NCBI RefSeq assembly: GCF_013410405.1
Contig: NZ_JACCFK010000001.1
Span: 3,286,001 to 3,350,000 of the forward strand
Direction of reading: 5' to 3'
DNA: 64,000 bases
Origin: Amycolatopsis endophytica
GTDB lineage: Bacteria > Actinomycetota > Actinomycetes > Mycobacteriales > Pseudonocardiaceae
Every line of letters starts with the position of its first letter. Within the stretch, counting starts at the first letter, position 1. The notes beneath the pieces are model-generated. The model was given only the letters and a program-made list of their open reading frames with translations. It was not told the origin of the DNA and made no database searches. This document shows positions 1 through 64,000 of this stretch, piece by piece. A program made the position numbers and the translations under genes.

Positions 1-317
1 TCCGTCGCACGGGCGAGACCCAGCCGTCGCAGGTCGGCGGCCGCCAGGCTGGAGGCGTAGCCCTCGTTGCACACCACCACGACCGGCAGGTCCGGGTGCA
101 CCTGCGGCAGGCGGTGGTCGCTCGACGGGTCGAGGCGCCATTCCAGGTGGATCCGCTCGACCGGCACCGAGCCGGGGATCTCGCCCTCGGCGGTCCTGTT
201 CGCGATCGGCCGGATGTCCACGATCAGCGCGCCCTCGGCCTGCAACCGCCACGCGTCGGCGGGTTCCGCCCGCTCCAGGGAGGAACGGGCGGCCGCCAGC
301 ATCTCGTCGATCCCCAT
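1..317 (-). CDS. rhodanese-like sulfurtransferase, partial
   Basis: This gene runs off the left edge of the window. About 105 residues are visible from an ATG that overlaps the stop of the upstream cysteine dioxygenase by one base (TGATG), so the two are translationally coupled. The visible part has an acidic start, the VDIRP segment typical of the CDC25/rhodanese fold, and a VVVVCNEGYASS segment in which the Cys is the expected catalytic persulfide-forming residue. Rhodaneses move sulfane sulfur between thiol acceptors. Pairing with cysteine dioxygenase behind a Cys-rich leader peptide suggests a role in cysteine and sulfide homeostasis (inference). The C-terminus is not seen, so a second domain cannot be excluded. 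Confidence 0.85.
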   Translation of the reverse strand, partial: MGIDEMLAAARSSLERAEPADAWRLQAEGALIVDIRPIANRTAEGEIPGSVPVERIHLEWRLDPSSDHRLPQVHPDLPVVVVCNEGYASSLAAADLRRLGLARAT

Positions 318-853
318 CACCGCAGGATGCCAGGCAGTGGCGGGATCTCGGCGGGGACGTCGGCCAGACTGCTGTACTCGCGGGTCGGCACCAGCGGCGG
401 TGAGTAGGCGTGGATGCTCGCCGAACCCCCGGCCGCGGCGCCGGTCACCTGGTGGGCCCGCCCGGCACCGAATCCGATTCCGTCCCCGGTCGCGTGCCTG
501 CGCTGCCGGACCGGGCCGCCGGGGTAGCGGTACTCCTCGTCCAGTTCGCCCCGCAGCACGGTGAACGAACCGGCCGCGCCGCCGTGGTCGTGCGGCGCGG
601 TGTGCTGCCCGTCCAGCCAGGTCAGCACCCACAGCTCGATCCCGTCGGTGAGGGCGAGCCGGGCCCACCACCGCTGGTCGGTGTCGAAGTGCAGGAACTC
701 GCCGATGGAGTCGCCGAACTCCAGCGCGACCGTGCGGGTCAGGCCGGCGAGCTGGGTCGGGGTCCACAGCAGCCGCTCCGGGTGCAGCAGCTCACCGAGC
801 GCGGACTCGGCCAGGCGCGGGTGGATCTCGGACGAAGGCAGGACAGAGGTCAC
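317..853 (-). CDS. cysteine dioxygenase, cupin type
   Basis: Encodes a 178-aa single-domain cupin that oxidises L-cysteine to cysteine sulfinate with O2 and non-haem Fe(II). The sequence shows the iron-binding pattern of the family: His88 and His90 in HTAPHDHGG and a third His at 134, followed by His148 and Tyr150 matching the conserved His/Tyr pair that lines the cysteine dioxygenase active site. The length fits bacterial enzymes. The start is GTG, with GGAG about seven bases upstream. It is coupled to the rhodanese gene downstream and is preceded by a short Cys-containing reading frame that probably attenuates expression according to Cys-tRNA charging. The function is well supported; the exact thiol substrate (cysteine or a related thiol) is not proven by sequence. 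Confidence 0.9.
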   Translation of the reverse strand: MTSVLPSSEIHPRLAESALGELLHPERLLWTPTQLAGLTRTVALEFGDSIGEFLHFDTDQRWWARLALTDGIELWVLTWLDGQHTAPHDHGGAAGSFTVLRGELDEEYRYPGGPVRQRRHATGDGIGFGAGRAHQVTGAAAGGSASIHAYSPPLVPTREYSSLADVPAEIPPLPGILR

Positions 854-906
854 GAAAGTCTCCGGGAAAGGTCGCGTGGGCGGGGAAATGGGCGAGACGC
901 GGCAGG

Positions 907-1020
907 TCAGCGACCATGCCGCGTCGGGCTACACCCGCACGAGGCGACCAGCACCAGGTCCACGGCACGGTTGCGCCAGAAACGGCGGCGCGGGAACCGG
1001 GAGGTGCTCACGCAGCGCAT
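907..1020 (-). CDS. putative Cys-rich attenuator leader peptide
   Basis: A 37-codon reading frame lies 53 bases upstream of the cysteine dioxygenase gene and reads the same way. Its product is Arg-rich at the N-terminus and carries RAVDLVLVASCGCSP, with closely spaced Cys codons near the end plus an early Cys3. This closely resembles the short Cys-rich leader peptides of actinobacteria (for example the Ms5788A type) whose translation couples cysteine supply to expression of sulfur genes. The resemblance in motif, size, position and target gene is seen directly; the attenuation function is inferred. The ATG has no clear ribosome-binding site, which fits a nearly leaderless transcript. Confidence 0.7.
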   Translation of the reverse strand: MRCVSTSRFPRRRFWRNRAVDLVLVASCGCSPTRHGR

Positions 1021-1113
1021 GCTGTCACGAACTTCGGCTACCCGGGGTGACGTCCCACGAGGTGGTACGGGGGCGGCGCGACTCCGGCCGCGCTCGGCGG
1101 ACACAATGGGGCC

Positions 1114-1917
1114 GTGAGCGAGCCGAACGACCTTGACGATCTCGTGGTGCGGATGGCCGGGGTGGGGGTCCGCCGCGGCACGAACGACCTGCTGGCCGGC
1201 CTCGACTGGTCCGTGGAGCTGGACGAACGCTGGGTGGTGCTCGGCCCCAACGGCGCGGGCAAGACCACGCTGCTCCGGCTGGCCGCCGCCGAGCTGCACC
1301 CCACCACCGGGTCGCTGCACCTGCTCGGCGAGCAGATCGGCAAGACCAACATCTTCGACCTGCGCCCCCGCATCGGGTTCACCTCCGCCGCGATCGCCTC
1401 GCGCGTCCCCGGCGACGAGAAGGTCAGCGACGTCGTGGTCAGCGCCGGGTACGCGGTGATCGGCCGCTGGCGCGAGCAGTACGACTCGCTCGATACCGGC
1501 CGCGCCGGGGAACTCCTGGCCGCGATGGGCATCGGGCACCTGGCCGACCGCCTCTACGGCACGCTGTCCGAAGGTGAGCGCAAGCGCACGCTGATCGCCC
1601 GCGCCCTGATGACCGACCCCGAGCTGCTGCTGCTCGACGAGCCCGCCGCCGGTCTCGACCTCGGCGGCCGCGAGGACCTGGTGGCCCGGCTGTCCGCGCT
1701 GGCGCTGGACCCGGACGCCCCGGCCATGGTCCTCGTCACACACCACGTCGAGGAGATCCCGCCCGGCTTCACCCACGCGCTGCTGCTGCGCGACGGGCGC
1801 GCCGTGGTCGCGGGCCTGGTCGAGGACGTCCTGACCGCGGAGAACCTGTCCAAGACGTTCGACCAGGACCTGCTCCTCGAACGCTCGGGTGACCGCTACT
1901 TCGCGCGTCGCCGGTAA
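1114..1917 (+). CDS. ABC transporter ATP-binding protein
   Basis: A 267-aa stand-alone nucleotide-binding subunit. Walker A GPNGAGKTT is at residues 44-52, the ABC signature LSEGE at 151-155, Walker B LLLLDEP at 171-177, and the H-loop His lies in LVTHHVEE. No permease or binding-protein gene is adjacent, so the transported substrate cannot be assigned. The layout resembles single ABC ATPases related to the ModF/iron-complex group (weak inference). The GTG start sits just downstream of an ACACAAT stretch that could be a -10 element for a leaderless transcript; no Shine-Dalgarno sequence is seen. Confidence 0.85.
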   Translation: MSEPNDLDDLVVRMAGVGVRRGTNDLLAGLDWSVELDERWVVLGPNGAGKTTLLRLAAAELHPTTGSLHLLGEQIGKTNIFDLRPRIGFTSAAIASRVPGDEKVSDVVVSAGYAVIGRWREQYDSLDTGRAGELLAAMGIGHLADRLYGTLSEGERKRTLIARALMTDPELLLLDEPAAGLDLGGREDLVARLSALALDPDAPAMVLVTHHVEEIPPGFTHALLLRDGRAVVAGLVEDVLTAENLSKTFDQDLLLERSGDRYFARRR

Positions 1918-1962
1918 GGTCGGCCCTACCAGCCGGTAGGCAAGATCAAGGAGGATGCCAGC

Positions 1963-2742
1963 GTGGGCGAGTTCGTACGGCTCGAGGTGGACGGCGGGAT
2001 CGGCACGATCCGGCTGGAGCGGCCCCCGGTCAACGCGATCAACGGCCAGGTCACGGCCGAGCTGGCGGTGGCCGCGCAGGAGGCCACCGAGCGGGCCGAG
2101 GTGCGCGCCGTGATCCTCTACGGCGGTGAGAAGACCTTCTGCGGTGGCGCCGACGTCAAGGAGATGGTCACCCGCTCCTACGTCGACATGCGGTCCTTCG
2201 GCGCGAAGCTGCAGGCCACGGTCGCCGCGGTCGCCGCGATCCCGAAGCCGGTCGTCGCCGCGATCACCGGGTACGCGCTGGGCGGCGGGCTGGAACTGGC
2301 GATGGGCGCGGACTACCGCATCGCCGGGGACAACGTGAAGGTCGGCCAGCCGGAGATCCTGCTCGGCATCATCCCCGGCGCGGGCGGCACGCAGCGGCTC
2401 GCGCGCCTGATCGGCCCGAGCAAGGCCAAGGACCTGGTGTTCACCGGCCGGTTCGCCAAGGCCGATGAGGCGCTGTCGCTGGGCCTGGTCGACCAGCTGG
2501 TCGCCCCGGACGACGTCTACTCGGCCGCGCGGAAGTGGGCGGGGCAGTTCGCCAACGGTCCCGCCGTCGCGCTCGCGCAGGCCAAGGCCGCGATCGACGG
2601 CGGACTCGACATGGACCTGGCCAGCGGTCTCAAGCTGGAGACCCAGCTGTTCACGGCCCTGTGGGCGACCGAGGACCAGACCGCCGGCATGACCTCTTTC
2701 GTGGAGAACGGCCCCGGCAAGGCCACCTTCGAAGGGAAGTGA
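1963..2742 (+). CDS. enoyl-CoA hydratase/isomerase family protein
   Basis: A 259-aa crotonase-fold protein of normal family length. It keeps both catalytic glutamates of true hydratases, one in GGGLELAMGAD and one in QPEILLGIIPGAGGTQRL, and the oxyanion-hole region FCGGADVKEM. It should hydrate 2-enoyl-CoA in fatty acid or branched acid beta-oxidation; the chain-length preference is unknown. The GTG start has a strong AAGGAGG site about seven bases upstream. The next gene, a methyltransferase, starts one base after the stop, so the two form an operon. Confidence 0.9.
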   Translation: MGEFVRLEVDGGIGTIRLERPPVNAINGQVTAELAVAAQEATERAEVRAVILYGGEKTFCGGADVKEMVTRSYVDMRSFGAKLQATVAAVAAIPKPVVAAITGYALGGGLELAMGADYRIAGDNVKVGQPEILLGIIPGAGGTQRLARLIGPSKAKDLVFTGRFAKADEALSLGLVDQLVAPDDVYSAARKWAGQFANGPAVALAQAKAAIDGGLDMDLASGLKLETQLFTALWATEDQTAGMTSFVENGPGKATFEGK

Positions 2743-2743
2743 C

Positions 2744-3694
2744 GTGACCGACCCCGCTCCGCACCCGCACGCGACCGAGGAAGAGGTCCAGGCGGCGTAC
2801 TCGGACCCGAAGCTGGCCAACATCCTCTACCACGACTGGGAGGCAGGCACCTACGACGAGAAGTGGTCGATCTCCTACGACGAGCGCTGCATCTCCTACG
2901 CCACCGACGTGTTCAACGCGGTCGCGGGTGAGGACGGCCAGCCCTACCCGACCGCGATGGAACTGGGCAGCGGCACCGGCTTCTTCCTGCTCAACCTGAT
3001 GCAGGGCGGGGTCATCAAGAAGGGTTCGGTCACCGACCTCTCGCCGGGCATGGTGCAGGTCGCGCTGCGCAACGCGGAGAACCTGGGCCTGGACGTGGAC
3101 GGCCGCGTCGCCGACGCCGAGCGCATCCCGTACCCGGACGACAGCTTCGACCTGGTGGTCGGGCACGCGGTGCTGCACCACATCCCGGACGTGCCGGGTG
3201 CGCTGCGCGAGGTGCTGCGGGTGCTCAAGCCGGGCGGCCGGTTCGTCTTCGCCGGTGAGCCCACCAGGATCGGCAACTTCTACGCCCGCAAGCTGGGCCA
3301 GCTGACCTGGTGGCTGACCACGAACGTCACGAAGGTCCCGGCGCTGAACGGCTGGCGGCGTCCGCAGGAGGAGCTGGACGAGTCCTCCCGCGCGGCGGCG
3401 CTGGAGGCCGTGGTCGACATCCACACGTTCGACCCGTCCGAGCTGGAGCGCATGGCGCTGGGCGCCGGTGCGGTCGACGTCCGCGCGGTCACCGAGGAGT
3501 TCTCGGCGGCGCTGGCGGGCTGGCCGATCCGCACGTTCGAAGCGGCCGTCCCGCAGGAGAAGCTGACCGTGCGGTGGCGGATGTTCGCCTACCACCTGTG
3601 GCTGCGGCTGTCCGCGCTGGACAAGAAGGTGCTGGCCAAGGTGCTTCCCCGCGAGCTCTTCTACAACGTCATGATCACCGGCACCAAGCCGTAG
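2744..3694 (+). CDS. class I SAM-dependent methyltransferase
   Basis: A 316-aa methyltransferase with motif I ELGSGTGF at residues 73-80 and a motif IV/post-IV region VVGHAVLHHIPDV near 138-150, followed by LKPGG, the usual small-molecule methyltransferase pattern. It is longer than a bare domain, with about 130 C-terminal residues possibly forming a substrate cap. The GTG start falls one base after the enoyl-CoA hydratase stop, so the two are cotranscribed. The substrate is unknown; the neighbour hints at an acyl or lipid substrate, but that is only context. Confidence 0.85.
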   Translation: MTDPAPHPHATEEEVQAAYSDPKLANILYHDWEAGTYDEKWSISYDERCISYATDVFNAVAGEDGQPYPTAMELGSGTGFFLLNLMQGGVIKKGSVTDLSPGMVQVALRNAENLGLDVDGRVADAERIPYPDDSFDLVVGHAVLHHIPDVPGALREVLRVLKPGGRFVFAGEPTRIGNFYARKLGQLTWWLTTNVTKVPALNGWRRPQEELDESSRAAALEAVVDIHTFDPSELERMALGAGAVDVRAVTEEFSAALAGWPIRTFEAAVPQEKLTVRWRMFAYHLWLRLSALDKKVLAKVLPRELFYNVMITGTKP

Positions 3695-3732
3695 GAATTT
3701 CCGGTACAGCTCCGCTTTCGAAAAGAACCGGA

Positions 3733-4878
3733 ATGCCCTACACGTTCACCCTCGACGACGTCGCCTTCCTCCGCTCGGAGGAAGGCGCGCGTGCGCTGGA
3801 CCAGGTTGCCGAGCTGCCGCTGACCGACCGGATCGCGGACGTGGCGGCCGTGCGCAAGCTGGTGGGCGAGAAGTTCGCGGCCGTGCTGGAGACGGTGCTG
3901 CTGCGGCGCAAGGGCAAGCTCGACCCCACGTGGCTCTACACCGGCGACGCGCTCCAGCAGGCCAGCGTGCCGCCCGTCGCCCGGCACCGCGCGGCGCGGC
4001 TGGCCGGGCGGGACGTGCACGACGTGACCTGCTCGATCGGCGCGGACCTGGCCGAGCTGGCCCGGGTCGCCCGCCGTTGTCTCGGCTCGGACCTCGACCC
4101 GGTGCGGCTGGCGATGGCCCGGCACAACTGCCCGTCAATACCGCTGGTCCAGGCCGACGCGCTCGCGCCGGTCACCTCCGGCGCCGTCGTCGTGGCCGAC
4201 CCGGCCCGCCGTGACTCGGCGGGCCGCCGCACCTGGCGGCCGGCCGACTTCGGCCCGCCGCTGGACGAGCTCGCCGAGGTCTGCACCGGGCGCGACCTGG
4301 CGGTGAAGTGCGCCCCCGGCCTCGACCCGGCCGCGGTTCCGTGGGCGGCGGAGATCGAGCTGGTCTCGCTCGACGGGCAGGTCCGGGAGGCGTGCCTGTG
4401 GAGCGCGGGACTGGCCACCGCTTCGCGGCGGGCGAGCGTGCTGCGGTCGGACGGTACACAGTGGACGCTCACCGACCGGGACCCGTCGGACGCCGGGGCC
4501 GCCGCGCCGGGTGAGTGGATCGTCGATCCGGACGGGGCGGTCGTGCGGGCGGGCCTGGTCAAGCACTACGCCGCCCGGCACGGGCTGTGGCAGCTCGACG
4601 AGCGCATCGCCTACCTCACCGGCGACGAGCCGCCGCCGGGCGTGCGCGCGTTCCGGGTCATCGAGCACGGTCACTACCAGGAGAAATCCCTGCGGAGCCT
4701 GCTACGGGCGCGCGGCGTGGGACGGCTGGAGATCCTCGTGCGTGGCCTGGACGTCGACCCGGACGCGCTGCGCAAACGGCTCAAGCTCACCGGCGCGGAC
4801 GAGGCGAGCGTGGTGCTCACGCGCATCGGCCGGACTCCGCACTTCTTCCTCTGTCGCGCGGAGCGGGTTCCGGGGTAA
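3733..4878 (+). CDS. THUMP-like domain class I methyltransferase
   Basis: A 381-aa protein conserved in actinobacteria. A SAM-binding motif is visible as DVTCSIGADL near residues 97-106, and an ADPARR segment near 155-160 sits where RNA and DNA methyltransferases carry their acidic-Pro motif. The C-terminal third (LLRARGVGRLEILVRGLDVD onward) matches the THUMP-like region found in this family, which suggests an RNA substrate. The ATG at 3733 was chosen because translation from here begins with the conserved MPYTFTLDDVAFLRS start; the frame stays open further upstream only inside the preceding gene. It lies 38 bases after the previous methyltransferase. Confidence 0.8.
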   Translation: MPYTFTLDDVAFLRSEEGARALDQVAELPLTDRIADVAAVRKLVGEKFAAVLETVLLRRKGKLDPTWLYTGDALQQASVPPVARHRAARLAGRDVHDVTCSIGADLAELARVARRCLGSDLDPVRLAMARHNCPSIPLVQADALAPVTSGAVVVADPARRDSAGRRTWRPADFGPPLDELAEVCTGRDLAVKCAPGLDPAAVPWAAEIELVSLDGQVREACLWSAGLATASRRASVLRSDGTQWTLTDRDPSDAGAAAPGEWIVDPDGAVVRAGLVKHYAARHGLWQLDERIAYLTGDEPPPGVRAFRVIEHGHYQEKSLRSLLRARGVGRLEILVRGLDVDPDALRKRLKLTGADEASVVLTRIGRTPHFFLCRAERVPG

Positions 4879-4913
4879 GTTCACTCGCCGTTCATCATTC
4901 ACGGGGAGAGATC

Positions 4914-5669
4914 ATGTTGCGTGAGAAAATGTCCGGTTTGGTCAAATTGGCCGCCGCGGCGGCGATCGGTGCGACGGTCGCCGGTGGCACCACGGCGCTC
5001 GCGACCTCCGGCGGCAGCCACGAACCGGACAACCTCGGCCAGGTCAAGCTGGACATCCAGGAGTACTACGGCGACCAGGTCGACGAGGACGGCAACCACC
5101 ACGAGTCCGACCACAGCCGCTGGGCCGCCGATGTCCGCAGGCAGGTCGAGGGCGCCCAGCGCTACCTGGCGATCCGCCTCCAGCAGGGCGTGCGCAACCC
5201 GGCGATCGTGCTCGACATCGACGACACCTCCGAGGTCACCTACGGCTGGGAGGCCGACAACGACTTCGGCTTCGACCCGGTGAAGCAGGAGCAGGCCATC
5301 AACGACGGCACGTTCCCGGCGATCAAGCCGACACTCGCGCTCGCGAACTGGGCCGCGCAGCACGGCGTCGACGTCTACTTCCTGACCGGGCGCGCGGAAC
5401 ACCAGGGCCCGGCGTCACTGAAGAACCTCGCCAACGAGGGCTACCCGGCACCGGCCGACGCGTTCTTCAAACCCGAAACCACCGCGCCGGACTACCTGTC
5501 CTGCGGTCTGACCTGCACCACCGTGCAGTACAAATCCGGCACGCGCGCCCACATCGAGGCTGAAGGCGCCACCGTGGTGCTCAACCTCGGCGACCAGTAC
5601 AGCGACCTCGAAGGCGGCCACGCCGAGCGCGCCGTCAAACTGCCGAACCCGATGTACTACCTGCCCTGA
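4914..5669 (+). CDS. exported HAD-family acid phosphatase
   Basis: A 251-aa protein with an N-terminal signal peptide (basic start, hydrophobic KLAAAAAIGATVAGG, Ala-rich cleavage region ending near residue 30). The mature part holds the HAD nucleophile motif DIDDT at 101-105, with Asp101 the likely phosphorylated residue and Asp103 the acid/base. Motif II is YFLTGR near 155-160, and a C-terminal LGDQYSDL supplies the metal-binding Asp. This is the class III (acid phosphatase/vegetative storage protein-like) group. GGGGAGAG precedes the ATG. It ends one base before the convergent kinase gene. The natural substrate is unknown. Confidence 0.87.
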   Translation: MLREKMSGLVKLAAAAAIGATVAGGTTALATSGGSHEPDNLGQVKLDIQEYYGDQVDEDGNHHESDHSRWAADVRRQVEGAQRYLAIRLQQGVRNPAIVLDIDDTSEVTYGWEADNDFGFDPVKQEQAINDGTFPAIKPTLALANWAAQHGVDVYFLTGRAEHQGPASLKNLANEGYPAPADAFFKPETTAPDYLSCGLTCTTVQYKSGTRAHIEAEGATVVLNLGDQYSDLEGGHAERAVKLPNPMYYLP

Positions 5670-7088
<1,419 letters not shown>

Positions 7089-7097
7089 CCGGCAAGG

Positions 7098-8015
7098 CTA
7101 CGGTGTCGACCTTGACGGGTGCGCGCCAAACACCTCGAAACCGTCGAGCATGCGTTGCAGGCCGAACTCGAACTGGGCGTCGAGGTCGGTCTGGAAGTCG
7201 TGCGCCAGCAGCCTCGCCAGCGCGGGGAAGCGGTGCAGCTCCAGCATTTCCGCCAGATGCGGCCCCTGTTCGGCCATCCATTCGCCGGGTGTCTGGCCGG
7301 TGTCCCGCAGCGCCTCGTACTCGGCTTCGAAAGTGACAGCGGCACCACGGACGTAGCCGAAAAGGGTCAAGTACGCGTTGAGCCGTGTCGACGGCGGCAG
7401 GCCGAGCAGTTCGAGCGCGGCCAGGGACCAGTCCGTGTGGGCGATCCCGCGCGGGAGCGCCTGGGGCCGCGTGAGGGAAATGGTTCTGGCCAGCCACGGG
7501 TGACGGCGGTAGGCGGCCCACTGCAGGCGGGAGGACAGTTCGAGTCGTGCTCGCCAGTCCGCGGGCGGTTCGGTGGGGAGGGTGTCTTCGGCGAGGACGG
7601 CGTCGGCCATCAGCAGGACCAGCTCGTCCTTGCCAGGGACGTGCCGGTAGAGGGACATGGTGGCGGCGTTGAGTTCCGTCGCGAGGCGGCGCATCGAGAC
7701 CGCGGCCAAGCCTTCGGTGTCGGCGATCTCGATGGCCTTGGCGATGATGCGGTCGCGGCTGAGGTCCTGCTCCCTCGGCCGGGGCGGCGCGGGGGTTCTG
7801 GCGGAGGCGACGACGGTGCCGACACCGGGAACGGCCGTGACGAGGCCCTGCTGCCGCAGCGCGGTGAGGGCCTTGGTCGCGGTCGCCATCGCGACGCCCC
7901 AGTCCTGCGTGAGCTGCCGCGTGGAGGGCACGCGATCACCGGCGCGGAGTTCCCCGCTGTCGATGCGGCGCCGGATGTCGGCGACGATCCTGACGTAGGG
8001 CGGCGGCTCGACCAT
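7098..8015 (-). CDS. GntR-TetR hybrid transcriptional regulator
   Basis: A 305-aa regulator with two DNA-binding modules. Residues 1-75 form a GntR-type winged helix (PPYVRIVADIRRRIDSGELR, then VPSTRQLTQDWGV). From about residue 85 there is a TetR-type helix-turn-helix (IADTEGLAAVSMRRLATELN) followed by a TetR C-terminal ligand domain. Such fusions occur in actinomycetes next to monooxygenases and exporters. It is divergent to the FAD monooxygenase at 8115, and the 99-base gap carries inverted CTAGTGC sequences that are good operator candidates. The ATG at 8015 was chosen because longer forms would run into that gap. Confidence 0.88.
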   Translation of the reverse strand: MVEPPPYVRIVADIRRRIDSGELRAGDRVPSTRQLTQDWGVAMATATKALTALRQQGLVTAVPGVGTVVASARTPAPPRPREQDLSRDRIIAKAIEIADTEGLAAVSMRRLATELNAATMSLYRHVPGKDELVLLMADAVLAEDTLPTEPPADWRARLELSSRLQWAAYRRHPWLARTISLTRPQALPRGIAHTDWSLAALELLGLPPSTRLNAYLTLFGYVRGAAVTFEAEYEALRDTGQTPGEWMAEQGPHLAEMLELHRFPALARLLAHDFQTDLDAQFEFGLQRMLDGFEVFGAHPSRSTP

Positions 8016-8026
8016 GACATTCTCCG

Positions 8027-8077
8027 TACTAGTGCGCACTTCGTTATTTACGCAGTCTAACACCAGTGCACTAGGTA
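8027..8077. promoter_or_regulatory. divergent operator candidate with CTAGTGC inverted repeats
   Basis: The gap between the GntR-TetR regulator and the FAD monooxygenase holds CTAGTGC at 8029-8035 and its exact complement GCACTAG at 8068-8074. Each is part of a small palindrome, AGTGCGCACT at 8031-8040 and AGTGCACT at 8065-8072. The placement is right for autoregulation and control of the monooxygenase. Binding by the regulator is an inference. Confidence 0.5.
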
Positions 8078-8114
8078 ACTTTACGACGTACGAGACCGTA
8101 TGTACGGTGTACGC

Positions 8115-9327
8115 ATGAACATCTTGATCTCGGGTGCCGGTATCGCCGGGCCCGCGCTCGCCTACTGGCTTCGCGAGTACGGCTTCGCCGTGACAGTCGT
8201 CGAACGGGCGCCGGCGCTGCGCCTCGGCGGGCAGGCGGTCGACCTGCGCGGAACCGCCCGTGAAGTGGTCTCGCGGATGGGCCTGCTGGACGAGATCCGC
8301 GCCCGGCACACCGGCGTCGTCGGCGTGGCGGCGGTCGACGAGCGGAACCGGCGGCTGTACGAATGGGGCGCGCAGCTGTCCGGGGATTCCGGTGGGATCA
8401 TCGCCGACATCGAGATCCTGCGCGGCGACCTCGGGCAGCTGTTCCACGACGCGAGCCGCGACGGTGTGGAGTACCTGTTCGGCGACGCGATCGCGGCCCT
8501 CGACTCGCGCGACGACGGTGTCGACGTGCGGTTCGACAGCGGCGGACGCAGGACGTTCGACCTGGTCGTCGGCGCCGACGGGGTGCATTCGCGGGTTCGG
8601 CGGCTGGTGTTCGGGCCGGAGCGGGAGTGGGTCGCGGACCGGGGCTTCTTCAAGTGCGTGTTCGAGGCGCCGGTCGGCACCGGGTCCGACGGCCTGCAGA
8701 CGATGTATTCGATGCCGGGCGGCAGGCGGGCGAGCGTGTACCCGGTGCGGGGGCGCGGCGCGCGGAATGCTGTGGTTCCTGGGGGATGCCGGGGAATGGG
8801 ATCGCCGGGACGTGGCGGGTCAGAAGGACCTGGTGGCGCGGACTTTCGCGGGCGAGGGCTGGTTCGTGCCGCGGCTGATCGAGGCGATGCGCGACGCACC
8901 GGACTTTTACCTCGACCGTGAGTCGAAGGTTTCCCTGCCGACCTGGTCGCGGGGACGGGCCGTGCTGCTGGGTGACGCCGCGTTCGCCGGCTCGTTCGGC
9001 ATGGGCACCAGCATGGCGGTCGTCGGGGCGTACGTGCTCGCCGCCGAACTCGCGACTGCGCAGGGTGATCACCGGCGGGCGCTGGAGGCATACGAACGTC
9101 GGCTGCGGCACTACGTGCAGGTGAACCAGAAACCCATGCCCGGTGGCACGAAGTCGTTCCTGCCGAAGTCGAGAACCGCCATCCGGCTGGGGAACGCGGG
9201 CATGAAGGTGATGCTCGCCGGGCCGTGGCGCAAGGCGCTGACGGGCGGGCTCGAAGACAAATCCGCCCTTGTCGCACTGGAAAATCCGGCCGTGCGGCCC
9301 CTGCGGGTGGACGGCGGGCACGGATGA
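8115..9327 (+). pseudogene. FAD-dependent monooxygenase, frameshifted
   Basis: Two reading frames together give one complete monooxygenase of about 400 aa. The first, from ATG 8115, contains the dinucleotide-binding motif ILISGAGIAGPALAYWL and the mid-protein VVGADGVHSRVR motif. The second, open to 9327, contains RAVLLGDAAFAGSFGMGTSM, the C-terminal FAD motif (GD box). The join needs one base skipped near 8749-8766, next to a run of five G. Both halves keep clean codon bias, so this is either a recent inactivating indel or an assembly error. The family hydroxylates aromatic or polyketide compounds and includes tetracycline- and rifamycin-modifying enzymes. A divergent GntR-TetR regulator fits an inducible detoxification pair. 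Confidence 0.8.
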
Positions 9328-9396
9328 GAGGATGCTGGGCAGTGGCGGGCTTTCAGTAGCTTTGTCCATTCAGGACAGTCTCTTCGGGAGGTGCGG

Positions 9397-10632
9397 ATGA
9401 CGGCCGTGGACACTCGCGAGGATCTGGTGCCACTGCGGACCGATTTCGACCGCTCGTGGCGGGGCTACGACGCGCGCCAGGTGCAGGCGTACGTCCGCAC
9501 CGTCGAGGCCGATCTGCGGATGCTGATCGCCGACCGCGACGCGGCGGCGGTCACCGTCGAGCGGCTGGCCGTGCAACTGGAGGCGCTGCGCGGTGAGAAC
9601 GACGCGCTGCGCGCGAAGATCGACCGGATCAGCCGCTCGCCGATCGAGGCCGAGGGCCTGACCGAGCGGTTGCTGCGGATGGTCGAGCTGGCCGAGGACG
9701 AGGCTGCCGAGGTCACCGAGCGGGCGAGGCTGGCGGCCGAGCGGAGCTGGGCGGCGGCCGATCAGGCGGCGGGACGGCTGCGGGAACGGCACGAGCGCCT
9801 GGTCGCCGAACTGGACGCCCGGCGCAGGGAAATGGCCGAGGAGCAGGCCGAGATCATGCGCCGCACGCAGGCCGAGGTCGACCTGATGACCCGGCAGGCG
9901 GCGCAGAGCAGGCACAAGCTGGACGACCAGGCCGCCCGCCGCCGCGCCGAGGTCGAGAAGGACTTCGACGAGGCCATGACCCTCCGGCGTGCGGCCGCGG
10001 TGCGCACCATCGCCGAACGCGACGCCGAGGCCAGGGCGCGGGCGGACGAGCTGGTGACATCCGCGCGCGCCGAGGCCGAGGAGTCGTTGGCCGCTGCCCG
10101 TGCCGAGGCGAACCGGACCCTGACCTCCGCCCGCGAGGAGGCCGAGGCGCTTCGGACCGCGGCCATGGAGCGGGAGGCCGATGCCCGCACCCGGGCGGAC
10201 GAGCTGGTCGCCGACGCGACCGCCCGCGCCGAAACCCTCCTGGCCGACGCGCGTTCCCGCGCTGACCGGCAGGTCGCGGAGGCCGCCGACCGCGCCCGCT
10301 CCCTGGTCGCCGAGGCGACCGCCCGCGCCGAGGACAAGGTCACCAGTGCCGGAGCCCGGGCCGAAAAACTCCTGGCCGAAGCCACCACCGAGGCCGCCCG
10401 CCGCACCGAGGAAGCCGACGCCAAGGTCGCGGATCTGGACAAGGTCCGCGACGAGGCGGCCCACCGTCTTCGGGCCGTGCACGATCTCCTGTCCCGGGCG
10501 ACGCCGCTCCTGCGTGACGCGCATCCCGCGGCGCCCGACGAGGCGAAGGCGTCTCCCGCGCCCAGGGTGGAGATCTCGGTGCCGGAGCAGGCGTCCCCGC
10601 CGGAGAAGTCCCCGGCGGAAGCCGCGCCCTGA
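9397..10632 (+). CDS. DivIVA-domain coiled-coil protein
   Basis: A 411-aa protein. Residues 10-60 match the DivIVA N-terminal membrane-targeting domain (DFDRSWRGYDARQVQAYV). Almost all the rest is a long Ala/Glu/Arg-rich coiled coil with heptad-like and longer repeats (RADELV, ARAEAEE, ATARAE). The last 50 residues are Pro-rich and probably disordered. In actinomycetes such proteins mark poles and septa or scaffold polar growth (Scy/FilP/Wag31-related). ATG 9397 was preferred over GTG 9391 because GGGAG sits six bases upstream of the ATG. No obvious operon partner is seen; the aminotransferase follows after about 60 bases. Confidence 0.85.
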   Translation: MTAVDTREDLVPLRTDFDRSWRGYDARQVQAYVRTVEADLRMLIADRDAAAVTVERLAVQLEALRGENDALRAKIDRISRSPIEAEGLTERLLRMVELAEDEAAEVTERARLAAERSWAAADQAAGRLRERHERLVAELDARRREMAEEQAEIMRRTQAEVDLMTRQAAQSRHKLDDQAARRRAEVEKDFDEAMTLRRAAAVRTIAERDAEARARADELVTSARAEAEESLAAARAEANRTLTSAREEAEALRTAAMEREADARTRADELVADATARAETLLADARSRADRQVAEAADRARSLVAEATARAEDKVTSAGARAEKLLAEATTEAARRTEEADAKVADLDKVRDEAAHRLRAVHDLLSRATPLLRDAHPAAPDEAKASPAPRVEISVPEQASPPEKSPAEAAP

Positions 10633-10695
10633 CGTCACTGGCTGCCCGGCAATTTCCGGTCCCGGCGAGGTCGACCGCCCGCTAACGTGAGGACC

Positions 10696-11955
10696 ATGGA
10701 GACAGCACTGTGGCATCCGTTCTCGGACATGGCGATGGTCAGGGGCGAGGAGTTCGTCCTCGAACGCGGCGAGGACGTGTGGGTCTACGACGCCGCCGGC
10801 AACCGCTACCTGGATGCCACGGCCAGCCTCTGGTACGCCAACGCGGGCCACGGCCGCGCGGAGATCGCGGACGCGGCCGCCGAGCAGATGCGCACGCTCG
10901 CCGGGTACTCGATCTTCGGCGATTTCGCGAACGAACCCGCACGCGCGCTCGCGGACCGGCTCGCCGGGCTCGCGCCGATGCCCGGCGCCAAAGTCTTCCT
11001 CACCACCGGCGGCGGTGAGGCGATCGACAGCGCCGTCAAGATCGCCCGCCGCTACCACGTCGCGCAGGGACGGCCGGAGCGTGTGCATGTCATCAGCCGC
11101 ACGAACTCCTACCACGGCACCAACGGCATCGGCACCGGCGTCGCGGGCATCGAAGCCAACCGAACCGGGTTCGGCGAATACCTGCCGTCGTCGTCGCGGG
11201 TCGCGTACGACTCGGTGGACGCGCTGCGTGACGAGATCCGGCGCGTCGGCCCGGAGCGGGTCGCGGCGTTCCTGGTCGAGCCGGTGATCGGCGCGGGCGG
11301 GGTGCTCGCCCCGCCGGAGGGCTACCTGCGGGGCGTGGCGGACGTGTGCCGCGAGTACGGCGTGCTGCTCATCGCCGACGCGGTGATCTGCGGGTTCGGC
11401 CGTCTCGGCACCTGGTTCGGCGTCGAGCGGTGGGGGGTGGAGCCGGATCTCGTCACCTTCGCCAAGGGTGTGACCAGCGGTTACCTGCCGCTGGGCGGTG
11501 TGGTCGTGCACGGCCGGGTCGCCGAGCCGTTCTGGGACCGGCCCGGTACGACGCTGCGGCACGGCGCCACCTACTCCGGCCACCCGGCCTGCTGCGCCGC
11601 GGCGCTGGCCAACCTTGACATCCTGGAGCGCGACAACCTGATCGAGCGGGGACGGCTGCTGGAATCCGAGCTGGCGGCCGCGCTCCAGCCGCTGTCCGGG
11701 CACTCCCTCGTATGCGAGGTGCGAGCTGGCGTCGGTCTGCTGGCCGCCGTCGAACTGCGGCCGGACCTGCTGGACCGCCTGCCCTCGGCGGTGTCCGACC
11801 TCAGCCTGCTCGTCCGGCAGCAGGGCGTGCTGACCAGGACCCTGGGCAAGGGGCTGGCCGTGTCGCCGCCGCTGACCATCCAGGGCGCGCAGATCGACGA
11901 AATCGCCCGCGCCATCACCGCTGGACTCGACGAGCTGGCCCTCAAGGCCGCCTGA
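10696..11955 (+). CDS. class III PLP-dependent aminotransferase
   Basis: A 419-aa aminotransferase of the omega-transaminase group. The PLP lysine is Lys257 in FAKGVTSGYLPLG. The PLP pyridine-N Asp is Asp228 in LIADAVICGFGR, where the usual following Glu is Ala229. TTGGGEAIDSA near 103-113 is the phosphate-binding region. The N-terminal LWHPFSDM resembles BioA-like and beta-alanine/pyruvate enzymes, but the substrate cannot be fixed by eye. ATG 10696 was chosen; a GTG nine bases upstream is also possible. The stop codon lies within the stem of a terminator shared with the convergent FMN reductase. Confidence 0.88.
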   Translation: METALWHPFSDMAMVRGEEFVLERGEDVWVYDAAGNRYLDATASLWYANAGHGRAEIADAAAEQMRTLAGYSIFGDFANEPARALADRLAGLAPMPGAKVFLTTGGGEAIDSAVKIARRYHVAQGRPERVHVISRTNSYHGTNGIGTGVAGIEANRTGFGEYLPSSSRVAYDSVDALRDEIRRVGPERVAAFLVEPVIGAGGVLAPPEGYLRGVADVCREYGVLLIADAVICGFGRLGTWFGVERWGVEPDLVTFAKGVTSGYLPLGGVVVHGRVAEPFWDRPGTTLRHGATYSGHPACCAAALANLDILERDNLIERGRLLESELAAALQPLSGHSLVCEVRAGVGLLAAVELRPDLLDRLPSAVSDLSLLVRQQGVLTRTLGKGLAVSPPLTIQGAQIDEIARAITAGLDELALKAA

Positions 11956-11998
11956 CCGCCGCTCCCCAACCCCACATGGGGAAAGCGCGTCAGGCGGC
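11947..11998. terminator. bidirectional terminator hairpin containing both stop codons
   Basis: The outer stem pairs GCCGCCTGAC (11947-11956) with GTCAGGCGGC (11989-11998). An inner stem CCCCA/TGGGG sits within the loop. The TGA of the aminotransferase is in the left arm and the complement of the FMN reductase TGA is in the right arm, so the hairpin serves both convergent genes. There is no long T-tract, so efficiency is uncertain. Confidence 0.65.
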
Positions 11999-12556
11999 GT
12001 AAGGGTGGGTGCGCCGGGCGGTGCGGAGTGCGCTGGCCCACCAGGCGAGCTGGTCGAGCTGTGCCTTGGCGGCCGCGGTCGCCGCGTCCGGGTCGATCAG
12101 TGCGCCGGAGTCGTCGAACTGGCTCCAGGCTCCGTGGAAGCTGACGGTGTCCCGGATGGTCACCGCGTGCAGTTCGGCGAAGACCGGGCGCAGGTGCTCG
12201 ACTGCGCGCAGCCCGCCGGACAGCCCGCCGTACGAGACGAAGGCCACCGGCTTCGCCTGCCACTGCGTTCCGTGCCAGTCCAGCAGCGTCTTCACCGGGG
12301 CCGGGTAGCTGTGGTTGTACTCGGGCGTCACCACGACGAACGCGTCAGCCCTGTCGAGCCGCGCGCTGACCGAAGCTACCTCGGGCGTCGGACGGCCGGA
12401 GAGGGCCGCCGGGAGGTCGGTGTCGGCCAGATCGATCACGTCGGTCCGGAACTCGCCGTGCCCGGCGGCCCGTTCGGCGAACCAGTTCGCCACGACCGGG
12501 CCGAACCGGCCTTCCCGGGTGCTTCCGATGATGATCGCTACTTCGAGAGGTTCCAT
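11990..12556 (-). CDS. NAD(P)H-dependent FMN reductase
   Basis: A 188-aa flavodoxin-fold reductase. The FMN phosphate loop is GSTREGRFG at residues 11-19. VVTPEYNHSYPAPVKTLLD is the strongly conserved second FMN motif of the family, and SYGGLSGGLRAVEHLRPV completes the fold. It probably reduces FMN, quinones or azo compounds with NAD(P)H. It ends inside the terminator shared with the aminotransferase. The next gene upstream on this strand is the frameshifted NAD(P)-binding gene, whose stop lies 34 bases before this start. Confidence 0.9.
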   Translation of the reverse strand: MEPLEVAIIIGSTREGRFGPVVANWFAERAAGHGEFRTDVIDLADTDLPAALSGRPTPEVASVSARLDRADAFVVVTPEYNHSYPAPVKTLLDWHGTQWQAKPVAFVSYGGLSGGLRAVEHLRPVFAELHAVTIRDTVSFHGAWSQFDDSGALIDPDAATAAAKAQLDQLAWWASALRTARRTHPYAA

Positions 12557-12590
12557 GCCGACCAGGATTGAACCTCGACATTACTTGAGG

Positions 12591-13207
12591 TCAAGAGCTG
12601 CTGATCAGCAGATGTTCGTGCGGGTGACGTCCGTCGACGGCTTCGTCGATCAGTGGTATCGCGAAGTCGGCGTAGGAGATCCGGTCTTCGGGGTGCAGGT
12701 GCGCGGCGACCCGATAGTGCCCCGAACGGTCGCCGTTGTGGTCGAAGTCTCCGGCCGGGCTCACGTACAGCCAGTCCGCGCGGCTCGCCCGCAACACGTC
12801 CAGCCCCGCTTGGTGCGCCACGCAGAACGGCCGGGACTCCGGCGGGAACCCGGGCGTGTCCACCAACCGCTGCCCGGATGCGTCACGTGCCAGCGGCGCC
12901 AGCCCGACGACGACCAGGCGTACCCGGCGTCGGTCAGTGCCCGCGACGAAGCCGTGAAGAACGCGTGCGGATCGGTGCCCGCCCCGTACACGGCGGCGGC
13001 CGAAACCACCGCGTCCCGCCCCTTCGCCAAGGCCGCGGCCGAGGCCGGATCCGTGACGTCCCCCGCCACCGACCGCACCCCGTCCGGCGCCGCATGCCGG
13101 GACGGATCACGCACCGCGGCCGTCACCTCATGCCCCCGCCGCGCCGCCTCCGCGACCGCCTGCCGCCCCGCTCGCCCACCGGCACCGAAAACCACGATTG
13201 CGCTCAT
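12591..13207 (-). pseudogene. NmrA-like NAD(P)-binding oxidoreductase, frameshifted
   Basis: The N-terminal half starts at ATG 13207 with the Rossmann motif IVVFGAGGRAGRQAVAEAA and continues to about 12918. The C-terminal half, which includes VDTPGFPPESRPFCVAHQAG and SYADFAIPLIDEAV, is in another frame and ends at 12591. Adding one base near 12912-12920 restores a continuous protein of about 205 aa reading GYA(L)VVVGLAPL across the join. The family members are small NAD(P)H-binding SDR-like proteins. An HxlR regulator starts divergently over the first codons. This may be a true pseudogene or a sequencing error; the two halves show no other decay. Confidence 0.78.
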
Positions 13208-13551
13208 GGCGGGAAAGCTTCGACGAGATCTGCCCGTCGGGCCTGGCGCCGATCCGGTTCGGCGACAAGTGGGCGCCGCTGGTGATCGCCTGCCTCGAAC
13301 ACGGACCACGCCGCTTCTCCGAACTCCGGGTGCCGCTGCGGCGGGTCACACCCAAGATGCTGACGAAGTCGTTGCGGGGCCTGGAACGCGACGGTCTCGT
13401 CCGGCGCACCGACGAGGACGAACTCACGCCGCTCGGCCGCAGCATGCTCGAACCGATGAAGGCGGCCTGCGCCTGGGCGGGCGAGCACGGGGAGGAACTG
13501 CTCGACGCGCGCGAGACCTACGACGAACAGCGCGCGGGCTCACAGCGGTAG
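13198..13551 (+). CDS. HxlR family transcriptional regulator
   Basis: A 117-aa winged-helix protein. The family core is clear: FGDKWAPLVIACLEHGPRRF, SELRVPLRRVTPKMLTKSLR, and GLERDGLVRR. CPSGLAP matches the common CP start of HxlR proteins. The TTG start used here overlaps the first codons of the divergent NmrA-like gene; no better in-frame start is visible, so the N-terminus may be a few residues off. HxlR regulators commonly control a divergent reductase and sense electrophiles or quinones, which fits this pair (inference). Its 3' end overlaps the convergent Lrp-type gene by 12 bases. Confidence 0.82.
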   Translation: MRSWRESFDEICPSGLAPIRFGDKWAPLVIACLEHGPRRFSELRVPLRRVTPKMLTKSLRGLERDGLVRRTDEDELTPLGRSMLEPMKAACAWAGEHGEELLDARETYDEQRAGSQR

Positions 13552-14496
13552 CACGGCACGCTTGTCCCGGCGGATCACCGGTGCGGTCTCGACGGCTGTC
13601 AGTCCCGGCAACGGACCCAGCCGGTTCGCGAGGTAGTCGTAGAGCGCTTCGGTATCCCGGCAGACGGCGAAGGCGAACAGGTTGCTCCGCCCTGTCGTCG
13701 CGGCGGCGAACGCGATTTCCTCGTGTCCGGCCAACGCTTCCGCGACCGCGGTGAGCGAACCGGGTGCGACGGTGAGCCACAGAATCGCTTCGGTGTGGTA
13801 GCCGAAGAGCAGCGCGTCGAGGTCGATGTCGAAGTAGAGGAGCCCGTTGTGGCGCAGTCGGTCGAGTCGGCGGCGCGTCGACGACTCCGACCAGCCGGCC
13901 GCCTTCGCCAGTGACGGGATGTCGGCGCGTCCGTCCGAGCGGAGCACCGCGAGCATTCGTGAGTCCGCTTCGGTCAGAGGCGTTCCGGTGCCGTCCGGAT
14001 GGGCTTCCCAGCGCAGTCCCGCGACCTCGTCCGCGGTGAGCGCGCTGGTCCGGCCGGCCCAGCCGGTGTCGCCCGCGACGACGCGCAGGAGGCAGTGCGC
14101 GGTGACGCCGACGATGCGCGGCGTGCGCGGAAGCTTGCGCAGCAACAGGCTTTCGGCCTCGGAGCGGCCGCCGGTGCGGGTGATGCAGGTGACCTCGGTG
14201 CCGCCGGAGGTGAGGCTCACCCACGACGTGTCCGGCCGCCGGGCTAGCGCGGCGGCCACCTGGGCGGCGGCGTCGGGCGCGCACTGCAGGCGCACGAACC
14301 ACTCGGTTTGCCCCAGCGCCCGCGCGCTCGTCAGGCCGAGCACCCGGAGCGCACCCGACGAGCGCAGCCGCAGGTAACGCCGGGCGACCGTCCGGTCGGA
14401 GGCGCCGAGCACCGCAGCGATCCGGCTGAACGGCGCCCGCCCGTCGAGCTGCAACGCGTGGATCAGGCGGCGATCCAGGGAGTCGAGTGAAACCAC
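13540..14496 (-). CDS. tandem Lrp/AsnC family regulator
   Basis: A 318-aa regulator built of two Lrp/AsnC halves. The first has the winged helix at about 5-50 (LDRRLIHALQLDGRAPFSRI) and its sensor domain to about 150. The second has a helix-turn-helix around 175-220 (ADSRMLAVLRSDGRADIPSL) and its own ligand-binding domain to the end. Two-module Lrp proteins are frequent in actinomycetes. It is divergent to the glyoxalase-like gene, the likely target (inference). The 84-base gap shows no strong palindrome. Confidence 0.88.
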   Translation of the reverse strand: MVSLDSLDRRLIHALQLDGRAPFSRIAAVLGASDRTVARRYLRLRSSGALRVLGLTSARALGQTEWFVRLQCAPDAAAQVAAALARRPDTSWVSLTSGGTEVTCITRTGGRSEAESLLLRKLPRTPRIVGVTAHCLLRVVAGDTGWAGRTSALTADEVAGLRWEAHPDGTGTPLTEADSRMLAVLRSDGRADIPSLAKAAGWSESSTRRRLDRLRHNGLLYFDIDLDALLFGYHTEAILWLTVAPGSLTAVAEALAGHEEIAFAAATTGRSNLFAFAVCRDTEALYDYLANRLGPLPGLTAVETAPVIRRDKRAVLPL

Positions 14497-14580
14497 CGGA
14501 GCAGGCTAGCGTGTGTCGGAATCCGCCAGGATCGGGCGATTTTGTGCCGAGCGTGCCGCGGGGTTCGGAGTGTGACTGTC

Positions 14581-15444
14581 ATGAGCGACATCGACTACCT
14601 CGACCACACCGTGGTCCTCTCCCGCGACCTCGCCGAGATCGCCGCCCGCTACGAGGCGCTCGGCTTCACCCTCAGCCCGCCGTCCGCGCACCGGTTGTCC
14701 GAGCAGCTCGGCGGTCCCATGGCCGGGCACACGTGCACCGCCAACCGGTGCGCCTGCTTCGGCGAGTCGTTCGTCGAACTCCTCGGTATCGTCGCCCCGG
14801 ACGCGCCGGACCCGTGGCACGTCAAGGAACTCTCGGCGTCGCACCGCGGCCTGCTGCTGACCGTGGGCACCGGCGACGCGGAGGCGACCGAGCGGCGGTG
14901 GCGGTCCGCGGGGTTCCCCTCGACCGGGGTGCGCGACCTGGAGCGGGACGTCGAGACGCCCGAGGGGGAGCGGACCGTGCGGGCGCGGGGCGTGTACCTC
15001 GACCCGGGCAGTGCGCTCGGCGTCGGTTTCCAGGCGGGGCAGCACCTGACGCCGCAGTACGTGCACCAGCCGCACCTGCTGTCGCACCCGAACGGCGCAG
15101 TCGGACTGGCGAGCGTGCTGCTGGTGGTGGCTGACGACGCACTGGACACCTACGCCGAGCGGTACTCGGTGATCCTGGACGTGCCGCACGGGACCGACGG
15201 CCCGAAACGGGTGTTCCCCTTGCGCGCCGGCCGGTTCGAGGTGACTCCCGTCTCGGCGGCGCGCGAATTCCTGCCGGTCCACGACACGCCCGTCCTCGCG
15301 GCGCAGACGATCGCCGTCACCGACCTCGGGCGCGCGCGGAAACTGGTGGAGGGCAACGGGATCGAGACGCGCACGGTGCCGGACGGTTTCCTGGTCCGCG
15401 CCGCCGACGCGGGCGGCGCGGCCGTGGTGTTCAGCGAGCGCTGA
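14581..15444 (+). CDS. glyoxalase-like (VOC superfamily) protein
   Basis: A 287-aa protein with two betaalphabetabetabeta modules. It opens with DIDYLDHTVVLSRDLAEIAARYEALGFTLSP, shown here only as its recognisable opening DIDYLDHTVVL, typical of the glyoxalase-like domain family. A second half (around 120-230) includes VYLDPGSALGVGFQ and a late EFLPVHDTPVLAAQTIAV. Metal-ligand positions cannot be assigned with certainty. ATG 14581 was chosen because GGAG lies ten bases upstream; an upstream GTG is too close to that site. The enzyme activity is unknown: dioxygenase, lyase or binding protein are all possible. Confidence 0.75.
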   Translation: MSDIDYLDHTVVLSRDLAEIAARYEALGFTLSPPSAHRLSEQLGGPMAGHTCTANRCACFGESFVELLGIVAPDAPDPWHVKELSASHRGLLLTVGTGDAEATERRWRSAGFPSTGVRDLERDVETPEGERTVRARGVYLDPGSALGVGFQAGQHLTPQYVHQPHLLSHPNGAVGLASVLLVVADDALDTYAERYSVILDVPHGTDGPKRVFPLRAGRFEVTPVSAAREFLPVHDTPVLAAQTIAVTDLGRARKLVEGNGIETRTVPDGFLVRAADAGGAAVVFSER

Positions 15445-16447
15445 TCAAGCGAGCGTCCACAAGCGACTGGGCTTCACGCAGGGGTGTGGTCCCGTTGGCG
15501 GAAGCGGTATCCAGTACGCGCGACACCGTGACACCGATGGCGCGGACCCGGTCCAGTGCGTCCTCGTGGCCCAGTCCTTCGACCTCCCGCAGCAGGACGT
15601 AGACCACTCCACCGGCACTCGCCACGAAGTCCGGGATCCACACGATGCCCCTGGCGGCCAGCTCACCGGCGACCGCATCGCCGGTGAGCTGGTTGTTCGC
15701 CGGGCCGACGATCAGCGGCGCCGACAGCTCGGGCACCAGTTCGGGAGTCAGCACCCCGCCCACGGCGGCAGGCACCAGGATGTCCGCGGGCGTGCGCAAC
15801 GCCTTCTCCGGTGTCACCCACTCGTGGTCCGCCGTGCGCTTCGACTCGTCCACATCGGACACCACGACGCGAGCGCCCGCGTCCGCCACCTGCCGGGCCA
15901 GTAGACCGCCGACCGAACCCAGTCCGCTGATCACGACCGTCCGCCCGCGCAGCGAATCGCTGCCGAACACGTGAGCCGCTCCCGCCAGCAGCGACTCGAA
16001 CACGCCCAGCGCGGTCGGCGCGCTCGAGGAACCGACGCCACCACTGGACTCGGGCAGGCAGAACACCCGCGGCGTCTCCCGGTGCACCACCGCCATGTCG
16101 TCCGGGCCCGTCCCCACGTCGGGGCCACCGAAATACGAGCCGTCGAACGACTCGATCAGCTCGCCCAGGTCGAGCAGCGCCGCTTCGCGCCGGGCCGGTG
16201 TCAGTTCGGTGCCCGGTTCGAGCGCGATCACGCTCTTGCCGCCGCCGAAACCCAGCCCGGCGGCGGCGTTCTTGGCGGTCATCGCCTCGGACAGCCGCAG
16301 CGCATCGGTCAAGCCGTCGCGCCAGTCCGGGTAGCGCCGCAGCCGGATGCCCCCCGCCGCGGGGCCGAGGGCGCGCGAGTGGATCGCGATGATCAACGTC
16401 AACCCGGACCGCCTGCCGCGCCGGATCCTCACCTCTTCATGCTCCAT
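15431..16447 (-). CDS. Glu/Leu/Phe/Val dehydrogenase (leucine or valine type)
   Basis: A 338-aa amino acid dehydrogenase. The catalytic region MTAKNAAAGLGFGGGKSVI holds both conserved lysines (Lys59, Lys71), and the Rossmann motif VVISGLGSVGGLLAR lies near 173-187. The length and the short N-terminus match leucine/valine/phenylalanine dehydrogenases rather than glutamate dehydrogenase. It deaminates branched-chain amino acids to 2-oxo acids with NAD+, feeding branched acyl-CoA precursors. An Lrp regulator is divergent across a 79-base gap with a palindrome, the classic arrangement for amino-acid-induced control. The last 14 bases overlap the convergent glyoxalase-like gene. Confidence 0.88.
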   Translation of the reverse strand: MEHEEVRIRRGRRSGLTLIIAIHSRALGPAAGGIRLRRYPDWRDGLTDALRLSEAMTAKNAAAGLGFGGGKSVIALEPGTELTPARREAALLDLGELIESFDGSYFGGPDVGTGPDDMAVVHRETPRVFCLPESSGGVGSSSAPTALGVFESLLAGAAHVFGSDSLRGRTVVISGLGSVGGLLARQVADAGARVVVSDVDESKRTADHEWVTPEKALRTPADILVPAAVGGVLTPELVPELSAPLIVGPANNQLTGDAVAGELAARGIVWIPDFVASAGGVVYVLLREVEGLGHEDALDRVRAIGVTVSRVLDTASANGTTPLREAQSLVDARLISAR

Positions 16448-16488
16448 GGACGAAAAGCTAGGCTGATGCCCAACGGAAGAGCGCCGCC

Positions 16489-16505
16489 GCCGAATGATAT
16501 TCGGC
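16489..16505. promoter_or_regulatory. Lrp operator candidate
   Basis: A perfect inverted repeat, GCCGAAT-GAT-ATTCGGC, is centred in the gap between the leucine-type dehydrogenase and the divergent Lrp gene. Its 7-bp arms, 3-bp spacer and A/T-rich centre are like Lrp family sites. Direct sequence observation; binding is inferred. Confidence 0.55.
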
Positions 16506-16526
16506 CGGGGAAGTGGAGCTACGAAC

Positions 16527-16994
16527 ATGGACGAACTTGATTCGGCGATCGTGCGGCTTCTGCAGGAAGATGCGCGGCAATCGAACCGGGACATCGCGCG
16601 GAAGGTCGGCATCGCGGCCTCGACCTGCCTCGAACGGATCCGCCTGCTGCGCAAGCGCGGCGTCATCCGCGGCTATCACGCGGACATCGACCTCGGCGCG
16701 CTCAACCGCGGCGTGCAGGCGATCGTCGCCGCGCAGATCCGGCCGCTGAGCCGCGACGTGGTCGACTCGTTCGAACGCTCGGTGGCGCAGCTGCCGGAGG
16801 TGCTCTCGGTGTTCACGATCGCGGGCAGCGACGACTTCCTCGTGCACGTCAGCGCGCAGGACATCGACCACCTGCACGCGTTCCTGCTCGACCGCTTCAC
16901 CAGCCGCCGCGAGATCGTCGGCTTCCGCACGTCGATCATCTACCAGCACCTCACCAAGCAGGTGCTGGAGCCGCTGCCGGACCCGCATCACTGA
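16527..16994 (+). CDS. Lrp/AsnC family transcriptional regulator
   Basis: A 155-aa single-module Lrp regulator. The winged helix at 3-50 includes LDSAIVRLLQEDARQSNRDI and the recognition helix STCLERIRLLRKRG. The RAM ligand domain includes LPEVLSVFTIAGSDDFLVHV, with the conserved Gly-Asp-Asp turn. ATG 16527 begins the conserved MDELD start. It is divergent to leucine/valine dehydrogenase and probably regulates it in response to branched-chain amino acids (inference from pairing). It overlaps the convergent NAD(P)-binding gene by 7 bases. Confidence 0.92.
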   Translation: MDELDSAIVRLLQEDARQSNRDIARKVGIAASTCLERIRLLRKRGVIRGYHADIDLGALNRGVQAIVAAQIRPLSRDVVDSFERSVAQLPEVLSVFTIAGSDDFLVHVSAQDIDHLHAFLLDRFTSRREIVGFRTSIIYQHLTKQVLEPLPDPHH

Positions 16995-17602
16995 TCGGCG
17001 TGCAGTGCCGCGAACAGGGACGGCCAGTCCGGCGAAGACGACTCCTCGTCGTCGTACAGCTCGAAGGTCTTGCCCGACGCCGACGGGTCGAACAGCGCGG
17101 CGACCACGGCGTCGGCCACCACGTCCCGGCTCACCCGGCCCTCGCCGGTGTCGCCCTGCTCGACCCGTACGCCTGCGGAGGGCAGGTCGTGCAGCCAGCT
17201 CGGCCGGACGATCGTGTACTGCGCGCCGCTCTCACGCAGCGCCTGTTCACCGCGCGCCCGCGCCTCGATCCGCGCGCTCATGTCCGGGTGCTCGGCGGCT
17301 CGCGTGAGGTAGATCTGGGTCACCAGCACCACCGGGATGTCTTCGCGCGCGGCGATTTCCGCGATCGCCGACACGCCACCGTGCATGGCGGCCTCGGCGT
17401 CTTCGGGATCCTTCGGCGGTTCCGCGACGATGACGACCCCCTCGGCGCCGGCGAAGACCGCCGGATCCGGTTCGGACGTCAGGTCCAGCGCCGTCTCCGC
17501 GCCCCGGCTCGCCACTACGACCCGGTGCCCGCCGTCGTTGAGGCGCTCACCGATCCGGCGTCCGGTCCGCCCGGCGCCCCCGATCACGACGAAGGTGCTC
17601 AT
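16988..17602 (-). CDS. NAD(P)H-binding SDR/NmrA-like protein
   Basis: A 204-aa Rossmann-fold protein beginning TFVVIGGAGRTGRRIGERL. IYLTRAAEHPDM and YTIVRPSWLHDLPSAG are the central and substrate-side segments of the atypical SDR family, as in small NmrA-like reductases. The Tyr-x-x-x-Lys catalytic dyad of classical SDRs is absent, as expected for this subgroup. It is a distant paralogue of the frameshifted gene at 12591-13207. Its start overlaps the SARP regulator stop by four bases (ATGA), so the two are translationally coupled. Confidence 0.85.
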   Translation of the reverse strand: MSTFVVIGGAGRTGRRIGERLNDGGHRVVVASRGAETALDLTSEPDPAVFAGAEGVVIVAEPPKDPEDAEAAMHGGVSAIAEIAAREDIPVVLVTQIYLTRAAEHPDMSARIEARARGEQALRESGAQYTIVRPSWLHDLPSAGVRVEQGDTGEGRVSRDVVADAVVAALFDPSASGKTFELYDDEESSSPDWPSLFAALHADQ

Positions 17603-20463
17603 CGACCCCTCCCGGCTTCCTTCGAGGTCACTGAGGGCACCAGGATGGACCCGCCGGCGATCATGGTCAATGGGTGGTGACGCAACCGTTCCCGCAGCGC
17701 CGCCGCGGCTTCCCCGGCGCCGAGGTCCTGCCAGATCTCCAGTGACCGCTGGAAGTGGCCGCGCGCCTCACGGACCTGCCCGAGCCGCTCGTGCAGCTCG
17801 CCCAGCAGCTCACCCGCCTCGGCCTCGGACCGCCGGTCGCCGTCGCGCCGGTGGACCGACAGTGAGTTCACCAGGAGCAGTTTCGCGTGCGCCAGGTCGC
17901 CGCTGCGCAGGCACAGCTGGCCGAGTGACTGGTGCGCGTAGCCGACGCAGTGGTCGTCGCCGAGTTCGCCGAAGATGACGATCGCGCGGTCCAGTTCTTC
18001 GCGGGCGCGCCCGAGGTTGCCGCGGTGCTGGTGCAGCAACGCCATCCGGTGCCGGGCGTGTGCCTCGCGGTGCCGGTCGCCGATCTCGACGCACGCCTCG
18101 CGCGCGTCGGTGAACCAGCGCTCGGCCGTCGCGTGGCACCCCCTGGCGAGCCACACCGAGCCGATCGCGATGCGCACCACCGCCTCGCCGTGCCGATCGC
18201 CGCTGCGGGTGAACAGCTCCAGCGCGTCGTGGCAGTGTGAGAGTGCCGCTTCGTGATCGCCGGAGACACGCCGGATCGTGCTGAGCCCGGCCAGCGCGAC
18301 CGCCGCGCCCTGGTCGTCACCGATCCGCCGGAACAGCGACAGCGCACGCTCGAACCCGGCGTGCGCACCGGGGTAGTCGTCCTGGTAGACGTCGAGCTGC
18401 CCCAGGTTGCGCAGGACGATCGCCTGCCCGCGCAGGTCTCCCGCGCGCTCCGCCGCGCCCAGCGCCAGCTCGTGCGTGCGCCGCCAGTCGTCGTGATGGC
18501 CACCCAGGTCGAAGTACGGCGTGAACGCGGCGGCGAGCTGCCACGCCAGTGCGTCGAGTCCCCACTCGACGGCCAGCTCCACGAGCGCGACCGGTCGCTC
18601 GTTCCCGAACCACGCCACCGGGTCGTCGGGCACCGTCCCGTCCGGACGCCACAGGTCGGGCGGCAGCGGGGGAGGGGCCGCGCCGAAGAACCGCACCGGC
18701 ATCCGGTCGGCGGCCTCGGTGGCCAGTGCCAGGTACCCCTCGACGACGCGGCGGACGCGCTCGCGCCGCGTCTCGACGGGTTCGGGCTCCGCCAGTTCGG
18801 CCGCGTAGCAGCGCACCAGGTCGTGCAGGCGGTAGCGGGGCTGGTCATCCACGAGATCGACGAGGTGCGCGTCGACCAGAACGTCCAGCGCGTCGTCGCC
18901 CGCGCGGTCGAGCAGCGCCGCGACCACCCAGCCGGGAAACGGCAGCGGCCCGAGCGTGCCGAGCGTGCGGAAGGCCCGCGCGCAGCTGCCCGGCAGCTGG
19001 TCGTAGCTCAGGGCGAGGCTGGCCCGCACGGCCAAGTCACCGACCCGGAGCTCGTCGAGGCGGCGGCGCTCGTCCGCCAGCCGGGCGGCGAGCGCGCGAA
19101 GTGTCCATTCGCGCCGGTGCGAAAGTCGTGATCCCGCAACGCGAATCGCCAGCGGTAGCCGTCCGCACGCCGCCACGATCGCCGCCGCGGCTTCGGGTTC
19201 GGCCGCGGTGCGTTCGCCGCCGGCGATCCGCGACAGCAGTTCGGCGGCTTCGGCCTCGGGCAGCACGCCGACATCGAGGTGCGCGGCACCGGTCAGATCG
19301 GGCAGCCGTCCGCGGCTCGTGATCAGCACCGCGCACGCACCCGCGCCGGGCAGCAGGGGGCGGACGCTCGCCGCGTCACCGGCGTCGTCGAGCACCAGGC
19401 ACACGCGGCGCCCGGCCAGCCGGGACCGCAGCAGCGCGGACCGCTCGTCGAGGCCACGCGGAATCCCCGCGTCGGGCACGCCGAGCGCGTGCAGCAGCTC
19501 GGGCAGCACGTCCAGGGGACGGCGTGGCGACTCGGACGTGCCGCGCAGATCGACGTAGAGCTGACCGTCGGGGTAGCGGCCGCGTGCCGCGTGCGCCGCG
19601 TGCACGGCCAGCGCGGACTTTCCGGCACCCGCCGAGCCGGACAGGACCACGACCGCGGTCCGCTCGCCGTCGAGGGCAGCGGTCAGCCCGGCCAGCTGCT
19701 CCTCGCGGCCGGTGAAATCGGGCAGGTCCAGCGGCAGCTGACAGACCGGCGCCGCGGGGGCGACTTCGGCGAGCGCCTGCCGCAACCGCGGGCCGGGCAC
19801 GGCGTCCAGTTCGGACCGCAGGACCCGCTCGGCTTCGCCGTACGCGGCCAGCGCCTCACTCTCCCGGCCACTCGCGCCGAGTGCCACGACCAGCAGCCGC
19901 CACAACTCCTCCCGCAGCGGGTGCCCGGCCAGCAGTCCCCGCAGCTCGACGATCGCGTCGGCGTGCCGCCCGGCCTCGACCCGGATCCGCAGCCGTTCCT
20001 CCTGCACGGACAGCCGTAGCTCGCCGAACCGCGCAACCGCCGACGACCAGCTGTGGTGGTGCGGCAGGTCTTCGAGCACCTCGCCACGCCACAACGCGGC
20101 GGCCTCGTCGAGCAGGGCCGGGAGGTTCTCCTCGTGTGCCCTGGTCACGAGCTGTTCGGCCAGCGTCGCGTCCAGCTCCTCCGGCGCGACGCGGAGCAGA
20201 TAGCCGCCCGCGCGCCCTTCGATCCGGCCGCCGAGCAGACGGCGCAAGCCGTGCACGTAGGTCCGCAGGTTCGCCGCGGCCGACCGCGGTACCCGCCCGG
20301 GCCACAGGACGTCGGTCAGCGCGTCGGCGGACACCACGACGCCGGGCTGCAGCAGCAGAGCGGCCAGCAGCAGGCGCGGTTTCGGGCCGCCGAGCGGCAC
20401 GGACCGCCCGCGGACCTCCTCCACGTCGAGCGGACCCAGGACACGGAAGAACACCAACGGCAC
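17599..20463 (-). CDS. SARP/AfsR-type regulator with NB-ARC and TPR domains
   Basis: A 954-aa regulator. Residues 1-95 form an OmpR-type winged helix (LGGPKPRLLLAALLLQPG). Residues 98-240 form the bacterial transcriptional activation domain typical of Streptomyces antibiotic regulatory proteins. An NB-ARC ATPase follows, with P-loop GSAGAGKS at 276-283 and a VCLVLDDAGDA Walker B region. From about 600 onward there are tetratricopeptide repeats. AfsR-like proteins integrate ATP and phosphorylation signals to activate secondary metabolism, but no biosynthetic gene cluster is adjacent here. The GTG start is the first codon of the conserved region. It is coupled to the downstream SDR-like gene. 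Confidence 0.92.
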   Translation of the reverse strand: MPLVFFRVLGPLDVEEVRGRSVPLGGPKPRLLLAALLLQPGVVVSADALTDVLWPGRVPRSAAANLRTYVHGLRRLLGGRIEGRAGGYLLRVAPEELDATLAEQLVTRAHEENLPALLDEAAALWRGEVLEDLPHHHSWSSAVARFGELRLSVQEERLRIRVEAGRHADAIVELRGLLAGHPLREELWRLLVVALGASGRESEALAAYGEAERVLRSELDAVPGPRLRQALAEVAPAAPVCQLPLDLPDFTGREEQLAGLTAALDGERTAVVVLSGSAGAGKSALAVHAAHAARGRYPDGQLYVDLRGTSESPRRPLDVLPELLHALGVPDAGIPRGLDERSALLRSRLAGRRVCLVLDDAGDAASVRPLLPGAGACAVLITSRGRLPDLTGAAHLDVGVLPEAEAAELLSRIAGGERTAAEPEAAAAIVAACGRLPLAIRVAGSRLSHRREWTLRALAARLADERRRLDELRVGDLAVRASLALSYDQLPGSCARAFRTLGTLGPLPFPGWVVAALLDRAGDDALDVLVDAHLVDLVDDQPRYRLHDLVRCYAAELAEPEPVETRRERVRRVVEGYLALATEAADRMPVRFFGAAPPPLPPDLWRPDGTVPDDPVAWFGNERPVALVELAVEWGLDALAWQLAAAFTPYFDLGGHHDDWRRTHELALGAAERAGDLRGQAIVLRNLGQLDVYQDDYPGAHAGFERALSLFRRIGDDQGAAVALAGLSTIRRVSGDHEAALSHCHDALELFTRSGDRHGEAVVRIAIGSVWLARGCHATAERWFTDAREACVEIGDRHREAHARHRMALLHQHRGNLGRAREELDRAIVIFGELGDDHCVGYAHQSLGQLCLRSGDLAHAKLLLVNSLSVHRRDGDRRSEAEAGELLGELHERLGQVREARGHFQRSLEIWQDLGAGEAAAALRERLRHHPLTMIAGGSILVPSVTSKEAGRGR

Positions 20464-20557
20464 CGCCCCCGGACTCCCGGACCGAAAAAAGGAAATCCGA
20501 TCCTAGGCAAGTCCGTCAACGATTCACCAGTGCCGTTCGGTGGCATTTCCGCGAAAT

Positions 20558-20998
20558 TCAGCGGAAGTATTCCCGGCGATTGTTCACATGTTCACCGGTC
20601 CCCACGGGCCGCTTGCGGGCGAACGCGGCCGAGCGGGGCAGCTTCGGGCCGCCCGGCTCGTCGGCCGCGAGACGCAGGCAGGCCAGCAGGCGCAGCCCCG
20701 TCCACTCCTGATCGTTCCAGTCCTGGGCGCCGGGCGAGCTCCAGCCCAGCACCCCGGCCTCGGTCCACACGTCGTGCGCGTGCCCGGCGAGCAGAACGAG
20801 CCTGGTCACCGGCTCGCCGCGGGGCACGAGGTCCAGCTCGCAGCGCACCGCGTCGCCGACCGCGTTCACGTGCCGTTCGAACGCCCGCCAGAGGGCGGGG
20901 TCTCCGGCCAGCGCGCGCCAGCCGGAGTCGAGCTGCCCGGCAACGCCGCGCAGCCACCGCCGCGCGGAGCGATCTGCCAGGAAATCGGCCCACTGCAC
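20558..20998 (-). CDS. hypothetical protein (146 aa)
   Basis: A 146-aa protein of unknown function. The GTG at 20998 was chosen because AAGGG lies directly upstream and the protein from here (VQWADFLADRSARRWLRGV) has a compact amphipathic helical start. It contains CELDLVPRGEPVTRLVLLAGHAHDV and a C-terminal Trp/Leu-rich segment WTGLRLLACLRLAADE, followed by a basic tail. Codon bias is normal, which supports a real gene. It resembles short helical actinomycete proteins found near regulators, but no family can be named with confidence. It sits 94 bases before the SARP gene. Confidence 0.6.
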   Translation of the reverse strand: MQWADFLADRSARRWLRGVAGQLDSGWRALAGDPALWRAFERHVNAVGDAVRCELDLVPRGEPVTRLVLLAGHAHDVWTEAGVLGWSSPGAQDWNDQEWTGLRLLACLRLAADEPGGPKLPRSAAFARKRPVGTGEHVNNRREYFR

Positions 20999-21026
20999 CC
21001 TTGAATGATGACCCCTGAACGGGGTT

Positions 21027-23375
21027 TTAGCGACCGTAGCCAGCCTTTCGGAGGGCATCGGCCATCGCGCCACCACCGCCGGCGGGCTCGCGGCGCTTCG
21101 GCTGGCCACCCTTGCGCGGCTGGCCGCCCCGCCGTTCGCCACCTCCGCCACCAGCCGGTTTGGCCTTGCCGCCGCCGACTTCGTCGTCCAGGCGCAGGGT
21201 CAGCGAGATCCGCTTGCGCGGGATGTCGACCTCCAGCACCTTCACCTTGACGATGTCACCCGGCTTGACGACCTCGCGCGGGTCCTTGACGAAGTTCTTC
21301 GACATCGCCGACACGTGCACGAGACCGTCCTGGTGCACACCGATGTCGATGAACGCACCGAACGCGGCGACGTTGGTGACCACGCCCTCCAGCCGCATAC
21401 CGGGCTTGAGGTCGCCGATCTTCTCCACGCCCTCGGCGAAGGTCGCGGTCTTGAACGCCGGACGCGGGTCACGGCCCGGCTTCTCCAGCTCGGCGAGGAT
21501 GTCGGTGACGGTCGGCAGGCCGAACGTCTCGTCGACGAAATCCTCCGGGCGCAGCTTGCGCAGCACCCGCTCGTTGCCGATCAGCTCGCGCAGCTCACTG
21601 CCCGTCTTGGACAGGATCCGCCGGACGACCGGGTAGGACTCCGGGTGCACGCTGGACGAGTCGAGCGGGTCCTCGCCGCCGCGGATCCGCAGGAACCCGG
21701 CGCACTGCTCGAACGCCTTCGGGCCGAGGCGGGCGACCTCCTTGAGCGCCGAGCGCGACCGGAACGGGCCGTTGGCGTCGCGGTGACCGACGATGTTCTC
21801 GGCCAGGCCCGACGTGATGCCGGAAACCCTGGTCAGCAGGGGTGCGGAGGCGGTGTTGACGTCCACGCCGACCGCGTTCACGCAGTCCTCGACCACCGCG
21901 TCCAGCGACCGCGACAGCGACACCTCGGACACGTCGTGCTGGTACTGCCCGACACCGATCGACTTCGGGTCGATCTTCACCAGTTCCGCCAGCGGATCCT
22001 GCAGGCGGCGCGCGATCGACACCGCGCCACGCAGTGACACGTCCAGTTCGGGCAGCTCCTGCGACGCGAACGCGGACGCGGAGTAGACCGACGCGCCCGC
22101 CTCCGAGACGACCGCCTTGGTCAGCTTGAGTTCGGCGTGCCGCTTGATCAGCTCACCGGCGAGCTTGTCGGTTTCCCGTGACGCGGTGCCGTTGCCGATC
22201 GCGATCAGATCGACCGAATGGGCGGCGCAGAGCTTCGCCAGCTCGTCGATCGACTGGTCCCAGCGGTTCTGCGGCTGGTGCGGGTAGATCGTGTGGGTGT
22301 TGACGACCTTGCCGGTCGCGTCCACGACGGCGACCTTCACACCGGTGCGGAAGCCCGGGTCCAGGCCCATCGTGGAGCGGGTTCCGGCGGGGGCGGCCAG
22401 CAGCAGGTCACGCAGGTTCGCGGCGAACACGTTCACCGCGTCCTCTTCGGCCTTCTGCCGCAACCGCATGCGCAGGTCGATGCCCAGGTGCAGGAGGATC
22501 TTGGTGCGCCACGCCCAGCGCACGGTGTCCTGGAGCCACTTGTCCGCCGGGCGCCCTTCGTTGGTGATCCCGAAGCGCTGCGCGATGCGGCGCTCGTAGT
22601 CCGAAGGGCCGGTCTTCGGCTCGGCCGTCTCCTCCCGCGGTTCCTCGGGTTCGACGGTGAGGTCGAGGACGTCTTCCTTCTCGCCGCGCAGCATCGCGAG
22701 CACGCGGTGCGAGGGCATCTTGGTGAACGGCTCGGCGAAGTCGAAGTAGTCGGCGAACTTCGCGCCCTCGGTCTCCTTGCCCTGCCGGACCTTGGACGAG
22801 AAGTAGCCCTCGGTCCACATCTTCTCGCGCAGCTCGCCGATCAGGTCGGCGTCCTCACCGAAGCGCTCGACGAGGATCGCGCGGGCACCGTCGAGGGCGG
22901 CCTGCGCGTCCGCGACGCCCTTCTCGGAGTCGACGAACACCGCGGCGGCGGCCTGCGGATCGGTGGAGGGGTCGCCGAGGAGCCCGTCGGCGAGTGGTTC
23001 GAGGCCCGCCTCACGGGCGATCTGGGCCTTGGTGCGCCGCTTCGGCTTGTAGGGGAGGTAGATGTCCTCCAGGCGCGCCTTGGTGTCGGCGGCGCGGATC
23101 TGGTCCGCGAGCTCCTCGGTCAGCTTGCCCTGGCCGTCGATGGATTCGAGGATCGCGGTGCGGCGTTCGTCGAGTTCCCGCAGGTAACGCAGCCGGTCTT
23201 CGAGGGTGCGCAGCTGGGCGTCGTCGAGGGTGCCGGTCACCTCCTTGCGGTACCGCGCGATGAACGGCACGGTGGACCCGCCGTCGAGCAGGTCCACGGC
23301 GGCTTTGACCTGCCCTTCGCGGACGCCGAGTTCTTCGGCGATCTTCTGCTCGATCGACTGCGCGGCCACTGTCAC
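21027..23375 (-). CDS. tex: Tex-family RNA-binding transcription accessory protein
   Basis: A 782-aa protein of normal Tex length. Visible in order: an N-terminal Tex helical region ([20 protein letters not shown]), a YqgF/RNase H-like domain ([20 protein letters not shown]), helix-hairpin-helix motifs ([17 protein letters not shown]) and a C-terminal S1 RNA-binding domain ([20 protein letters not shown]). The tail is Gly/Arg-rich. Tex is a cytoplasmic nucleic-acid-binding protein linked to transcription and stress fitness. GTG 23375 was chosen, with GGGAG 11 bases upstream; GTG 23387 would add four residues. The open frame continues far upstream only because it reads through the repeat island at 23.8-24.1 kb. 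Confidence 0.93.
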
Positions 23376-23542
23376 GATGCTGATCACTCCCTGCTCGCGG
23401 TTGCGGTGGCCAATTCTGCCTGCGCCGGGTCGGGCGGACGCGGAAGGGGTGGCTCGCCGTTGCCGAACCGGAAGGAACGGAGCGGTAACCAACCGGGGTG
23501 CGTTCGCGACCTCGGGGTATCGGTCGAGGTGGGCAGGTGTGG

Positions 23543-23797
23543 ATGGATGACTCCCGAGGGGCGCGTCAGGTCCGGGCGGCGATGCACCTTCGCCGGGTGC
23601 GCGTCGACGGACCCGACGGCGCCCCCGTCGTGCTGTCCTACCCCGGGATGCTGCTGAGCTGCTACGAGGATGACCGGAAGGTCTGCGAGAAGTGGATCCC
23701 CTTGGGCGCCGATCCGACCGAGGAGGACGACGAGCTGCTGATCGCGGCCCTGCACGCGGCCATGCTGTGGCGCACCCACCAGGCCGACTGCCCCTAG
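23543..23797 (+). CDS. hypothetical protein (84 aa)
   Basis: A small protein divergent from tex. From ATG 23543 it reads [19 protein letters not shown] and later [20 protein letters not shown], with two Cys ten positions apart and an acidic [11 protein letters not shown] segment, ending in Asp-Cys-Pro. A downstream in-frame ATG (AAMHLRRV) could also be the start. The family is not recognised. Gene-like codon bias supports it, but the start is uncertain. Its TAG stop borders the first repeat island. Confidence 0.55.
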
Positions 23798-24121
23798 CCC
23801 CCCACACGGCGCCGCGAGCGGCCAACACGCCGCCCGGAGGGGCAAACACGCCGCCCGGAGGGGCAAACACGCCGCCCGGAGCGGCCAACACACCGGGTCG
23901 CGCCGTGTTGGCCGTTCCGGCTGGCGTGTTGGCCCTTGCGGGCGCCGTGTTTGCCCCTCCGGGACGGCCAACCACCCACCAAACCGGCGCACGGCAACGC
24001 AACCCAGCCACCAGGCCGCCCAGCCCTCCCCCGCACCCCGATCCCCGGCCGCAGAAACAATCAAAAATCGGGGCGGCCACAACCCAATCCACCCGCGCGC
24101 AGCGCAGAACCCGCGTAGCGG
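23798..24121. repeat. intergenic 21-nt-period inverted array (island A)
   Basis: This 328-base stretch has no gene. Core GGC(C/A)AACAC occurs at 23820, 23841, 23862 and 23883, exactly 21 nt apart. Its complement GTGTT(G/T)GCC then occurs at 23905, 23926 and 23947, again 21 nt apart. The linkers are GCCGCCCGGAG plus G or C. The innermost copies form a 10-bp hairpin, CGGCCAACAC/GTGTTGGCCG. Further right, 24046-24082 is a near-identical inverted copy of 38999-39035 in island C. The right end is ACCCGCGTAGCGG (24109-24121). It lies between convergent genes. Confidence 0.85.
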
Positions 24122-24125
24122 ACCA

Positions 24126-24536
24126 TCACGAAGAAGGACTCAACTTCAACAGCAACCCCCTTAGCGCCTCCCGCTCCTCAACCGTCAACCGCCCGAGCAC
24201 AACCCCGTTGACCCGCGCCGCCACCTCCTGGGCCTGCCGCAGCACAGCCCGCCCCTCCTCGGTCAACCGCAGGATCCTCCGCCGCCGATCACTGCCGATG
24301 GAACGCGTGATCAACCCCCGGCTCTCCAACCGCAGCATCAAATTCGCCAACGTCGCCTTGTCGATCGCCGCTCGCTGACCCGCTGTGGCCTGGTCGACGT
24401 CGTCCCCCTCGGCGATCACCAGCAGCACCGCGTACTGCGGCTTCGTCAGGGTGGGCAGTTCGGCCTGCCACAGTGCGCCGTGCTCCTGCAGGGCGCGGCG
24501 CATGACGTGGAACACGGCTTCGTCGACAGCGGTCAT
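24126..24536 (-). CDS. MarR family transcriptional regulator
   Basis: A 136-aa winged-helix regulator. TKPQYAVLLVIAEGDDVDQ and the recognition region AIDKATLANLMLRLESRGLI are typical, followed by the wing RRRRILRLTEEGRAVL. ATG 24536 was preferred; a GTG two codons upstream is possible. It is divergent to a Vdc-type phenolic acid decarboxylase operon, and MarR proteins of this kind usually repress such operons until a phenolic acid binds. A 14-bp perfect palindrome lies in the shared gap. Its stop is next to island A. Confidence 0.9.
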   Translation of the reverse strand: MTAVDEAVFHVMRRALQEHGALWQAELPTLTKPQYAVLLVIAEGDDVDQATAGQRAAIDKATLANLMLRLESRGLITRSIGSDRRRRILRLTEEGRAVLRQAQEVAARVNGVVLGRLTVEEREALRGLLLKLSPSS

Positions 24537-24563
24537 GAGCACATGTTAGTATGAACACGAAAG

Positions 24564-24577
24564 GTTCGTATACGAAC
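24564..24577. promoter_or_regulatory. MarR operator candidate
   Basis: GTTCGTATACGAAC is a perfect 14-bp palindrome in the 56-base gap between the MarR gene and the decarboxylase operon. A related half-site, GTATGAAC, lies upstream at 24549-24556. The palindrome is 15 bases before the start codon, so occupancy would block initiation of the operon. Binding is inferred. Confidence 0.65.
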
Positions 24578-24592
24578 TATCAGGGAGGCGGG

Positions 24593-25159
24593 ATGCGGCT
24601 GATCGTCGGGATGACCGGGGCCACGGGTGCGCCGCTCGGGGTCCGGCTGCTCGAAGCGCTCCACGACCTGTCCGGGGTCGAGACGCACCTGGTGCTCTCC
24701 CGCTGGGCCCGCACCACGATCGAGCTGGAAACGTCCTACAGCGCCAGGGAAGTCGGCAAGCTCGCCGACGTCGTGCACGGCGCGGGCGACCAGGCCGCGA
24801 CGATCTCGTCCGGCTCGTTCCGCACCGACGGCATGGTCGTCGTGCCGTGCAGCATGAAAACCGTGGCCGGGATCCGGGCCGGGTACGCCGACGGGCTCGT
24901 CGGCCGCGCCGCCGACGTCGTGCTCAAGGAACGCCGCAAGCTCGTCCTGGTGCCGCGCGAGACGCCGCTGAGTGAGATCCACCTGGACAACATGCTCGCG
25001 CTGTCCCGGATGGGCGTGCGCATCGTGCCGCCGATGCCCGCCTTCTACAACCACCCGCGATCCGTGGACGACATCGTCGATCACGTCGTCGCCCGCGTGC
25101 TGGACCAGTTCGACCTGCCCGCGCCGAACGCCCAGCGCTGGTCCGGTCTGCATCGATAG
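24593..25159 (+). CDS. vdcB: UbiX-like flavin prenyltransferase (decarboxylase subunit B)
   Basis: A 188-aa flavoprotein of the UbiX/Pad1 family. MTGATGAPLGVRLLEAL is the FMN/phosphate loop, VVPCSMKTVAGI the conserved second site, and VLVPRETPLSEIHLDNML the C-terminal prenyl-phosphate site. The family makes prenylated FMN, the cofactor of UbiD decarboxylases. GGGAGG precedes the ATG. With the following UbiD-like and CxxC protein genes it forms a BCD set as in the vanillate/4-hydroxybenzoate decarboxylase operon of Streptomyces. The symbol is by analogy. Confidence 0.9.
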   Translation: MRLIVGMTGATGAPLGVRLLEALHDLSGVETHLVLSRWARTTIELETSYSAREVGKLADVVHGAGDQAATISSGSFRTDGMVVVPCSMKTVAGIRAGYADGLVGRAADVVLKERRKLVLVPRETPLSEIHLDNMLALSRMGVRIVPPMPAFYNHPRSVDDIVDHVVARVLDQFDLPAPNAQRWSGLHR

Positions 25160-25169
25160 GAGGAAACCC

Positions 25170-26591
25170 ATGCCCTACGACGACTTCCGGTCGTTCCTGC
25201 ACACCCTGGACGACCAGGGGCAGCTGCTGCGGATCACCGAGGAGGTCGCGCCCGAGCCCGACCTCGGCGCCGCCGCGAACGCCGCCCCGCGCCTGGGTGA
25301 CAAGGCTCCCGCGCTGTACTTCGACAACGTCACCGGCTTCACCGACGCGCGCATCGCGCTGAACGTCCACGGCTCATGGGCCAACCACGCGCTGGCGATG
25401 GGACTGCCGAAGCAGACCGGGATCAAGGACCAGGTCGCCGAGTTCATCCGCCGCTGGGAGCGGTTCCCCGTGCCCGTCGAGCGGCGGGAGGACCCGCCGT
25501 GGGCGGAGAACGTGCTCGACGGTGAGGACGTGAACCTGTTCGACGTGCTGCCCCTGTTCCGGCTCAACGACGGCGACGGCGGGTTCTACCTGGACAAGGC
25601 GGCGGTCGTCTCGCGCGACCCCGAGGACCCGGAGAACTTCGGCAAGCAGAACGTCGGCGTGTACCGGATGGAGGTCAAGGGCAGGGCCAAGCTGGGGCTG
25701 CAGCCGGTGCCGATGCATGACATCGCACTGCACCTGGCGAAGGCCGAGGGGAACGGCGAGGACCTGCCGGTCGCGATCGCGCTCGGCAACGATCCGGTGA
25801 TCTCGATCGTCGCGGCCACCCCGATGGCCTACGACCAGAGCGAGTACGAGATGGCGGGCGCCCTCCGCGGCGCGCCGGCGCCGGTCGCGACCGCGCCGCT
25901 GACCGGGCTGGACGTGCCGTGGGGCTCGGAGGTGATCCTGGAAGGCGTCATCGAGGGCCGCAAACGTGAGATCGAGGGGCCGTTCGGCGAGTTCACCGGC
26001 CACTACTCGGGCGGGCGGAACATGACCGTCGTGCGCGTCGACCGGATCTCCTACCGCACCAAGCCGGTCTTCGAATCGCTCTACCTCGGCATGCCGTGGA
26101 CCGAGATCGACTTCCTGATGGCCGCCAACACCTGCGTGCCGATCTACCAGCAGCTCAAGGAAGCCTTCCCGGAGGTGCAGGCGGTCAACGCGATGTACAC
26201 CCACGGGTTGCTCGCGATCATCTCGACGAAGAAACGCTACGGCGGGTTCGCCAAGGCCGTCGGGATGCGGGCGATGACCACGCCGCACGGACTCGGCTAC
26301 GTCAAGACCGTGATCATGGTGGACGAGGACGTGGACCCGTTCAACCTGCCACAGGTGATGTGGGCACTGTCCACAAAGGTCAACGCGGCCGGTGACCTGG
26401 TGAACATCCCGAACCTGCCGGTGCTGGAGCTGGATCCCGGATCGCAGCCCGCCGGCATCACGAACAAGATGATCATCGACGCGACGACCCCGGTCGCACC
26501 CGACGATCGCGGTCACTACAGCCAGCCGGTGCGGGATCTGCCCGAAGCCGCCGGATGGCTGACGAAGTTGCAGGGAATGCTGGCGCAGTAA
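25170..26591 (+). CDS. vdcC: UbiD-family phenolic acid decarboxylase (subunit C)
   Basis: A 473-aa UbiD-type decarboxylase. The active-site motif EGPFGEFTGHYSGGR carries the two conserved glutamates, and IVAATPMAYDQSEYEMAGAL is a family signature. It non-oxidatively decarboxylates hydroxyarylic acids such as vanillate or 4-hydroxybenzoate using prenyl-FMN made by the neighbour. AGGAGG lies six bases before the ATG. Position between the UbiX-like and the small CxxC protein supports the VdcC/ShdC assignment; the exact substrate is not decided by the sequence. Confidence 0.9.
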   Translation: MPYDDFRSFLHTLDDQGQLLRITEEVAPEPDLGAAANAAPRLGDKAPALYFDNVTGFTDARIALNVHGSWANHALAMGLPKQTGIKDQVAEFIRRWERFPVPVERREDPPWAENVLDGEDVNLFDVLPLFRLNDGDGGFYLDKAAVVSRDPEDPENFGKQNVGVYRMEVKGRAKLGLQPVPMHDIALHLAKAEGNGEDLPVAIALGNDPVISIVAATPMAYDQSEYEMAGALRGAPAPVATAPLTGLDVPWGSEVILEGVIEGRKREIEGPFGEFTGHYSGGRNMTVVRVDRISYRTKPVFESLYLGMPWTEIDFLMAANTCVPIYQQLKEAFPEVQAVNAMYTHGLLAIISTKKRYGGFAKAVGMRAMTTPHGLGYVKTVIMVDEDVDPFNLPQVMWALSTKVNAAGDLVNIPNLPVLELDPGSQPAGITNKMIIDATTPVAPDDRGHYSQPVRDLPEAAGWLTKLQGMLAQ

Positions 26592-26601
26592 GGAGAACCC
26601 G

Positions 26602-26826
26602 ATGTGCCCACGTTGTGAATTCGACACGATCGAGAAGCTGGCCGATTCGCCGGTCGCGGGGGTGTGGGAGGTGCTGCAGTGCCAGCGGTGCCTCTACACG
26701 TGGCGGACGACGGAGCCGCTGCGCCGCACGAGCCGGGAACACTACCCGGAGGAGTTCCGGATGACGCAGGCGGACATCGACAACGCGCCCGAGGTGCCGT
26801 CCGTGCCCCCGCTGCGGACGCGCTGA
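26602..26826 (+). CDS. vdcD: phenolic acid decarboxylase subunit D, zinc-ribbon-like
   Basis: A 74-aa protein with two CxxC pairs, CPRC at residues 2-5 and CQRC near 27-30, suggesting a small metal-binding ribbon. The following WRTTEPLRRTSREHYPEEFR is characteristic of the D subunit found only in BCD-type decarboxylase operons. AAGGAG precedes the ATG. The role of D is unclear in the family; it is needed for or associated with activity. The stop overlaps the next start by one base (TGATG). Confidence 0.88.
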   Translation: MCPRCEFDTIEKLADSPVAGVWEVLQCQRCLYTWRTTEPLRRTSREHYPEEFRMTQADIDNAPEVPSVPPLRTR

Positions 26827-27050
26827 TGGCCGACACGCTGATGTGGGAGGTGCGGGCGGCGCCAGGGCGGCGTTCCGAGCTGGCCTCCTGGGTGGTCGAG
26901 CACGTGCCCGGACCGGCCGAGGTGTACCTCGGGGGGCAGGACCGGGTGGTGGTGATCGCCCGCGGCGCGTCCCGGCTGCCGGAGCCGCCGCCGGAGCTGC
27001 TGGCGCGGCCGGTGGCCCAGTGGCCGTTCACGCACCACCGGTCGCTGTAG
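26826..27050 (+). CDS. small hypothetical protein of the decarboxylase operon
   Basis: A 74-aa protein translationally coupled to vdcD. It opens MADTLMWEVRAAPGRRSELA and contains VYLGGQDRVVVIARG, a pattern like a short alpha/beta ferredoxin-like (antibiotic-monooxygenase-type) fold. No catalytic residues can be named. The tight coupling argues that it works with the decarboxylase, but the function is unknown. Confidence 0.65.
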   Translation: MADTLMWEVRAAPGRRSELASWVVEHVPGPAEVYLGGQDRVVVIARGASRLPEPPPELLARPVAQWPFTHHRSL

Positions 27051-27152
27051 CGCGGCCGCGGGCCGCCGCCCGCCGGAGGAAGGCGTGCCAACCGGCGGCG
27101 ACTGTGCCAAGCTCGCCACTGCAACGGGTCACCGCGGACTTGGAGGGCGCAC

Positions 27153-27899
27153 ATGGAGCGGGTCGGCACCGGCGAGCACGTCGTGCTCGTGCTGCACGGC
27201 TGGTTCGGGTCGTCGACGGCGTGGAAGGACCTCACGCCGCACCTCGACGGCCAGCGGTTCAGCTACGTCTTCCCCGACTTCCGGGGCTACGGCACGCGCA
27301 AGGACGAAGCGGGCGCGCACACCATCGCCGAAATGGCCGGCGACATGCTGCTGCTCGCCGACGAACTGGGCATCGACCGGTTCTCCGTCGTCGGGCACTC
27401 GATGGGCGGCAGCGTCATGCAGTACATCCTCGCCGAAGCGCCCGGCCGGGTCCGGTCCCTCTTCGGGATCTCCCCGGTCCCGGCCGGCGGGGTGCCGTTC
27501 GACGAGGAGACCTGGCAGCTGTTCGGCAGCGCGGCCGAGGACCCGGCGAGCCGTCGCGCGATCATCGACTTCACCACCGGCGGCCGCCACCCCGACGCGT
27601 GGCTCGAGGGCATGGTCATCCACTCGCTGGAGAACTCCGACAAGGCCGCGTTCGGCGAGTACCTCGGCGCGTGGGCGAAGACCGACTTCTCCGAGCGGAT
27701 CGCGGGCAACGAGGTACCGGTCAAGGTCGTCGTCGGTGAGCACGACCCGGCGCTGTCCGAGGAGTTCATGCTCGCGACCTTCGGCCAGTGGTACCCGAAA
27801 CTGGAACTCGAAGTGATGCCCGACGCCGGGCACTACGCCGCCGACGAGGTCCCGGTGACGCTCGCCAACACGATCGAAGTGTTCCTGGACGAGCACTGA
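27153..27899 (+). CDS. alpha/beta hydrolase
   Basis: A 248-aa alpha/beta-hydrolase fold enzyme. HGWFGSSTAW is the oxyanion region. The nucleophile is Ser83 in GHSMGG, the acid is the Asp in VVGEHDPAL, and the catalytic His lies in PDAGHYAADEVP. GGAGGG precedes the ATG. It overlaps the P450 start by one base and so forms an operon with it. Substrate unknown: an ester or C-C bond hydrolase acting with the P450 on an aromatic or terpenoid/steroid compound is plausible. Confidence 0.88.
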   Translation: MERVGTGEHVVLVLHGWFGSSTAWKDLTPHLDGQRFSYVFPDFRGYGTRKDEAGAHTIAEMAGDMLLLADELGIDRFSVVGHSMGGSVMQYILAEAPGRVRSLFGISPVPAGGVPFDEETWQLFGSAAEDPASRRAIIDFTTGGRHPDAWLEGMVIHSLENSDKAAFGEYLGAWAKTDFSERIAGNEVPVKVVVGEHDPALSEEFMLATFGQWYPKLELEVMPDAGHYAADEVPVTLANTIEVFLDEH

Positions 27900-29137
27900 T
27901 GTCCGGTGTGGACGTCTTCGACCCGAGGGTGTTCGCCCGTGGCATACCGCACGACGAGCTGCGCCGCCTGCGTGACGCCGAACCCGTCGCGTGGCAGGAC
28001 GAACACGAGGTGCTGGACTGGCCCGCCGGGCCCGGCTACTGGGCCGTGACACGTTACGACGATGTCCGGCACGTCCTGCGCACCCCCGAGGTGTTCTCGT
28101 CGTGGCTCGGTGCCACCCAGATCCGCGACCCCGAACCCGACGACCTCGCGTTCATCCGGCGCATGATCCTCAACATGGACGCGCCCGAGCACAACCGCCT
28201 GCGCCGCATCGTGTCCGCGGTGTTCACCCGGCGCAGGCTGGAACGCTCGGCCGACCAGATCGCCGCGCGTGCGCGTGCCCTGATCGGAGCGGTCGTGCCG
28301 CGTGGTCAGTGCGACCTGCCCGTCGAGGTCACCGACGACTTTCCGCTGCTCAACCTCGCCGACCTGATCGGGGTGCCGCCCGAGGACCGCGGGCTGCTGC
28401 TGAAGTGGACCAACCGCGTCATCGGCTACCAGGACCCGGAACACGCCGAGGTCGTCCGCGACGCGCAGGGGAAGCCGGTGAACCCCCGATCACCCGCGAT
28501 GCTGGCGGACATGTTCGACTACGCGCAGGAACTGGCCTCGGCCAAACGGCGCGATCCGGCCGACGACCTGATGACCGCGTTGGTTCAAGCCACTGTGGAC
28601 GGTCGCTCGCTGGACGACGCCGAGCTGCGGATGTTCTTCTTCCTGATGGTGATCGCCGGCAACGACACCGTGCGCAGCGCGTTGCCGGGCGGGGTGCTGG
28701 CGCTGGTGCAGAACCCGGGTGAGTACCGGCGGTTGCGGGCCGATCCGGATCTGGTGCCGTCGGCGGTCGAGGAGATGCTGCGCTGGCATCCGCCGGTGCT
28801 GACGTTCCGGCGTACGGCGGTGCGTGACGTGGAATTGGGGGGTGCGCGGATCGCGGCGGGGGACAAGGTCGTGGTGTATTTCGCGTCGGCGCACTTCGAT
28901 GAGCGGAGGTATCCGGATCCGTATCGGTTCGATGTGACGCGAGGGGCGGAGCATTTGGCGTTCGGGCAGGGGCCGCATCTGTGTCTGGGGGCGCATTTCG
29001 GGCGGTTGCAGATGCGGGTGTTCTTCCGGGAGTTTCTGACTTTGCTGCCCGAGGTGCAGGTGGGCGGGGAGGTGCGGCGGTTGACGTCGAACTTCATCAA
29101 CGGGGTGACGCATTTGCCGTTGGTGTGGGGTTTGTAG
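27899..29137 (+). CDS. cytochrome P450
   Basis: A 412-aa class I bacterial P450. The haem-binding Cys362 is in FGQGPHLCLG, the oxygen-activating I-helix is AGNDT at 253-257, and ExxR is Glu292-Arg295. The ILNMDAPEHNRLRRIVS segment and the C-terminal NGVTHLPLVW resemble CYP124/125/142-type steroid or lipid hydroxylases more than the guaiacol demethylase GcoA, although a vanillate decarboxylase operon lies upstream. No ferredoxin or reductase gene is adjacent. The stop codon TAG is formed by the first bases of repeat island B. Confidence 0.9.
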   Translation: MSGVDVFDPRVFARGIPHDELRRLRDAEPVAWQDEHEVLDWPAGPGYWAVTRYDDVRHVLRTPEVFSSWLGATQIRDPEPDDLAFIRRMILNMDAPEHNRLRRIVSAVFTRRRLERSADQIAARARALIGAVVPRGQCDLPVEVTDDFPLLNLADLIGVPPEDRGLLLKWTNRVIGYQDPEHAEVVRDAQGKPVNPRSPAMLADMFDYAQELASAKRRDPADDLMTALVQATVDGRSLDDAELRMFFFLMVIAGNDTVRSALPGGVLALVQNPGEYRRLRADPDLVPSAVEEMLRWHPPVLTFRRTAVRDVELGGARIAAGDKVVVYFASAHFDERRYPDPYRFDVTRGAEHLAFGQGPHLCLGAHFGRLQMRVFFREFLTLLPEVQVGGEVRRLTSNFINGVTHLPLVWGL

Positions 29138-29285
29138 CCGCTACGCGGGTTGGAGTTCGCGCCCCGGAACGCAGAACTCACCGACGAGAGCGTGGAACTC
29201 GCGCGCGGGAACGTGGGACTCGCCGGGCGGGTCGGCGAGTCCCACGTCACGTTCGCCCGGCGCACTGACACCCGCGTAGCGGCTA
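29135..29285. repeat. intergenic 21-nt-period array with perfect terminal inverted repeats (island B)
   Basis: The element is bounded by TAGCCGCTACGCGGGT (29135-29150) and its exact complement ACCCGCGTAGCGGCTA (29270-29285). Inside, cores GCAGAACTC (29171), GTGGAACTC (29192) and GTGGGACTC (29213) are 21 nt apart, then GAGTCCCAC follows inverted at 29237. The centre forms a perfect 12-bp stem, GTGGGACTCGCC/GGCGAGTCCCAC, with a 9-nt loop. Both convergent genes (P450 and pxpA) end in TAG stops that are the outermost bases of the element. Confidence 0.88.
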
Positions 29286-30044
29286 CGCGGCGAACGCTTC
29301 CACCGAAACCCCGGCTTCCACCAGGGCTGCCCGGACTCGGTGGCCGATCTCCACTGCTCCCGGCGTATCTCCGTGCAGGCACAGGGACTCGGGCCGTACC
29401 TGCACCTCGCTGCCGTCGATGGCGGTGACCACGCCCTCCGTCGCCATCCGGACGCAGCGTCGCACGACCTCGTCGGGGTCGTGGATCACCGCACCGGGCT
29501 CCCGCCGGGAAACGAGAGTACCTTCCGGCGTGTAAGCCCGGTCGGCAAAGGCTTCACGCACGGGACGCAGACCGGCGGCCTCCGACTGGCGCAGCCATTC
29601 CGAACCCGGCAACCCGAGCACCGGCAACGACGGGTCGAACAGCCGCACCGCTTCGACCACCGCCGCGGCCTGGTCGGCGTGGTGCACGATCGCGTTGTAG
29701 AGCGCGCCGTGTGGCTTCACGTAGGCGACCCGGGTGCCCGCAATCCTGGCGAAAGCGTCCAGGGCGCCGATCTGGTACAGCACGTCGTTGACCAGCTCGT
29801 CCGCGGTCACGTCCATGAACCGTCGCCCGAATCCCGCCAGGTCACGGTAGGCGACCTGCGCCCCGACCGCGACACCACGGGCAGCCGCGGCGGCTGTCAC
29901 GGTGCGCAGCGTGCTGGGATCGCCGGCGTGGAAACCACAGGCGACGTTCGCGCTCGACACGATCTCCAGAAGCGCGTCGTCCTCCGTCAGGTGCCAGGCG
30001 CCGAAACCCTCACCCAGATCCGCGTTCAGATCCACCCCGGTCAC
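29283..30044 (-). CDS. pxpA: 5-oxoprolinase subunit A (LamB/YcsF family)
   Basis: A 253-aa protein. The family opening VDLNADLGEGFGAW and SANVACGFHAGDPSTL are clear, along with VKPHGALYNAIVHH and the C-terminal LCLHGDTPGA. PxpA, with PxpB and PxpC, hydrolyses 5-oxoproline; the B and C subunits are not in this window. The start overlaps the cobN stop by four bases (ATGA), so it is translationally coupled to a cobalamin gene although no metabolic link is obvious. Its stop is formed by island B. Confidence 0.9.
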   Translation of the reverse strand: MTGVDLNADLGEGFGAWHLTEDDALLEIVSSANVACGFHAGDPSTLRTVTAAAAARGVAVGAQVAYRDLAGFGRRFMDVTADELVNDVLYQIGALDAFARIAGTRVAYVKPHGALYNAIVHHADQAAAVVEAVRLFDPSLPVLGLPGSEWLRQSEAAGLRPVREAFADRAYTPEGTLVSRREPGAVIHDPDEVVRRCVRMATEGVVTAIDGSEVQVRPESLCLHGDTPGAVEIGHRVRAALVEAGVSVEAFAA

Positions 30045-33000
30045 TCGCCCTCCAGCTCACCTTCGGTCCGCAGGTACACCTCACGCAACTGTCCCAGCAG
30101 CTCCGGATCCGGCTCCGCCCACAGGCCACGGTCGGCGGCCTCGGTCAGCCGCTCGATGATGCCGCGCAACGCCCACGGGTTGGCCTTCGCCAGGAACTCC
30201 TGGTTCTGCTGGTCGAGAACGTAGGACTGGGACAGCTTTTCATACATCCAGTCCTGCACGACCCCGGCGGTCGCGTCGAAGCCGAACAGGTAGTCCACCG
30301 TGGCCGCGAGCTCGAATGCACCCTTGTAGCCGTGCTTGCGCATCGCGGCGATCCAGCGCGGGTTGACCACCCTGGCGCGGAACACGCGGGCCGTCTCCTC
30401 CGACAACGACCGCGTGCGCACCGAGTCCGGGCTGGTCGAATCGCCCACGTAGGAGGCCGGGGCCTGCCCGGTCAGCGAGCGGGTGAAGGCGATCATCCCG
30501 CCGTGGTACTGGAAGTAGTCATCCGAGTCGGCGATGTCGTGCTCACGCGTGTCGGTGTTCTTCGCCGCGACCTCGATGCGCCGGTACGCGCTCTCCATGT
30601 CCGGCCGGGCCTCGACGCCGTCCAGATCCCGGCCGTACGCGTATCCACCCCACGTGGCGTACACCTCGGCCAGATCGGCGTCGTCACGCCAGTTGCCGGA
30701 GTCCAGCAGTGGCAGGATTCCCGCACCGTACGCGCCCGGCTTCGAACCGAAGATCCGGGTGGTCGCCCGGCGCTCGTCGCCGTGCTCCGCGACATCCGCC
30801 CGCACATGCGCGCGCACGAAGTTCTCGGAGGCGGGCTCGTCCAGCGACGCGGCCAGCCGCACGGCGTCGTCGAGCAGGTCGACCACGTGCGGGAACGCGT
30901 CCCGGAAGAAGCCGCTGATCCGGACCGTCACGTCGATGCGCGGTCGTCCCAGCTCGGCGAGCGGGATCGGCTCCAGTCCCGTCACCCGGCGGGACGCGTC
31001 GTCCCACACCGGCTGGATTCCCAGCAGCGCCAGCACTTCCGCGGCGTCGTCACCGGACGTGCGCATCGCCGACGTGCCCCACACCGAAAGGCCGACCGAC
31101 TTCGGCCACTCGCCGGTGTCCTCGCGGTAGCGCTTCACCAGCGAGTCCGCCAGCGCCTGCCCGGTCTCCCACGCCAGACGGCTCGGGATGGCCTTCGGGT
31201 CGACGGTGTAGAAGTTCCGCCCGGTCGGCAGCACGTTGACCAGCCCGCGCAGCGGCGACCCGCTCGGCCCCGCCGCGATGTAGCCGCCGTCGAGCGCGTG
31301 CAGCACCGCGTCGATTTCCGTCGAAGTACCGGCCAGCCGCGGCACGATCTCGGTGGCCGCGAACGTCAGCACGCGCGCGACCTCCGGACCGGAGGCCACC
31401 TCGGCCACCGCGTCCGGTGACCAGTCCCGCTTCTCCATGGCCTCGACCAGCGCCCGCGCCGACGCCTCGATGGCGTCCACTTCGGAGGTCGGGGCCCCGT
31501 CGGTCAGGCCGAGCACCGTCCGCAACCCGGGTACCGCACCGGCTGTGCCGCCCCACATCTGTTGTGCCCGCAGCATCGCGAGGACGAGGTTCACCCGCGC
31601 CTCACCGGTCGGCGCCGCGCCCAGGATGTGCAGGCCGTCGCGGATCTGCGCGTCCTTGACCTCGCACAGCCAGCCGTCGATGTGCAGCAGGAAGTCGTCG
31701 AACTCGGCGTCGTGCGGTCGCTCCGCGACACCGAGGTCGTGGTCGAGCTTCGCGGCCTGGATCAGCGTCCAGATCTGCGCGCGGATCGCGGGCAGTTTCG
31801 CCGGGTCCATCGCCGCGATGTTGGCGTGCTCGTCGAGCAGTTGCTCCAGGCGCGCGAGGTCGCCGTAGCTCTCCGCGCGGGCCATCGGCGGGATCAGGTG
31901 GTCGACGATCGTGGCGTGCGCGCGCCGCTTGGCCTGCGCGCCCTCGCCGGGGTCGTTGATCAGGAACGGGTAGATCAGCGGCAGGTTGCCCAGCACCGCG
32001 TCCGGGCCACACGCGGCGGACAGCCCGGCGTTCTTGCCCGGCAACCATTCGAGCGACCCGTGCTTGCCGAGGTGGACGACCGCGTGCGCGCCGAACTCCT
32101 CCTCGATCCAGCGGTAGCAGGCGAGGTAGTGGTGACTCGGTGGCAGGTCCGGGTTGTGGTAGATGGCCACCGGGTTCTCACCGAACCCGCGTGGCGGCTG
32201 GATCATCAGCAGGATGTTGCCGGCCTGGAGCGAGGCCAGCACGATGTCACCGTCCGGATCGGACGACGAGTCGACGTACAGCTCGCCCGGCGGCGGGCCC
32301 CAGTGCTCCTCCATGTCCGCGCGCAGCGCTTCGGGCAGCGCGGCGAACCACTCCCGGTAGCGGGCTGCCGGGACGCGGATCGGGTTGCCGGACAACTGTT
32401 CCTCGGTCAGCCACTCCGGATCCTGCCCGCCCGCGGCGATCAGCGCGTGGATCAGGGCGTCGCCGTCGGGCTGGTCGGTGCCCGTCGGCTCGACGCCGGG
32501 AAACGGCTCGTCACCGAGGTCGTAGCCCTGGTCCCGCATGCGGCGCAGCAGCTCGATCGCCGAGGCCGGGGTGTCCAGGCCGACCGCGTTGCCGACGCGC
32601 GAATGCTTCGTCGGGTACGCCGAGAGCATCAACACGATCTTGCGCTCGGACGGCGGAGTGTGCCGCAGGCGCGCGTGCGCGAGCGCGATCTTCGCCACGC
32701 GGGAGGCGCGCTCGGCGTCGGGCACGTAGTGCGGCAGGCCGTCGTCGTCGATCTCCTTGAACGAGAACGGCACCGTGATCAGGCGGCCGTCGAACTCCGG
32801 CACCGCCATCTGGTTGCCCGCGTCGAGCGGGGACAGGCCGTCCTCGTTGTCCTCCCAGGTCGCGCGGTCGCTGGTCAGGCACAGCGCCTGCAACGTCGGC
32901 ACGTCCAGCGCGGCCAGCTCGGCGACGTCCCATGCCTCGTCATCGCCACCCGCGCCCACCCCGGACGGCCGGGTGCCCCCCGCGGCGAGCACCGTGACCA

Positions 33001-33631
33001 GCAGCGCGTCCGCTCTGCGCAGCTCGGCCATCATCGCCGGCTCGCGTGAGCGCAACGAGGCGCAGTAGATCGGCAGCGCCTGCCCGCCCGCGTCCTCGAC
33101 CGCCTCGGCCAGCGCGTCGACGAACCGGGTGTTCCCGGACAGGTGGTGGGCGCGGTAGTAGAGGATCGCGACGACCGGGCCGCCGGAGTTCACGGCGCGG
33201 CGGCCTTTTCGATCCAGGAAACCCCACGCGGGCTGCTCGGACGGCGGCTCGAACCCGTCGCCGGTGAGCAGCAGCGTGTCGGACAGGAACCGGTGCAGTT
33301 GCGTGAGGTTGGCCGGACCGCCCTGCGCGAGGTAGGCGTGTGCCTCGGTGGCGATGCCCGCCGGGACCGTGGACAACGCCATCAGCTCCGCGTCCGGAGT
33401 CTGCTCGCCGCCGAGGACCACCACGTGTTTCCCGCTCGCGCGGACGGTGTCCAGGCCCTCCTGCCACGTCCGCGCCGATCCCAGGATGCGGACCACCACG
33501 ACGTCGGCGCTCTCCAGCAGTCCGGGCAGCTCGGCGAGGTCGAGCCGGGCCGGGTTGGCCAGGGTGAAGCCGGCCTCGCTGGTGCGGGCGCTGAGCAGGT
33601 CGGTGTCCGAAGTGGACAGCAGCAGGATCAC
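30041..33631 (-). CDS. cobN: cobaltochelatase subunit CobN
   Basis: A 1196-aa large chelatase subunit of normal length. It shows the CobN/BchH signatures VVHLGKHGSLEWLPGKNAGL (substrate pocket His-rich segment), IPLAELGRPRIDVTVRISGF and MRKHGYKGAFELAATVDYLF. It inserts Co(II) into hydrogenobyrinate a,c-diamide with ATP, working with an AAA+/MIDAS partner, probably the fused chelatase at 47391. GGAGGG precedes the GTG start. It lies 51 bases after the XRE regulator gene, and may be transcribed with the ABC transporter operon. No riboswitch fits in that short gap. Confidence 0.95.
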   Translation of the reverse strand: MILLLSTSDTDLLSARTSEAGFTLANPARLDLAELPGLLESADVVVVRILGSARTWQEGLDTVRASGKHVVVLGGEQTPDAELMALSTVPAGIATEAHAYLAQGGPANLTQLHRFLSDTLLLTGDGFEPPSEQPAWGFLDRKGRRAVNSGGPVVAILYYRAHHLSGNTRFVDALAEAVEDAGGQALPIYCASLRSREPAMMAELRRADALLVTVLAAGGTRPSGVGAGGDDEAWDVAELAALDVPTLQALCLTSDRATWEDNEDGLSPLDAGNQMAVPEFDGRLITVPFSFKEIDDDGLPHYVPDAERASRVAKIALAHARLRHTPPSERKIVLMLSAYPTKHSRVGNAVGLDTPASAIELLRRMRDQGYDLGDEPFPGVEPTGTDQPDGDALIHALIAAGGQDPEWLTEEQLSGNPIRVPAARYREWFAALPEALRADMEEHWGPPPGELYVDSSSDPDGDIVLASLQAGNILLMIQPPRGFGENPVAIYHNPDLPPSHHYLACYRWIEEEFGAHAVVHLGKHGSLEWLPGKNAGLSAACGPDAVLGNLPLIYPFLINDPGEGAQAKRRAHATIVDHLIPPMARAESYGDLARLEQLLDEHANIAAMDPAKLPAIRAQIWTLIQAAKLDHDLGVAERPHDAEFDDFLLHIDGWLCEVKDAQIRDGLHILGAAPTGEARVNLVLAMLRAQQMWGGTAGAVPGLRTVLGLTDGAPTSEVDAIEASARALVEAMEKRDWSPDAVAEVASGPEVARVLTFAATEIVPRLAGTSTEIDAVLHALDGGYIAAGPSGSPLRGLVNVLPTGRNFYTVDPKAIPSRLAWETGQALADSLVKRYREDTGEWPKSVGLSVWGTSAMRTSGDDAAEVLALLGIQPVWDDASRRVTGLEPIPLAELGRPRIDVTVRISGFFRDAFPHVVDLLDDAVRLAASLDEPASENFVRAHVRADVAEHGDERRATTRIFGSKPGAYGAGILPLLDSGNWRDDADLAEVYATWGGYAYGRDLDGVEARPDMESAYRRIEVAAKNTDTREHDIADSDDYFQYHGGMIAFTRSLTGQAPASYVGDSTSPDSVRTRSLSEETARVFRARVVNPRWIAAMRKHGYKGAFELAATVDYLFGFDATAGVVQDWMYEKLSQSYVLDQQNQEFLAKANPWALRGIIERLTEAADRGLWAEPDPELLGQLREVYLRTEGELEGE

Positions 33632-33682
33632 GGGGGTTCCCTCCTAGGTCCCCTCAACCCTGTCCGCCAGGAAGGCCCCGAG

Positions 33683-33916
33683 TCAAGCAGTCCGTTCGCC
33701 GAGACGGGGGAAGGGCTGCGTGGAGAAAATCACCTCAACGGGTACTTCGAAGTGTTCCGCGATGCGCAGCGCGAGGTACAGGCTCGGGCTGTACTCACCG
33801 CGCTCCAGGTAACCGATGGTCTGGTAGTGCACCCCGACCGCCTCGGCCAGCTGCCGCCGCGAGATGCCGCGCTCGGCGCGCAGCATGGCGATGCGGTTGT
33901 AGATCGACTCGCTCAT
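33683..33916 (-). CDS. XRE-family small transcriptional regulator
   Basis: A 77-aa helix-turn-helix protein. IAMLRAERGISRRQLAEAVG and VHYQTIGYLERGEYSPSL form the Cro/CI fold. Such short YozG-like regulators commonly close ABC-2 exporter operons. The ATG overlaps the permease stop by four bases. It may autoregulate the operon through the inverted repeat at 35705-35724 (inference). Confidence 0.87.
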   Translation of the reverse strand: MSESIYNRIAMLRAERGISRRQLAEAVGVHYQTIGYLERGEYSPSLYLALRIAEHFEVPVEVIFSTQPFPRLGERTA

Positions 33917-34758
33917 CCCGGAACCCGCTGCAGTGCCTTCTCCCGGCGGGCGGCCACGGACGAACCGGACTCGCGCCGCGCCATCCTGCGCAGCAGAACC
34001 GGCGCCAGGAGCAGTCCCGCGACCGCCCACGCCCCGAGCACGCCGAGCGTTTCCCAGGCCCGCCACGATCCGCCGATCTCGACCGCGGCCATCGCGTCCG
34101 GCAGGAACGCCGAGCGCATGCCCAGACCCAGCCAGTACAGCGGGAACACCTGCGCGATGCCCTGGACCCACGACGGCAGCTCGCCGATCGGGTAGAAGAT
34201 GCCGGACACGGCGACCAGCGCCGTCACCGGCAGCATCACCACGCCCATGGTCCGCGGGTTCTCGAACAGCGACCCGAGCACCGCGCCGATCGGCAGTGTC
34301 GCGACCAGGCCGAGCGCCAGCACCCACACCAGGGTCACCCAGGTCAGGGCATCGATCTCCAGGCCGTCGAACAGGAACAGGCCCGGCACGACCAGCAGGA
34401 CGATGCCGGTCAGGGTCATGCCGGAGATCATCACGATCTTGCCGACGAGGTAACCGGACATCCCGTGCGGCAGCGCCTTCGCCCGCAGCAGCGTGCCGTC
34501 CTCGCGCTCGAGGGTGAGCTGCTGCATGGTGTTGATCATCGCGTTGAACCCGACGCTCGCGCCGATCAGGCTGGGGAGGGTCATCGAGCCGCGGGAGAAC
34601 GTGGTGCCGGGGATGGTCGAGCCCTTCATCAGGATCATCACGACCAGGAAGATCAGCGTCGGGAAGAGGTAGCCCCACAGGTCCTGGATGGTGGTGAAGC
34701 TCTGCCGCAGTTCGATCAGCCCGCGCCGGAACCCGGCCCGCAGTGCGGTGGTGGTCAT
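33913..34758 (-). CDS. ABC-2 type transporter permease
   Basis: A 281-aa integral membrane protein with about six hydrophobic segments, the clearest being GYLFPTLIFLVVMILM, ISGMTLTGIVLLVVPGLFLF, LVWVLALGLVATLPIG and LGVLGAWAVAGLLLAPVLLR. The loop LEREDGTLLRAKALPHGM is typical of ABC-2 permeases. It pairs with the ATPase immediately upstream (four-base overlap) and the XRE gene downstream. The exported substrate, drug or lipid, is unknown. Confidence 0.9.
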   Translation of the reverse strand: MTTTALRAGFRRGLIELRQSFTTIQDLWGYLFPTLIFLVVMILMKGSTIPGTTFSRGSMTLPSLIGASVGFNAMINTMQQLTLEREDGTLLRAKALPHGMSGYLVGKIVMISGMTLTGIVLLVVPGLFLFDGLEIDALTWVTLVWVLALGLVATLPIGAVLGSLFENPRTMGVVMLPVTALVAVSGIFYPIGELPSWVQGIAQVFPLYWLGLGMRSAFLPDAMAAVEIGGSWRAWETLGVLGAWAVAGLLLAPVLLRRMARRESGSSVAARREKALQRVPG

Positions 34759-35669
34759 CGGGCGCTCCCTTCGAACTTGCGCAGCAGCGCCATGTAGGTG
34801 TCCTCCAGACTGGCCCGGCGCACCTCCAGGTCCTCGATCTCGTCGTCGTACTGCGCGAACAGCTCGCGCACGTACTTCGTGGCGTCCGTGGTCGCGTGCA
34901 CGTAGCGCTGCCCGTCACGCGTCCAGCGCACTTCGGCGTCGGTGGACATCTCGCGGCTCAGCTGATCGGCCGAGCCGTTCGCGATGATCGTGCCGCCCGC
35001 CAGGATGAGGATCCGGTCGGCGAGTTTTTCGGCCTCGTCGAGGTCGTGTGTGGTGAGCAGGATCGTGGTGTCGGACTCGTCGGCCAGGCGGTGCACCAGG
35101 TCGTGGAACTCGCGGCGTGCCTCCGGGTCGAAGCCCGCGGTCGGCTCGTCGAGGAACAACAGCTCGGGGAGCCCGACGATGCCGATCGCCACGTCCAGCC
35201 GCCGACGCTGCCCGCCGGAGAGCTGCCCGACCCGCTTGTGCGCGTGCGGGGTCAGGCCGACGGTGGCGACCAGCTCGTCGGTGTCCCAGGGGCGCCGGAA
35301 GCCCGTGTAGTACGAGCCGAAGTGGGCCAGCAGCTCACGCACGCCCCACTTGCGGTGGTCGCGCCACGACTGCAACACGATGCCCAGCCGGGACCGCCAC
35401 GCCTCGTCGCCGCGCGCCGGGTCGGTGTCCAGTACGCGGACCCCGCCCGCCGAGCGCATCCGGAAGCCTTCGAGGATCTCGATCGTCGTCGTCTTGCCCG
35501 CGCCGTTCGGCCCGAGCAGTGCCAGCACCTCGCCGGGCGCGGCCGTGAACGACACGCCCTTGAGCACGTCGTGGGTGCCGTACCGCATGCGGAGGTCGCT
35601 GACGTCGAGCACCGGTTCACCGCCCCGCGAATGCGGTGGTCTCGTCGCCACCTGTCCCCAAGTTGTCAT
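34755..35669 (-). CDS. ABC transporter ATP-binding protein (exporter type)
   Basis: A 304-aa ATPase with Walker A GPNGAGKTTT, signature LSGGQRRRLDVA and Walker B LLFLDEPTAGFD, followed by LLTTHDLDEAEKLADRI. A C-terminal extension of about 70 residues is typical of the DrrA/CcmA-like drug and lipid exporters. It is the first gene of a three-gene operon (ATPase, permease, XRE) and is divergent to cobG. Confidence 0.92.
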   Translation of the reverse strand: MTTWGQVATRPPHSRGGEPVLDVSDLRMRYGTHDVLKGVSFTAAPGEVLALLGPNGAGKTTTIEILEGFRMRSAGGVRVLDTDPARGDEAWRSRLGIVLQSWRDHRKWGVRELLAHFGSYYTGFRRPWDTDELVATVGLTPHAHKRVGQLSGGQRRRLDVAIGIVGLPELLFLDEPTAGFDPEARREFHDLVHRLADESDTTILLTTHDLDEAEKLADRILILAGGTIIANGSADQLSREMSTDAEVRWTRDGQRYVHATTDATKYVRELFAQYDDEIEDLEVRRASLEDTYMALLRKFEGSAR

Positions 35670-35704
35670 AGTTGTTCTCCCCAGTGGTGCGCCAGTGCGA
35701 TGAA

Positions 35705-35724
35705 ATGTAGCAGACCTACTACAT
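35705..35724. promoter_or_regulatory. inverted repeat in the ABC operon/cobG divergent promoter
   Basis: ATGTAG (35705-35710) and CTACAT (35719-35724) form 6-bp arms with an 8-base spacer in the 103-base gap between the ABC operon and cobG. It may be the operator of the XRE regulator or belong to the divergent promoters. No cobalamin riboswitch boxes were found here. Confidence 0.45.
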
Positions 35725-35772
35725 ATGACCCAAGTCCTACTTCGGGGCCTTGGCGCCGTTTACAGTGAGCGC

Positions 35773-36816
35773 ATGGCTCTTCCCGCACGTGTCCGCGCCG
35801 ACGCGTGCCCGGGTGTCTTCGCCACGCACGACGCCGCCGACGGCGCGCTCGCCAGGGTCCGGTTGCCCGGCGGGCGGCTCAGCGCTTCGCAGGCCCGGGT
35901 GCTGGCCTCGTGCGCCGAGGAGCTCGGCGACGGCTCGCTGCACCTGACCTCGCGGGGCAACATCCAGTTGCGTGGCCTGTCGCGGACGGGCGAGCTGGTT
36001 CCGCGCTTGTCGTCGGCCGGGCTCCTGCCCGCGCCTCCGCACGAGCGGGTCCGCAACTACCTGGCCTCACCGTTGAGCGGGCTGACCGGCGGGCTGGTCG
36101 ACGTCCGGGAGACCGTTGCCGAGCTGGACCGGGCGGTGTGCGCGCGGCCCGAGCTGGCGGGATTGCCGGGCCGGTTCCTGTTCGCGCTCGACGACGGCCG
36201 CGGCGATGTCTCCGGCGAGGACGCGGACGTGTGCTGGCGGGCGCTCGACTCGTCGACCGGTGCGGTGCTGCTGGCGGGCCGGGACACCGGGGAGCGGGTG
36301 CCGTTCGACGGCGCGGTCGGCGCGCTGGTGCGGAAAGCGTTGTGGTTCACCGAAGTCCGGGGCAGTGCGTGGCGGGTGCGGGAACTGGACCTGCCCGGCG
36401 GTTCGCGCCTGCCGGCGTCGCCGGGCGTGCCGGTCGGGCCGTTCACCCGCGACGACGGTCGTGCCGGGGTCTGCGGGGCACCGGTGCTGGGGCAGCTCGC
36501 GGCCGCGGACCTGCGGGCGCTGGGGGAGATCGTCGTGACGCCGTGGCGGTCGGTCGTCGTGCCGCTCGGCGTGCACGCGCCGGGTCTGGTGACCGATCCG
36601 GACGCGCCGGGTCTGGGCGTCAGCGCGTGCATCGGACGGCCGGGCTGCGCGAAGTCACGTGCCGACGTGCGGGCGGACGCGCGGGCGGTGATGCGCCGGA
36701 CGCCCGCAGGCGTGCGGATGCACTTCTCCGGGTGCGAGCGCAGGTGCGGGCGCCCGCACGAAGCGCACATCGACATGCTCGCGGGCACCGAGGAATACCA
36801 GAAGGGAACGCCGTGA
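35773..36816 (+). CDS. cobG: precorrin-3B synthase CobG
   Basis: A 347-aa protein of the sulfite/nitrite reductase-like family. The [4Fe-4S]-binding cysteines appear as CIGRPGC and SGCERRC in the C-terminal part. LTSRGNIQLRGL is the siroheme/substrate region. CobG uses O2 to convert precorrin-3A to precorrin-3B and marks the aerobic corrin pathway. The GTG of cobH overlaps its stop (GTGA). ATG 35773 is the first start that gives the family's N-terminus. Confidence 0.92.
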   Translation: MALPARVRADACPGVFATHDAADGALARVRLPGGRLSASQARVLASCAEELGDGSLHLTSRGNIQLRGLSRTGELVPRLSSAGLLPAPPHERVRNYLASPLSGLTGGLVDVRETVAELDRAVCARPELAGLPGRFLFALDDGRGDVSGEDADVCWRALDSSTGAVLLAGRDTGERVPFDGAVGALVRKALWFTEVRGSAWRVRELDLPGGSRLPASPGVPVGPFTRDDGRAGVCGAPVLGQLAAADLRALGEIVVTPWRSVVVPLGVHAPGLVTDPDAPGLGVSACIGRPGCAKSRADVRADARAVMRRTPAGVRMHFSGCERRCGRPHEAHIDMLAGTEEYQKGTP

Positions 36817-37436
36817 TCGACTACATCCGCGACGGGGCGGAGATCTACCGCCACTCGTTCGCCACGATCCGCGAGGAGGCCGACCTCGCGATCCTGCCGG
36901 AGGACCTGGAGCCGGTCGCGGTCCGCATGATCCACTCGTGCGGGATGGTCGACCTGGTCGACGACCTGGCCTACTCGCTCGACCTCGTCGAGTCGGCCCG
37001 TGCCGCGTTGCGTGACGGTGCGCCGGTGCTGTGCGACGCGCGGATGATCGCCAGCGGCGTGACCCGCAAGCGTTTGCCCGCGTCGAACGAGATCCGGTGC
37101 ACGCTGTCCGACGAGCGGGTTCCGGCGCTGGCCGAGCGGATGGGCACGACCCGGTCCGCGGCGGCACTGGAGCTGTGGCGGGACGATCTGGCGGGGTCGG
37201 TGGTGGCGATCGGCAACGCGCCGACCGCGTTGTTCCGGCTGCTGGAGATGATCGAGGACGGTGCCGGTGTGCCCGCCGCGATCATCGGGGTGCCGGTCGG
37301 GTTCGTCGGGGCCGCCGAGTCCAAGGAAGAGCTGGTCAAGCGCGCCCCCGCGCCCTATCTGGTGGTGCACGGGCGGCGTGGCGGAAGTGCCATGGCCGTG
37401 TCGGCGGTCAACGCGCTCGCGAGTGAGGTCGAATGA
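36813..37436 (+). CDS. cobH: precorrin-8X methylmutase CobH
   Basis: A 207-aa protein of normal length. It holds MIHSCGMVDLVDDL, where the His is the proposed catalytic residue, then CDARMIASGVTRKRL and GNAPTALFRLLEMI, the family hallmarks, and VGFVGAAESKEEL. It moves a methyl group from C-11 to C-12 of precorrin-8X, giving hydrogenobyrinate. It is coupled at both ends (GTGA with cobG, ATGA with cobIJ). Confidence 0.95.
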   Translation: MIDYIRDGAEIYRHSFATIREEADLAILPEDLEPVAVRMIHSCGMVDLVDDLAYSLDLVESARAALRDGAPVLCDARMIASGVTRKRLPASNEIRCTLSDERVPALAERMGTTRSAAALELWRDDLAGSVVAIGNAPTALFRLLEMIEDGAGVPAAIIGVPVGFVGAAESKEELVKRAPAPYLVVHGRRGGSAMAVSAVNALASEVE

Positions 37437-38920
37437 AAACGGGCAAGTTGTGGGGTGTCGGTCTCGGCCCCGGTGACCCGGAGCTGATGACGGTGAAGGC
37501 GGCGCGGCTCATCGGCGAGGCCGACGTGATCGCCTACCACTGCGCGCGGCACGGCCGCAGCATCGCGCGGTCGGTCGCCGAGCCGTACCTGCGCGAGGGG
37601 CAGGTCGAGGAACGACTGATGTACCCGGTGACCACGGAGGGCACCGACCACCCCGGCGGGTACGAGGGCGCGATCGCCGAGTTCTACGAGCTGAGCGCGA
37701 AACGCCTCGCCGAGCACCTGGACGCCGGGCGGGACGTGGTGTTGTTGTGCGAGGGCGATCCGTTCTTCTTCGGGTCCTACATGTACATGCACGAGCGGCT
37801 GACCGACCGGTACGAGGCCGAGGCGGTGCCGGGCGTGACGTCGGTGTCCGCGGCGTCGGCCGTGCTGGGCAAACCGTTGGTGCAGCGGGACGAAGTCCTC
37901 ACCGTGCTGCCCGGGACGCTGCCCGCGCCCGAGCTGGCGCGACGGTTGGCGGACACGCAGGCCGCGGCGGTGATGAAGCTGGGCCGCACGTTCGGCTCGG
38001 TACGTGAGGCGCTGGCCGAGTCGGGGCGGCTGGACGAGGCATACTACGTCGAGCGGGCGACCTGGCCTGCACAGCGGGTGGAGCCGTTCGCGGAGGTGGA
38101 CCCGTCGTCGGTGCCGTACTTCTCGCTGGCCCTGGTGCCCAGTCCCGCTTATGCCGCACGGAAATCGCCGGTTGTTTCCGAACCGGCCGCCTCGGAGGGC
38201 GGCGAGGTCGTGGTCGTCGGACTGGGGCCGGCCGGGCCGGAATGGTTGACACCGGAGGCTGCCGAGGCGTTGACCGAGGCTTCGGACATCGTCGGGTACG
38301 GGCCGTACGTGGCGAAGGTTCCGCAGCGGGCCGGGCAGGTGCGGCATGCTTCGGGCAACCGGGTCGAGGCTGATCGTGCCCGGCATGCTTTGGAGCTGGC
38401 GGCTTCCGGGGCTCGGGTGGCTGTGGTGTCTTCCGGCGATCCCGGGGTGTTCGCGATGGCTTCCGCGGTGCTGGAGCAGGCGGCTGCGCTTGAGGAGCCG
38501 GTTCGTGTGCGGGTGCTGCCCGGGGTGACGGCTGCTTCGGCTGCGGCTTCACGGGTCGGGGCGCCGCTGGGACACGACTACTGTGTGCTGTCGTTGTCGG
38601 ATCGGTTGAAGCCCTGGGACGTGATCGAGCGGCGGCTGGATGCCGCCGGGGCCGCTGATCTGGTGGTGGCGCTGTACAACCCGGCTTCGAAGACGCGGAC
38701 GTCGCAGTTGGTGCGGGCGCGGGAGGTGCTGTTGCGGCATCGATCTCTTGAGACGCCGGTGGTGGTGGCGCGGGATGTCGGTGGCGATGCGGAGTCCGTG
38801 CTGGTGACCACGTTGGGGGAGTTCGATCCTGGTGTGGTGGATATGCGGTGCTTGGTGATCGTGGGGTCGTCGCGGACGCGGGTCGACCACGGGTTTGTGT
38901 GGACGCCTCGGTCTTATTGA
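37433..38920 (+). CDS. cobIJ: CobI-CobJ fusion, precorrin-2 C20 / precorrin-3B C17 methyltransferase
   Basis: A 495-aa fusion of two tetrapyrrole methylases. Residues 1-240 are CobI: GVGLGPGDPELMTVKAARLI near the start and LLCEGDPFFFGSYMYMHERL. Residues from about 253 are CobJ: VVVGLGPAGPEWLTPEAAEA, then VVSSGDPGVFAMASAVLEQA. CobI makes precorrin-3A; CobJ contracts the ring to precorrin-4. The fusion is common in mycobacteria and relatives. The downstream 12 bases lead into repeat island C. Confidence 0.95.
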   Translation: MKTGKLWGVGLGPGDPELMTVKAARLIGEADVIAYHCARHGRSIARSVAEPYLREGQVEERLMYPVTTEGTDHPGGYEGAIAEFYELSAKRLAEHLDAGRDVVLLCEGDPFFFGSYMYMHERLTDRYEAEAVPGVTSVSAASAVLGKPLVQRDEVLTVLPGTLPAPELARRLADTQAAAVMKLGRTFGSVREALAESGRLDEAYYVERATWPAQRVEPFAEVDPSSVPYFSLALVPSPAYAARKSPVVSEPAASEGGEVVVVGLGPAGPEWLTPEAAEALTEASDIVGYGPYVAKVPQRAGQVRHASGNRVEADRARHALELAASGARVAVVSSGDPGVFAMASAVLEQAAALEEPVRVRVLPGVTAASAAASRVGAPLGHDYCVLSLSDRLKPWDVIERRLDAAGAADLVVALYNPASKTRTSQLVRAREVLLRHRSLETPVVVARDVGGDAESVLVTTLGEFDPGVVDMRCLVIVGSSRTRVDHGFVWTPRSY

Positions 38921-38932
38921 GGTTTCGTGCCG

Positions 38933-39470
38933 TAGCCGCTACGCGGGTGTTTGCGCTGCGCGCGGCTGCAAGCGCCGGCTTCGCTTCGCTACGCCCAGAT
39001 TGTGGCCGCCCCGATTTTTCATTGTTTCTCCGGCCGAGCAGGGGCTGTCAAGGCGGGAAAGAGTACCTTGACAGCCCCTGATCGTCCGCAGAACTGGGCT
39101 GTGTATCGGGGTGCGGGGGAGGCTGGGCGGCTTTCGGGTCGGGTTGCGTTGCCGGGTGGCGGTGTGGTGGGTGGGCGGCGGGTGCGCGAATGCAGAACTC
39201 GCGTGCGAGAGGGTGGGACTCGCCCGCCGGAGCGTGGGACTCGCCGACGTGCCCGGCGAGTCCCACGTTCCGGGCCGCGAGTTCTGCGTTCCCGCGCGCG
39301 AATTCCACGTTCGCGCGGTGCCCGGCAACGGTAGGCGACCCGGCGCGTTGCCTGCCGGCCTTTCCTCTCCCGCAACCGATCCCCAGCCAAAGAAAATGAA
39401 GGATCGGGTCCGGGAGGGGCGATCGCTTGCGAGCTTGCGAGCCCGGCGCCCTCGACACCCGCGTAGCGGC
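38933..39470. repeat. large 21-nt-period array element (island C)
   Basis: Together with short flanks this fills the 591-base gap between cobIJ and the arabinosyltransferase; it holds no credible gene. It begins TAGCCGCTACGCGGGTG and ends CACCCGCGTAGCGGC. Cores GCAGAACTC (39192), GTGGGACTC (39213) and GTGGGACTC (39234) are followed by inverted GAGTCCCAC (39258), GAGTTCTGC (39279) and GAATTCCAC (39300), all at 21-nt steps. The centre forms a perfect 12-bp stem. Between the left end and the array lie a block shared with island A (38999-39035) and a separate hairpin at 39040-39079. Confidence 0.85.
39040..39079. repeat. 14-bp hairpin nested in island C
   Basis: AGGGGCTGTCAAGG (39040-39053) pairs perfectly with CCTTGACAGCCCCT (39066-39079) across a 12-nt loop. 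Island A shares the sequences on both sides but lacks this hairpin, so it looks like a secondary insertion. It has no following T-tract. Confidence 0.75.
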
Positions 39471-39503
39471 AACGAAAAGAAACCCCCGCCGGAAGCGGGG
39501 GTT
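39471..39503 (-). terminator. intrinsic terminator of the arabinosyltransferase gene
   Basis: AACCCCCGC (39481-39489) and GCGGGGGTT (39495-39503) form a 9-bp stem with a 5-nt loop. On the minus strand the stem is followed by TCTTTTCGTT, a good Rho-independent terminator for the gene ending at 39512. Confidence 0.85.
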
Positions 39504-39511
39504 CCCTCACA

Positions 39512-42500
39512 TCAGCGAGTCGGCGTCGACCCGTTCGGCTGCTGCGGCCCTGGCCCGGGGCTTTGCCAGCCCCACATCGTTTCGGTTCCGTGTGACACCT
39601 GCGGTGCGACGCCGTCCGTGAAGGGTTCGATCTGCAGCAGGCGTCCCCAGGACCGGCCGGAGGTGTCACCCTCCAGGTAGCTCGGCACCTCCGGCTGATC
39701 GGCCAGTTCCTCGATCCAGCCGTTGGGCCCGCCACCGATGTTGTCGGCCACCCCGGCTTCCGCCGCCAGGTCACCCGCGGTGATCCGGTAGGCCGGGATC
39801 TGCGAGATGCCGTCGTGCGAGGCGACCGGGTTCATGCACGGGTAGACGAACGCCGCGGGCCAGTCCATGTAGACCGGTGCGCTGCCGACCCGCTGCGTGA
39901 GCGTGGTGAACGTCGGCACGCGCGGGGCGCTCACCGCGACCCAGCCGTCGGAGGTGATGTCGTCGTCCTTGACCACCACGCGCACCCGGTTCACGTCCGC
40001 GGGCAGGTCGCCGATGTCGACCCGCTCGTCGGCCCACTTCGTGTCGTCCGCGCTCGCCCCGGTGCCGACGTTGGTGCCCAGCACCGTCGTCGATTTGACC
40101 ACCTCGACACCCGCGGGCGTGTCCCGGCCGAACTCCAGCGCCACGTTCGTCGCCTTGCCCGGAGGCGCCGCGGTCGCGATCGTCACCTGCGCGCCCGCGT
40201 GCTCGTCGGGCAGCCCGTACCAGTCGGTGCGCAGACGGCCCGTCGCCGAACCCTCGTGGTAGCTGCTCCACATCGGCACCGTCGCGGTCGTGAACCCGTG
40301 TGGCGGGGCGTTCAGCGGATCGTCGTCGCCGACGCCGTCGGTGTGGAAACCGACCGACGTCTTCTCGTTGCCCTCGTTCTCCGGCAACGGCAGCGCCGAG
40401 TTCTCCGGCTGCTCCGTCTCGTCCGGAACGGTGACCGCGGAAACCGGTTTGAGCATGCTCGACACCGGATCCTGCTCCACCATCACGTGGTCCGACAGGT
40501 TGCAACTCGACCCGGTCAGATGCTCCACGTTCGCCGCGGCCAGGCTGTAACTGCCCGTCGACATCTGCTTCTGGATCGACTTCGCCATGCTGGCGACCTC
40601 GAACACCACGAACGCGCCACACACCACGACCAGCGACACCGCGCCCAGCCGCAGCCCCCGGCCGCGCCGCTCCTGCACCGGCGGGAGAGCGCCCGGCCGT
40701 TGCGCGCGCACGTTCTCCACGAACGCGAACACCGCCGCCACCAGCGCGGCCGCGAGCAGCGCCGTGGACAGGTGGTAGCCCTTGAACGACGGCGCCTTGT
40801 CCCACCACGGCACCCCGAGGCTGGACACGAACCAGTACGCGTTCGGCCCGGTGACCGCCAGCGCCGCCACCACCAGCAGGCCCGCCGTGAAGGCCGCCCG
40901 GTTGCGCCGCGAGCGCAGCACCGTCGAACTCGTCGCCAGCGCGGTCAGCGCCGCCATCGCCGCGCCCACACCGGCGAACGCGCCGAAGTGGTGCGTCCAC
41001 TTGGTCGGGGTCAGGGCGAGCAGCAGGAAGAACAGCGCCACCGTGCCGATCAGCCGCCGGGCCGGGCCCAGGGCGGCACCCTGGATGCGGCCGCGGCGCA
41101 GCAGCACGACCAGGCAGGTGCCGGTGCACAGGATCAGCAGCAGCACCGGGAACCGGCGGGTCAGGGCGCCGTCGGCGCTGTTCTCGAACAGCAGCTCGTA
41201 GCGGGCCAGCTCCTCGTACCAGGACTTGTTCGGCCCGACCGAGCCGCGCAGGCGCGTCGCCTCCATGACCGTCGAGAACGTCTGGTCGGCGAAGATGACG
41301 ATCAGCACCACGAACCCGGCCGCCGCGATCGGCGCCAGCACGGTCGCCCACCCGGACTCGCGTGCCCGGCTGCGCAGCAGGTGGAACAGCGGCTTCGCGG
41401 CGACCAGGAACGGCGCGACCGCGATCAGCGCCGTCGGCGTCGCGGCCAGCGCGAACGCGGCGCCGATGAGGCCGAGGCACAGCGGCAGCAGCCGCCGCGT
41501 GACCAGCGCGCGTTCCACCGCGCACAGGGCGATCAGCGAGCCCAGCGCGGCCCACGGCTCCGGGCGGACCCCGTTGTTGAACGGCAGCCACCAGACCAGG
41601 AACACCACGGCCGCGGCCCAGCCCGCCGCCCGGCTGATCCGGACCTCCTTGCCCAGCCTGGGCAGCACCTCACGGCTGATGAGCAGCCAGCTCAGGATGC
41701 CGAGCAGGAACGACGGCAGCCGGATCCACGGCGGCACCGTGGACACCGTCGCCATCAGCTCGTAGATGTGGTCGTTCCACCCGAACGGCGCCTCGGCCAC
41801 GCCGAACCACCGGTGGTAGTTGGTCAGGTACCCGACCTGGTCGGCGACTCTGGCCATGGTGAGGATGTAGCCGTCGTCCGAGGTCACCGGCCCGATGAAC
41901 ACCCAGGCGCCGAGCACGCCGAAGACGGTCACGTCCCGTTTGGTCAGCTTCCACCAGCCGATCGGCGCCCAGCGCGGAGCCCGCCGCGCGGTGCCGGCGT
42001 CCAGCCGGTTGACCGCGATCAGGCAGCCGATCAGCGACAGCACGCCGAACACGCCGATGCCGACCTTGAGACCGGTCGGCGAGGACTGGTAGCGGGTGTC
42101 CGGGGTGATGCCGACCGAGAGCCCGGCGATCGGGTCCTGCGACGACGAGATGTCGGTGTAGATGCCCAGCACGCGCGGGCGGACGTCGCCGCCGGAGTCG
42201 TAGACCGGGGTGCCCGCGACCGACAGGGTGGTGTGGGTCGCCGTCGAGCTGAACCGGATGTCGCAGCCCGTCGCGGGCAGCGGCTGGCGCGCGACCTGCT
42301 GGCCGCGGCTGGTGGCGGTGAGCACGCCGTCCTCGACGTTGAGCTGCGCTCCGGCGCCGTTGCCCGCGCGGGCCGGCGGCACGGTCGAGAACAGCAGGCT
42401 GGACCCGGCGCCGCGGGCGTCGAGCGACTGGACGGTCGCGCACGGGATGTCGACCTGGAGGTCCTGTGCCCAGTAACCGACGAGCGGGGCGTTGACCGGG

Positions 42501-42727
42501 CGCGTGTCGCTACCGGCCGGCCACGCGATCTTCGCCGTGTCCTGGACGACCGGCAGCAGCGGGAACGCGACCGCGCAGGCGGCCGCGAACAGACCGAGAA
42601 CGACGGCGAGCAGCCGCCACAAGAACGTGCGAGGTCGGCGCGATGAGGTGCTCTCCGACGCGCCCGGCTGTTCCGGGTCGGTCACCTCGTCCCGCGCGAC
42701 AGTAGGTGTCCTGCTGGCCATCCACAT
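39512..42727 (-). CDS. Emb-type arabinosyltransferase
   Basis: A 1071-aa polytopic membrane glycosyltransferase of the EmbA/B/C (GT53) family. The N-terminal helix RTFLWRLLAVVLGLFAAACA is followed by a periplasmic jelly-roll-like region. The first catalytic loop TSDDGYILTMARVADQ carries the conserved Asp pair. About a dozen further hydrophobic segments and a roughly 400-residue C-terminal carbohydrate-binding part complete it. It transfers arabinofuranose from decaprenyl-phosphoryl arabinose to arabinogalactan. ATG 42727 was chosen because it clears the bluB stop; ATG 42721 is also possible. It lies between cobalamin genes with no functional link. Confidence 0.93.
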   Translation of the reverse strand: MWMASRTPTVARDEVTDPEQPGASESTSSRRPRTFLWRLLAVVLGLFAAACAVAFPLLPVVQDTAKIAWPAGSDTRPVNAPLVGYWAQDLQVDIPCATVQSLDARGAGSSLLFSTVPPARAGNGAGAQLNVEDGVLTATSRGQQVARQPLPATGCDIRFSSTATHTTLSVAGTPVYDSGGDVRPRVLGIYTDISSSQDPIAGLSVGITPDTRYQSSPTGLKVGIGVFGVLSLIGCLIAVNRLDAGTARRAPRWAPIGWWKLTKRDVTVFGVLGAWVFIGPVTSDDGYILTMARVADQVGYLTNYHRWFGVAEAPFGWNDHIYELMATVSTVPPWIRLPSFLLGILSWLLISREVLPRLGKEVRISRAAGWAAAVVFLVWWLPFNNGVRPEPWAALGSLIALCAVERALVTRRLLPLCLGLIGAAFALAATPTALIAVAPFLVAAKPLFHLLRSRARESGWATVLAPIAAAGFVVLIVIFADQTFSTVMEATRLRGSVGPNKSWYEELARYELLFENSADGALTRRFPVLLLILCTGTCLVVLLRRGRIQGAALGPARRLIGTVALFFLLLALTPTKWTHHFGAFAGVGAAMAALTALATSSTVLRSRRNRAAFTAGLLVVAALAVTGPNAYWFVSSLGVPWWDKAPSFKGYHLSTALLAAALVAAVFAFVENVRAQRPGALPPVQERRGRGLRLGAVSLVVVCGAFVVFEVASMAKSIQKQMSTGSYSLAAANVEHLTGSSCNLSDHVMVEQDPVSSMLKPVSAVTVPDETEQPENSALPLPENEGNEKTSVGFHTDGVGDDDPLNAPPHGFTTATVPMWSSYHEGSATGRLRTDWYGLPDEHAGAQVTIATAAPPGKATNVALEFGRDTPAGVEVVKSTTVLGTNVGTGASADDTKWADERVDIGDLPADVNRVRVVVKDDDITSDGWVAVSAPRVPTFTTLTQRVGSAPVYMDWPAAFVYPCMNPVASHDGISQIPAYRITAGDLAAEAGVADNIGGGPNGWIEELADQPEVPSYLEGDTSGRSWGRLLQIEPFTDGVAPQVSHGTETMWGWQSPGPGPQQPNGSTPTR

Positions 42728-42737
42728 TGTCAGAACG

Positions 42738-43400
42738 CTATCGCGATGCTTCCTCGCGCTCGCTTCGGGATGGTGGTGTCCGGAAACGTTCACGGTGCGT
42801 CGCCGCCGACAACGGGCGCCGTTGCCGCCAGCCGTGGCGCTCCAGGTCCGGTATGTCCTGCAGCGCCTTCACCGGGCCCACACACAGCCACGCGACCGGC
42901 CGGACGTCCTCCGGGATGCCGAGCAGCTCACGCAGGAAGTCTTCGCGGTAGAAGCTGACCCAGCCGACGCCCAGACCTTCCGCGGTCGCGGCGAGCCACA
43001 GGTTCTGGATCGCCAGGCACACGGAGTACAGGCCGGCGTCGGCGATCGCGTGCCGCCCGAGCACGTCCGGGGCGCCGCGGCTCGGGTCGTAGGTCACGAC
43101 GACCCCCAGTGACGACGAGAGGATGCCCTCGATCTTGATCGGCGCGAACGTCTCCCGGCGCTCCTCGGGCAGCGACGCGGCGAAGACCTCGCGCTCGGCG
43201 AGCACGTGGTCGCGGAACACGGTACGCGTACGGGTGTTCTCGACGAGCACGAAATCCCACGGCTGGGTGAGGCCGACGCTGGGCGCGGAGTGCGCGGCTT
43301 CGAGCACGCGGTGCAGAACCTCGTCGTCGACCGGCTCGCCGGTGAACTCCGCGCGCACGTCCCGGCGCCGTCGCAGGACCTCGTAGAACTCTTCGATCAT
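42738..43400 (-). CDS. bluB: 5,6-dimethylbenzimidazole synthase BluB
   Basis: A 220-aa nitroreductase-fold enzyme. RRRRDVRAEFTGEPVDDEVL and AAHSAPSVGLTQPWDFVLV are BluB hallmarks; GVGWVSFYREDFLRELLGIP and VAWLCVGPV follow. It breaks down FMNH2 with O2 to give the lower ligand of B12. ATG 43400 overlaps the cobK stop (ATGA). The position next to cobK supports BluB over a generic nitroreductase. Confidence 0.93.
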   Translation of the reverse strand: MIEEFYEVLRRRRDVRAEFTGEPVDDEVLHRVLEAAHSAPSVGLTQPWDFVLVENTRTRTVFRDHVLAEREVFAASLPEERRETFAPIKIEGILSSSLGVVVTYDPSRGAPDVLGRHAIADAGLYSVCLAIQNLWLAATAEGLGVGWVSFYREDFLRELLGIPEDVRPVAWLCVGPVKALQDIPDLERHGWRQRRPLSAATHRERFRTPPSRSEREEASR

Positions 43401-44146
43401 GTCCCCAGGATCGCTGACACCCACGCCAGCGCCGCGTCCACGTCGGCGACGGTGTGCGCGGGCGGGCGTTCCGGGCGCCGCACGACGACCACCGGCACGC
43501 CTTCGCGGCGGGCGGCGGTGAGCTTCGCGGTGGTCATGTCGCCGCCGCTGTCCTTGGTGACGAGTACGTCGATGCGGTGTTTCCGCAACAGCGCCGTCTC
43601 ACCCGCCACGGTGTACGGGCCGCGGCCGAGCAGGACCTCCAGGCGCGGTGGCAGCGGCGGCTCCGGCGGATCGACGCAGCGGGCCAGGAACCACGGCCGG
43701 GTGCAGCGCGCGAACGCGGACAGGCCCTGGCGGCCGCTGGTCAGGAAGATCCGGTCACCGAGGGTTTCCACGAGTTCCGCGGCTTCGCCGAGGCTGTCGG
43801 CCCAGTGCCAGTCGTCCCCGGGGCCCTGCTGCCAGCCGGGGCGTTGCAGGCGGAGCAACGGGACGTCGGCACGTCGCGCGCCCTCGACGGCGGACGCGCC
43901 GATGCGCTCGGCGAACGGGTGTGTGGCATCCACCACGGCGACGGTGCCGTGCCCGCTCAGCCAGCGCGCGAGGCCCTCCGGTCCGCCGAAGCCGCCGATC
44001 CGCACCGCACCCGCGGGCAGGCGCGGGTCGGCGACCCGTCCGGCGAGCGACGAGGTGACCGCCACGCCGCGGTCGACGAGCCCGGAGGCCAGCGCGCGGG
44101 CCTCACCGGTGCCTCCGAGCACGAGTACTTGCGTCACGCCAGCCAT
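43397..44146 (-). CDS. cobK: precorrin-6A reductase CobK
   Basis: A 249-aa protein with the N-terminal nucleotide-binding motif VLVLGGTGEARALASGLVDR. DATHPFAERIGASAVEGARR is the family's central motif, and IDVLVTKDSGGDMTTAKL the C-terminal one. It reduces precorrin-6A to 6B with NADPH. It heads a two-gene operon with bluB. Only 11 bases separate its start from that of the divergent cbiD, so both promoters must lie within the opposite gene. Confidence 0.95.
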   Translation of the reverse strand: MAGVTQVLVLGGTGEARALASGLVDRGVAVTSSLAGRVADPRLPAGAVRIGGFGGPEGLARWLSGHGTVAVVDATHPFAERIGASAVEGARRADVPLLRLQRPGWQQGPGDDWHWADSLGEAAELVETLGDRIFLTSGRQGLSAFARCTRPWFLARCVDPPEPPLPPRLEVLLGRGPYTVAGETALLRKHRIDVLVTKDSGGDMTTAKLTAARREGVPVVVVRRPERPPAHTVADVDAALAWVSAILGT

Positions 44147-44157
44147 ACTGCCCGGTG

Positions 44158-45213
44158 ATGAGGTACGGGTGGACCACCGGAGCGTGCGCGACCGCGGCCA
44201 CCACGGCCGCGTACACCGCGCTGCTCACCGGCGAGTTCCCCGATCCGGTCGAGGTGCTGCTGCCCCAGGGCCGCCGCCCCGCGTTCGCGCTGGCCACCGA
44301 GCGACGGGACGCGGCTTCGGCGACCGCCGGGGTGATCAAGGACGCCGGCGACGATCCGGACGTCACCCACGGCGCGCTGATCGAGTCGACGGTCACCCGT
44401 GGCGCGCCCGGGAGCGGTGTGACGTTCCGGGCGGGCGTGGGTGTCGGCACGATCACGCTGCCCGGCCTGCCACTGCCGGTGGGGGAGCCCGCGATCAACC
44501 CGGTGCCGCGGCGGCTGATGACCGAGGCGGTGCAGCGGGTCGCGGCGTCGTTCGGCGACGCCGGGGACGTGGTGGTGGAGATCTCGGTGCCGGAGGGCGA
44601 GGAGCTGGCACGGCAGACGTGGAACCCGCGGCTGGGCATCCTCGGCGGATTGTCCATCCTCGGCACGACGGGTGTCGTGGTGCCGTACTCGTGCTCGGCG
44701 TGGATCGACAGCATCCGGCGCGGCGTCGACGTGGCGCGGGCGCTGGGGCACCCGCACGTCGCGGGCGCGACGGGCAGCACGTCGGAGCGGGTGGTGGCCG
44801 ACCGGTACGCGCTCCCGGAGACGGCGCTGCTCGACATGGGCGACTTCGCGGGCGCGGTGCTGAAATACGTGAAGCGGCACCCGGTGCGCCGCCTGACCAT
44901 CGCGGGCGGGTTCGCGAAGATGTCGAAGCTCGCGGCCGGGCATCTGGACCTGCACTCGAAGCGGTCCCAGGTGGACCTGGCGCTGCTGGCTTCGCTGGCT
45001 CCCGAGGGGCTGGCATCGGAGATCCTCGGCGCGAACACGGCGCTGCACGCGCTGCAGCTCTCGCAGGCGGCGGGTTTCCCGATCGGCGACCTGGTCGCGG
45101 CGCGGGCACGGGAGTTCGCGGCGTCGGTGCTGGACCCGGCGCCGGTCGCGGTGGACGTGCTGGTGATCGACCGCGCCGGGACCGTGGTCGGGGTCAGCGC
45201 GCCGGTGAGCTGA
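44158..45213 (+). CDS. cbiD: cobalt-precorrin-5B C1-methyltransferase CbiD
   Basis: A 351-aa enzyme. YGWTTGACATAATTAAYTAL is the conserved CbiD opening, followed by VTRGAPGSGVTFRAGVGVG and LGILGGLSILGTTGVVVPYS. The C-terminal IAGGFAKMSKLAAGHLDLHS is also typical. CbiD methylates C-1 in the anaerobic corrin pathway and here seems to replace CobF of the aerobic one. ATG 44158 was chosen; GTG 44155 is adjacent. No ribosome-binding site is seen, which suggests a leaderless message. Confidence 0.93.
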   Translation: MRYGWTTGACATAATTAAYTALLTGEFPDPVEVLLPQGRRPAFALATERRDAASATAGVIKDAGDDPDVTHGALIESTVTRGAPGSGVTFRAGVGVGTITLPGLPLPVGEPAINPVPRRLMTEAVQRVAASFGDAGDVVVEISVPEGEELARQTWNPRLGILGGLSILGTTGVVVPYSCSAWIDSIRRGVDVARALGHPHVAGATGSTSERVVADRYALPETALLDMGDFAGAVLKYVKRHPVRRLTIAGGFAKMSKLAAGHLDLHSKRSQVDLALLASLAPEGLASEILGANTALHALQLSQAAGFPIGDLVAARAREFAASVLDPAPVAVDVLVIDRAGTVVGVSAPVS

Positions 45214-45267
45214 CCCACGCTCGCGAGCGGGCCGTTTCGTAAGCGGCGGGTGCGAGTTGCCCGGGCG

Positions 45268-46035
45268 TCACGACCGTTCCGGCGCGCTCGCCCCCGAACG
45301 GTCCCGCGCCGCCGAATACAGGTAGCTGTCCGGAAAGTTCCCGGCCGCCAGTACGCGTCCCACGAAGATCACCGCCGCACGGTCGATTCCGGCGTCACGG
45401 ACCTGCGCCGCGATGTCGGACAGGGTGCCGCGCAGGATCTGCTGCTGTGGCTGGCTCGCGCGGTGCACGACGGCCACGGGGCAGTCCGCGCCGTAGTGCG
45501 GCAGCAGTTCGCCGACGACCTGCTCGATCCGGGTGATCGCCAGGTGCACCGCCAGCGTGGTCCCGCTGGCGGCGAACGTCGCGAGCGTTTCGTCCGGCGG
45601 CATGGCCGTCGAGCGGGCCTGGACGCGGGTGATGACCAGGCTCTGGCCCACCGTCGGCACCGTCAGCTCGCGTCCCAGCTCCGCGGCCGCCGCCGCGAAC
45701 GCCGGGACACCCGGGACGACCTGGTAGGCCACACCCGCCGCGTCGAGCCGTCGCATCTGCTCGGCCACCGCGCTGTAGATCGACGGGTCGCCCGAGCACA
45801 GGCGTGCCACGTCGTGCCCGGCCCGGTCCGCCGCCACCAGCTCACCGACGATCTGCTCCAGCGACAGGTCCGCGGTGTCGATCCTGCGCGCGTCCGCGGG
45901 GCAGTGGGCGAGCAGGTCCGGCGGGGTCAGGCTGCCGGGGTAGAGGCACACGCCGCAACGCGCCAGCAGATCGCGTCCGCGCACGGTGATCAGGTCGGCC
46001 GCGCCGGGCCCGGCGCCGATGAAGAACACGGTCAT
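45268..46035 (-). CDS. cobM: precorrin-4 C11-methyltransferase CobM
   Basis: A 255-aa tetrapyrrole methylase. VFFIGAGPGAADLITVRG at the start, CLYPGSLTPPDLLAHCP and LCSGDPSIYSAVAEQMRRLD are the CobM/CbiF signatures. It methylates C-11 of precorrin-4. ATG 46035 overlaps the cobL stop (ATGA), which fixes the start; it lies downstream of cobL in the same operon. The gap to the convergent cbiD carries a CGCTCGCGAGCG palindrome that may help termination. Confidence 0.95.
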   Translation of the reverse strand: MTVFFIGAGPGAADLITVRGRDLLARCGVCLYPGSLTPPDLLAHCPADARRIDTADLSLEQIVGELVAADRAGHDVARLCSGDPSIYSAVAEQMRRLDAAGVAYQVVPGVPAFAAAAAELGRELTVPTVGQSLVITRVQARSTAMPPDETLATFAASGTTLAVHLAITRIEQVVGELLPHYGADCPVAVVHRASQPQQQILRGTLSDIAAQVRDAGIDRAAVIFVGRVLAAGNFPDSYLYSAARDRSGASAPERS

Positions 46036-47207
46036 TTCAGGAAACTCCATTGCGTCACGGTCCGGGCCGGTGTCCAGCCGGTGAACCCTCCGAGCGGCGC
46101 GGCGTGCTCGACGGCGACGCGAACCAGCTCGCCGCCGTAGCGCTGGTACGCCGCTACCAGCGCCTGTTCCGATTCGAGCGTCACGGCGTGCGCGACGAGA
46201 CGGCCGCCGGGCCGCAGCGCGTCCAGGCAGGCGCCGAGCGCGGCCAGGCCGCCGCCGAGGAACACGGCGTCCGGCACCGGAAGATCCGGCAGGTCATCGG
46301 GCGCGGTGCCGGTCACCACGCGTAGTTCCGGTACACCCAGACGATCTGCGTTGCGCTGGATCCGCGCCACCCGTTCGGGATTGCGCTCGATCGCGATCGC
46401 CCGGTTCGCCGGATGCGCGCGCGACCACTCGATCCCGACGCTCCCGGCACCGGCGCCGACGTCCCACAGCAGCTCACCGGCCGCCGGCGCGAGCCGGGCC
46501 AGCGCGGAGGCCCGCAGGTCGCGCTTGGTGATCTGCCCGTCGTGCTCGAAGGCGTCGTCGGGCAGGCCGGGCAGCAGCGGCAACGGCGGCCCCGCGCACT
46601 CGACCGCGACGACGTTCAGCGGATCGCCCGCCGGATGTGACCAGCCTCGCGCTACCCCGTCGACCCGGCGTTCGGTCGGGGCACCCAGCTGCTCCAGAAC
46701 CGTGAGCTTGCTCTCGCCGAAACCCCTTGCCACCAACACGGAAGCCAGCTCCGCGGGTGTTCCGCCGTCGGAACTGAGCACCAGCAATCGCGCCCCCGGC
46801 GCGAGCGCCCGGCTCACCCGGTGCACGCTGCGACCGACGACGCTGACCACCTCGGTTTCCTCCGCCGACCAGCCCATCCGGGCCCGGGCCAGCGCCACCG
46901 ACGACACCGCGGGCACGATCCGCACGTTCTCCGCGCCCAGCCGTCTGACCAGCGTCGTCCCGATGCCGGACAGCAGCGGGTCCCCGCTGGCCAGTACACA
47001 GATCCGCCGCCCGGCGTACTCGGCAAGCAGGCCGTCCAGTGCGGGCAGCAGCGGGCTCGGCCACGTCACCTTCGGCACGTCGAGCGGCACCAGATCGAGC
47101 TGGCGGCGGCCGCCGAACAGCACGTCCGCGGCCGCGATTTCGGCCCGCGCGGGCTCGGCCAGCCCGGCCCACCCGTCGGCCGGAACACCCACAACGACGA
47201 TCCTCAC
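46032..47207 (-). CDS. cobL: precorrin-6Y C5,15-methyltransferase CobL
   Basis: A 391-aa fusion of CbiE-like and CbiT-like domains. The N-terminal half shows CVLASGDPLLSGIGTTLVRR and VVGRSVHRVSRALAPG. The C-terminal half (from about 215) shows GQITKRDLRASALARL and the SAM motif LLWDVGAGAGSVGIEWSRAH. It adds methyls at C-5 and C-15 and decarboxylates, giving precorrin-8X. The GTG start at 47207 has no visible ribosome-binding site and is divergent to the riboswitch-controlled chelatase operon. Confidence 0.93.
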   Translation of the reverse strand: MRIVVVGVPADGWAGLAEPARAEIAAADVLFGGRRQLDLVPLDVPKVTWPSPLLPALDGLLAEYAGRRICVLASGDPLLSGIGTTLVRRLGAENVRIVPAVSSVALARARMGWSAEETEVVSVVGRSVHRVSRALAPGARLLVLSSDGGTPAELASVLVARGFGESKLTVLEQLGAPTERRVDGVARGWSHPAGDPLNVVAVECAGPPLPLLPGLPDDAFEHDGQITKRDLRASALARLAPAAGELLWDVGAGAGSVGIEWSRAHPANRAIAIERNPERVARIQRNADRLGVPELRVVTGTAPDDLPDLPVPDAVFLGGGLAALGACLDALRPGGRLVAHAVTLESEQALVAAYQRYGGELVRVAVEHAAPLGGFTGWTPARTVTQWSFLK

Positions 47208-47378
47208 GGAGGGAGACCGTATGCGATGATCCTGGCGACGGTCTCCGTGGAACCCGGTGCGATTCCGGGGCGGTCCCGCCACTGTGACCGGCCCGAGCGG
47301 CCGGGAGCCAGAGCTTCGGTGGCCGTTACGTGCCCGGCACGTGCCCTGTTCAGGCGGGCGAGGACACCCGCGCGTGGC
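47208..47378 (+). promoter_or_regulatory. cobalamin riboswitch (chelatase-cobO-cobB-cobC operon)
   Basis: The conserved boxes of the adenosylcobalamin aptamer are present in order: GGAACCCGGTG at 47249-47259, CCGCCACTGTGACC at 47276-47289 and GGGAGCCAGA at 47303-47312. Stem partners GGAGACCGT/ACGGTCTCC flank the 5' side. The region ends just before AAGGAG (47380-47385) and the TTG start at 47391, consistent with control of translation initiation. The divergent cobL promoter must overlap it. Confidence 0.92.
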
Positions 47379-47390
47379 GAAGGAGTTCGC

Positions 47391-49361
47391 TTGAGGCCGT
47401 ATCCGTTCACCGCCGTCGTCGGGATGCCGGATCTCCGGCTCGGACTGGTGCTGTCGTCGATTTCGCCCGCCATCGGCGGTGTCCTGGTGCGTGGCGAGAA
47501 GGGCACCGCGAAGTCGACGATGGTGCGTGCGCTGGCCGGCCTGCTGCCCGAGGTCGACGTCGTGGAGGGCTGCCGCTTCTCGTGTGACCCCGTCGCGCCG
47601 GACCCGGACTGCCCGGACGCGCCCCACGGCGAGGGCGCCTTCCGCCGTCCCGCGCGGCTGGTCGAGCTGCCGGTCGGCGCGGCCGAGGACCGCGTGATCG
47701 GTTCGCTCAACCTGGAACGCGCCCTCACCGAGGGCGTCACGGATTTCCAGCCCGGTCTGCTCGCCGCCGCGCACCGCGGCCTGCTCTACGTCGACGAGGT
47801 CAACCTGCTGCACGACCACCTGGTCGACACGTTGCTCGACGCGGCGGCGATGGGCCGCGCGACCGTCGAGCGCGAGGGCGTGTCGGTGTCGCACGCGGCG
47901 CGGTTCGTGTTGATCGGCACCATGAACCCGGAGGAGGGCGAGCTGCGGCCACAGCTGCTCGACCGGTTCGGGCTGACCGTCGAAGTCGCCGCGAGCCGCG
48001 ATCCGGAGCAGCGCGCCGAGGTGATCCGCCGTCGGCTGGCCTACGAAAGCGACCCGGACTCCTTCGCCGCCCGCTTCGAGGAGTCCGACGCGCAGCTCGC
48101 GGCCGAGATCGCCGCGGCGCAGAAGCTCCTGCCCTCGGTCGAGCTGACCGACGAGGCCCTGCGGCAGATCGCCGAGGTGTGCGCGGCCTTCGAGGTGGAC
48201 GGGATGCGCGCGGACATCGTCACCGCCCGCACGGCCGTCGCGCACGCCGCCTGGAGCGGGCGCACCGAGGTGGCAGGCGAGGACATCCGCGTCGCGGCCC
48301 GCCTGGCGTTGCCGCACCGCCGTCGCCGCAACCCGTTCGACGCGCCCGGCATCGACGAGGAGCAGCTGGAACAGGCCCTGCGTGACGCCGAACCGCCGGA
48401 GGACCCGGGCCCGCCGGACGACGACGGTCCCGGTTCGGGCTCGGACGCGCCCGCGGAGGGCCAACACGGTGACCGGGACGGCCAACACGGTGACCGGAGC
48501 GGCCAACACGGTGACCGGAGCGGCCAACACGGTGGGGAGCAGAAGCCGGTCGGGAGTGGGAAGCCGTTCCGGGCCAAGAGGTTCGAGGTAGCCGGGGTCG
48601 GCGGTGAAGGCGTGCACGGCAAGCGGTCGCGGGCGGTGACCGATGCCGGGCGGACCGTCGGCGTGCACCCCGCGGGCGTGCGCGAGGGGCGGCCGCACCT
48701 GGTCGCGACCGTGCGCGCGGCCGCGCCGCACCAACGGTCACGCGGCCGGTCCGGTGCGGGCCTGGTGCTGCGGCCCAGTGACCTGCGGTTCGCGGTGCGC
48801 GAGGGGCGCGAGGGCAACCTCGTGCTGTTCTGCGTGGACGCGTCCGGATCGATGGGTGCGAAGTCGCGGATGCGGGAGGTCAAGGCCGCGGTGCTGTCGT
48901 TGCTGCTGGACGCCTACCAGCGGCGCGACAAGGTCGGGCTCGTGACCTTCCGCGCCGGGGCCGCCGATCTGGCGCTGCCGCCGACGATCAGCGTCGAGGC
49001 GGCTGCCGCGCGCCTGGAGGGCCTGCCGACCGGCGGGCGGACGCCGCTCGCGGAAGGACTTCTGGAAGCCGCGCGGGTGCTGCGGCGTGAAGCCGTACGG
49101 GATCCGCGCCGCCGTCCGCTGCTCGTCGTGGTCACCGACGGCCGGGCCACCAACGGCGCCGACGCCGTCGCGCGGTCGCAGCAGGCGGCGGACATCCTGG
49201 CGGGCGCGGGCGTCGCGTCCGTGGTGATGGACTGCGAGACCGGGCGCATGCGGCTCGGGCTCGCGGCGGAGCTGGCCGCGCGGCTGGGCGGCGAGCACGT
49301 GCCGCTGGGCGAGGTCGCGGCCGACGCACTGGCCACCGAGGTACGACGGAGGGCTGCCTGA
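47391..49361 (+). CDS. putative cobaltochelatase, fused BchI/BchD-like AAA+ and VWA subunit
   Basis: A 656-aa protein. Residues 1-330 form the AAA+ module: Walker A GEKGTAKS at 35-42 and Walker B LLYVDEVNLL at 131-140. An acidic Pro-rich linker follows, and the C-terminal von Willebrand A domain has the MIDAS motif DASGS at 483-487. It drives CobN. TTG was chosen because AAGGAG lies five bases upstream and translation then begins RPYPFTAVVGM, the family start. The linker holds four copies of a seven-codon repeat (QHGDR(S/D)G), described separately. Confidence 0.92.
   Translation: MRPYPFTAVVGMPDLRLGLVLSSISPAIGGVLVRGEKGTAKSTMVRALAGLLPEVDVVEGCRFSCDPVAPDPDCPDAPHGEGAFRRPARLVELPVGAAEDRVIGSLNLERALTEGVTDFQPGLLAAAHRGLLYVDEVNLLHDHLVDTLLDAAAMGRATVEREGVSVSHAARFVLIGTMNPEEGELRPQLLDRFGLTVEVAASRDPEQRAEVIRRRLAYESDPDSFAARFEESDAQLAAEIAAAQKLLPSVELTDEALRQIAEVCAAFEVDGMRADIVTARTAVAHAAWSGRTEVAGEDIRVAARLALPHRRRRNPFDAPGIDEEQLEQALRDAEPPEDPGPPDDDGPGSGSDAPAEGQHGDRDGQHGDRSGQHGDRSGQHGGEQKPVGSGKPFRAKRFEVAGVGGEGVHGKRSRAVTDAGRTVGVHPAGVREGRPHLVATVRAAAPHQRSRGRSGAGLVLRPSDLRFAVREGREGNLVLFCVDASGSMGAKSRMREVKAAVLSLLLDAYQRRDKVGLVTFRAGAADLALPPTISVEAAAARLEGLPTGGRTPLAEGLLEAARVLRREAVRDPRRRPLLVVVTDGRATNGADAVARSQQAADILAGAGVASVVMDCETGRMRLGLAAELAARLGGEHVPLGEVAADALATEVRRRAA
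48459..48530 (+). repeat. in-frame 21-nt repeat array in the chelatase linker (array E)
   Basis: GGCCAACAC occurs at 48459, 48480, 48501 and 48522, exactly 21 nt apart; the linkers are GGTGACCGG(G/A)(A/G)C. The frame encodes Gln-His-Gly-Asp-Arg-Ser/Asp-Gly repeats at about residues 357-382. The core, period and CCGGAGC linker end match the arrays of islands A and C, so the repeat appears to have entered a coding sequence. Confidence 0.85.
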
Positions 49362-49975
49362 TGCCGCAGGGAAAACCGCTGGTCGTGCCGGACGACGGGC
49401 TCACCACGCGCCAGCGCCGCAACCGGCCGCTGCTCGTCGTGCACACCGGCGAGATGAAGGGCAAGTCCACGGCCGCGTTCGGCATGGCACTGCGCGCGTG
49501 GAACCAGGGCTGGTCGATCGGGGTGTTCCAGTTCGTCAAGTCGGCGAAGTGGAAGGTGGGCGAGGAAAACGCCTTCCGCGCGCTCGGCGCCCTGCACGAA
49601 ACCTCCGGTCAGGGCGGGCCCGTCGAATGGCACAAGATGGGCGAGGGCTGGAGCTGGTCCCGCAAGCAGGGCTCCGAAGAGGACCACGCCGCCAACGCGC
49701 GCGAGGGCTGGGCCGAGATCAGGCGGCGCCTGGCGCAGGAGCGTCACGACTTCTACGTGCTCGACGAGTTCAGCTACCCGCTGCACTGGGGCTGGATCGA
49801 CACCGCCGAGGTCGTCGAGGCGTTGCGGGACCGGCCGGGCCGCCAGCACGTGGTGATCACCGGCCGCAACGCGCCGGACGAACTGGTCGAGGCCGCGGAC
49901 CTGGTGACGCACATGACGAAGGTCAAGCACCCGATGGACGCCGGGCAAAAGGGCCAGCGGGGCATCGAATGGTGA
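49361..49975 (+). CDS. cobO: cob(I)yrinic acid a,c-diamide adenosyltransferase CobO
   Basis: A 204-aa enzyme of the CobA/BtuR type. P-loop GEMKGKSTA is at 30-38, GVFQFVKSAKWKVGEENAFR and HDFYVLDEFSYPLHWGWID follow. It adds the upper adenosyl ligand with ATP. The ATG overlaps the chelatase stop by one base (TGATG). Confidence 0.95.
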   Translation: MPQGKPLVVPDDGLTTRQRRNRPLLVVHTGEMKGKSTAAFGMALRAWNQGWSIGVFQFVKSAKWKVGEENAFRALGALHETSGQGGPVEWHKMGEGWSWSRKQGSEEDHAANAREGWAEIRRRLAQERHDFYVLDEFSYPLHWGWIDTAEVVEALRDRPGRQHVVITGRNAPDELVEAADLVTHMTKVKHPMDAGQKGQRGIEW

Positions 49976-51303
49976 ACCGCGTCGTCATCGCCGCGCCCGC
50001 CTCGGGGCACGGCAAGACGACGATCGCCACCGGGCTGATGGCGGCCCTGCGAGCCCGTGGGGCCGCGGTGTCCGGTCACAAGATCGGCCCGGACTTCATC
50101 GACCCCGGCTACCACTCGCTGGCCACCGGGCGGCCACCGCGGAACCTGGATCCCTTCCTGCAGGGTGAATCCCTGCTGGCACCGCTGCTGCGGCACGGAG
50201 CGGCGGGCGCGGAGATCGCCGTCATCGAGGGCGTGATGGGGCTGTTCGACGGGCAGCTCGGCACCGAGGGGTACGCGTCGACGGCGCACGTCGCCCGGCT
50301 GCTGGACGCGCCGGTGGTGCTCGTGGTGGACGCTTCGGCGGCGAGCCGCAGCGTCGCGGCGATGGTGCTCGGGTTCGCGCGCTTCGAGCCGGGGGTGTCG
50401 ATCGCGGGCGTGATCCTGAACAAGCTGGGCTCGCCCCGGCACGAGGAGGAGATCCGGACGGCGATGACGCACACCGGGATCCCGGTGCTCGGTGCCCTGC
50501 GGCGCAGCGATGACATCCACGCGCCCAGCCGCCACCTCGGGCTGGTCCCGGCGGCCGAGCGGGACGCCGAATCGCGGGAGTTGCTGCCGAAGCTGGCCGC
50601 GTGGGTCGCCGACGGGGTGGACCTGGACGCGATCGTGCGGGTGGCGCGGTCGGCCCCTCCGCTGACGGTTCCGGCGTGGGAACCTTCGGGAACCTTTTCG
50701 GGGCCACGCCGGGTGGTCGCGGCCGCCGCGGGACCGGCTTTCACCTTCCGGTACACGGAGACGACAGAGCTGCTGGCGGCCTCCGGTGTGGACGTCGTGG
50801 ACCTGGACCCGTTGCACGACAAGACGTTGCCCGCGGACTGCGCCGGGTTGTACTTCGGCGGCGGGTTTCCGGAGGTGCACGTCGAGGACCTGTCGGCGAA
50901 CGCGCCGTTGCGCGAGGAGCTGGGCGCGGCGATCGGCCGGGGCATGCCGGTGGTGGCCGAATGCGCCGGGTTGCTGTACCTGTGCCGGGAGCTGGACGGG
51001 TTGCCGATGGTCGGGGCGCTGGACGCCTCGGCGGCCATGACGCGGCGGGGCGCGCTGGGCTACCGGACGGCCCTCGCGCCGGGTGACCATCTGCTGGCCG
51101 TGGCCGGGGAGCGGGTCACCGGGCACGAGTTCCACCGGACCGTCGTGACGCCCCGCGCGGGTGCGGTTCCGGCGTGGTCGTGGGACGGGGTCGGCGAGGG
51201 TTTCGCCTCGCCCACAGTGCACGCGTCCTACCTGCACGTCCACTGGGCCGGGCATCCCGCGCTGGCGCGGCGGTTCGCGGCGGCGGTGCACGCGCATGGA
51301 TGA
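49969..51303 (+). CDS. cobB: hydrogenobyrinate/cobyrinate a,c-diamide synthase CobB
   Basis: A 444-aa amidotransferase. The ATP site APASGHGKTT is at 9-18, GHKIGPDFIDPGYHSLATG is the substrate motif, and VVAECAGLLYLCREL holds the glutaminase nucleophile Cys. It amidates the a and c side chains. ATG 49969 (or GTG 49972, which overlaps the cobO stop) is the start. In the aerobic route this acts before cobalt insertion. Confidence 0.95.
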   Translation: MVNRVVIAAPASGHGKTTIATGLMAALRARGAAVSGHKIGPDFIDPGYHSLATGRPPRNLDPFLQGESLLAPLLRHGAAGAEIAVIEGVMGLFDGQLGTEGYASTAHVARLLDAPVVLVVDASAASRSVAAMVLGFARFEPGVSIAGVILNKLGSPRHEEEIRTAMTHTGIPVLGALRRSDDIHAPSRHLGLVPAAERDAESRELLPKLAAWVADGVDLDAIVRVARSAPPLTVPAWEPSGTFSGPRRVVAAAAGPAFTFRYTETTELLAASGVDVVDLDPLHDKTLPADCAGLYFGGGFPEVHVEDLSANAPLREELGAAIGRGMPVVAECAGLLYLCRELDGLPMVGALDASAAMTRRGALGYRTALAPGDHLLAVAGERVTGHEFHRTVVTPRAGAVPAWSWDGVGEGFASPTVHASYLHVHWAGHPALARRFAAAVHAHG

Positions 51304-52309
51304 TTACGATCTGCACCACCACGGTGACCGCGAGGTCGGGGACGGGCTGGTGGATCTGGCCGTGAACGTCCGGCTGCCGGTGCCGCCCGCCTGGTTGCGC
51401 GCGGAGCTGGTGTCGGCTCTGGACGATCTGGCCGCGTATCCCTCGTGTGGTGCGGCTGTCGGGGCGGTTGCCGCGCGGCACGGCCGGGAGGTGTCCGACG
51501 TGCTGGTGACGGCGGGCGCCGCGGAGGCGTTCACGTTGCTGGCCAACGCCGTACGCCCACGACACGCGGTGGTGGTGCACCCGCAGTTCACCGAACCCGA
51601 GGCGGCGCTGCGTGCGGCAGGCCACGAGGTGGACCGGGTCGTGTTGCCCGCTTCGGACGGTTTCCGCCTCGGGCCGGTGCCGGAGAGTGCGGATTTGGTG
51701 TTCGTCGGCAATCCCACGAACCCGACGTCGGTGCTGCACCCGGCGTCGGCGTTGCGTGCGCTGGCCCGTCCCGGCCGGGTGCTGGTGGTCGACGAGGCAT
51801 TCCTGGACGCGGTGCCGGGCGAGCCGGAAAGCCTGGCGGGGGAACGGCTTCCGGGTGTAGTGGTGATCCGCAGCCTGACCAAGACCTGGGGGATCGCGGG
51901 CCTGCGGGCCGGTTACGTGCTGGCCGAACCGCCGGTGGTCGAGGCGCTGCGGGCCGTGCAGCCGCCGTGGTCGGTGTCGACGCTCGCCGCACGCGCCGTG
52001 GTCGCCTGCACTCAGCCCTCCGCTGTGGACGAAGCCGACAAGCTGGCCGTGCGGGCGGAGCAGGAGCGCGAGTACCTGGTCGCGGGGCTGAGGTCCGCGG
52101 GCATCGAGGTGGCCGGTGCGCCCCGCGGCCCGTTCGTCCTGGTGCGCGTTCCGGGCGCCGCCGATCTGCGCCAGCGGTTGCGAAACGCCGGGTACGCCGT
52201 CCGGCGAGGCGACACTTTCCCCGGTCTCGATGAAGACTGGCTCCGCATCGCGGTACGGGACCCGGCGGTGACGGACGGGTTCCTGGAAGCCCTACGGCGC
52301 GAGCGCTAA
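51296..52309 (+). CDS. cobC: threonine-phosphate decarboxylase-like aminotransferase CobC
   Basis: A 337-aa class I/II PLP enzyme. The PLP lysine is in SLTKTWGIAGLRAGY, VFVGNPTNPTSVLHP and VVDEAFLDAVPGE are the usual Asn and Asp-containing motifs. It supplies (R)-1-amino-2-propanol phosphate or a related aminopropanol precursor for the nucleotide loop. The start overlaps the cobB end by eight bases. The end overlaps the convergent cobS by 18. Confidence 0.9.
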   Translation: MDDYDLHHHGDREVGDGLVDLAVNVRLPVPPAWLRAELVSALDDLAAYPSCGAAVGAVAARHGREVSDVLVTAGAAEAFTLLANAVRPRHAVVVHPQFTEPEAALRAAGHEVDRVVLPASDGFRLGPVPESADLVFVGNPTNPTSVLHPASALRALARPGRVLVVDEAFLDAVPGEPESLAGERLPGVVVIRSLTKTWGIAGLRAGYVLAEPPVVEALRAVQPPWSVSTLAARAVVACTQPSAVDEADKLAVRAEQEREYLVAGLRSAGIEVAGAPRGPFVLVRVPGAADLRQRLRNAGYAVRRGDTFPGLDEDWLRIAVRDPAVTDGFLEALRRER

Positions 52310-53041
52310 CCAGGCCGTCGCGGCGGCGATCTCGACGCCGGCCCCCAGCACATCGCCGGTGATGCCGCCCAACCGGTTCGTGCAGCGCCACAACATGACT
52401 CCCGCGGCGGCGACGGCGGCCGCGACCGCCAGGGGGCCGCGCCACCAGGGCAGTCCGGGGGCGAGCGTGGCCAGCCCGGCGGCGGCGCACAGCGTGAGGA
52501 TCGTCCAGGGCGGGCGGATGGCGCCCGCGACGGTCGCGCCCAGGCCCTCCGGCCGGGCCGAAGGAACACCGCGCGTGCAGCACAGCGCGAGCACCCACCG
52601 GCTGACGAGCGTGCCCACGACAGCCGCCGTGACGCCGTGGCCCGAGGTGATCGCCCCACTCAACGCTCCACACTGGACGATCAACACGAGCAGGAGCGTG
52701 GCGACGCCGGTGGGACCGGAATCGCCGCGGCGCATGATCTCCAGCGCACGGGAACGGTCGAAGGAAGCGCCAAGGCCGTCAGCGGTGTCGGCCAGGCCGT
52801 CCAGGTGCAGGCCCCGGCTGGCGAGCCCGATGGCGCCGACCGCCAGGCCCGCCACGGCCAGCGCGGGCAACCCCAGTAGGTCGCCACCGAGCACGATCAG
52901 CCCGGCCAGCACCGCCAGCGGCACGGCCGCCACCGGTGCCAGCAGCATCGCCCCGCTCGCCACGCGCCGGTCGATCACGTGCGGCGCAGGCACCGGCAAC
53001 GCGGTCAACGTGCCCAGCGCCATCCGCCACGCGTCCCTCAC
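52292..53041 (-). CDS. cobS: adenosylcobinamide-GDP ribazoletransferase CobS
   Basis: A 249-aa membrane protein with about six hydrophobic helices. The conserved cytoplasmic motif HLDGLADTADGLGASFDRSR and MRRGDSGPTGVATLLLVLIV identify it. It joins adenosylcobinamide-GDP to alpha-ribazole at the membrane. Its start is 54 bases after the cobT stop, so it is the last gene of the cobU-cobT-cobS set on this strand. Confidence 0.94.
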   Translation of the reverse strand: MRDAWRMALGTLTALPVPAPHVIDRRVASGAMLLAPVAAVPLAVLAGLIVLGGDLLGLPALAVAGLAVGAIGLASRGLHLDGLADTADGLGASFDRSRALEIMRRGDSGPTGVATLLLVLIVQCGALSGAITSGHGVTAAVVGTLVSRWVLALCCTRGVPSARPEGLGATVAGAIRPPWTILTLCAAAGLATLAPGLPWWRGPLAVAAAVAAAGVMLWRCTNRLGGITGDVLGAGVEIAAATAWLALAP

Positions 53042-53095
53042 CGCACGCCCCCCACTGTGGCATTGGTGGCGTCAGACGCATCGGGGGAACGGAGG

Positions 53096-54121
53096 TCACG
53101 CAAGGTCGGCCAGCAAACCCATGTCGGCGATGACGGCGCGCGCCGCGCGGAGTGCCGGGATTGCCTGGACCGCTCCGCTGCCTTCGCCGAGCCGCAGGCC
53201 CAGGTCGAGGATCGGCGCCAGGCCCAGAGCCTTGAGGGCGAACGCTTGCGACGGCTCGGTGGACCGGTGCCCCGCCAGCCACCAGCGCGGAGCGTCCGGC
53301 GCGATCTCCGCCGCCACCAGCGCCGCCGCACCGGAGAACACGCCGTCCAGCAGCACCGGCACCCCGCGGACGGCCCCCTGCACCAGGAAGCCCGCCGTCG
53401 CCGCGGCGCACGCGCTGCCCAGCGCCGTCAGCAGCTCGAACGGGTCCGACACCCGCGAACCCGCCCGCGCCAGACCCGCGCGGACCGCCTCGACCTTGCG
53501 TGCGCGCCCGGCCTCGTCCACACCCGTTCCGGCGCCGACGACCTCCTCGGCGGGCACTCCGAGCGCCGCCGCGACCAGCGCCGCCGCGACCGTCGTGTTG
53601 CCGATCCCCATGTCGCCGGGAACGAGCAGGTCCGCGCCCTCCGCGATCTCCGCGTCGGCGACCGTGCGGCCCACGTCGAAGGCCAGCCGGGCCTCGCCCG
53701 GCTCCAGCGCGTCCTCGACGTCGATCGACCCCGATCCGCGCCGGATCTTGTGCGCCCGCACCGCGTCCGGTACGTCGGACAGATCGGCGTCGACCGCGAT
53801 GTCCAGCACCCGCACCCCCGCGCCGACCTCGCGGGCCAGCACGTTGACCCCGCTGCGGCCCGCCAGGAACACCCGCACCATCGCCGCGGTGATCTCCCGC
53901 GGGTACGCCGACAACCGGCTCACCCCGTGGTCACCGGCGAAGACGACCACCCGCGGCCGCGCGATCGGCGGCGGCGGGACCTGGCCGGACGCGGCGCACA
54001 GCCACGCGGCCAGCTCCTCCAGCCTGCCCAGCGAGCCGACCGGTTTGACCAGGCCGTCCAGCCGTTCCAGCGCGGCCGCGTGCGCCGCGGCGTCGGGGGA
54101 GGGGATGTCGAACCGGGTCAC
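53096..54121 (-). CDS. cobT: nicotinate-nucleotide-dimethylbenzimidazole phosphoribosyltransferase CobT
   Basis: A 341-aa enzyme of normal length. VVVFAGDHGVSRLSAYPREI, ADLLVPGDMGIGNTTVAAAL and VLLDGVFSGAAALVAAEIAP are family motifs; the catalytic Glu is expected near the C-terminus but is not marked with certainty. It activates dimethylbenzimidazole made by BluB. It overlaps the cobU stop by four bases (ATGA). Confidence 0.94.
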   Translation of the reverse strand: MTRFDIPSPDAAAHAAALERLDGLVKPVGSLGRLEELAAWLCAASGQVPPPPIARPRVVVFAGDHGVSRLSAYPREITAAMVRVFLAGRSGVNVLAREVGAGVRVLDIAVDADLSDVPDAVRAHKIRRGSGSIDVEDALEPGEARLAFDVGRTVADAEIAEGADLLVPGDMGIGNTTVAAALVAAALGVPAEEVVGAGTGVDEAGRARKVEAVRAGLARAGSRVSDPFELLTALGSACAAATAGFLVQGAVRGVPVLLDGVFSGAAALVAAEIAPDAPRWWLAGHRSTEPSQAFALKALGLAPILDLGLRLGEGSGAVQAIPALRAARAVIADMGLLADLA

Positions 54122-54738
54122 AGCCGGGCCCTTTCGTCGAGGTGCAGCACGCGCCCGGCCACCACCAGCTGCACGCTGTCCGCCTCGGCCGCGACGCGAT
54201 CGTTGAGCGCACCCAGCACATCACGGAACAGCCGCCCGGAGGTTGTCGCGGGCACCACACCCATGCCGACCTCGTTCGTCACCGCGACCATCGGCACGTG
54301 CGCGGCCCGCCACGCGTCGAGGAACTCCTCCATCCGCTCGTCCAGGCGCAGCTCCCAGCCGGTCTTGACCTCCCACGCGCCGACGTCGCCGAGCACCCGC
54401 GTGACCCAGGTGCCCAGGCAGTCGATCAGCAGCGGCCGCGACGCCTTGCGGACGGCGGTGGCGAGGTCGCCGGTCTCGACGGTGCGCCAGTTCGCCGGTC
54501 TGCGCGACTGGTGCAGCGCGATCCGCGCCGCCCATTCGGGATCGTCACCGTCGGGCACCGGGCCCGGCGCGACATAGACGACTTCGGGATGGCGGGCCAT
54601 CAGGCGCTCGGCGTGGCGCGATTTGCCCGAGCGGACCCCGCCCAGGACCAGCACCTTCGCCTCGTCGTCCCCGTACCGGCGGAGCAGCCGGGCGGCGGCC
54701 TCCAAGGAGGCGGCCAGCCGCTGGGTCAGCTTGGTCAT
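54118..54738 (-). CDS. cobU: adenosylcobinamide kinase/guanylyltransferase CobU
   Basis: A 206-aa bifunctional enzyme with P-loop GGVRSGKSRHAE. HQSRRPANWRTVETGDL and LLIDCLGTWVTRVL are diagnostic, and VAVTNEVGMGVVPATTSGRL closes the fold. An N-terminal extension of about 25 residues (TKLTQRLAASLEAAARLLRR) precedes the usual start; ATG 54738 is nevertheless the best start before the divergent cobD. It phosphorylates and guanylylates adenosylcobinamide. Confidence 0.93.
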   Translation of the reverse strand: MTKLTQRLAASLEAAARLLRRYGDDEAKVLVLGGVRSGKSRHAERLMARHPEVVYVAPGPVPDGDDPEWAARIALHQSRRPANWRTVETGDLATAVRKASRPLLIDCLGTWVTRVLGDVGAWEVKTGWELRLDERMEEFLDAWRAAHVPMVAVTNEVGMGVVPATTSGRLFRDVLGALNDRVAAEADSVQLVVAGRVLHLDERARL

Positions 54739-54774
54739 ACCCGGCATTCTCGTGCACGGGCTACCGTCCCGTGT

Positions 54775-55701
54775 GTGGTGGATGCAAGATCGTTGACCGC
54801 GCTCGGTCTCGTGACCGGTTACGCGCTGGACGCGGCCGTCGGCGACCCGCGCCGCGGTCACCCGGTCGCCCTGTTCGGCCGCGCCGCGCATGCCCTGGAG
54901 CAGCGCGTTTGGCGCGACTCCCGCGCCAGGGGGGCCGCGTATGCCGTCACCTGCGTGGGAGCGGCCGCCGGACTGGGGGCGCTCGCCCAGTCCGTGAGAC
55001 GGCCCCCGGCGCGTGTCGTGATCACCGCGCTCGCCACCTGGACCGTGCTCGGCGGACGCGGGCTCGCGGCCGAGGGCGAGGCGATGGCTGCGCGGCTCGA
55101 AGCGGGGGACGTGCCCGCCGCCCGCCGGCGGCTGGGCCACCTGTGCGGACGCGACGCCTCCGTGCTGGACCAAAAGGGCCTGGCCAGGGCCGCGACCGAG
55201 TCGATCGCCGAGAACACCAGCGACGCCGTCGTCGCGCCACTGCTGTGGGGCGCGGTCGCGGGGGTGCCCGGCCTGCTCGGGTACCGGGCGCTCAACACGC
55301 TCGACGCGATGGTCGGGCACCGCACGCCGCGCTTCGAGCGGTTCGGCTGGGCCGCGGCCCGCGGCGACGACCTCGCCAACCTGCTGCCCGCCCGTGCCGG
55401 GGCGCTGGCCGCTGCCTTGTGCGCGCCGCTCGTGCGTGGCCGTCCGGGGCGGTCGCTGAAGGTCTGGCGCCGCGACGCCGCCCGGCACCCGAGCCCCAAC
55501 GCGGGGCAGATCGAGGCCGCCTTCGCCGGCGCGCTCGACGTGCGGCTGGGCGGCGTCAACACTTACGGCGGCAAGGTCGAGGACCGCGGCACCCTCGGCG
55601 ACGGTCCCGCTCCCGGCGCCGCCGATCTGCGCCGGGCGGTGCGGTTGTCCCGCGCGGTCGGGCTGGCCGCGCTGGCGCTGGCCGTGGCGGTGGCGCGGTG
55701 A
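54775..55701 (+). CDS. cobD: adenosylcobinamide-phosphate synthase CobD (CbiB)
   Basis: A 308-aa membrane protein. GYALDAAVGDPRRGHPVALF, ARAATESIAENTSDAVVAPL and FGWAAARGDDLANLLPARAG are family motifs. It attaches the aminopropanol arm to adenosylcobyrate. Two tandem GTG codons (54775, 54778) are possible starts; no ribosome-binding site is seen in the 36-base gap to cobU, so the message is probably leaderless. cobQ starts in its stop (GTGA). Confidence 0.93.
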   Translation: MVDARSLTALGLVTGYALDAAVGDPRRGHPVALFGRAAHALEQRVWRDSRARGAAYAVTCVGAAAGLGALAQSVRRPPARVVITALATWTVLGGRGLAAEGEAMAARLEAGDVPAARRRLGHLCGRDASVLDQKGLARAATESIAENTSDAVVAPLLWGAVAGVPGLLGYRALNTLDAMVGHRTPRFERFGWAAARGDDLANLLPARAGALAAALCAPLVRGRPGRSLKVWRRDAARHPSPNAGQIEAAFAGALDVRLGGVNTYGGKVEDRGTLGDGPAPGAADLRRAVRLSRAVGLAALALAVAVAR

Positions 55702-57164
55702 GGGGCCTGCTGGTCGCCGGGACCACTTCGGACGCCGGGAAGAGCCTGGTCACGGCGGGCATCTGCCGCTGGCTCGCGCGGCGTGGCCTGCGGGTGGCGC
55801 CGTTCAAGGCGCAGAACATGTCGAACAACTCGATGGTGTGCGCGGACGGCGCGGAAATCGGGCGCGCCCAGTGGCTGCAAGCGGTCGCCGCCGGGGTCGA
55901 GCCGGAGGCGGCGATGAACCCGGTGCTGCTCAAACCGGGCAGCGACCGGCGCAGCCACGTGATCGCGCTCGGGAAACCGTTCGGGACGCTGGAGGCCGGC
56001 GAGTTCGCCACCGGCCGTCGTGAACTGGCGCGAATCGCGTTCGACGCCTTCGACGATCTGCGCGGCCGGTTCGACGTCGTGGTGTGCGAGGGCGCGGGCA
56101 GCCCGGCGGAGATCAACCTGCGGCAGGGCGACTACGTCAACATGGGCCTCGCGCGGCGGTTTTCGCTGCCGGTGCTGGTGGTCGGGGATATCGACCGCGG
56201 CGGCGTGCTGGCCGCCATGTACGGCACGGCCGCGTTGCTGGAACCCGGGGACCAGGCGCTGCTGGCCGGGTGGGTGGTCAACAAGTTCCGCGGCGACGAG
56301 TCGCTGCTGCGGCCCGGTCTGGACCGGATCGCCGAGCTGACGCACCGGCCCGTGCTCGGGGTGCTGCCGTGGCTGGACGGCGTGTGGATCGACTCCGAGG
56401 ACGCGCTCGCCGCGGCGGGATGGCGGCACGAGCAGGCCACGACCGGCGGCTTGCGGATCGCGGTGGTGCGGTTCCCGAGGGCGTCGAACGCGACCGACGT
56501 GGACGCGCTCGCCGCCGAACCGGGCGTGACGGTGACCCTGACCGCGGACCCGGACACCGTGCGCGCGGCGGATGTCGTGGTGCTGCCCGGAACGCGCGCG
56601 ACCGTGGACGATCTGCGGTGGCTGCGCTCGCGGGGACTGGACGCCGCGCTGGCCGCGCGGACCGGGCCGGTGCTGGGGATCTGCGGCGGCTACCAGATGC
56701 TGGCGGAGACCATTGTGGACGATGTGGAGTCGGTGGCGGGAAAGGTTTCCGGGCTCGGACTGCTGCCGACCACCGTGACGTTCAGCGAGGAGAAGGTGCT
56801 CGGCCGTCCGGTCGCGCGATGGCGCGGGCACGCGGTCGCGGCGTACGAGATCCACCACGGCAGCGCGTTCTTGCACGGCGAGGGCGTGGAACCGTTCCTG
56901 GACGGCTGGCGCCGCGGCGCGGTGTGGGGCACGACCTGGCACGGTGCGTTCGACAACGACGACTTCCGGCGGGCGTGGCTCTCCGAGGCGGCGGCGCAGG
57001 CCGGGGTTTCCTGGTCGCCCGCGCCGGGCGCACCCGGTTTCGCGGAGCTGCGGGAGTCGATGCTGGACCGGCTCGCCGACGCGATCGAGGAGCGCCTCGA
57101 CACCGGGGCGCTCCTCGACCTCATCGAGCGAGGCTCACCGGAGGACCTGCCGCCGGTGCGGTGA
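55698..57164 (+). CDS. cobQ: cobyric acid synthase CobQ
   Basis: A 488-aa glutamine amidotransferase. LVAGTTSDAGKSLVTAGICR is the ATP site, FKAQNMSNNSMV the substrate motif, and GICGGYQMLAETIVDD carries the nucleophile Cys of the glutaminase domain; EIHHGS near the end is the partner His. It amidates the b, d, e and g side chains. The final 44 bases overlap the convergent cbtA. Confidence 0.95.
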   Translation: MRGLLVAGTTSDAGKSLVTAGICRWLARRGLRVAPFKAQNMSNNSMVCADGAEIGRAQWLQAVAAGVEPEAAMNPVLLKPGSDRRSHVIALGKPFGTLEAGEFATGRRELARIAFDAFDDLRGRFDVVVCEGAGSPAEINLRQGDYVNMGLARRFSLPVLVVGDIDRGGVLAAMYGTAALLEPGDQALLAGWVVNKFRGDESLLRPGLDRIAELTHRPVLGVLPWLDGVWIDSEDALAAAGWRHEQATTGGLRIAVVRFPRASNATDVDALAAEPGVTVTLTADPDTVRAADVVVLPGTRATVDDLRWLRSRGLDAALAARTGPVLGICGGYQMLAETIVDDVESVAGKVSGLGLLPTTVTFSEEKVLGRPVARWRGHAVAAYEIHHGSAFLHGEGVEPFLDGWRRGAVWGTTWHGAFDNDDFRRAWLSEAAAQAGVSWSPAPGAPGFAELRESMLDRLADAIEERLDTGALLDLIERGSPEDLPPVR

Positions 57165-57861
57165 GGGCCCGCCGCGCCAGCAGGCCGAACGTCACGCCGA
57201 GCACCGTCCACAGCACGACCTGCGTGCCGAGCGACGCGATCCGGAAGTCCCACAGCGTGGTGGCCGGGAAGTCCTCCGGCACCTCGTTGATCACGGGCAT
57301 CAGTCGTGCCGTCAGGGCCGCCGGCACCAGGTACACCGCGCCGCCCGCGATCGCTCCCGCGGCCGCACCGGATCTGAGCGCCACCTGCCGTCCGGCAGCC
57401 GCCGCGGCGACCGCGAACGCCAGTGACAGCGCGATGAATCCGAAGTAGAGCCCGGTTCGCTCGCCGATCGTGTCCGGCTGCCCGACGGCGGGCGGGTTCG
57501 CCGGGTACTTGAGGAACGGCACCAGCACGACGACCACGAACGCCGCGCCCGTGAGCAGCGTGGCCGTCGGGCCGGGGCGAAGCGAACCGAGGCGGCCGTA
57601 GACGAGCGCGAAAGCGATGGCGAGCAGGCCACCGATCGCGATCCCGTACACCCCGACGGCGGTGAGCAGCCCGAGCGTGCTCTGCACACCGCGGGACACC
57701 AGCTCCTCTTCGTGGCTGTGCTCCCCGGACGCGTGCGCGGCCGCTTCTTCGAGCCCGATCGCGGCGTTCACCGGCGGTTCCCCGACGGCGTAGGCGAAGA
57801 GCGCGGCCAGGACAGCGGCGATCAGGCCCGCGAGCATCCCGCGGACCAGCAGCGCGCGCAT
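57121..57861 (-). CDS. cbtA: CbtA cobalt transporter-like membrane protein
   Basis: A 246-aa membrane protein with about five or six hydrophobic helices, e.g. MLAGLIAAVLAALFAYAVG and VGVYGIAIGGLLAIAFALVY. A His/Glu-rich loop (HASGEHSHEEE near residues 47-57) may bind Co(II). CbtA occurs with CbtB under B12 riboswitches and is predicted to import cobalt. It overlaps the cbtB stop by one base. Confidence 0.9.
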   Translation of the reverse strand: MRALLVRGMLAGLIAAVLAALFAYAVGEPPVNAAIGLEEAAAHASGEHSHEEELVSRGVQSTLGLLTAVGVYGIAIGGLLAIAFALVYGRLGSLRPGPTATLLTGAAFVVVVLVPFLKYPANPPAVGQPDTIGERTGLYFGFIALSLAFAVAAAAAGRQVALRSGAAAGAIAGGAVYLVPAALTARLMPVINEVPEDFPATTLWDFRIASLGTQVVLWTVLGVTFGLLARRALTAPAAGPPVSLAR

Positions 57862-58070
57862 CAGTGGCAGGGGAAGGCCAGCAGGTGCCGGCCGTCGTGG
57901 ACGAATTCGTGGATGTAGCTGTTCGCGAAGATCGCGAAGGCGCCCTGCTCGGCGCTCACGAAGTAGAGGGCGATCAACGCGAGGAGCCCGGCGAAGAACG
58001 CCCACGGGGCGATCTCCCGCACCGGGATGCGGACCGGGATGGGCGCGGAAACCGCGACGGCCTGGGACAT
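57861..58070 (-). CDS. cbtB: CbtB cobalt transporter subunit
   Basis: A 69-aa protein with one transmembrane helix (WAFFAGLLALIALYFVS) and the diagnostic C-terminal motif HEFVHDGRHLLAFPCH, rich in His, likely the cobalt-binding site. GGAGG lies 13-14 bases before the ATG. It is preceded by a cobalamin riboswitch. Longer forms would read into the riboswitch. Confidence 0.92.
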   Translation of the reverse strand: MSQAVAVSAPIPVRIPVREIAPWAFFAGLLALIALYFVSAEQGAFAIFANSYIHEFVHDGRHLLAFPCH

Positions 58071-58094
58071 GGCGGAAGTACCTCCTCGGGCGTA

Positions 58095-58220
58095 CGCGGC
58101 CCGGTCAGGGGTGGCGCGACGGCTCGGGTCTGACTCCCCGTTTCGGCGGGTCACAGTGGCGCGTCCGTGCGGGTTCTCACCGCGTTCCGAGTCCATCGCC
58201 TGGCCGTCCCAAGGTAAAGC
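58095..58220 (-). promoter_or_regulatory. cobalamin riboswitch (cbtB-cbtA operon)
   Basis: On the minus strand the boxes GGAACGCGGTGAGA (58188-58175), CGCCACTGTGACCC (58161-58148) and GGGGAGTCAGA (58139-58129) appear in order and spacing of the adenosylcobalamin aptamer. The ribosome-binding site of cbtB lies shortly after. High B12 would switch off cobalt uptake. Confidence 0.93.
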
Positions 58221-58244
58221 ACACCTGAGAGGTTTTCAACGCGC

Positions 58245-59030
58245 TCAGACGAGCGTCACCCGGACGCCTTCGAGTTCGAACGCCGAGACCAGGTCCGGTT
58301 CGGCGGCCGAGTCCGTGATCAGCATGTGGATGTCCAGGGTCGGGCAGATGCGGGCGAACGCGTATCCGCCCAGCTTCGAGCTGTCGGTCACCACGACGAC
58401 CTTCTTGGCCCGGTGCGCGAGCAACTTGTTGACCGCGGCCTCGGCCTCGTGGTTGGCGTAGGCGCCCCGCAGCGGGTCGACCGCGTCCACGCCGATGAAG
58501 GCGAGATCGAGGCTGACCTCCTCCAGCATGATGCCGGTGAGGTGCCCGGTCAGCTCGAACGATTGCGGCCGCGCCACGCCGCCGGTGCTGACCAGCCGGA
58601 TGCTCTGCCGCACGGTCAGTTCGTGCGCGATGTTGACCGCGTTGGTCACCACGGTCAGCACCGGGGAACTGCCACGATCGTTGAATTCGGGACGACTCGC
58701 AATCGCGCGGCTCACCTCGGTGGTGGTGGTTCCGCCGTTGCAGCCGATCACCATTCCGCGCTCCACGAGCCGGGCCGCGGCCTCGGCGATGCGGCGCTTT
58801 TCCACGGTGTGCCGGGACGCGCGATGACGGCCGGGAAGATCGTAAGCAACATTTCCGGCGACGGCCCCGCCCCGCGTTCTCGTGAGCAATTGGCGACTTG
58901 CCAAATGATCGAGGTCACGGCGGACCGTCGCAGGCGAAACACTCAGTTTCCCCGCGGCCCGGTCGACGTCGATCCGCCCGTGCTGCCCGATCATCTCCAA
59001 CAGGGTGTTCAGCCGCTCATGCCGGTCCAC
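58245..59030 (-). CDS. DeoR/GlpR family transcriptional regulator
   Basis: A 261-aa regulator. The N-terminal helix-turn-helix has ERLNTLLEMIGQHGRIDVDR and LSVSPATVRRDLDHL, followed by the DeoR sensor domain with GCNGGTTTTEVSRAI and DLAFIGVDAVDP. It probably binds a sugar phosphate. No sugar gene is adjacent in the window, so the target is unknown. The upstream region to 59288 shows no gene. Confidence 0.9.
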   Translation of the reverse strand: MDRHERLNTLLEMIGQHGRIDVDRAAGKLSVSPATVRRDLDHLASRQLLTRTRGGAVAGNVAYDLPGRHRASRHTVEKRRIAEAAARLVERGMVIGCNGGTTTTEVSRAIASRPEFNDRGSSPVLTVVTNAVNIAHELTVRQSIRLVSTGGVARPQSFELTGHLTGIMLEEVSLDLAFIGVDAVDPLRGAYANHEAEAAVNKLLAHRAKKVVVVTDSSKLGGYAFARICPTLDIHMLITDSAAEPDLVSAFELEGVRVTLV

Positions 59031-59288
59031 CCATCAGTAATACCGAATCTTGAGCCGGATGTGAACCGGATCTTCCTGAAGGCGTGCGGGACCGGTTGTT
59101 GGTGTTTTACTCACCGGGACGGAAAAATGGATTTGATGACCTTGTTGAATGCGCCCGGGTTTGCGGTGGCGGCGCCGCGAGGCCCCTGTCGAAAAATGTG
59201 CGGCGCCGCCACCTGCTGATAAGTCGCCGATTGCGGACGGTGGATACGGAATGAGGTGGTTTTCACTCTGATGGCGCAGTGCGTGGGG
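59031..59288. other. noncoding stretch upstream of the DeoR regulator
   Basis: These 258 bases hold no credible gene. AT content is somewhat raised near 59036-59150 relative to the flanks, as expected for a promoter of the leftward regulator. No strong inverted repeat or riboswitch was found. Reading frames here lack normal codon bias. Confidence 0.5.
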
Positions 59289-59465
59289 CGCTACGCGGGC
59301 CGGGCGCGGTTGGCGAGCGTGGGGTTCGGGGTGCTGAGTGTGGAACTCGGTGTCGGGAAGGTGGGACTCGCCCGGCGGAGGGTGGGACTCGTCGAGGGTG
59401 GGCGCGAGTTCCACGCTCCTGCGCGTGAGTTCTGCGTTCCGGTGCCTGAGGTGGGCGGCGCGCTA
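59289..59465. repeat. intergenic 21-nt-period array (island D)
   Basis: Cores GTGGGGTTC (59319), GTGGAACTC (59340), GTGGGACTC (59361) and GTGGGACTC (59382) are 21 nt apart, followed by inverted GAGTTCCAC (59406) and GAGTTCTGC (59427). The central gap is 15 nt, as in islands B and C. A left-end remnant CGCTACGCGGG lies at 59290-59300. The right end is degenerate, but the TAG stop of the SDR gene again lies at the border. Unlike the other islands it is not between convergent genes. Confidence 0.8.
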
Positions 59466-60209
59466 TGCGCTGTATCCGCCGTCGATCCTCAGTATCGCGC
59501 CGGTGACGTAGGACGCCTGCGGGCTGGCGAGGAAGACGACCCCGGCGGCGATCTCCTCTGGCCTGCCGTACCGCCCCATCGCCGCGGTCGGCAGGAACAT
59601 GGATGCGGCCGGGCCGTCGGCGGGATTCCCGTCGGTGTCGATGAAACCGGGTTGGACCACGTTGACCGTGATGTCCCGGTGCGCCAGATCGCGCGCCGCG
59701 CCTCGGCTGAAGCCTTCGAGTGCCGCCTTCGTGCCCGTGTAGTACGCCATCCCCTGGAAACCCGCCCGGGTGGCCACACCCGAGCTGATGTTGACGATCC
59801 GCCCGCCATCGGGCAGAAACGGCACCGCCGCCTGGATCGCGGCCACCACGCTGGTGTAGTTGACGGCGAGCTGTCGCTCGATGGTGGCGTGGTCGACGAG
59901 TTCGCTGCCGACCAGGCCGCCGCCACTTACGGCCGCGTTGTTGACCAGGATGTCCAGCTTCCCGAACTGCTCGACCACGCTCCGGATCAAGTCTGCCGCC
60001 TGCGTCGCATCCGCCTGATCGGCCCGGAAAGCCGCCGCGCGCACGCCCTTCGCCTCCAGGTCGGCGACCACGGCCTTGGCCTGATCCGCCGAGGACGAGT
60101 AGCTGATCGCGACATCGGCTCCCTCGTCGGCCAGCGCCTGCGCGGACGCCGCCCCGATCCCCCGCGCCCCGCCGGTCACGATCGCCACCTTGTTGTCCAG
60201 CTTGCCCAT
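59463..60209 (-). CDS. SDR family oxidoreductase
   Basis: A 248-aa classical short-chain dehydrogenase. The cofactor motif TGGARGIG, NNAAVSG, catalytic Ser in VNISSG and the YYTGTK Tyr-Lys pair are all present, with the C-terminal GAILRIDGG. It uses NAD(P)H; substrate unknown. It is divergent to a TetR regulator with a long perfect inverted repeat between them, a usual repressor-target pair. ATG 60209 begins the conserved MGKLDNKVAIVTG start. Confidence 0.92.
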   Translation of the reverse strand: MGKLDNKVAIVTGGARGIGAASAQALADEGADVAISYSSSADQAKAVVADLEAKGVRAAAFRADQADATQAADLIRSVVEQFGKLDILVNNAAVSGGGLVGSELVDHATIERQLAVNYTSVVAAIQAAVPFLPDGGRIVNISSGVATRAGFQGMAYYTGTKAALEGFSRGAARDLAHRDITVNVVQPGFIDTDGNPADGPAASMFLPTAAMGRYGRPEEIAAGVVFLASPQASYVTGAILRIDGGYSA

Positions 60210-60236
60210 GTGTTTCCCGCTCCCTAGAACATCCCG

Positions 60237-60286
60237 TTCTTGACCGTGCGGTCCACCATAAGCGTGGTGGACCGCACGGTCAAGAA
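60237..60286. promoter_or_regulatory. TetR double operator, perfect 22-bp inverted repeat
   Basis: The arms at 60237-60258 and 60265-60286 are perfect complements separated by TAAGCG. Each arm contains TTGACCGTGCGGTCCACC, itself palindromic around GACCG/CGGTC, so the region offers two TetR sites. It lies between the SDR gene and the TetR regulator and must overlap both promoters. Confidence 0.85.
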
Positions 60287-60303
60287 TCCGTATCCTGGTT
60301 GCC

Positions 60304-60903
60304 ATGGCACGACCGCGAGCGTTCGACGAAGAGCAGGTGCTGAACGCAGTCCGTGAGCAGTTCTGGAACGCCGGCTACGCCGCGACCTCGCTGCAAGACC
60401 TGATGCGGGTCAGCGGGCTGGGCAAGGGCAGCCTGTACGCGGCGTTCGGCGACAAGCGGCAGCTCTTCCTCCGGGCGCTGCGCAGCTACATCGACGAGAG
60501 CCACGGGCACATGCGGAAAGCCCTCGCCGAGGCCCCACGGGCCCTGGACGCCCTGCGCGCGCTCCTCGAGACACCGATCGACGACCCGGCGGGCGCCGGG
60601 ATGCGGCGTGGCTGCCTGATGGCCAACAGCACCTGCGAACTCGGTAACGCCGATCCGGAAGTCCTCGACCAGGCGCACCGCGGCTACGAGAAGTCCACCG
60701 CGCTGATCGGTGAGTGCGTCGCCCGCGCCCAACGCGAGGGCGACCTGCCCGCCGAGGCGGATCCGATCGCGCTGGCGCGGGCCCTCCTGGCCGCGCAACA
60801 AGGGCTCGTGTTCATGAGCCGGACCGGGCTGGACTCGGCGACACTCGCCGCCACGGGACGATCACTCGCGGCTCGGCTCCTGCCGGACCACCCCGGCAGC
60901 TGA
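60304..60903 (+). CDS. TetR family transcriptional regulator
   Basis: A 199-aa regulator. The helix-turn-helix includes FWNAGYAATSLQDLMRVSGL and KGSLYAAFGDKRQLF. The C-terminal domain resembles the TetR_C group with CLMANSTCELGNADPEVLDQ, carrying two Cys that may sense oxidants (inference). It is divergent to the SDR gene with a perfect operator-like repeat between them. Confidence 0.92.
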   Translation: MARPRAFDEEQVLNAVREQFWNAGYAATSLQDLMRVSGLGKGSLYAAFGDKRQLFLRALRSYIDESHGHMRKALAEAPRALDALRALLETPIDDPAGAGMRRGCLMANSTCELGNADPEVLDQAHRGYEKSTALIGECVARAQREGDLPAEADPIALARALLAAQQGLVFMSRTGLDSATLAATGRSLAARLLPDHPGS

Positions 60904-60949
60904 TCGCCATGTGGCTCGCCATCGCGGTGTGCACGTACCGGGAGCGCTG

Positions 60950-60994
60950 AAAAAGGAGGTGGGCCGCCGCGGCGTCGTTGCCGCGGCGGCCCAC
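60950..60994 (-). terminator. intrinsic terminator of gltBD
   Basis: GTGGGCCGCCGCGGC (60959-60973) and its complement (60980-60994) form a 15-bp stem with a 6-nt loop. On the minus strand the stem is followed by CTCCTTTTTC, a good Rho-independent terminator after gltD. Confidence 0.88.
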
Positions 60995-60998
60995 GGCA

Positions 60999-62442
60999 CT
61001 ACGCGATCGGCCGGTCCGTCGGCGCGATCGGGGCCGGGAGGACGTCCCGGCCGGTCAGGTAGGCGTCCACACCGGCGGCCGCGGACCGGCCCTCGGCGAT
61101 CGCCCACACGATCAGCGACTGTCCGCGGCCCATGTCGCCCGCCACGAACACGTTGTCCACACTGGTCCGGAAGTCCGAATCCCGTGCCACGTTCCCGCGA
61201 GCGTCCAGTTCGACCCCCAGCGATTCGAGCAGGCCCTCGCGCTGCGGACCGACGAAACCCATCGCCAGCAGCACCAGCTGCGCGGGCAGCTCCCGCTCGG
61301 TGCCCTCGACCTCGACGAACTTGCCGCCCTCGTTGCGGACCTCGACCAGCCGCAACGCCCGCAGGTTCCCGTCCTCGTCGGCGAGGAACTCCTGCGTGCT
61401 CACCGAGTACAGGCGCTCGCCGCCCTCCTCGTGCGCCGAGGACACCCGGAAGATCATCGGGTACGTCGGCCACGGGTGCGCGTCCGAACGCGACTCCGGC
61501 GGCCGCGGCATGATCTCCAGCTGCGTCACCGAAAGTGCGCCCTGCCGGTGCGAGGTGCCGACACAGTCCGCACCCGTGTCACCGCCGCCGATCACCACGA
61601 CGTGCTTGCCCTCGGCCGAGATCGGTGTCTCCTCCAGCGTGCCCGCCGCGACCCGATTGGCCAGCGGCAGGAACTCCATCGCCTGGTACACGCCGGTGGT
61701 CTCCCGGCCCGTCACCGGCAGATCACGCCACGCGGTCGCGCCACCGGCCAGCACCACGGCGTCGTAGTCCGACTTCAACTGCTCGGCGGTGATGTCGACC
61801 CCGACGTTCACCCCGGTGCGGAACTCGGTGCCCTCGGCCCGCATCTGGTCCAGGCGCCGGTCCAGCCGCCGCTTCTCCATCTTGAACTCGGGGATGCCGT
61901 ACCGCAGCAACCCGCCGATCGCGTCGGCCCGCTCGAACACGACCACGTCGTGCCCGGCGCGGGTCAGCTGCTGCGCCGCCGCCAGACCGGACGGCCCGGA
62001 CCCGACCACCGCGACCTTCTTGCCGGTGCGGGTCACCGGCGGCTGCGGCGTGATCCAGCCCTCCTCCCACGCCCGGTCCACAATGGAGATCTCGACCCGC
62101 TTGATCGTCACCGGGTCGTCGTTGATCCCCAGTACGCACGCGGTTTCGCACGGCGCGGGGCACAGCGTCCCGGTGAACTCCGGGAAGTTGTTCGTGGCGT
62201 GCAGCCGCTCGATCGCGTCACGCCAGTCGTCGCCCCAGACCAGCGTGTTCCACTCCGGGATCAGGTTGCCCAGCGGGCAGCCCTGGTGGCAGAACGGGAT
62301 GCCGCAGTCCATGCAGCGGCCGGCCTGCTTCTCCAGCTTGTTCGACGCGAAGTCCTCGTAGACCTCGTTCCAGTCGAGCAGCCGCAGCGGCACCGGCCGG
62401 GTCTTCGGCGTCTCGCGCGGCGTCGTCAGAAAACCCTTGGGG

Positions 62443-62450
<8 letters not shown>
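60999..62450 (-). CDS. gltD: glutamate synthase small subunit GltD
   Basis: A 483-aa flavoprotein. The N-terminal iron-sulfur Cys cluster has [17 protein letters not shown] and [11 protein letters not shown]; two nucleotide-binding sites follow, [17 protein letters not shown] (FAD) and [16 protein letters not shown] (NADPH). It supplies electrons to GltB for glutamate synthesis from glutamine and 2-oxoglutarate. The ATG overlaps the gltB end by eight bases. Confidence 0.95.

Positions 62451-64000
<1,550 letters not shown>

Follow-up and report, generated by a model that had tools for sequence, protein, structure and literature searches.

Several described systems resemble, in part, the repeats reported here. 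BIMEs bind proteins including gyrase, and the STRR sequences of cyanobacteria are short tandemly repeated repetitive sequences. In iterons and phased operator arrays, direct sites lie about two helical turns apart. At the TTF-I/Sal-box terminator arrays of rDNA, a row of protein behind the transcription unit stops the polymerase, and this action depends on orientation. The MIRU/VNTR of mycobacteria have longer units and are not known to show a helical spacing or a shared 9-nt core. In high-GC actinobacteria, the way transcription ends is poorly understood, above all where genes converge. REPINs are taken here as defined in the part of PMC3116915 on which we draw, and protein roadblocks to bacterial RNA polymerase are treated in the portion of PMC13082048 used here. 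According to the excerpted text of PMC4679880, a position behind stop codons is also seen for some TAACTGA sets, namely in cyanobacteria and Bacteroidetes, and the majority of sets in a Beggiatoaceae genome stand just before start codons.

The window analysed here, a 64-kb stretch of DNA, contains four intergenic islands (A–D) and one coding array (E) of a repeat with a 21-nt unit (Table 1). The sequence-only reading had described the intergenic islands as direct, then inverted, around a short centre. This layout stands for A, C and D, which are two-armed with gaps of 13–15 nt, but not for B, which is no two-armed array and has a single inverted core opposite its direct units. Island A is flanked by a short plus-strand ORF (stop 23797) and a MarR-like minus-strand gene (24126–24542; Pfam MarR). 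Island B starts 12 nt past the stop of a P450 gene, whose stop codon lies within the GTAG of the left REP-like repeat; this array-flanking GTAG plus CCGCTACGCGG repeat of the source genome looks like a REP. A TCAAGG hairpin (39039–39080) is nested in the left H module of island C, and the inverted arm of island D ends 6 nt from the stop of an SDR gene (59463; Pfam). Array E lies in a chelatase-like gene (47424–49361; Pfam), within the linker that joins its AAA and VWA parts, and it plausibly belongs to the same repeat family as the intergenic arrays.

Table 1 Arrays and accompanying repeats in the 64-kb window (positions within the window).
Feature	Position	Strand	Details
Island A, direct arm	23820..23891	+	4 units, core GGCMAACAC
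Island A, inverted arm	23905..23955	-	3 units, centre gap 13
REP-like terminal repeat, left of island B	29134..29150	+	GTAGCCGCTACGCGGGT
Island B, direct part	29150..29233	+	3 strict units (29171-29221) after one degenerate unit
Island B, inverted core	29237..29245	-	One core only, GAGTCCCAC; gap 15
REP-like terminal repeat, right of island B	29270..29286	-	Includes stop codon of LamB/YcsF gene (Pfam)
REP-like terminal repeat, left end of composite insertion around island C	38932..38948	+	
Left H module, island C	39000..39165 (borders approximate)	+	GATTTTTCATTGTTTCT ... GTTGCCGGG
Island C, direct arm	39192..39242	+	3 units, core GYRGRACTC
Island C, inverted arm	39258..39308	-	3 units, centre gap 15
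Right H module, island C	39321..39410 (borders approximate)	-	CCCGGCAACG ... CCGATCCCCAGCC ... GGATCGGG
REP-like terminal repeat, right end of composite insertion around island C	39457..39473	-	
Array E	48459..48530	+	4 direct in-frame units coding GQHGDRx
Island D, direct arm	59340..59390	+	3 units, core GTGGRACTC
Island D, inverted arm	59406..59456	-	3 units, outermost core degenerate; gap 15

A search of the window for the core GNNNRACWC, covering both strands, gave 17 pairs spaced exactly 21 nt apart, whereas 100 first-order Markov shuffles gave 0.23 such pairs on average and never more than 2; the observation is confirmed. One of these pairs, at 47886 in the chelatase-like gene, looks like a chance occurrence. 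A motif-free scan of 131.7 kb of intergenic DNA from a 1.264-Mb sample of the source genome yielded repeat clusters at periods 21 (38 clusters) and 42 (17) and none at 20, 22, 14, 28 or 35, and 29 of 30 intergenic arrays detected by periodicity alone have at least two cores on one strand. Neighbour spacings in the source genome comprise 256 pairs at 21 nt, one at 19 and none at 20 or 22. The phase is held in other genomes too, where 873 pairs at 21 nt compare with 3, 3 and 14 at 19, 20 and 22 nt. With units located by a matrix trained on the cores, the mismatch between neighbouring units is 0.11 at core positions versus 0.35 in the linker (127 pairs). The proposal of one family with two core versions holds in the source genome, where the linker of both ends in CGGARC and hybrid cores, for instance GGCCAACTC, are present; further core versions occur in other genomes. 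The suggestion that 21 nt represents two helical turns is supported. With a conserved core in direct sites that are whole helical turns apart, the repeat has the arrangement of a phased operator or iteron array.

The sample contains 39 elements, corresponding to about 200–220 in the whole genome. As expected for a family shared with related Pseudonocardiaceae, a model of the repeat matched 111 of 297 genomes of this group, compared with 7 of 295 drawn across the phylum outside it, with one weak hit each. Among plasmids queried with island A only, and phages queried with one A. thermalba array only, no match was found. Islands B and C are absent from the same place in nearly all relatives compared; array turnover is fast at these loci, and no single array is therefore indispensable. 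The main rival reading is a selfish or neutral dispersed tandem repeat, spread by unit duplication and copying, with a 21-nt step that stems from amplification and with persistence only at the least harmful sites, after stop codons and in convergent intergenic regions. This would account for the turnover at B and C, for neighbour units within one array being more alike than random unit pairs, for the patchy distribution in the genus (1 to 28 model matches per genome in 19 Amycolatopsis genomes, 6 of which have almost no arrays) and for the company of other repeats in the source genome (REP-like, H module, nested hairpin). It sits less easily with linkers that diverge by about a third between neighbours and yet rarely carry 1–2-nt indels, and with a core that recurs in 25 of 46 sampled genera. 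Together with the crowding at stops and the gap phasing described below, this makes the selfish repeat less likely than not.

The suspected position between convergent genes proved frequent, with arrays in 20 of 77 convergent intergenic regions; one more array stands in a 40-nt gap, too short to pass the cut-off. Among 373 runs of at least two cores (degenerate-pattern matches in MAGs of Woeseiaceae, Gemmatimonadetes and Acidobacteria being kept in the other-genome set for this count and for those of layout, frame, orientation and co-directional position), 192 are no more than 60 nt from a 3' end and 21 equally close to a 5' end, whereas random placement gives a 3'-near to 5'-near ratio of 1083:1612. 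The remaining runs lie further than 60 nt away (122) or in called genes (38), and 152 of the 192 begin no further than 25 nt from the stop. Where co-directional regions leave free space, the upstream stop is the nearer one for 62 of 80 arrays (p = 8e-7). The median position in the 69 co-directional cases from other genomes is 0.14 of the free space from the stop, a crowding beyond promoter avoidance that argues against the selfish repeat. Co-directional anchoring is weak in the source genome, with a median of 0.45 of the free space in 11 cases; 30 of its 67 runs lie more than 60 nt from any gene. With every run assigned to a gene end, both orientations are common, 132 runs pointing the same way as the upstream gene and 157 the opposite way; a lineage-specific polarity, apparent with a 60-nt cut, was gone after this assignment.

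With 21 nt equal to seven codons, array E in frame and a G-E-H-G-D repeat of similar kind in two genomes (G012 and G013), the arrays might be taken for a heptapeptide repeat expressed by stop-codon read-through or in small genes. For the intergenic arrays this is largely refuted: they share no common frame with the upstream stop, opposite-facing runs being spread over the frames without preference (39/43/46), and codon-compatible spacings hardly occur (18 nt once, 24 nt never). The 10.5-bp phasing reported below also speaks against a coding repeat, which we regard as highly implausible. The mixed orientation and the even spread of opposite-facing runs over the frames make both a strand-specific RNA and a peptide a poor fit.

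A bidirectional RNA hairpin, serving as transcription terminator or as protector of mRNA 3' ends, would match the location at 3' ends and the very strong folding of inward-facing arrays: -119.6 kcal/mol for island C (z -7.3), -141.5 for island A (z -9.3) and a median z of -7.3 to -8.6 for two-armed arrays overall (up to 30 per class). However, 114 of the 178 arrays in other genomes are direct-only, and the 47 arrays of this layout tested on both strands folded no better than shuffles (median z per strand 0.01 and 0.32 for 17 from the source genome, -0.20 and -0.80 for 30 from others), that is, they do not form the GC-rich hairpin of an intrinsic terminator. RNA folding is not needed for arrays. 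Better pairing of the arms in register, which would be a sign of selection on a hairpin, was not found: complementarity in versus out of register was 7.90 vs 7.87 of 9 in the core and 7.47 vs 7.26 of 12 in the linker (43 source-genome elements). At locus C, inspection by eye revealed a separate hairpin-forming sequence at the EmbC end whether the array is present (source genome) or absent (several relatives). Canonical terminators were located at only 2–6% of array-free ends, which left a comparison of arrays with them uninformative, and a simple scan found U-tract terminators to be scarce in the source genome. Neither the hairpin nor the inverted layout put forward by the sequence-only reading is supported as a general feature of the family, and the hairpin explanation is improbable.

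Another candidate is a MITE or REPIN, hence a non-autonomous mobile element, whose ends are REP-like and whose cargo is the array. In the source genome, arrays often lie within composite insertions with REP-like ends, all 12 of the 519 intergenic regions with a REP-like repeat hold an array, and islands B and C are insertions flanked by this repeat, with empty sites in relatives. To this extent the idea stands, but it does not carry over: no REP-like 12-mer was found within 300 nt of the 178 arrays in other genomes, and in two relatives (G005 and G017) locus B or C holds REP-like pieces but no array. Moreover, element sizes vary, and no target-site duplication was seen by eye at B and C. PF01797 (Y1_Tnp) had no match in the source genome (96.6% complete), with controls matching in 5 of 14 genomes, and mobilisation by a RAYT was discarded on this ground. 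A mobile element is unlikely as the general explanation, and we consider its chances slim.

We favor, with a probability of roughly 0.5, tandem double-stranded DNA sites for a putative cooperative protein that would form a boundary at gene ends or block transcription there; among the earlier suggestions, an array for a regulatory or nucleoid protein is supported as a candidate. We infer the protein, its binding and this role. Each 21-nt unit would be a putative binding site, roughly GARC-G-NNN-RACWC-G, for a probably cooperative protein of Pseudonocardiaceae. Head-to-tail sites two turns apart would place the bound molecules on one face of the DNA, possibly as a filament, and such a row behind stop codons or between convergent genes could form a boundary. 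It might halt or delay RNA polymerase coming from either direction, as a roadblock, or serve as a clamp or supercoil sink where transcription converges. Several results count against this reading: the absence of B and C from most relatives, the Amycolatopsis genomes with almost no arrays, the weak co-directional anchoring and the gene-distant runs of the source genome, and the small number of same-facing runs in frame 0 (18 of 91).

The layout of paired arrays bears on this protein-array reading. Among the 178 arrays in other genomes, 36 are outward-facing, and inward pairs predominate only in one set of four Amycolatopsis genomes (14/24). In outward-facing pairs the gap length keeps to a 10.5-bp period (n = 48, R = 0.53, p < 0.0002, against a null in which gaps were shifted by at most 6 or 10 nt), with a fitted phase (modulo 10.5) of about 8 nt from core to core. 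Gain or loss of whole units is no explanation for this, because the signal is absent at 21 nt (R = 0.15, p = 0.33). It persists after removal of homologous spacers (46 gaps, R = 0.52), and a prediction of the phase from the first 39 gaps was borne out by 9 new ones (p = 0.002). The periodicity had come to notice before any prediction of it was made, off-phase gaps such as 33 and 38 (the latter three times) exist, and one intermediate set of 9 outward gaps alone showed no 10.5-bp signal (p = 0.68; with lenient ends, 8 gaps, p = 0.44). Helical phasing of back-to-back arrays is therefore supported but not conclusive; as far as it holds, it counts against the selfish repeat. A single helical phase for inward-facing centres was rejected, since the gap ranges (mostly 13–15, also 4 and 11–12, in the source genome; 10–12 and 13–15 in others) do not fit. 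A more far-reaching and rather doubtful proposal is a gene-boundary system of about 200 phased putative protein arrays per genome, kept behind stops in many Pseudonocardiaceae, with convergent back-to-back arrays in helical register, which would end or insulate transcription bidirectionally by roadblock and not by RNA hairpin or Rho.

A stop-biased, family-wide repeat with two-turn spacing offers a concrete, testable candidate for how transcription ends. If a protein reads the arrays, bacteria would have a chromosome organiser or termination factor of a new type; if none does, they still form a large repeat family in an antibiotic-producing group, undescribed in the open-access literature searched. 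To our knowledge, no cognate protein and no such dispersed bacterial roadblock-terminator system has been described.

With the REP/BIME/REPIN elements of enterobacteria and pseudomonads, the arrays share a dispersed, extragenic location in many copies, enrichment at 3' ends or between convergent genes, and inverted pairs. They differ in that the 21-nt unit is generally no palindrome, direct-only arrays are unfolded, the spacing is helical and the source genome has no Y1-type transposase match. Like STRR/TAACTGA arrays, they are intergenic, head-to-tail and numerous, with a binding factor suspected (for TAACTGA, in the excerpts of PMC4679880 used here). Those are, however, heptamers without spacer, whereas the arrays here have a 21-nt unit with a conserved core and variable linker, stand mostly behind stops, and form intergenic clusters at 21 and 42 nt with none at the 14, 28 or 35 nt of contiguous heptanucleotides. 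Mycobacterial MIRU/VNTR are likewise actinobacterial tandem repeats in intergenic DNA close to gene ends. Iterons and phased operators also place direct sites at a distance of about two helical turns, but the arrays occupy about 200 places per genome and not an origin or promoter. Array orientation is mixed, unlike that of the orientation-dependent Sal-box, but the logic proposed here is the same as that of TTF-I/Sal-box and roadblock terminators.

The placement of islands A-D (intergenic arrays of 21-nt units) and of array E (in frame within the chelatase-like gene) proposed by the sequence-only reading was confirmed in the window. The inverted layout holds in part: the direct units are present, but island B carries a single inverted core, and the inverted arm of island D is present but its last core is degenerate. 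The core GNNNRACWC occurs 189 times in the window (both strands counted), and 17 core pairs lie exactly 21 nt apart; across 100 Markov shuffles such pairs averaged 0.23 and never exceeded 2. We then drew 60 stretches of 20 kb at even spacing from the 7.2-Mb genome, included the window (1.264 Mb in all) and called genes with a custom codon-usage ORF caller trained on this genome (1225 genes, 89% coding). A motif-free search over periods 8-59 returned 38 clusters at period 21 and 17 at period 42 in 131.7 kb of intergenic DNA, none at periods 20 and 22, and four period-21 clusters inside genes. At a slightly looser cut, periodicity by itself identified 30 intergenic arrays, and in 29 of them two or more cores share a strand. 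The genome scan that the earlier reading had proposed, done with a weight matrix, gave 39 elements in this sample (34 without the window), corresponding to an estimated ~200-220 genome-wide. Of these 39, 22 are in convergent, 12 in co-directional and 3 in divergent regions, one is at a stretch edge and one, array E, inside a gene. Background intergenic regions of at least 60 nt numbered 77 convergent, 266 co-directional and 176 divergent; the suspected preference for convergent genes was borne out, with an array in 20/77 convergent regions versus 15/442 others (Fisher p=1.5e-9).

The unit profile (core plus 12-nt linker; 90 of 110 windows picked for diversity) is conserved at positions not forced by the search motif, namely the linker positions G18 (0.83), A19 (0.87), R20, C21 (0.69), G10 (0.78) and C15 (0.83). 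From these sequences GARC-G-NNN-RACWC-G emerges as the apparent site form, with variable triplet and linker. Core words vary among genome sets (GGGGGACTC, GTGGGACTC, GGGCAACTC, GGCCAACAC and others). Cores of the GTGTCCGACAC type in Actinophytocola and Haloechinothrix (loci L163, near 1227-1283, and L161, 7959-7990) are readable on both strands, and some arrays therefore consist of palindromic units. Within arrays of the own genome, 256 next-core distances are 21 nt, one is 19 and none is 20 or 22; the phase is kept in other genomes, with 873 distances at 21, 14 at 22 and three each at 20 and 19. Between neighbouring units (127 pairs), 35% of linker positions mismatch, against 11% in the core. 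Since substitutions are many and small indels few, these comparisons argue for selection on spacing, given the usual bacterial indel rate.

Gaps between opposing arrays that face outwards favour lengths around 8-10, 18, 29-30, 41, 50 and 62 nt; gaps of, for example, 33 and 38 nt are exceptions. The first set (n=32) had a best period of 10.3; the loci that followed yielded nine gaps between strict cores, which gave no signal (p=0.68; p=0.44 for 8 with lenient ends). In a later test on 60 further loci, with method, period and phase fixed beforehand, nine gaps fitted the predicted phase (p=0.002). Across all 48 gaps, R was 0.53 at period 10.5 (p<0.0002; 0.52 for 46 gaps after removal of homologous spacers), 0.24 at 7 (p=0.06), 0.22 at 14 (p=0.11) and 0.15 at 21 (p=0.33). 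Whole-unit gain or loss cannot be the source of a half-unit step. Inward-facing centres followed no single helical phase.

Next, position was counted for 373 runs from all loci with gene calls, those outside the own genome being made with its codon model. While 192 runs lie within 60 nt of a 3' end (152 of them starting within 25 nt of the stop), 21 are that close to a 5' end; another 122 are farther from gene ends, and 38 fall inside called genes; 30 of the latter have two cores only and may be due to chance. In co-directional regions with free space, 62/80 arrays are closer to the upstream stop (p=8e-7). This anchoring is weaker in the own genome, where the median position is 0.45 (11 cases) versus 0.14 elsewhere (69 cases) and arrays often sit within composites. 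Counted from the stop, opposite-facing runs were spread over the three frames without preference (39/43/46), same-facing runs had fewer frame-0 cases (18/91), and orientation to the upstream gene was mixed (132 same, 157 opposite). Together, these results favour the DNA duplex over a strand-specific RNA or a peptide. Two-armed arrays fold strongly, and inward-facing arrays are commoner (14/24) among the four Amycolatopsis genomes of one set. Direct-only arrays make up 114/178 in other genomes and 29/77 in the own genome, and the 47 tested did not fold strongly on either strand, which speaks against the previously suggested RNA hairpin as the common array function. Arm matching in register was no better than out of register (43 inward-facing elements, own genome), and folding is apparently incidental, arising where two same-family arrays face each other. 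The reading we favour, at about an even chance (probability 0.5), is that a putative cooperative dsDNA-binding protein lines up in a row 3' of genes and that this row would serve as a transcription boundary.

The chief rival, that the arrays are a tolerated selfish repeat, is less likely but plausible. At locus B (P450 / LamB-YcsF gene ends; 15 loci, ~285 nt, judged by eye), the array is present in the own genome only; in most relatives both genes end nearly back to back, and G005 and G017 carry other repeat pieces instead. In the own genome, GTAGCCGCTACGCGGGT ... ACCCGCGTAGCGGCTAC borders the insertion and provides both stop codons. At locus C (methylase-Emb region), the flanking gene is present in 18 genomes, own genome included, and only 2 of them have an array (G000, the own genome, and G004), two of the compared loci ending early at contig ends. 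The array of G004, a more distant Amycolatopsis, has another core type (AACAC) and layout; in G017 the left end and H module of the composite are present, but no array. The REP-like repeat occurs in 12 intergenic regions of the own genome, all with an array; all 16 intergenic copies in the sample lie within 255 nt of one, and five further matches are in genes. Its 12-mer was near (within 300 nt) 0/178 arrays of other genomes, and a Y1 transposase had no match in the own genome. Similarly, an array accompanies the TCAAGG hairpin form in 8/8 of its intergenic regions and the H module in 14/23 (own genome).

Repeats and arrays at loci B and C
Feature	Position	Strand
REP-like repeat GTAG + CCGCTACGCGG(GT), at the borders of insertions B and C	29134-29150, 29270-29286, 38932-38948, 39457-39473	
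Perfect 15-bp hairpin CAGGGGCTGTCAAGG ... CCTTGACAGCCCCTG, separate repeat nested in H module (repeat flanking island C)	39039-39080	
AACAC-type array of G004, in the intergenic methylase-Emb region where island C lies in the own genome	L302, about 2010-2200	reverse complement

In-register 21-nt units are also found in the chelatase-like linker of the own genome (GGCCAACAC x4) and of G013 and G012 (GGCGAACAC and GGCCAACTC kinds), and in degenerate form in G001; they are absent from the other 14 of 18 genomes (three by protein only). The encoded peptide repeat is G-Q/E-H-G-D. As core, linker end and period agree, array E may be an intergenic-type unit of the kind that sometimes lands in a disordered linker; selection on the protein, combined with biased codon use, is another possible origin. 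A cobalamin riboswitch (RF00174, 35 bits) lies ahead of the gene at 47249-47309.

Finally, a degenerate-pattern search of a named genome collection matched at least 120 stretches (80 with titles); among the matches listed were Amycolatopsis, Prauserella, Haloechinothrix, Saccharomonospora, Crossiella, Actinophytocola and Actinokineospora, as well as single matches in three unrelated MAGs. A single-array DNA query matched 47/249 genomes of the family Pseudonocardiaceae. A sequence-only model made from 70 diverse three-core windows (E<=1e-4) matched 111/297 family genomes, own genome included, in 25/46 genera; per-genome match counts are lower bounds, as at most 18 candidates were scored per genome. 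In a phylum-wide sample, 7/295 genomes (own genome excluded) had one weak match each (24-28 bits), and these seven all belong to other families. Within Amycolatopsis the distribution is patchy, with at least 11 matches in 13/19 genomes and 1-3 in 6/19 (G003, G006, G008, G014, G016 and G018). With same-genus relatives that are rich in arrays, these array-poor genomes are useful in the search for the putative binding protein.
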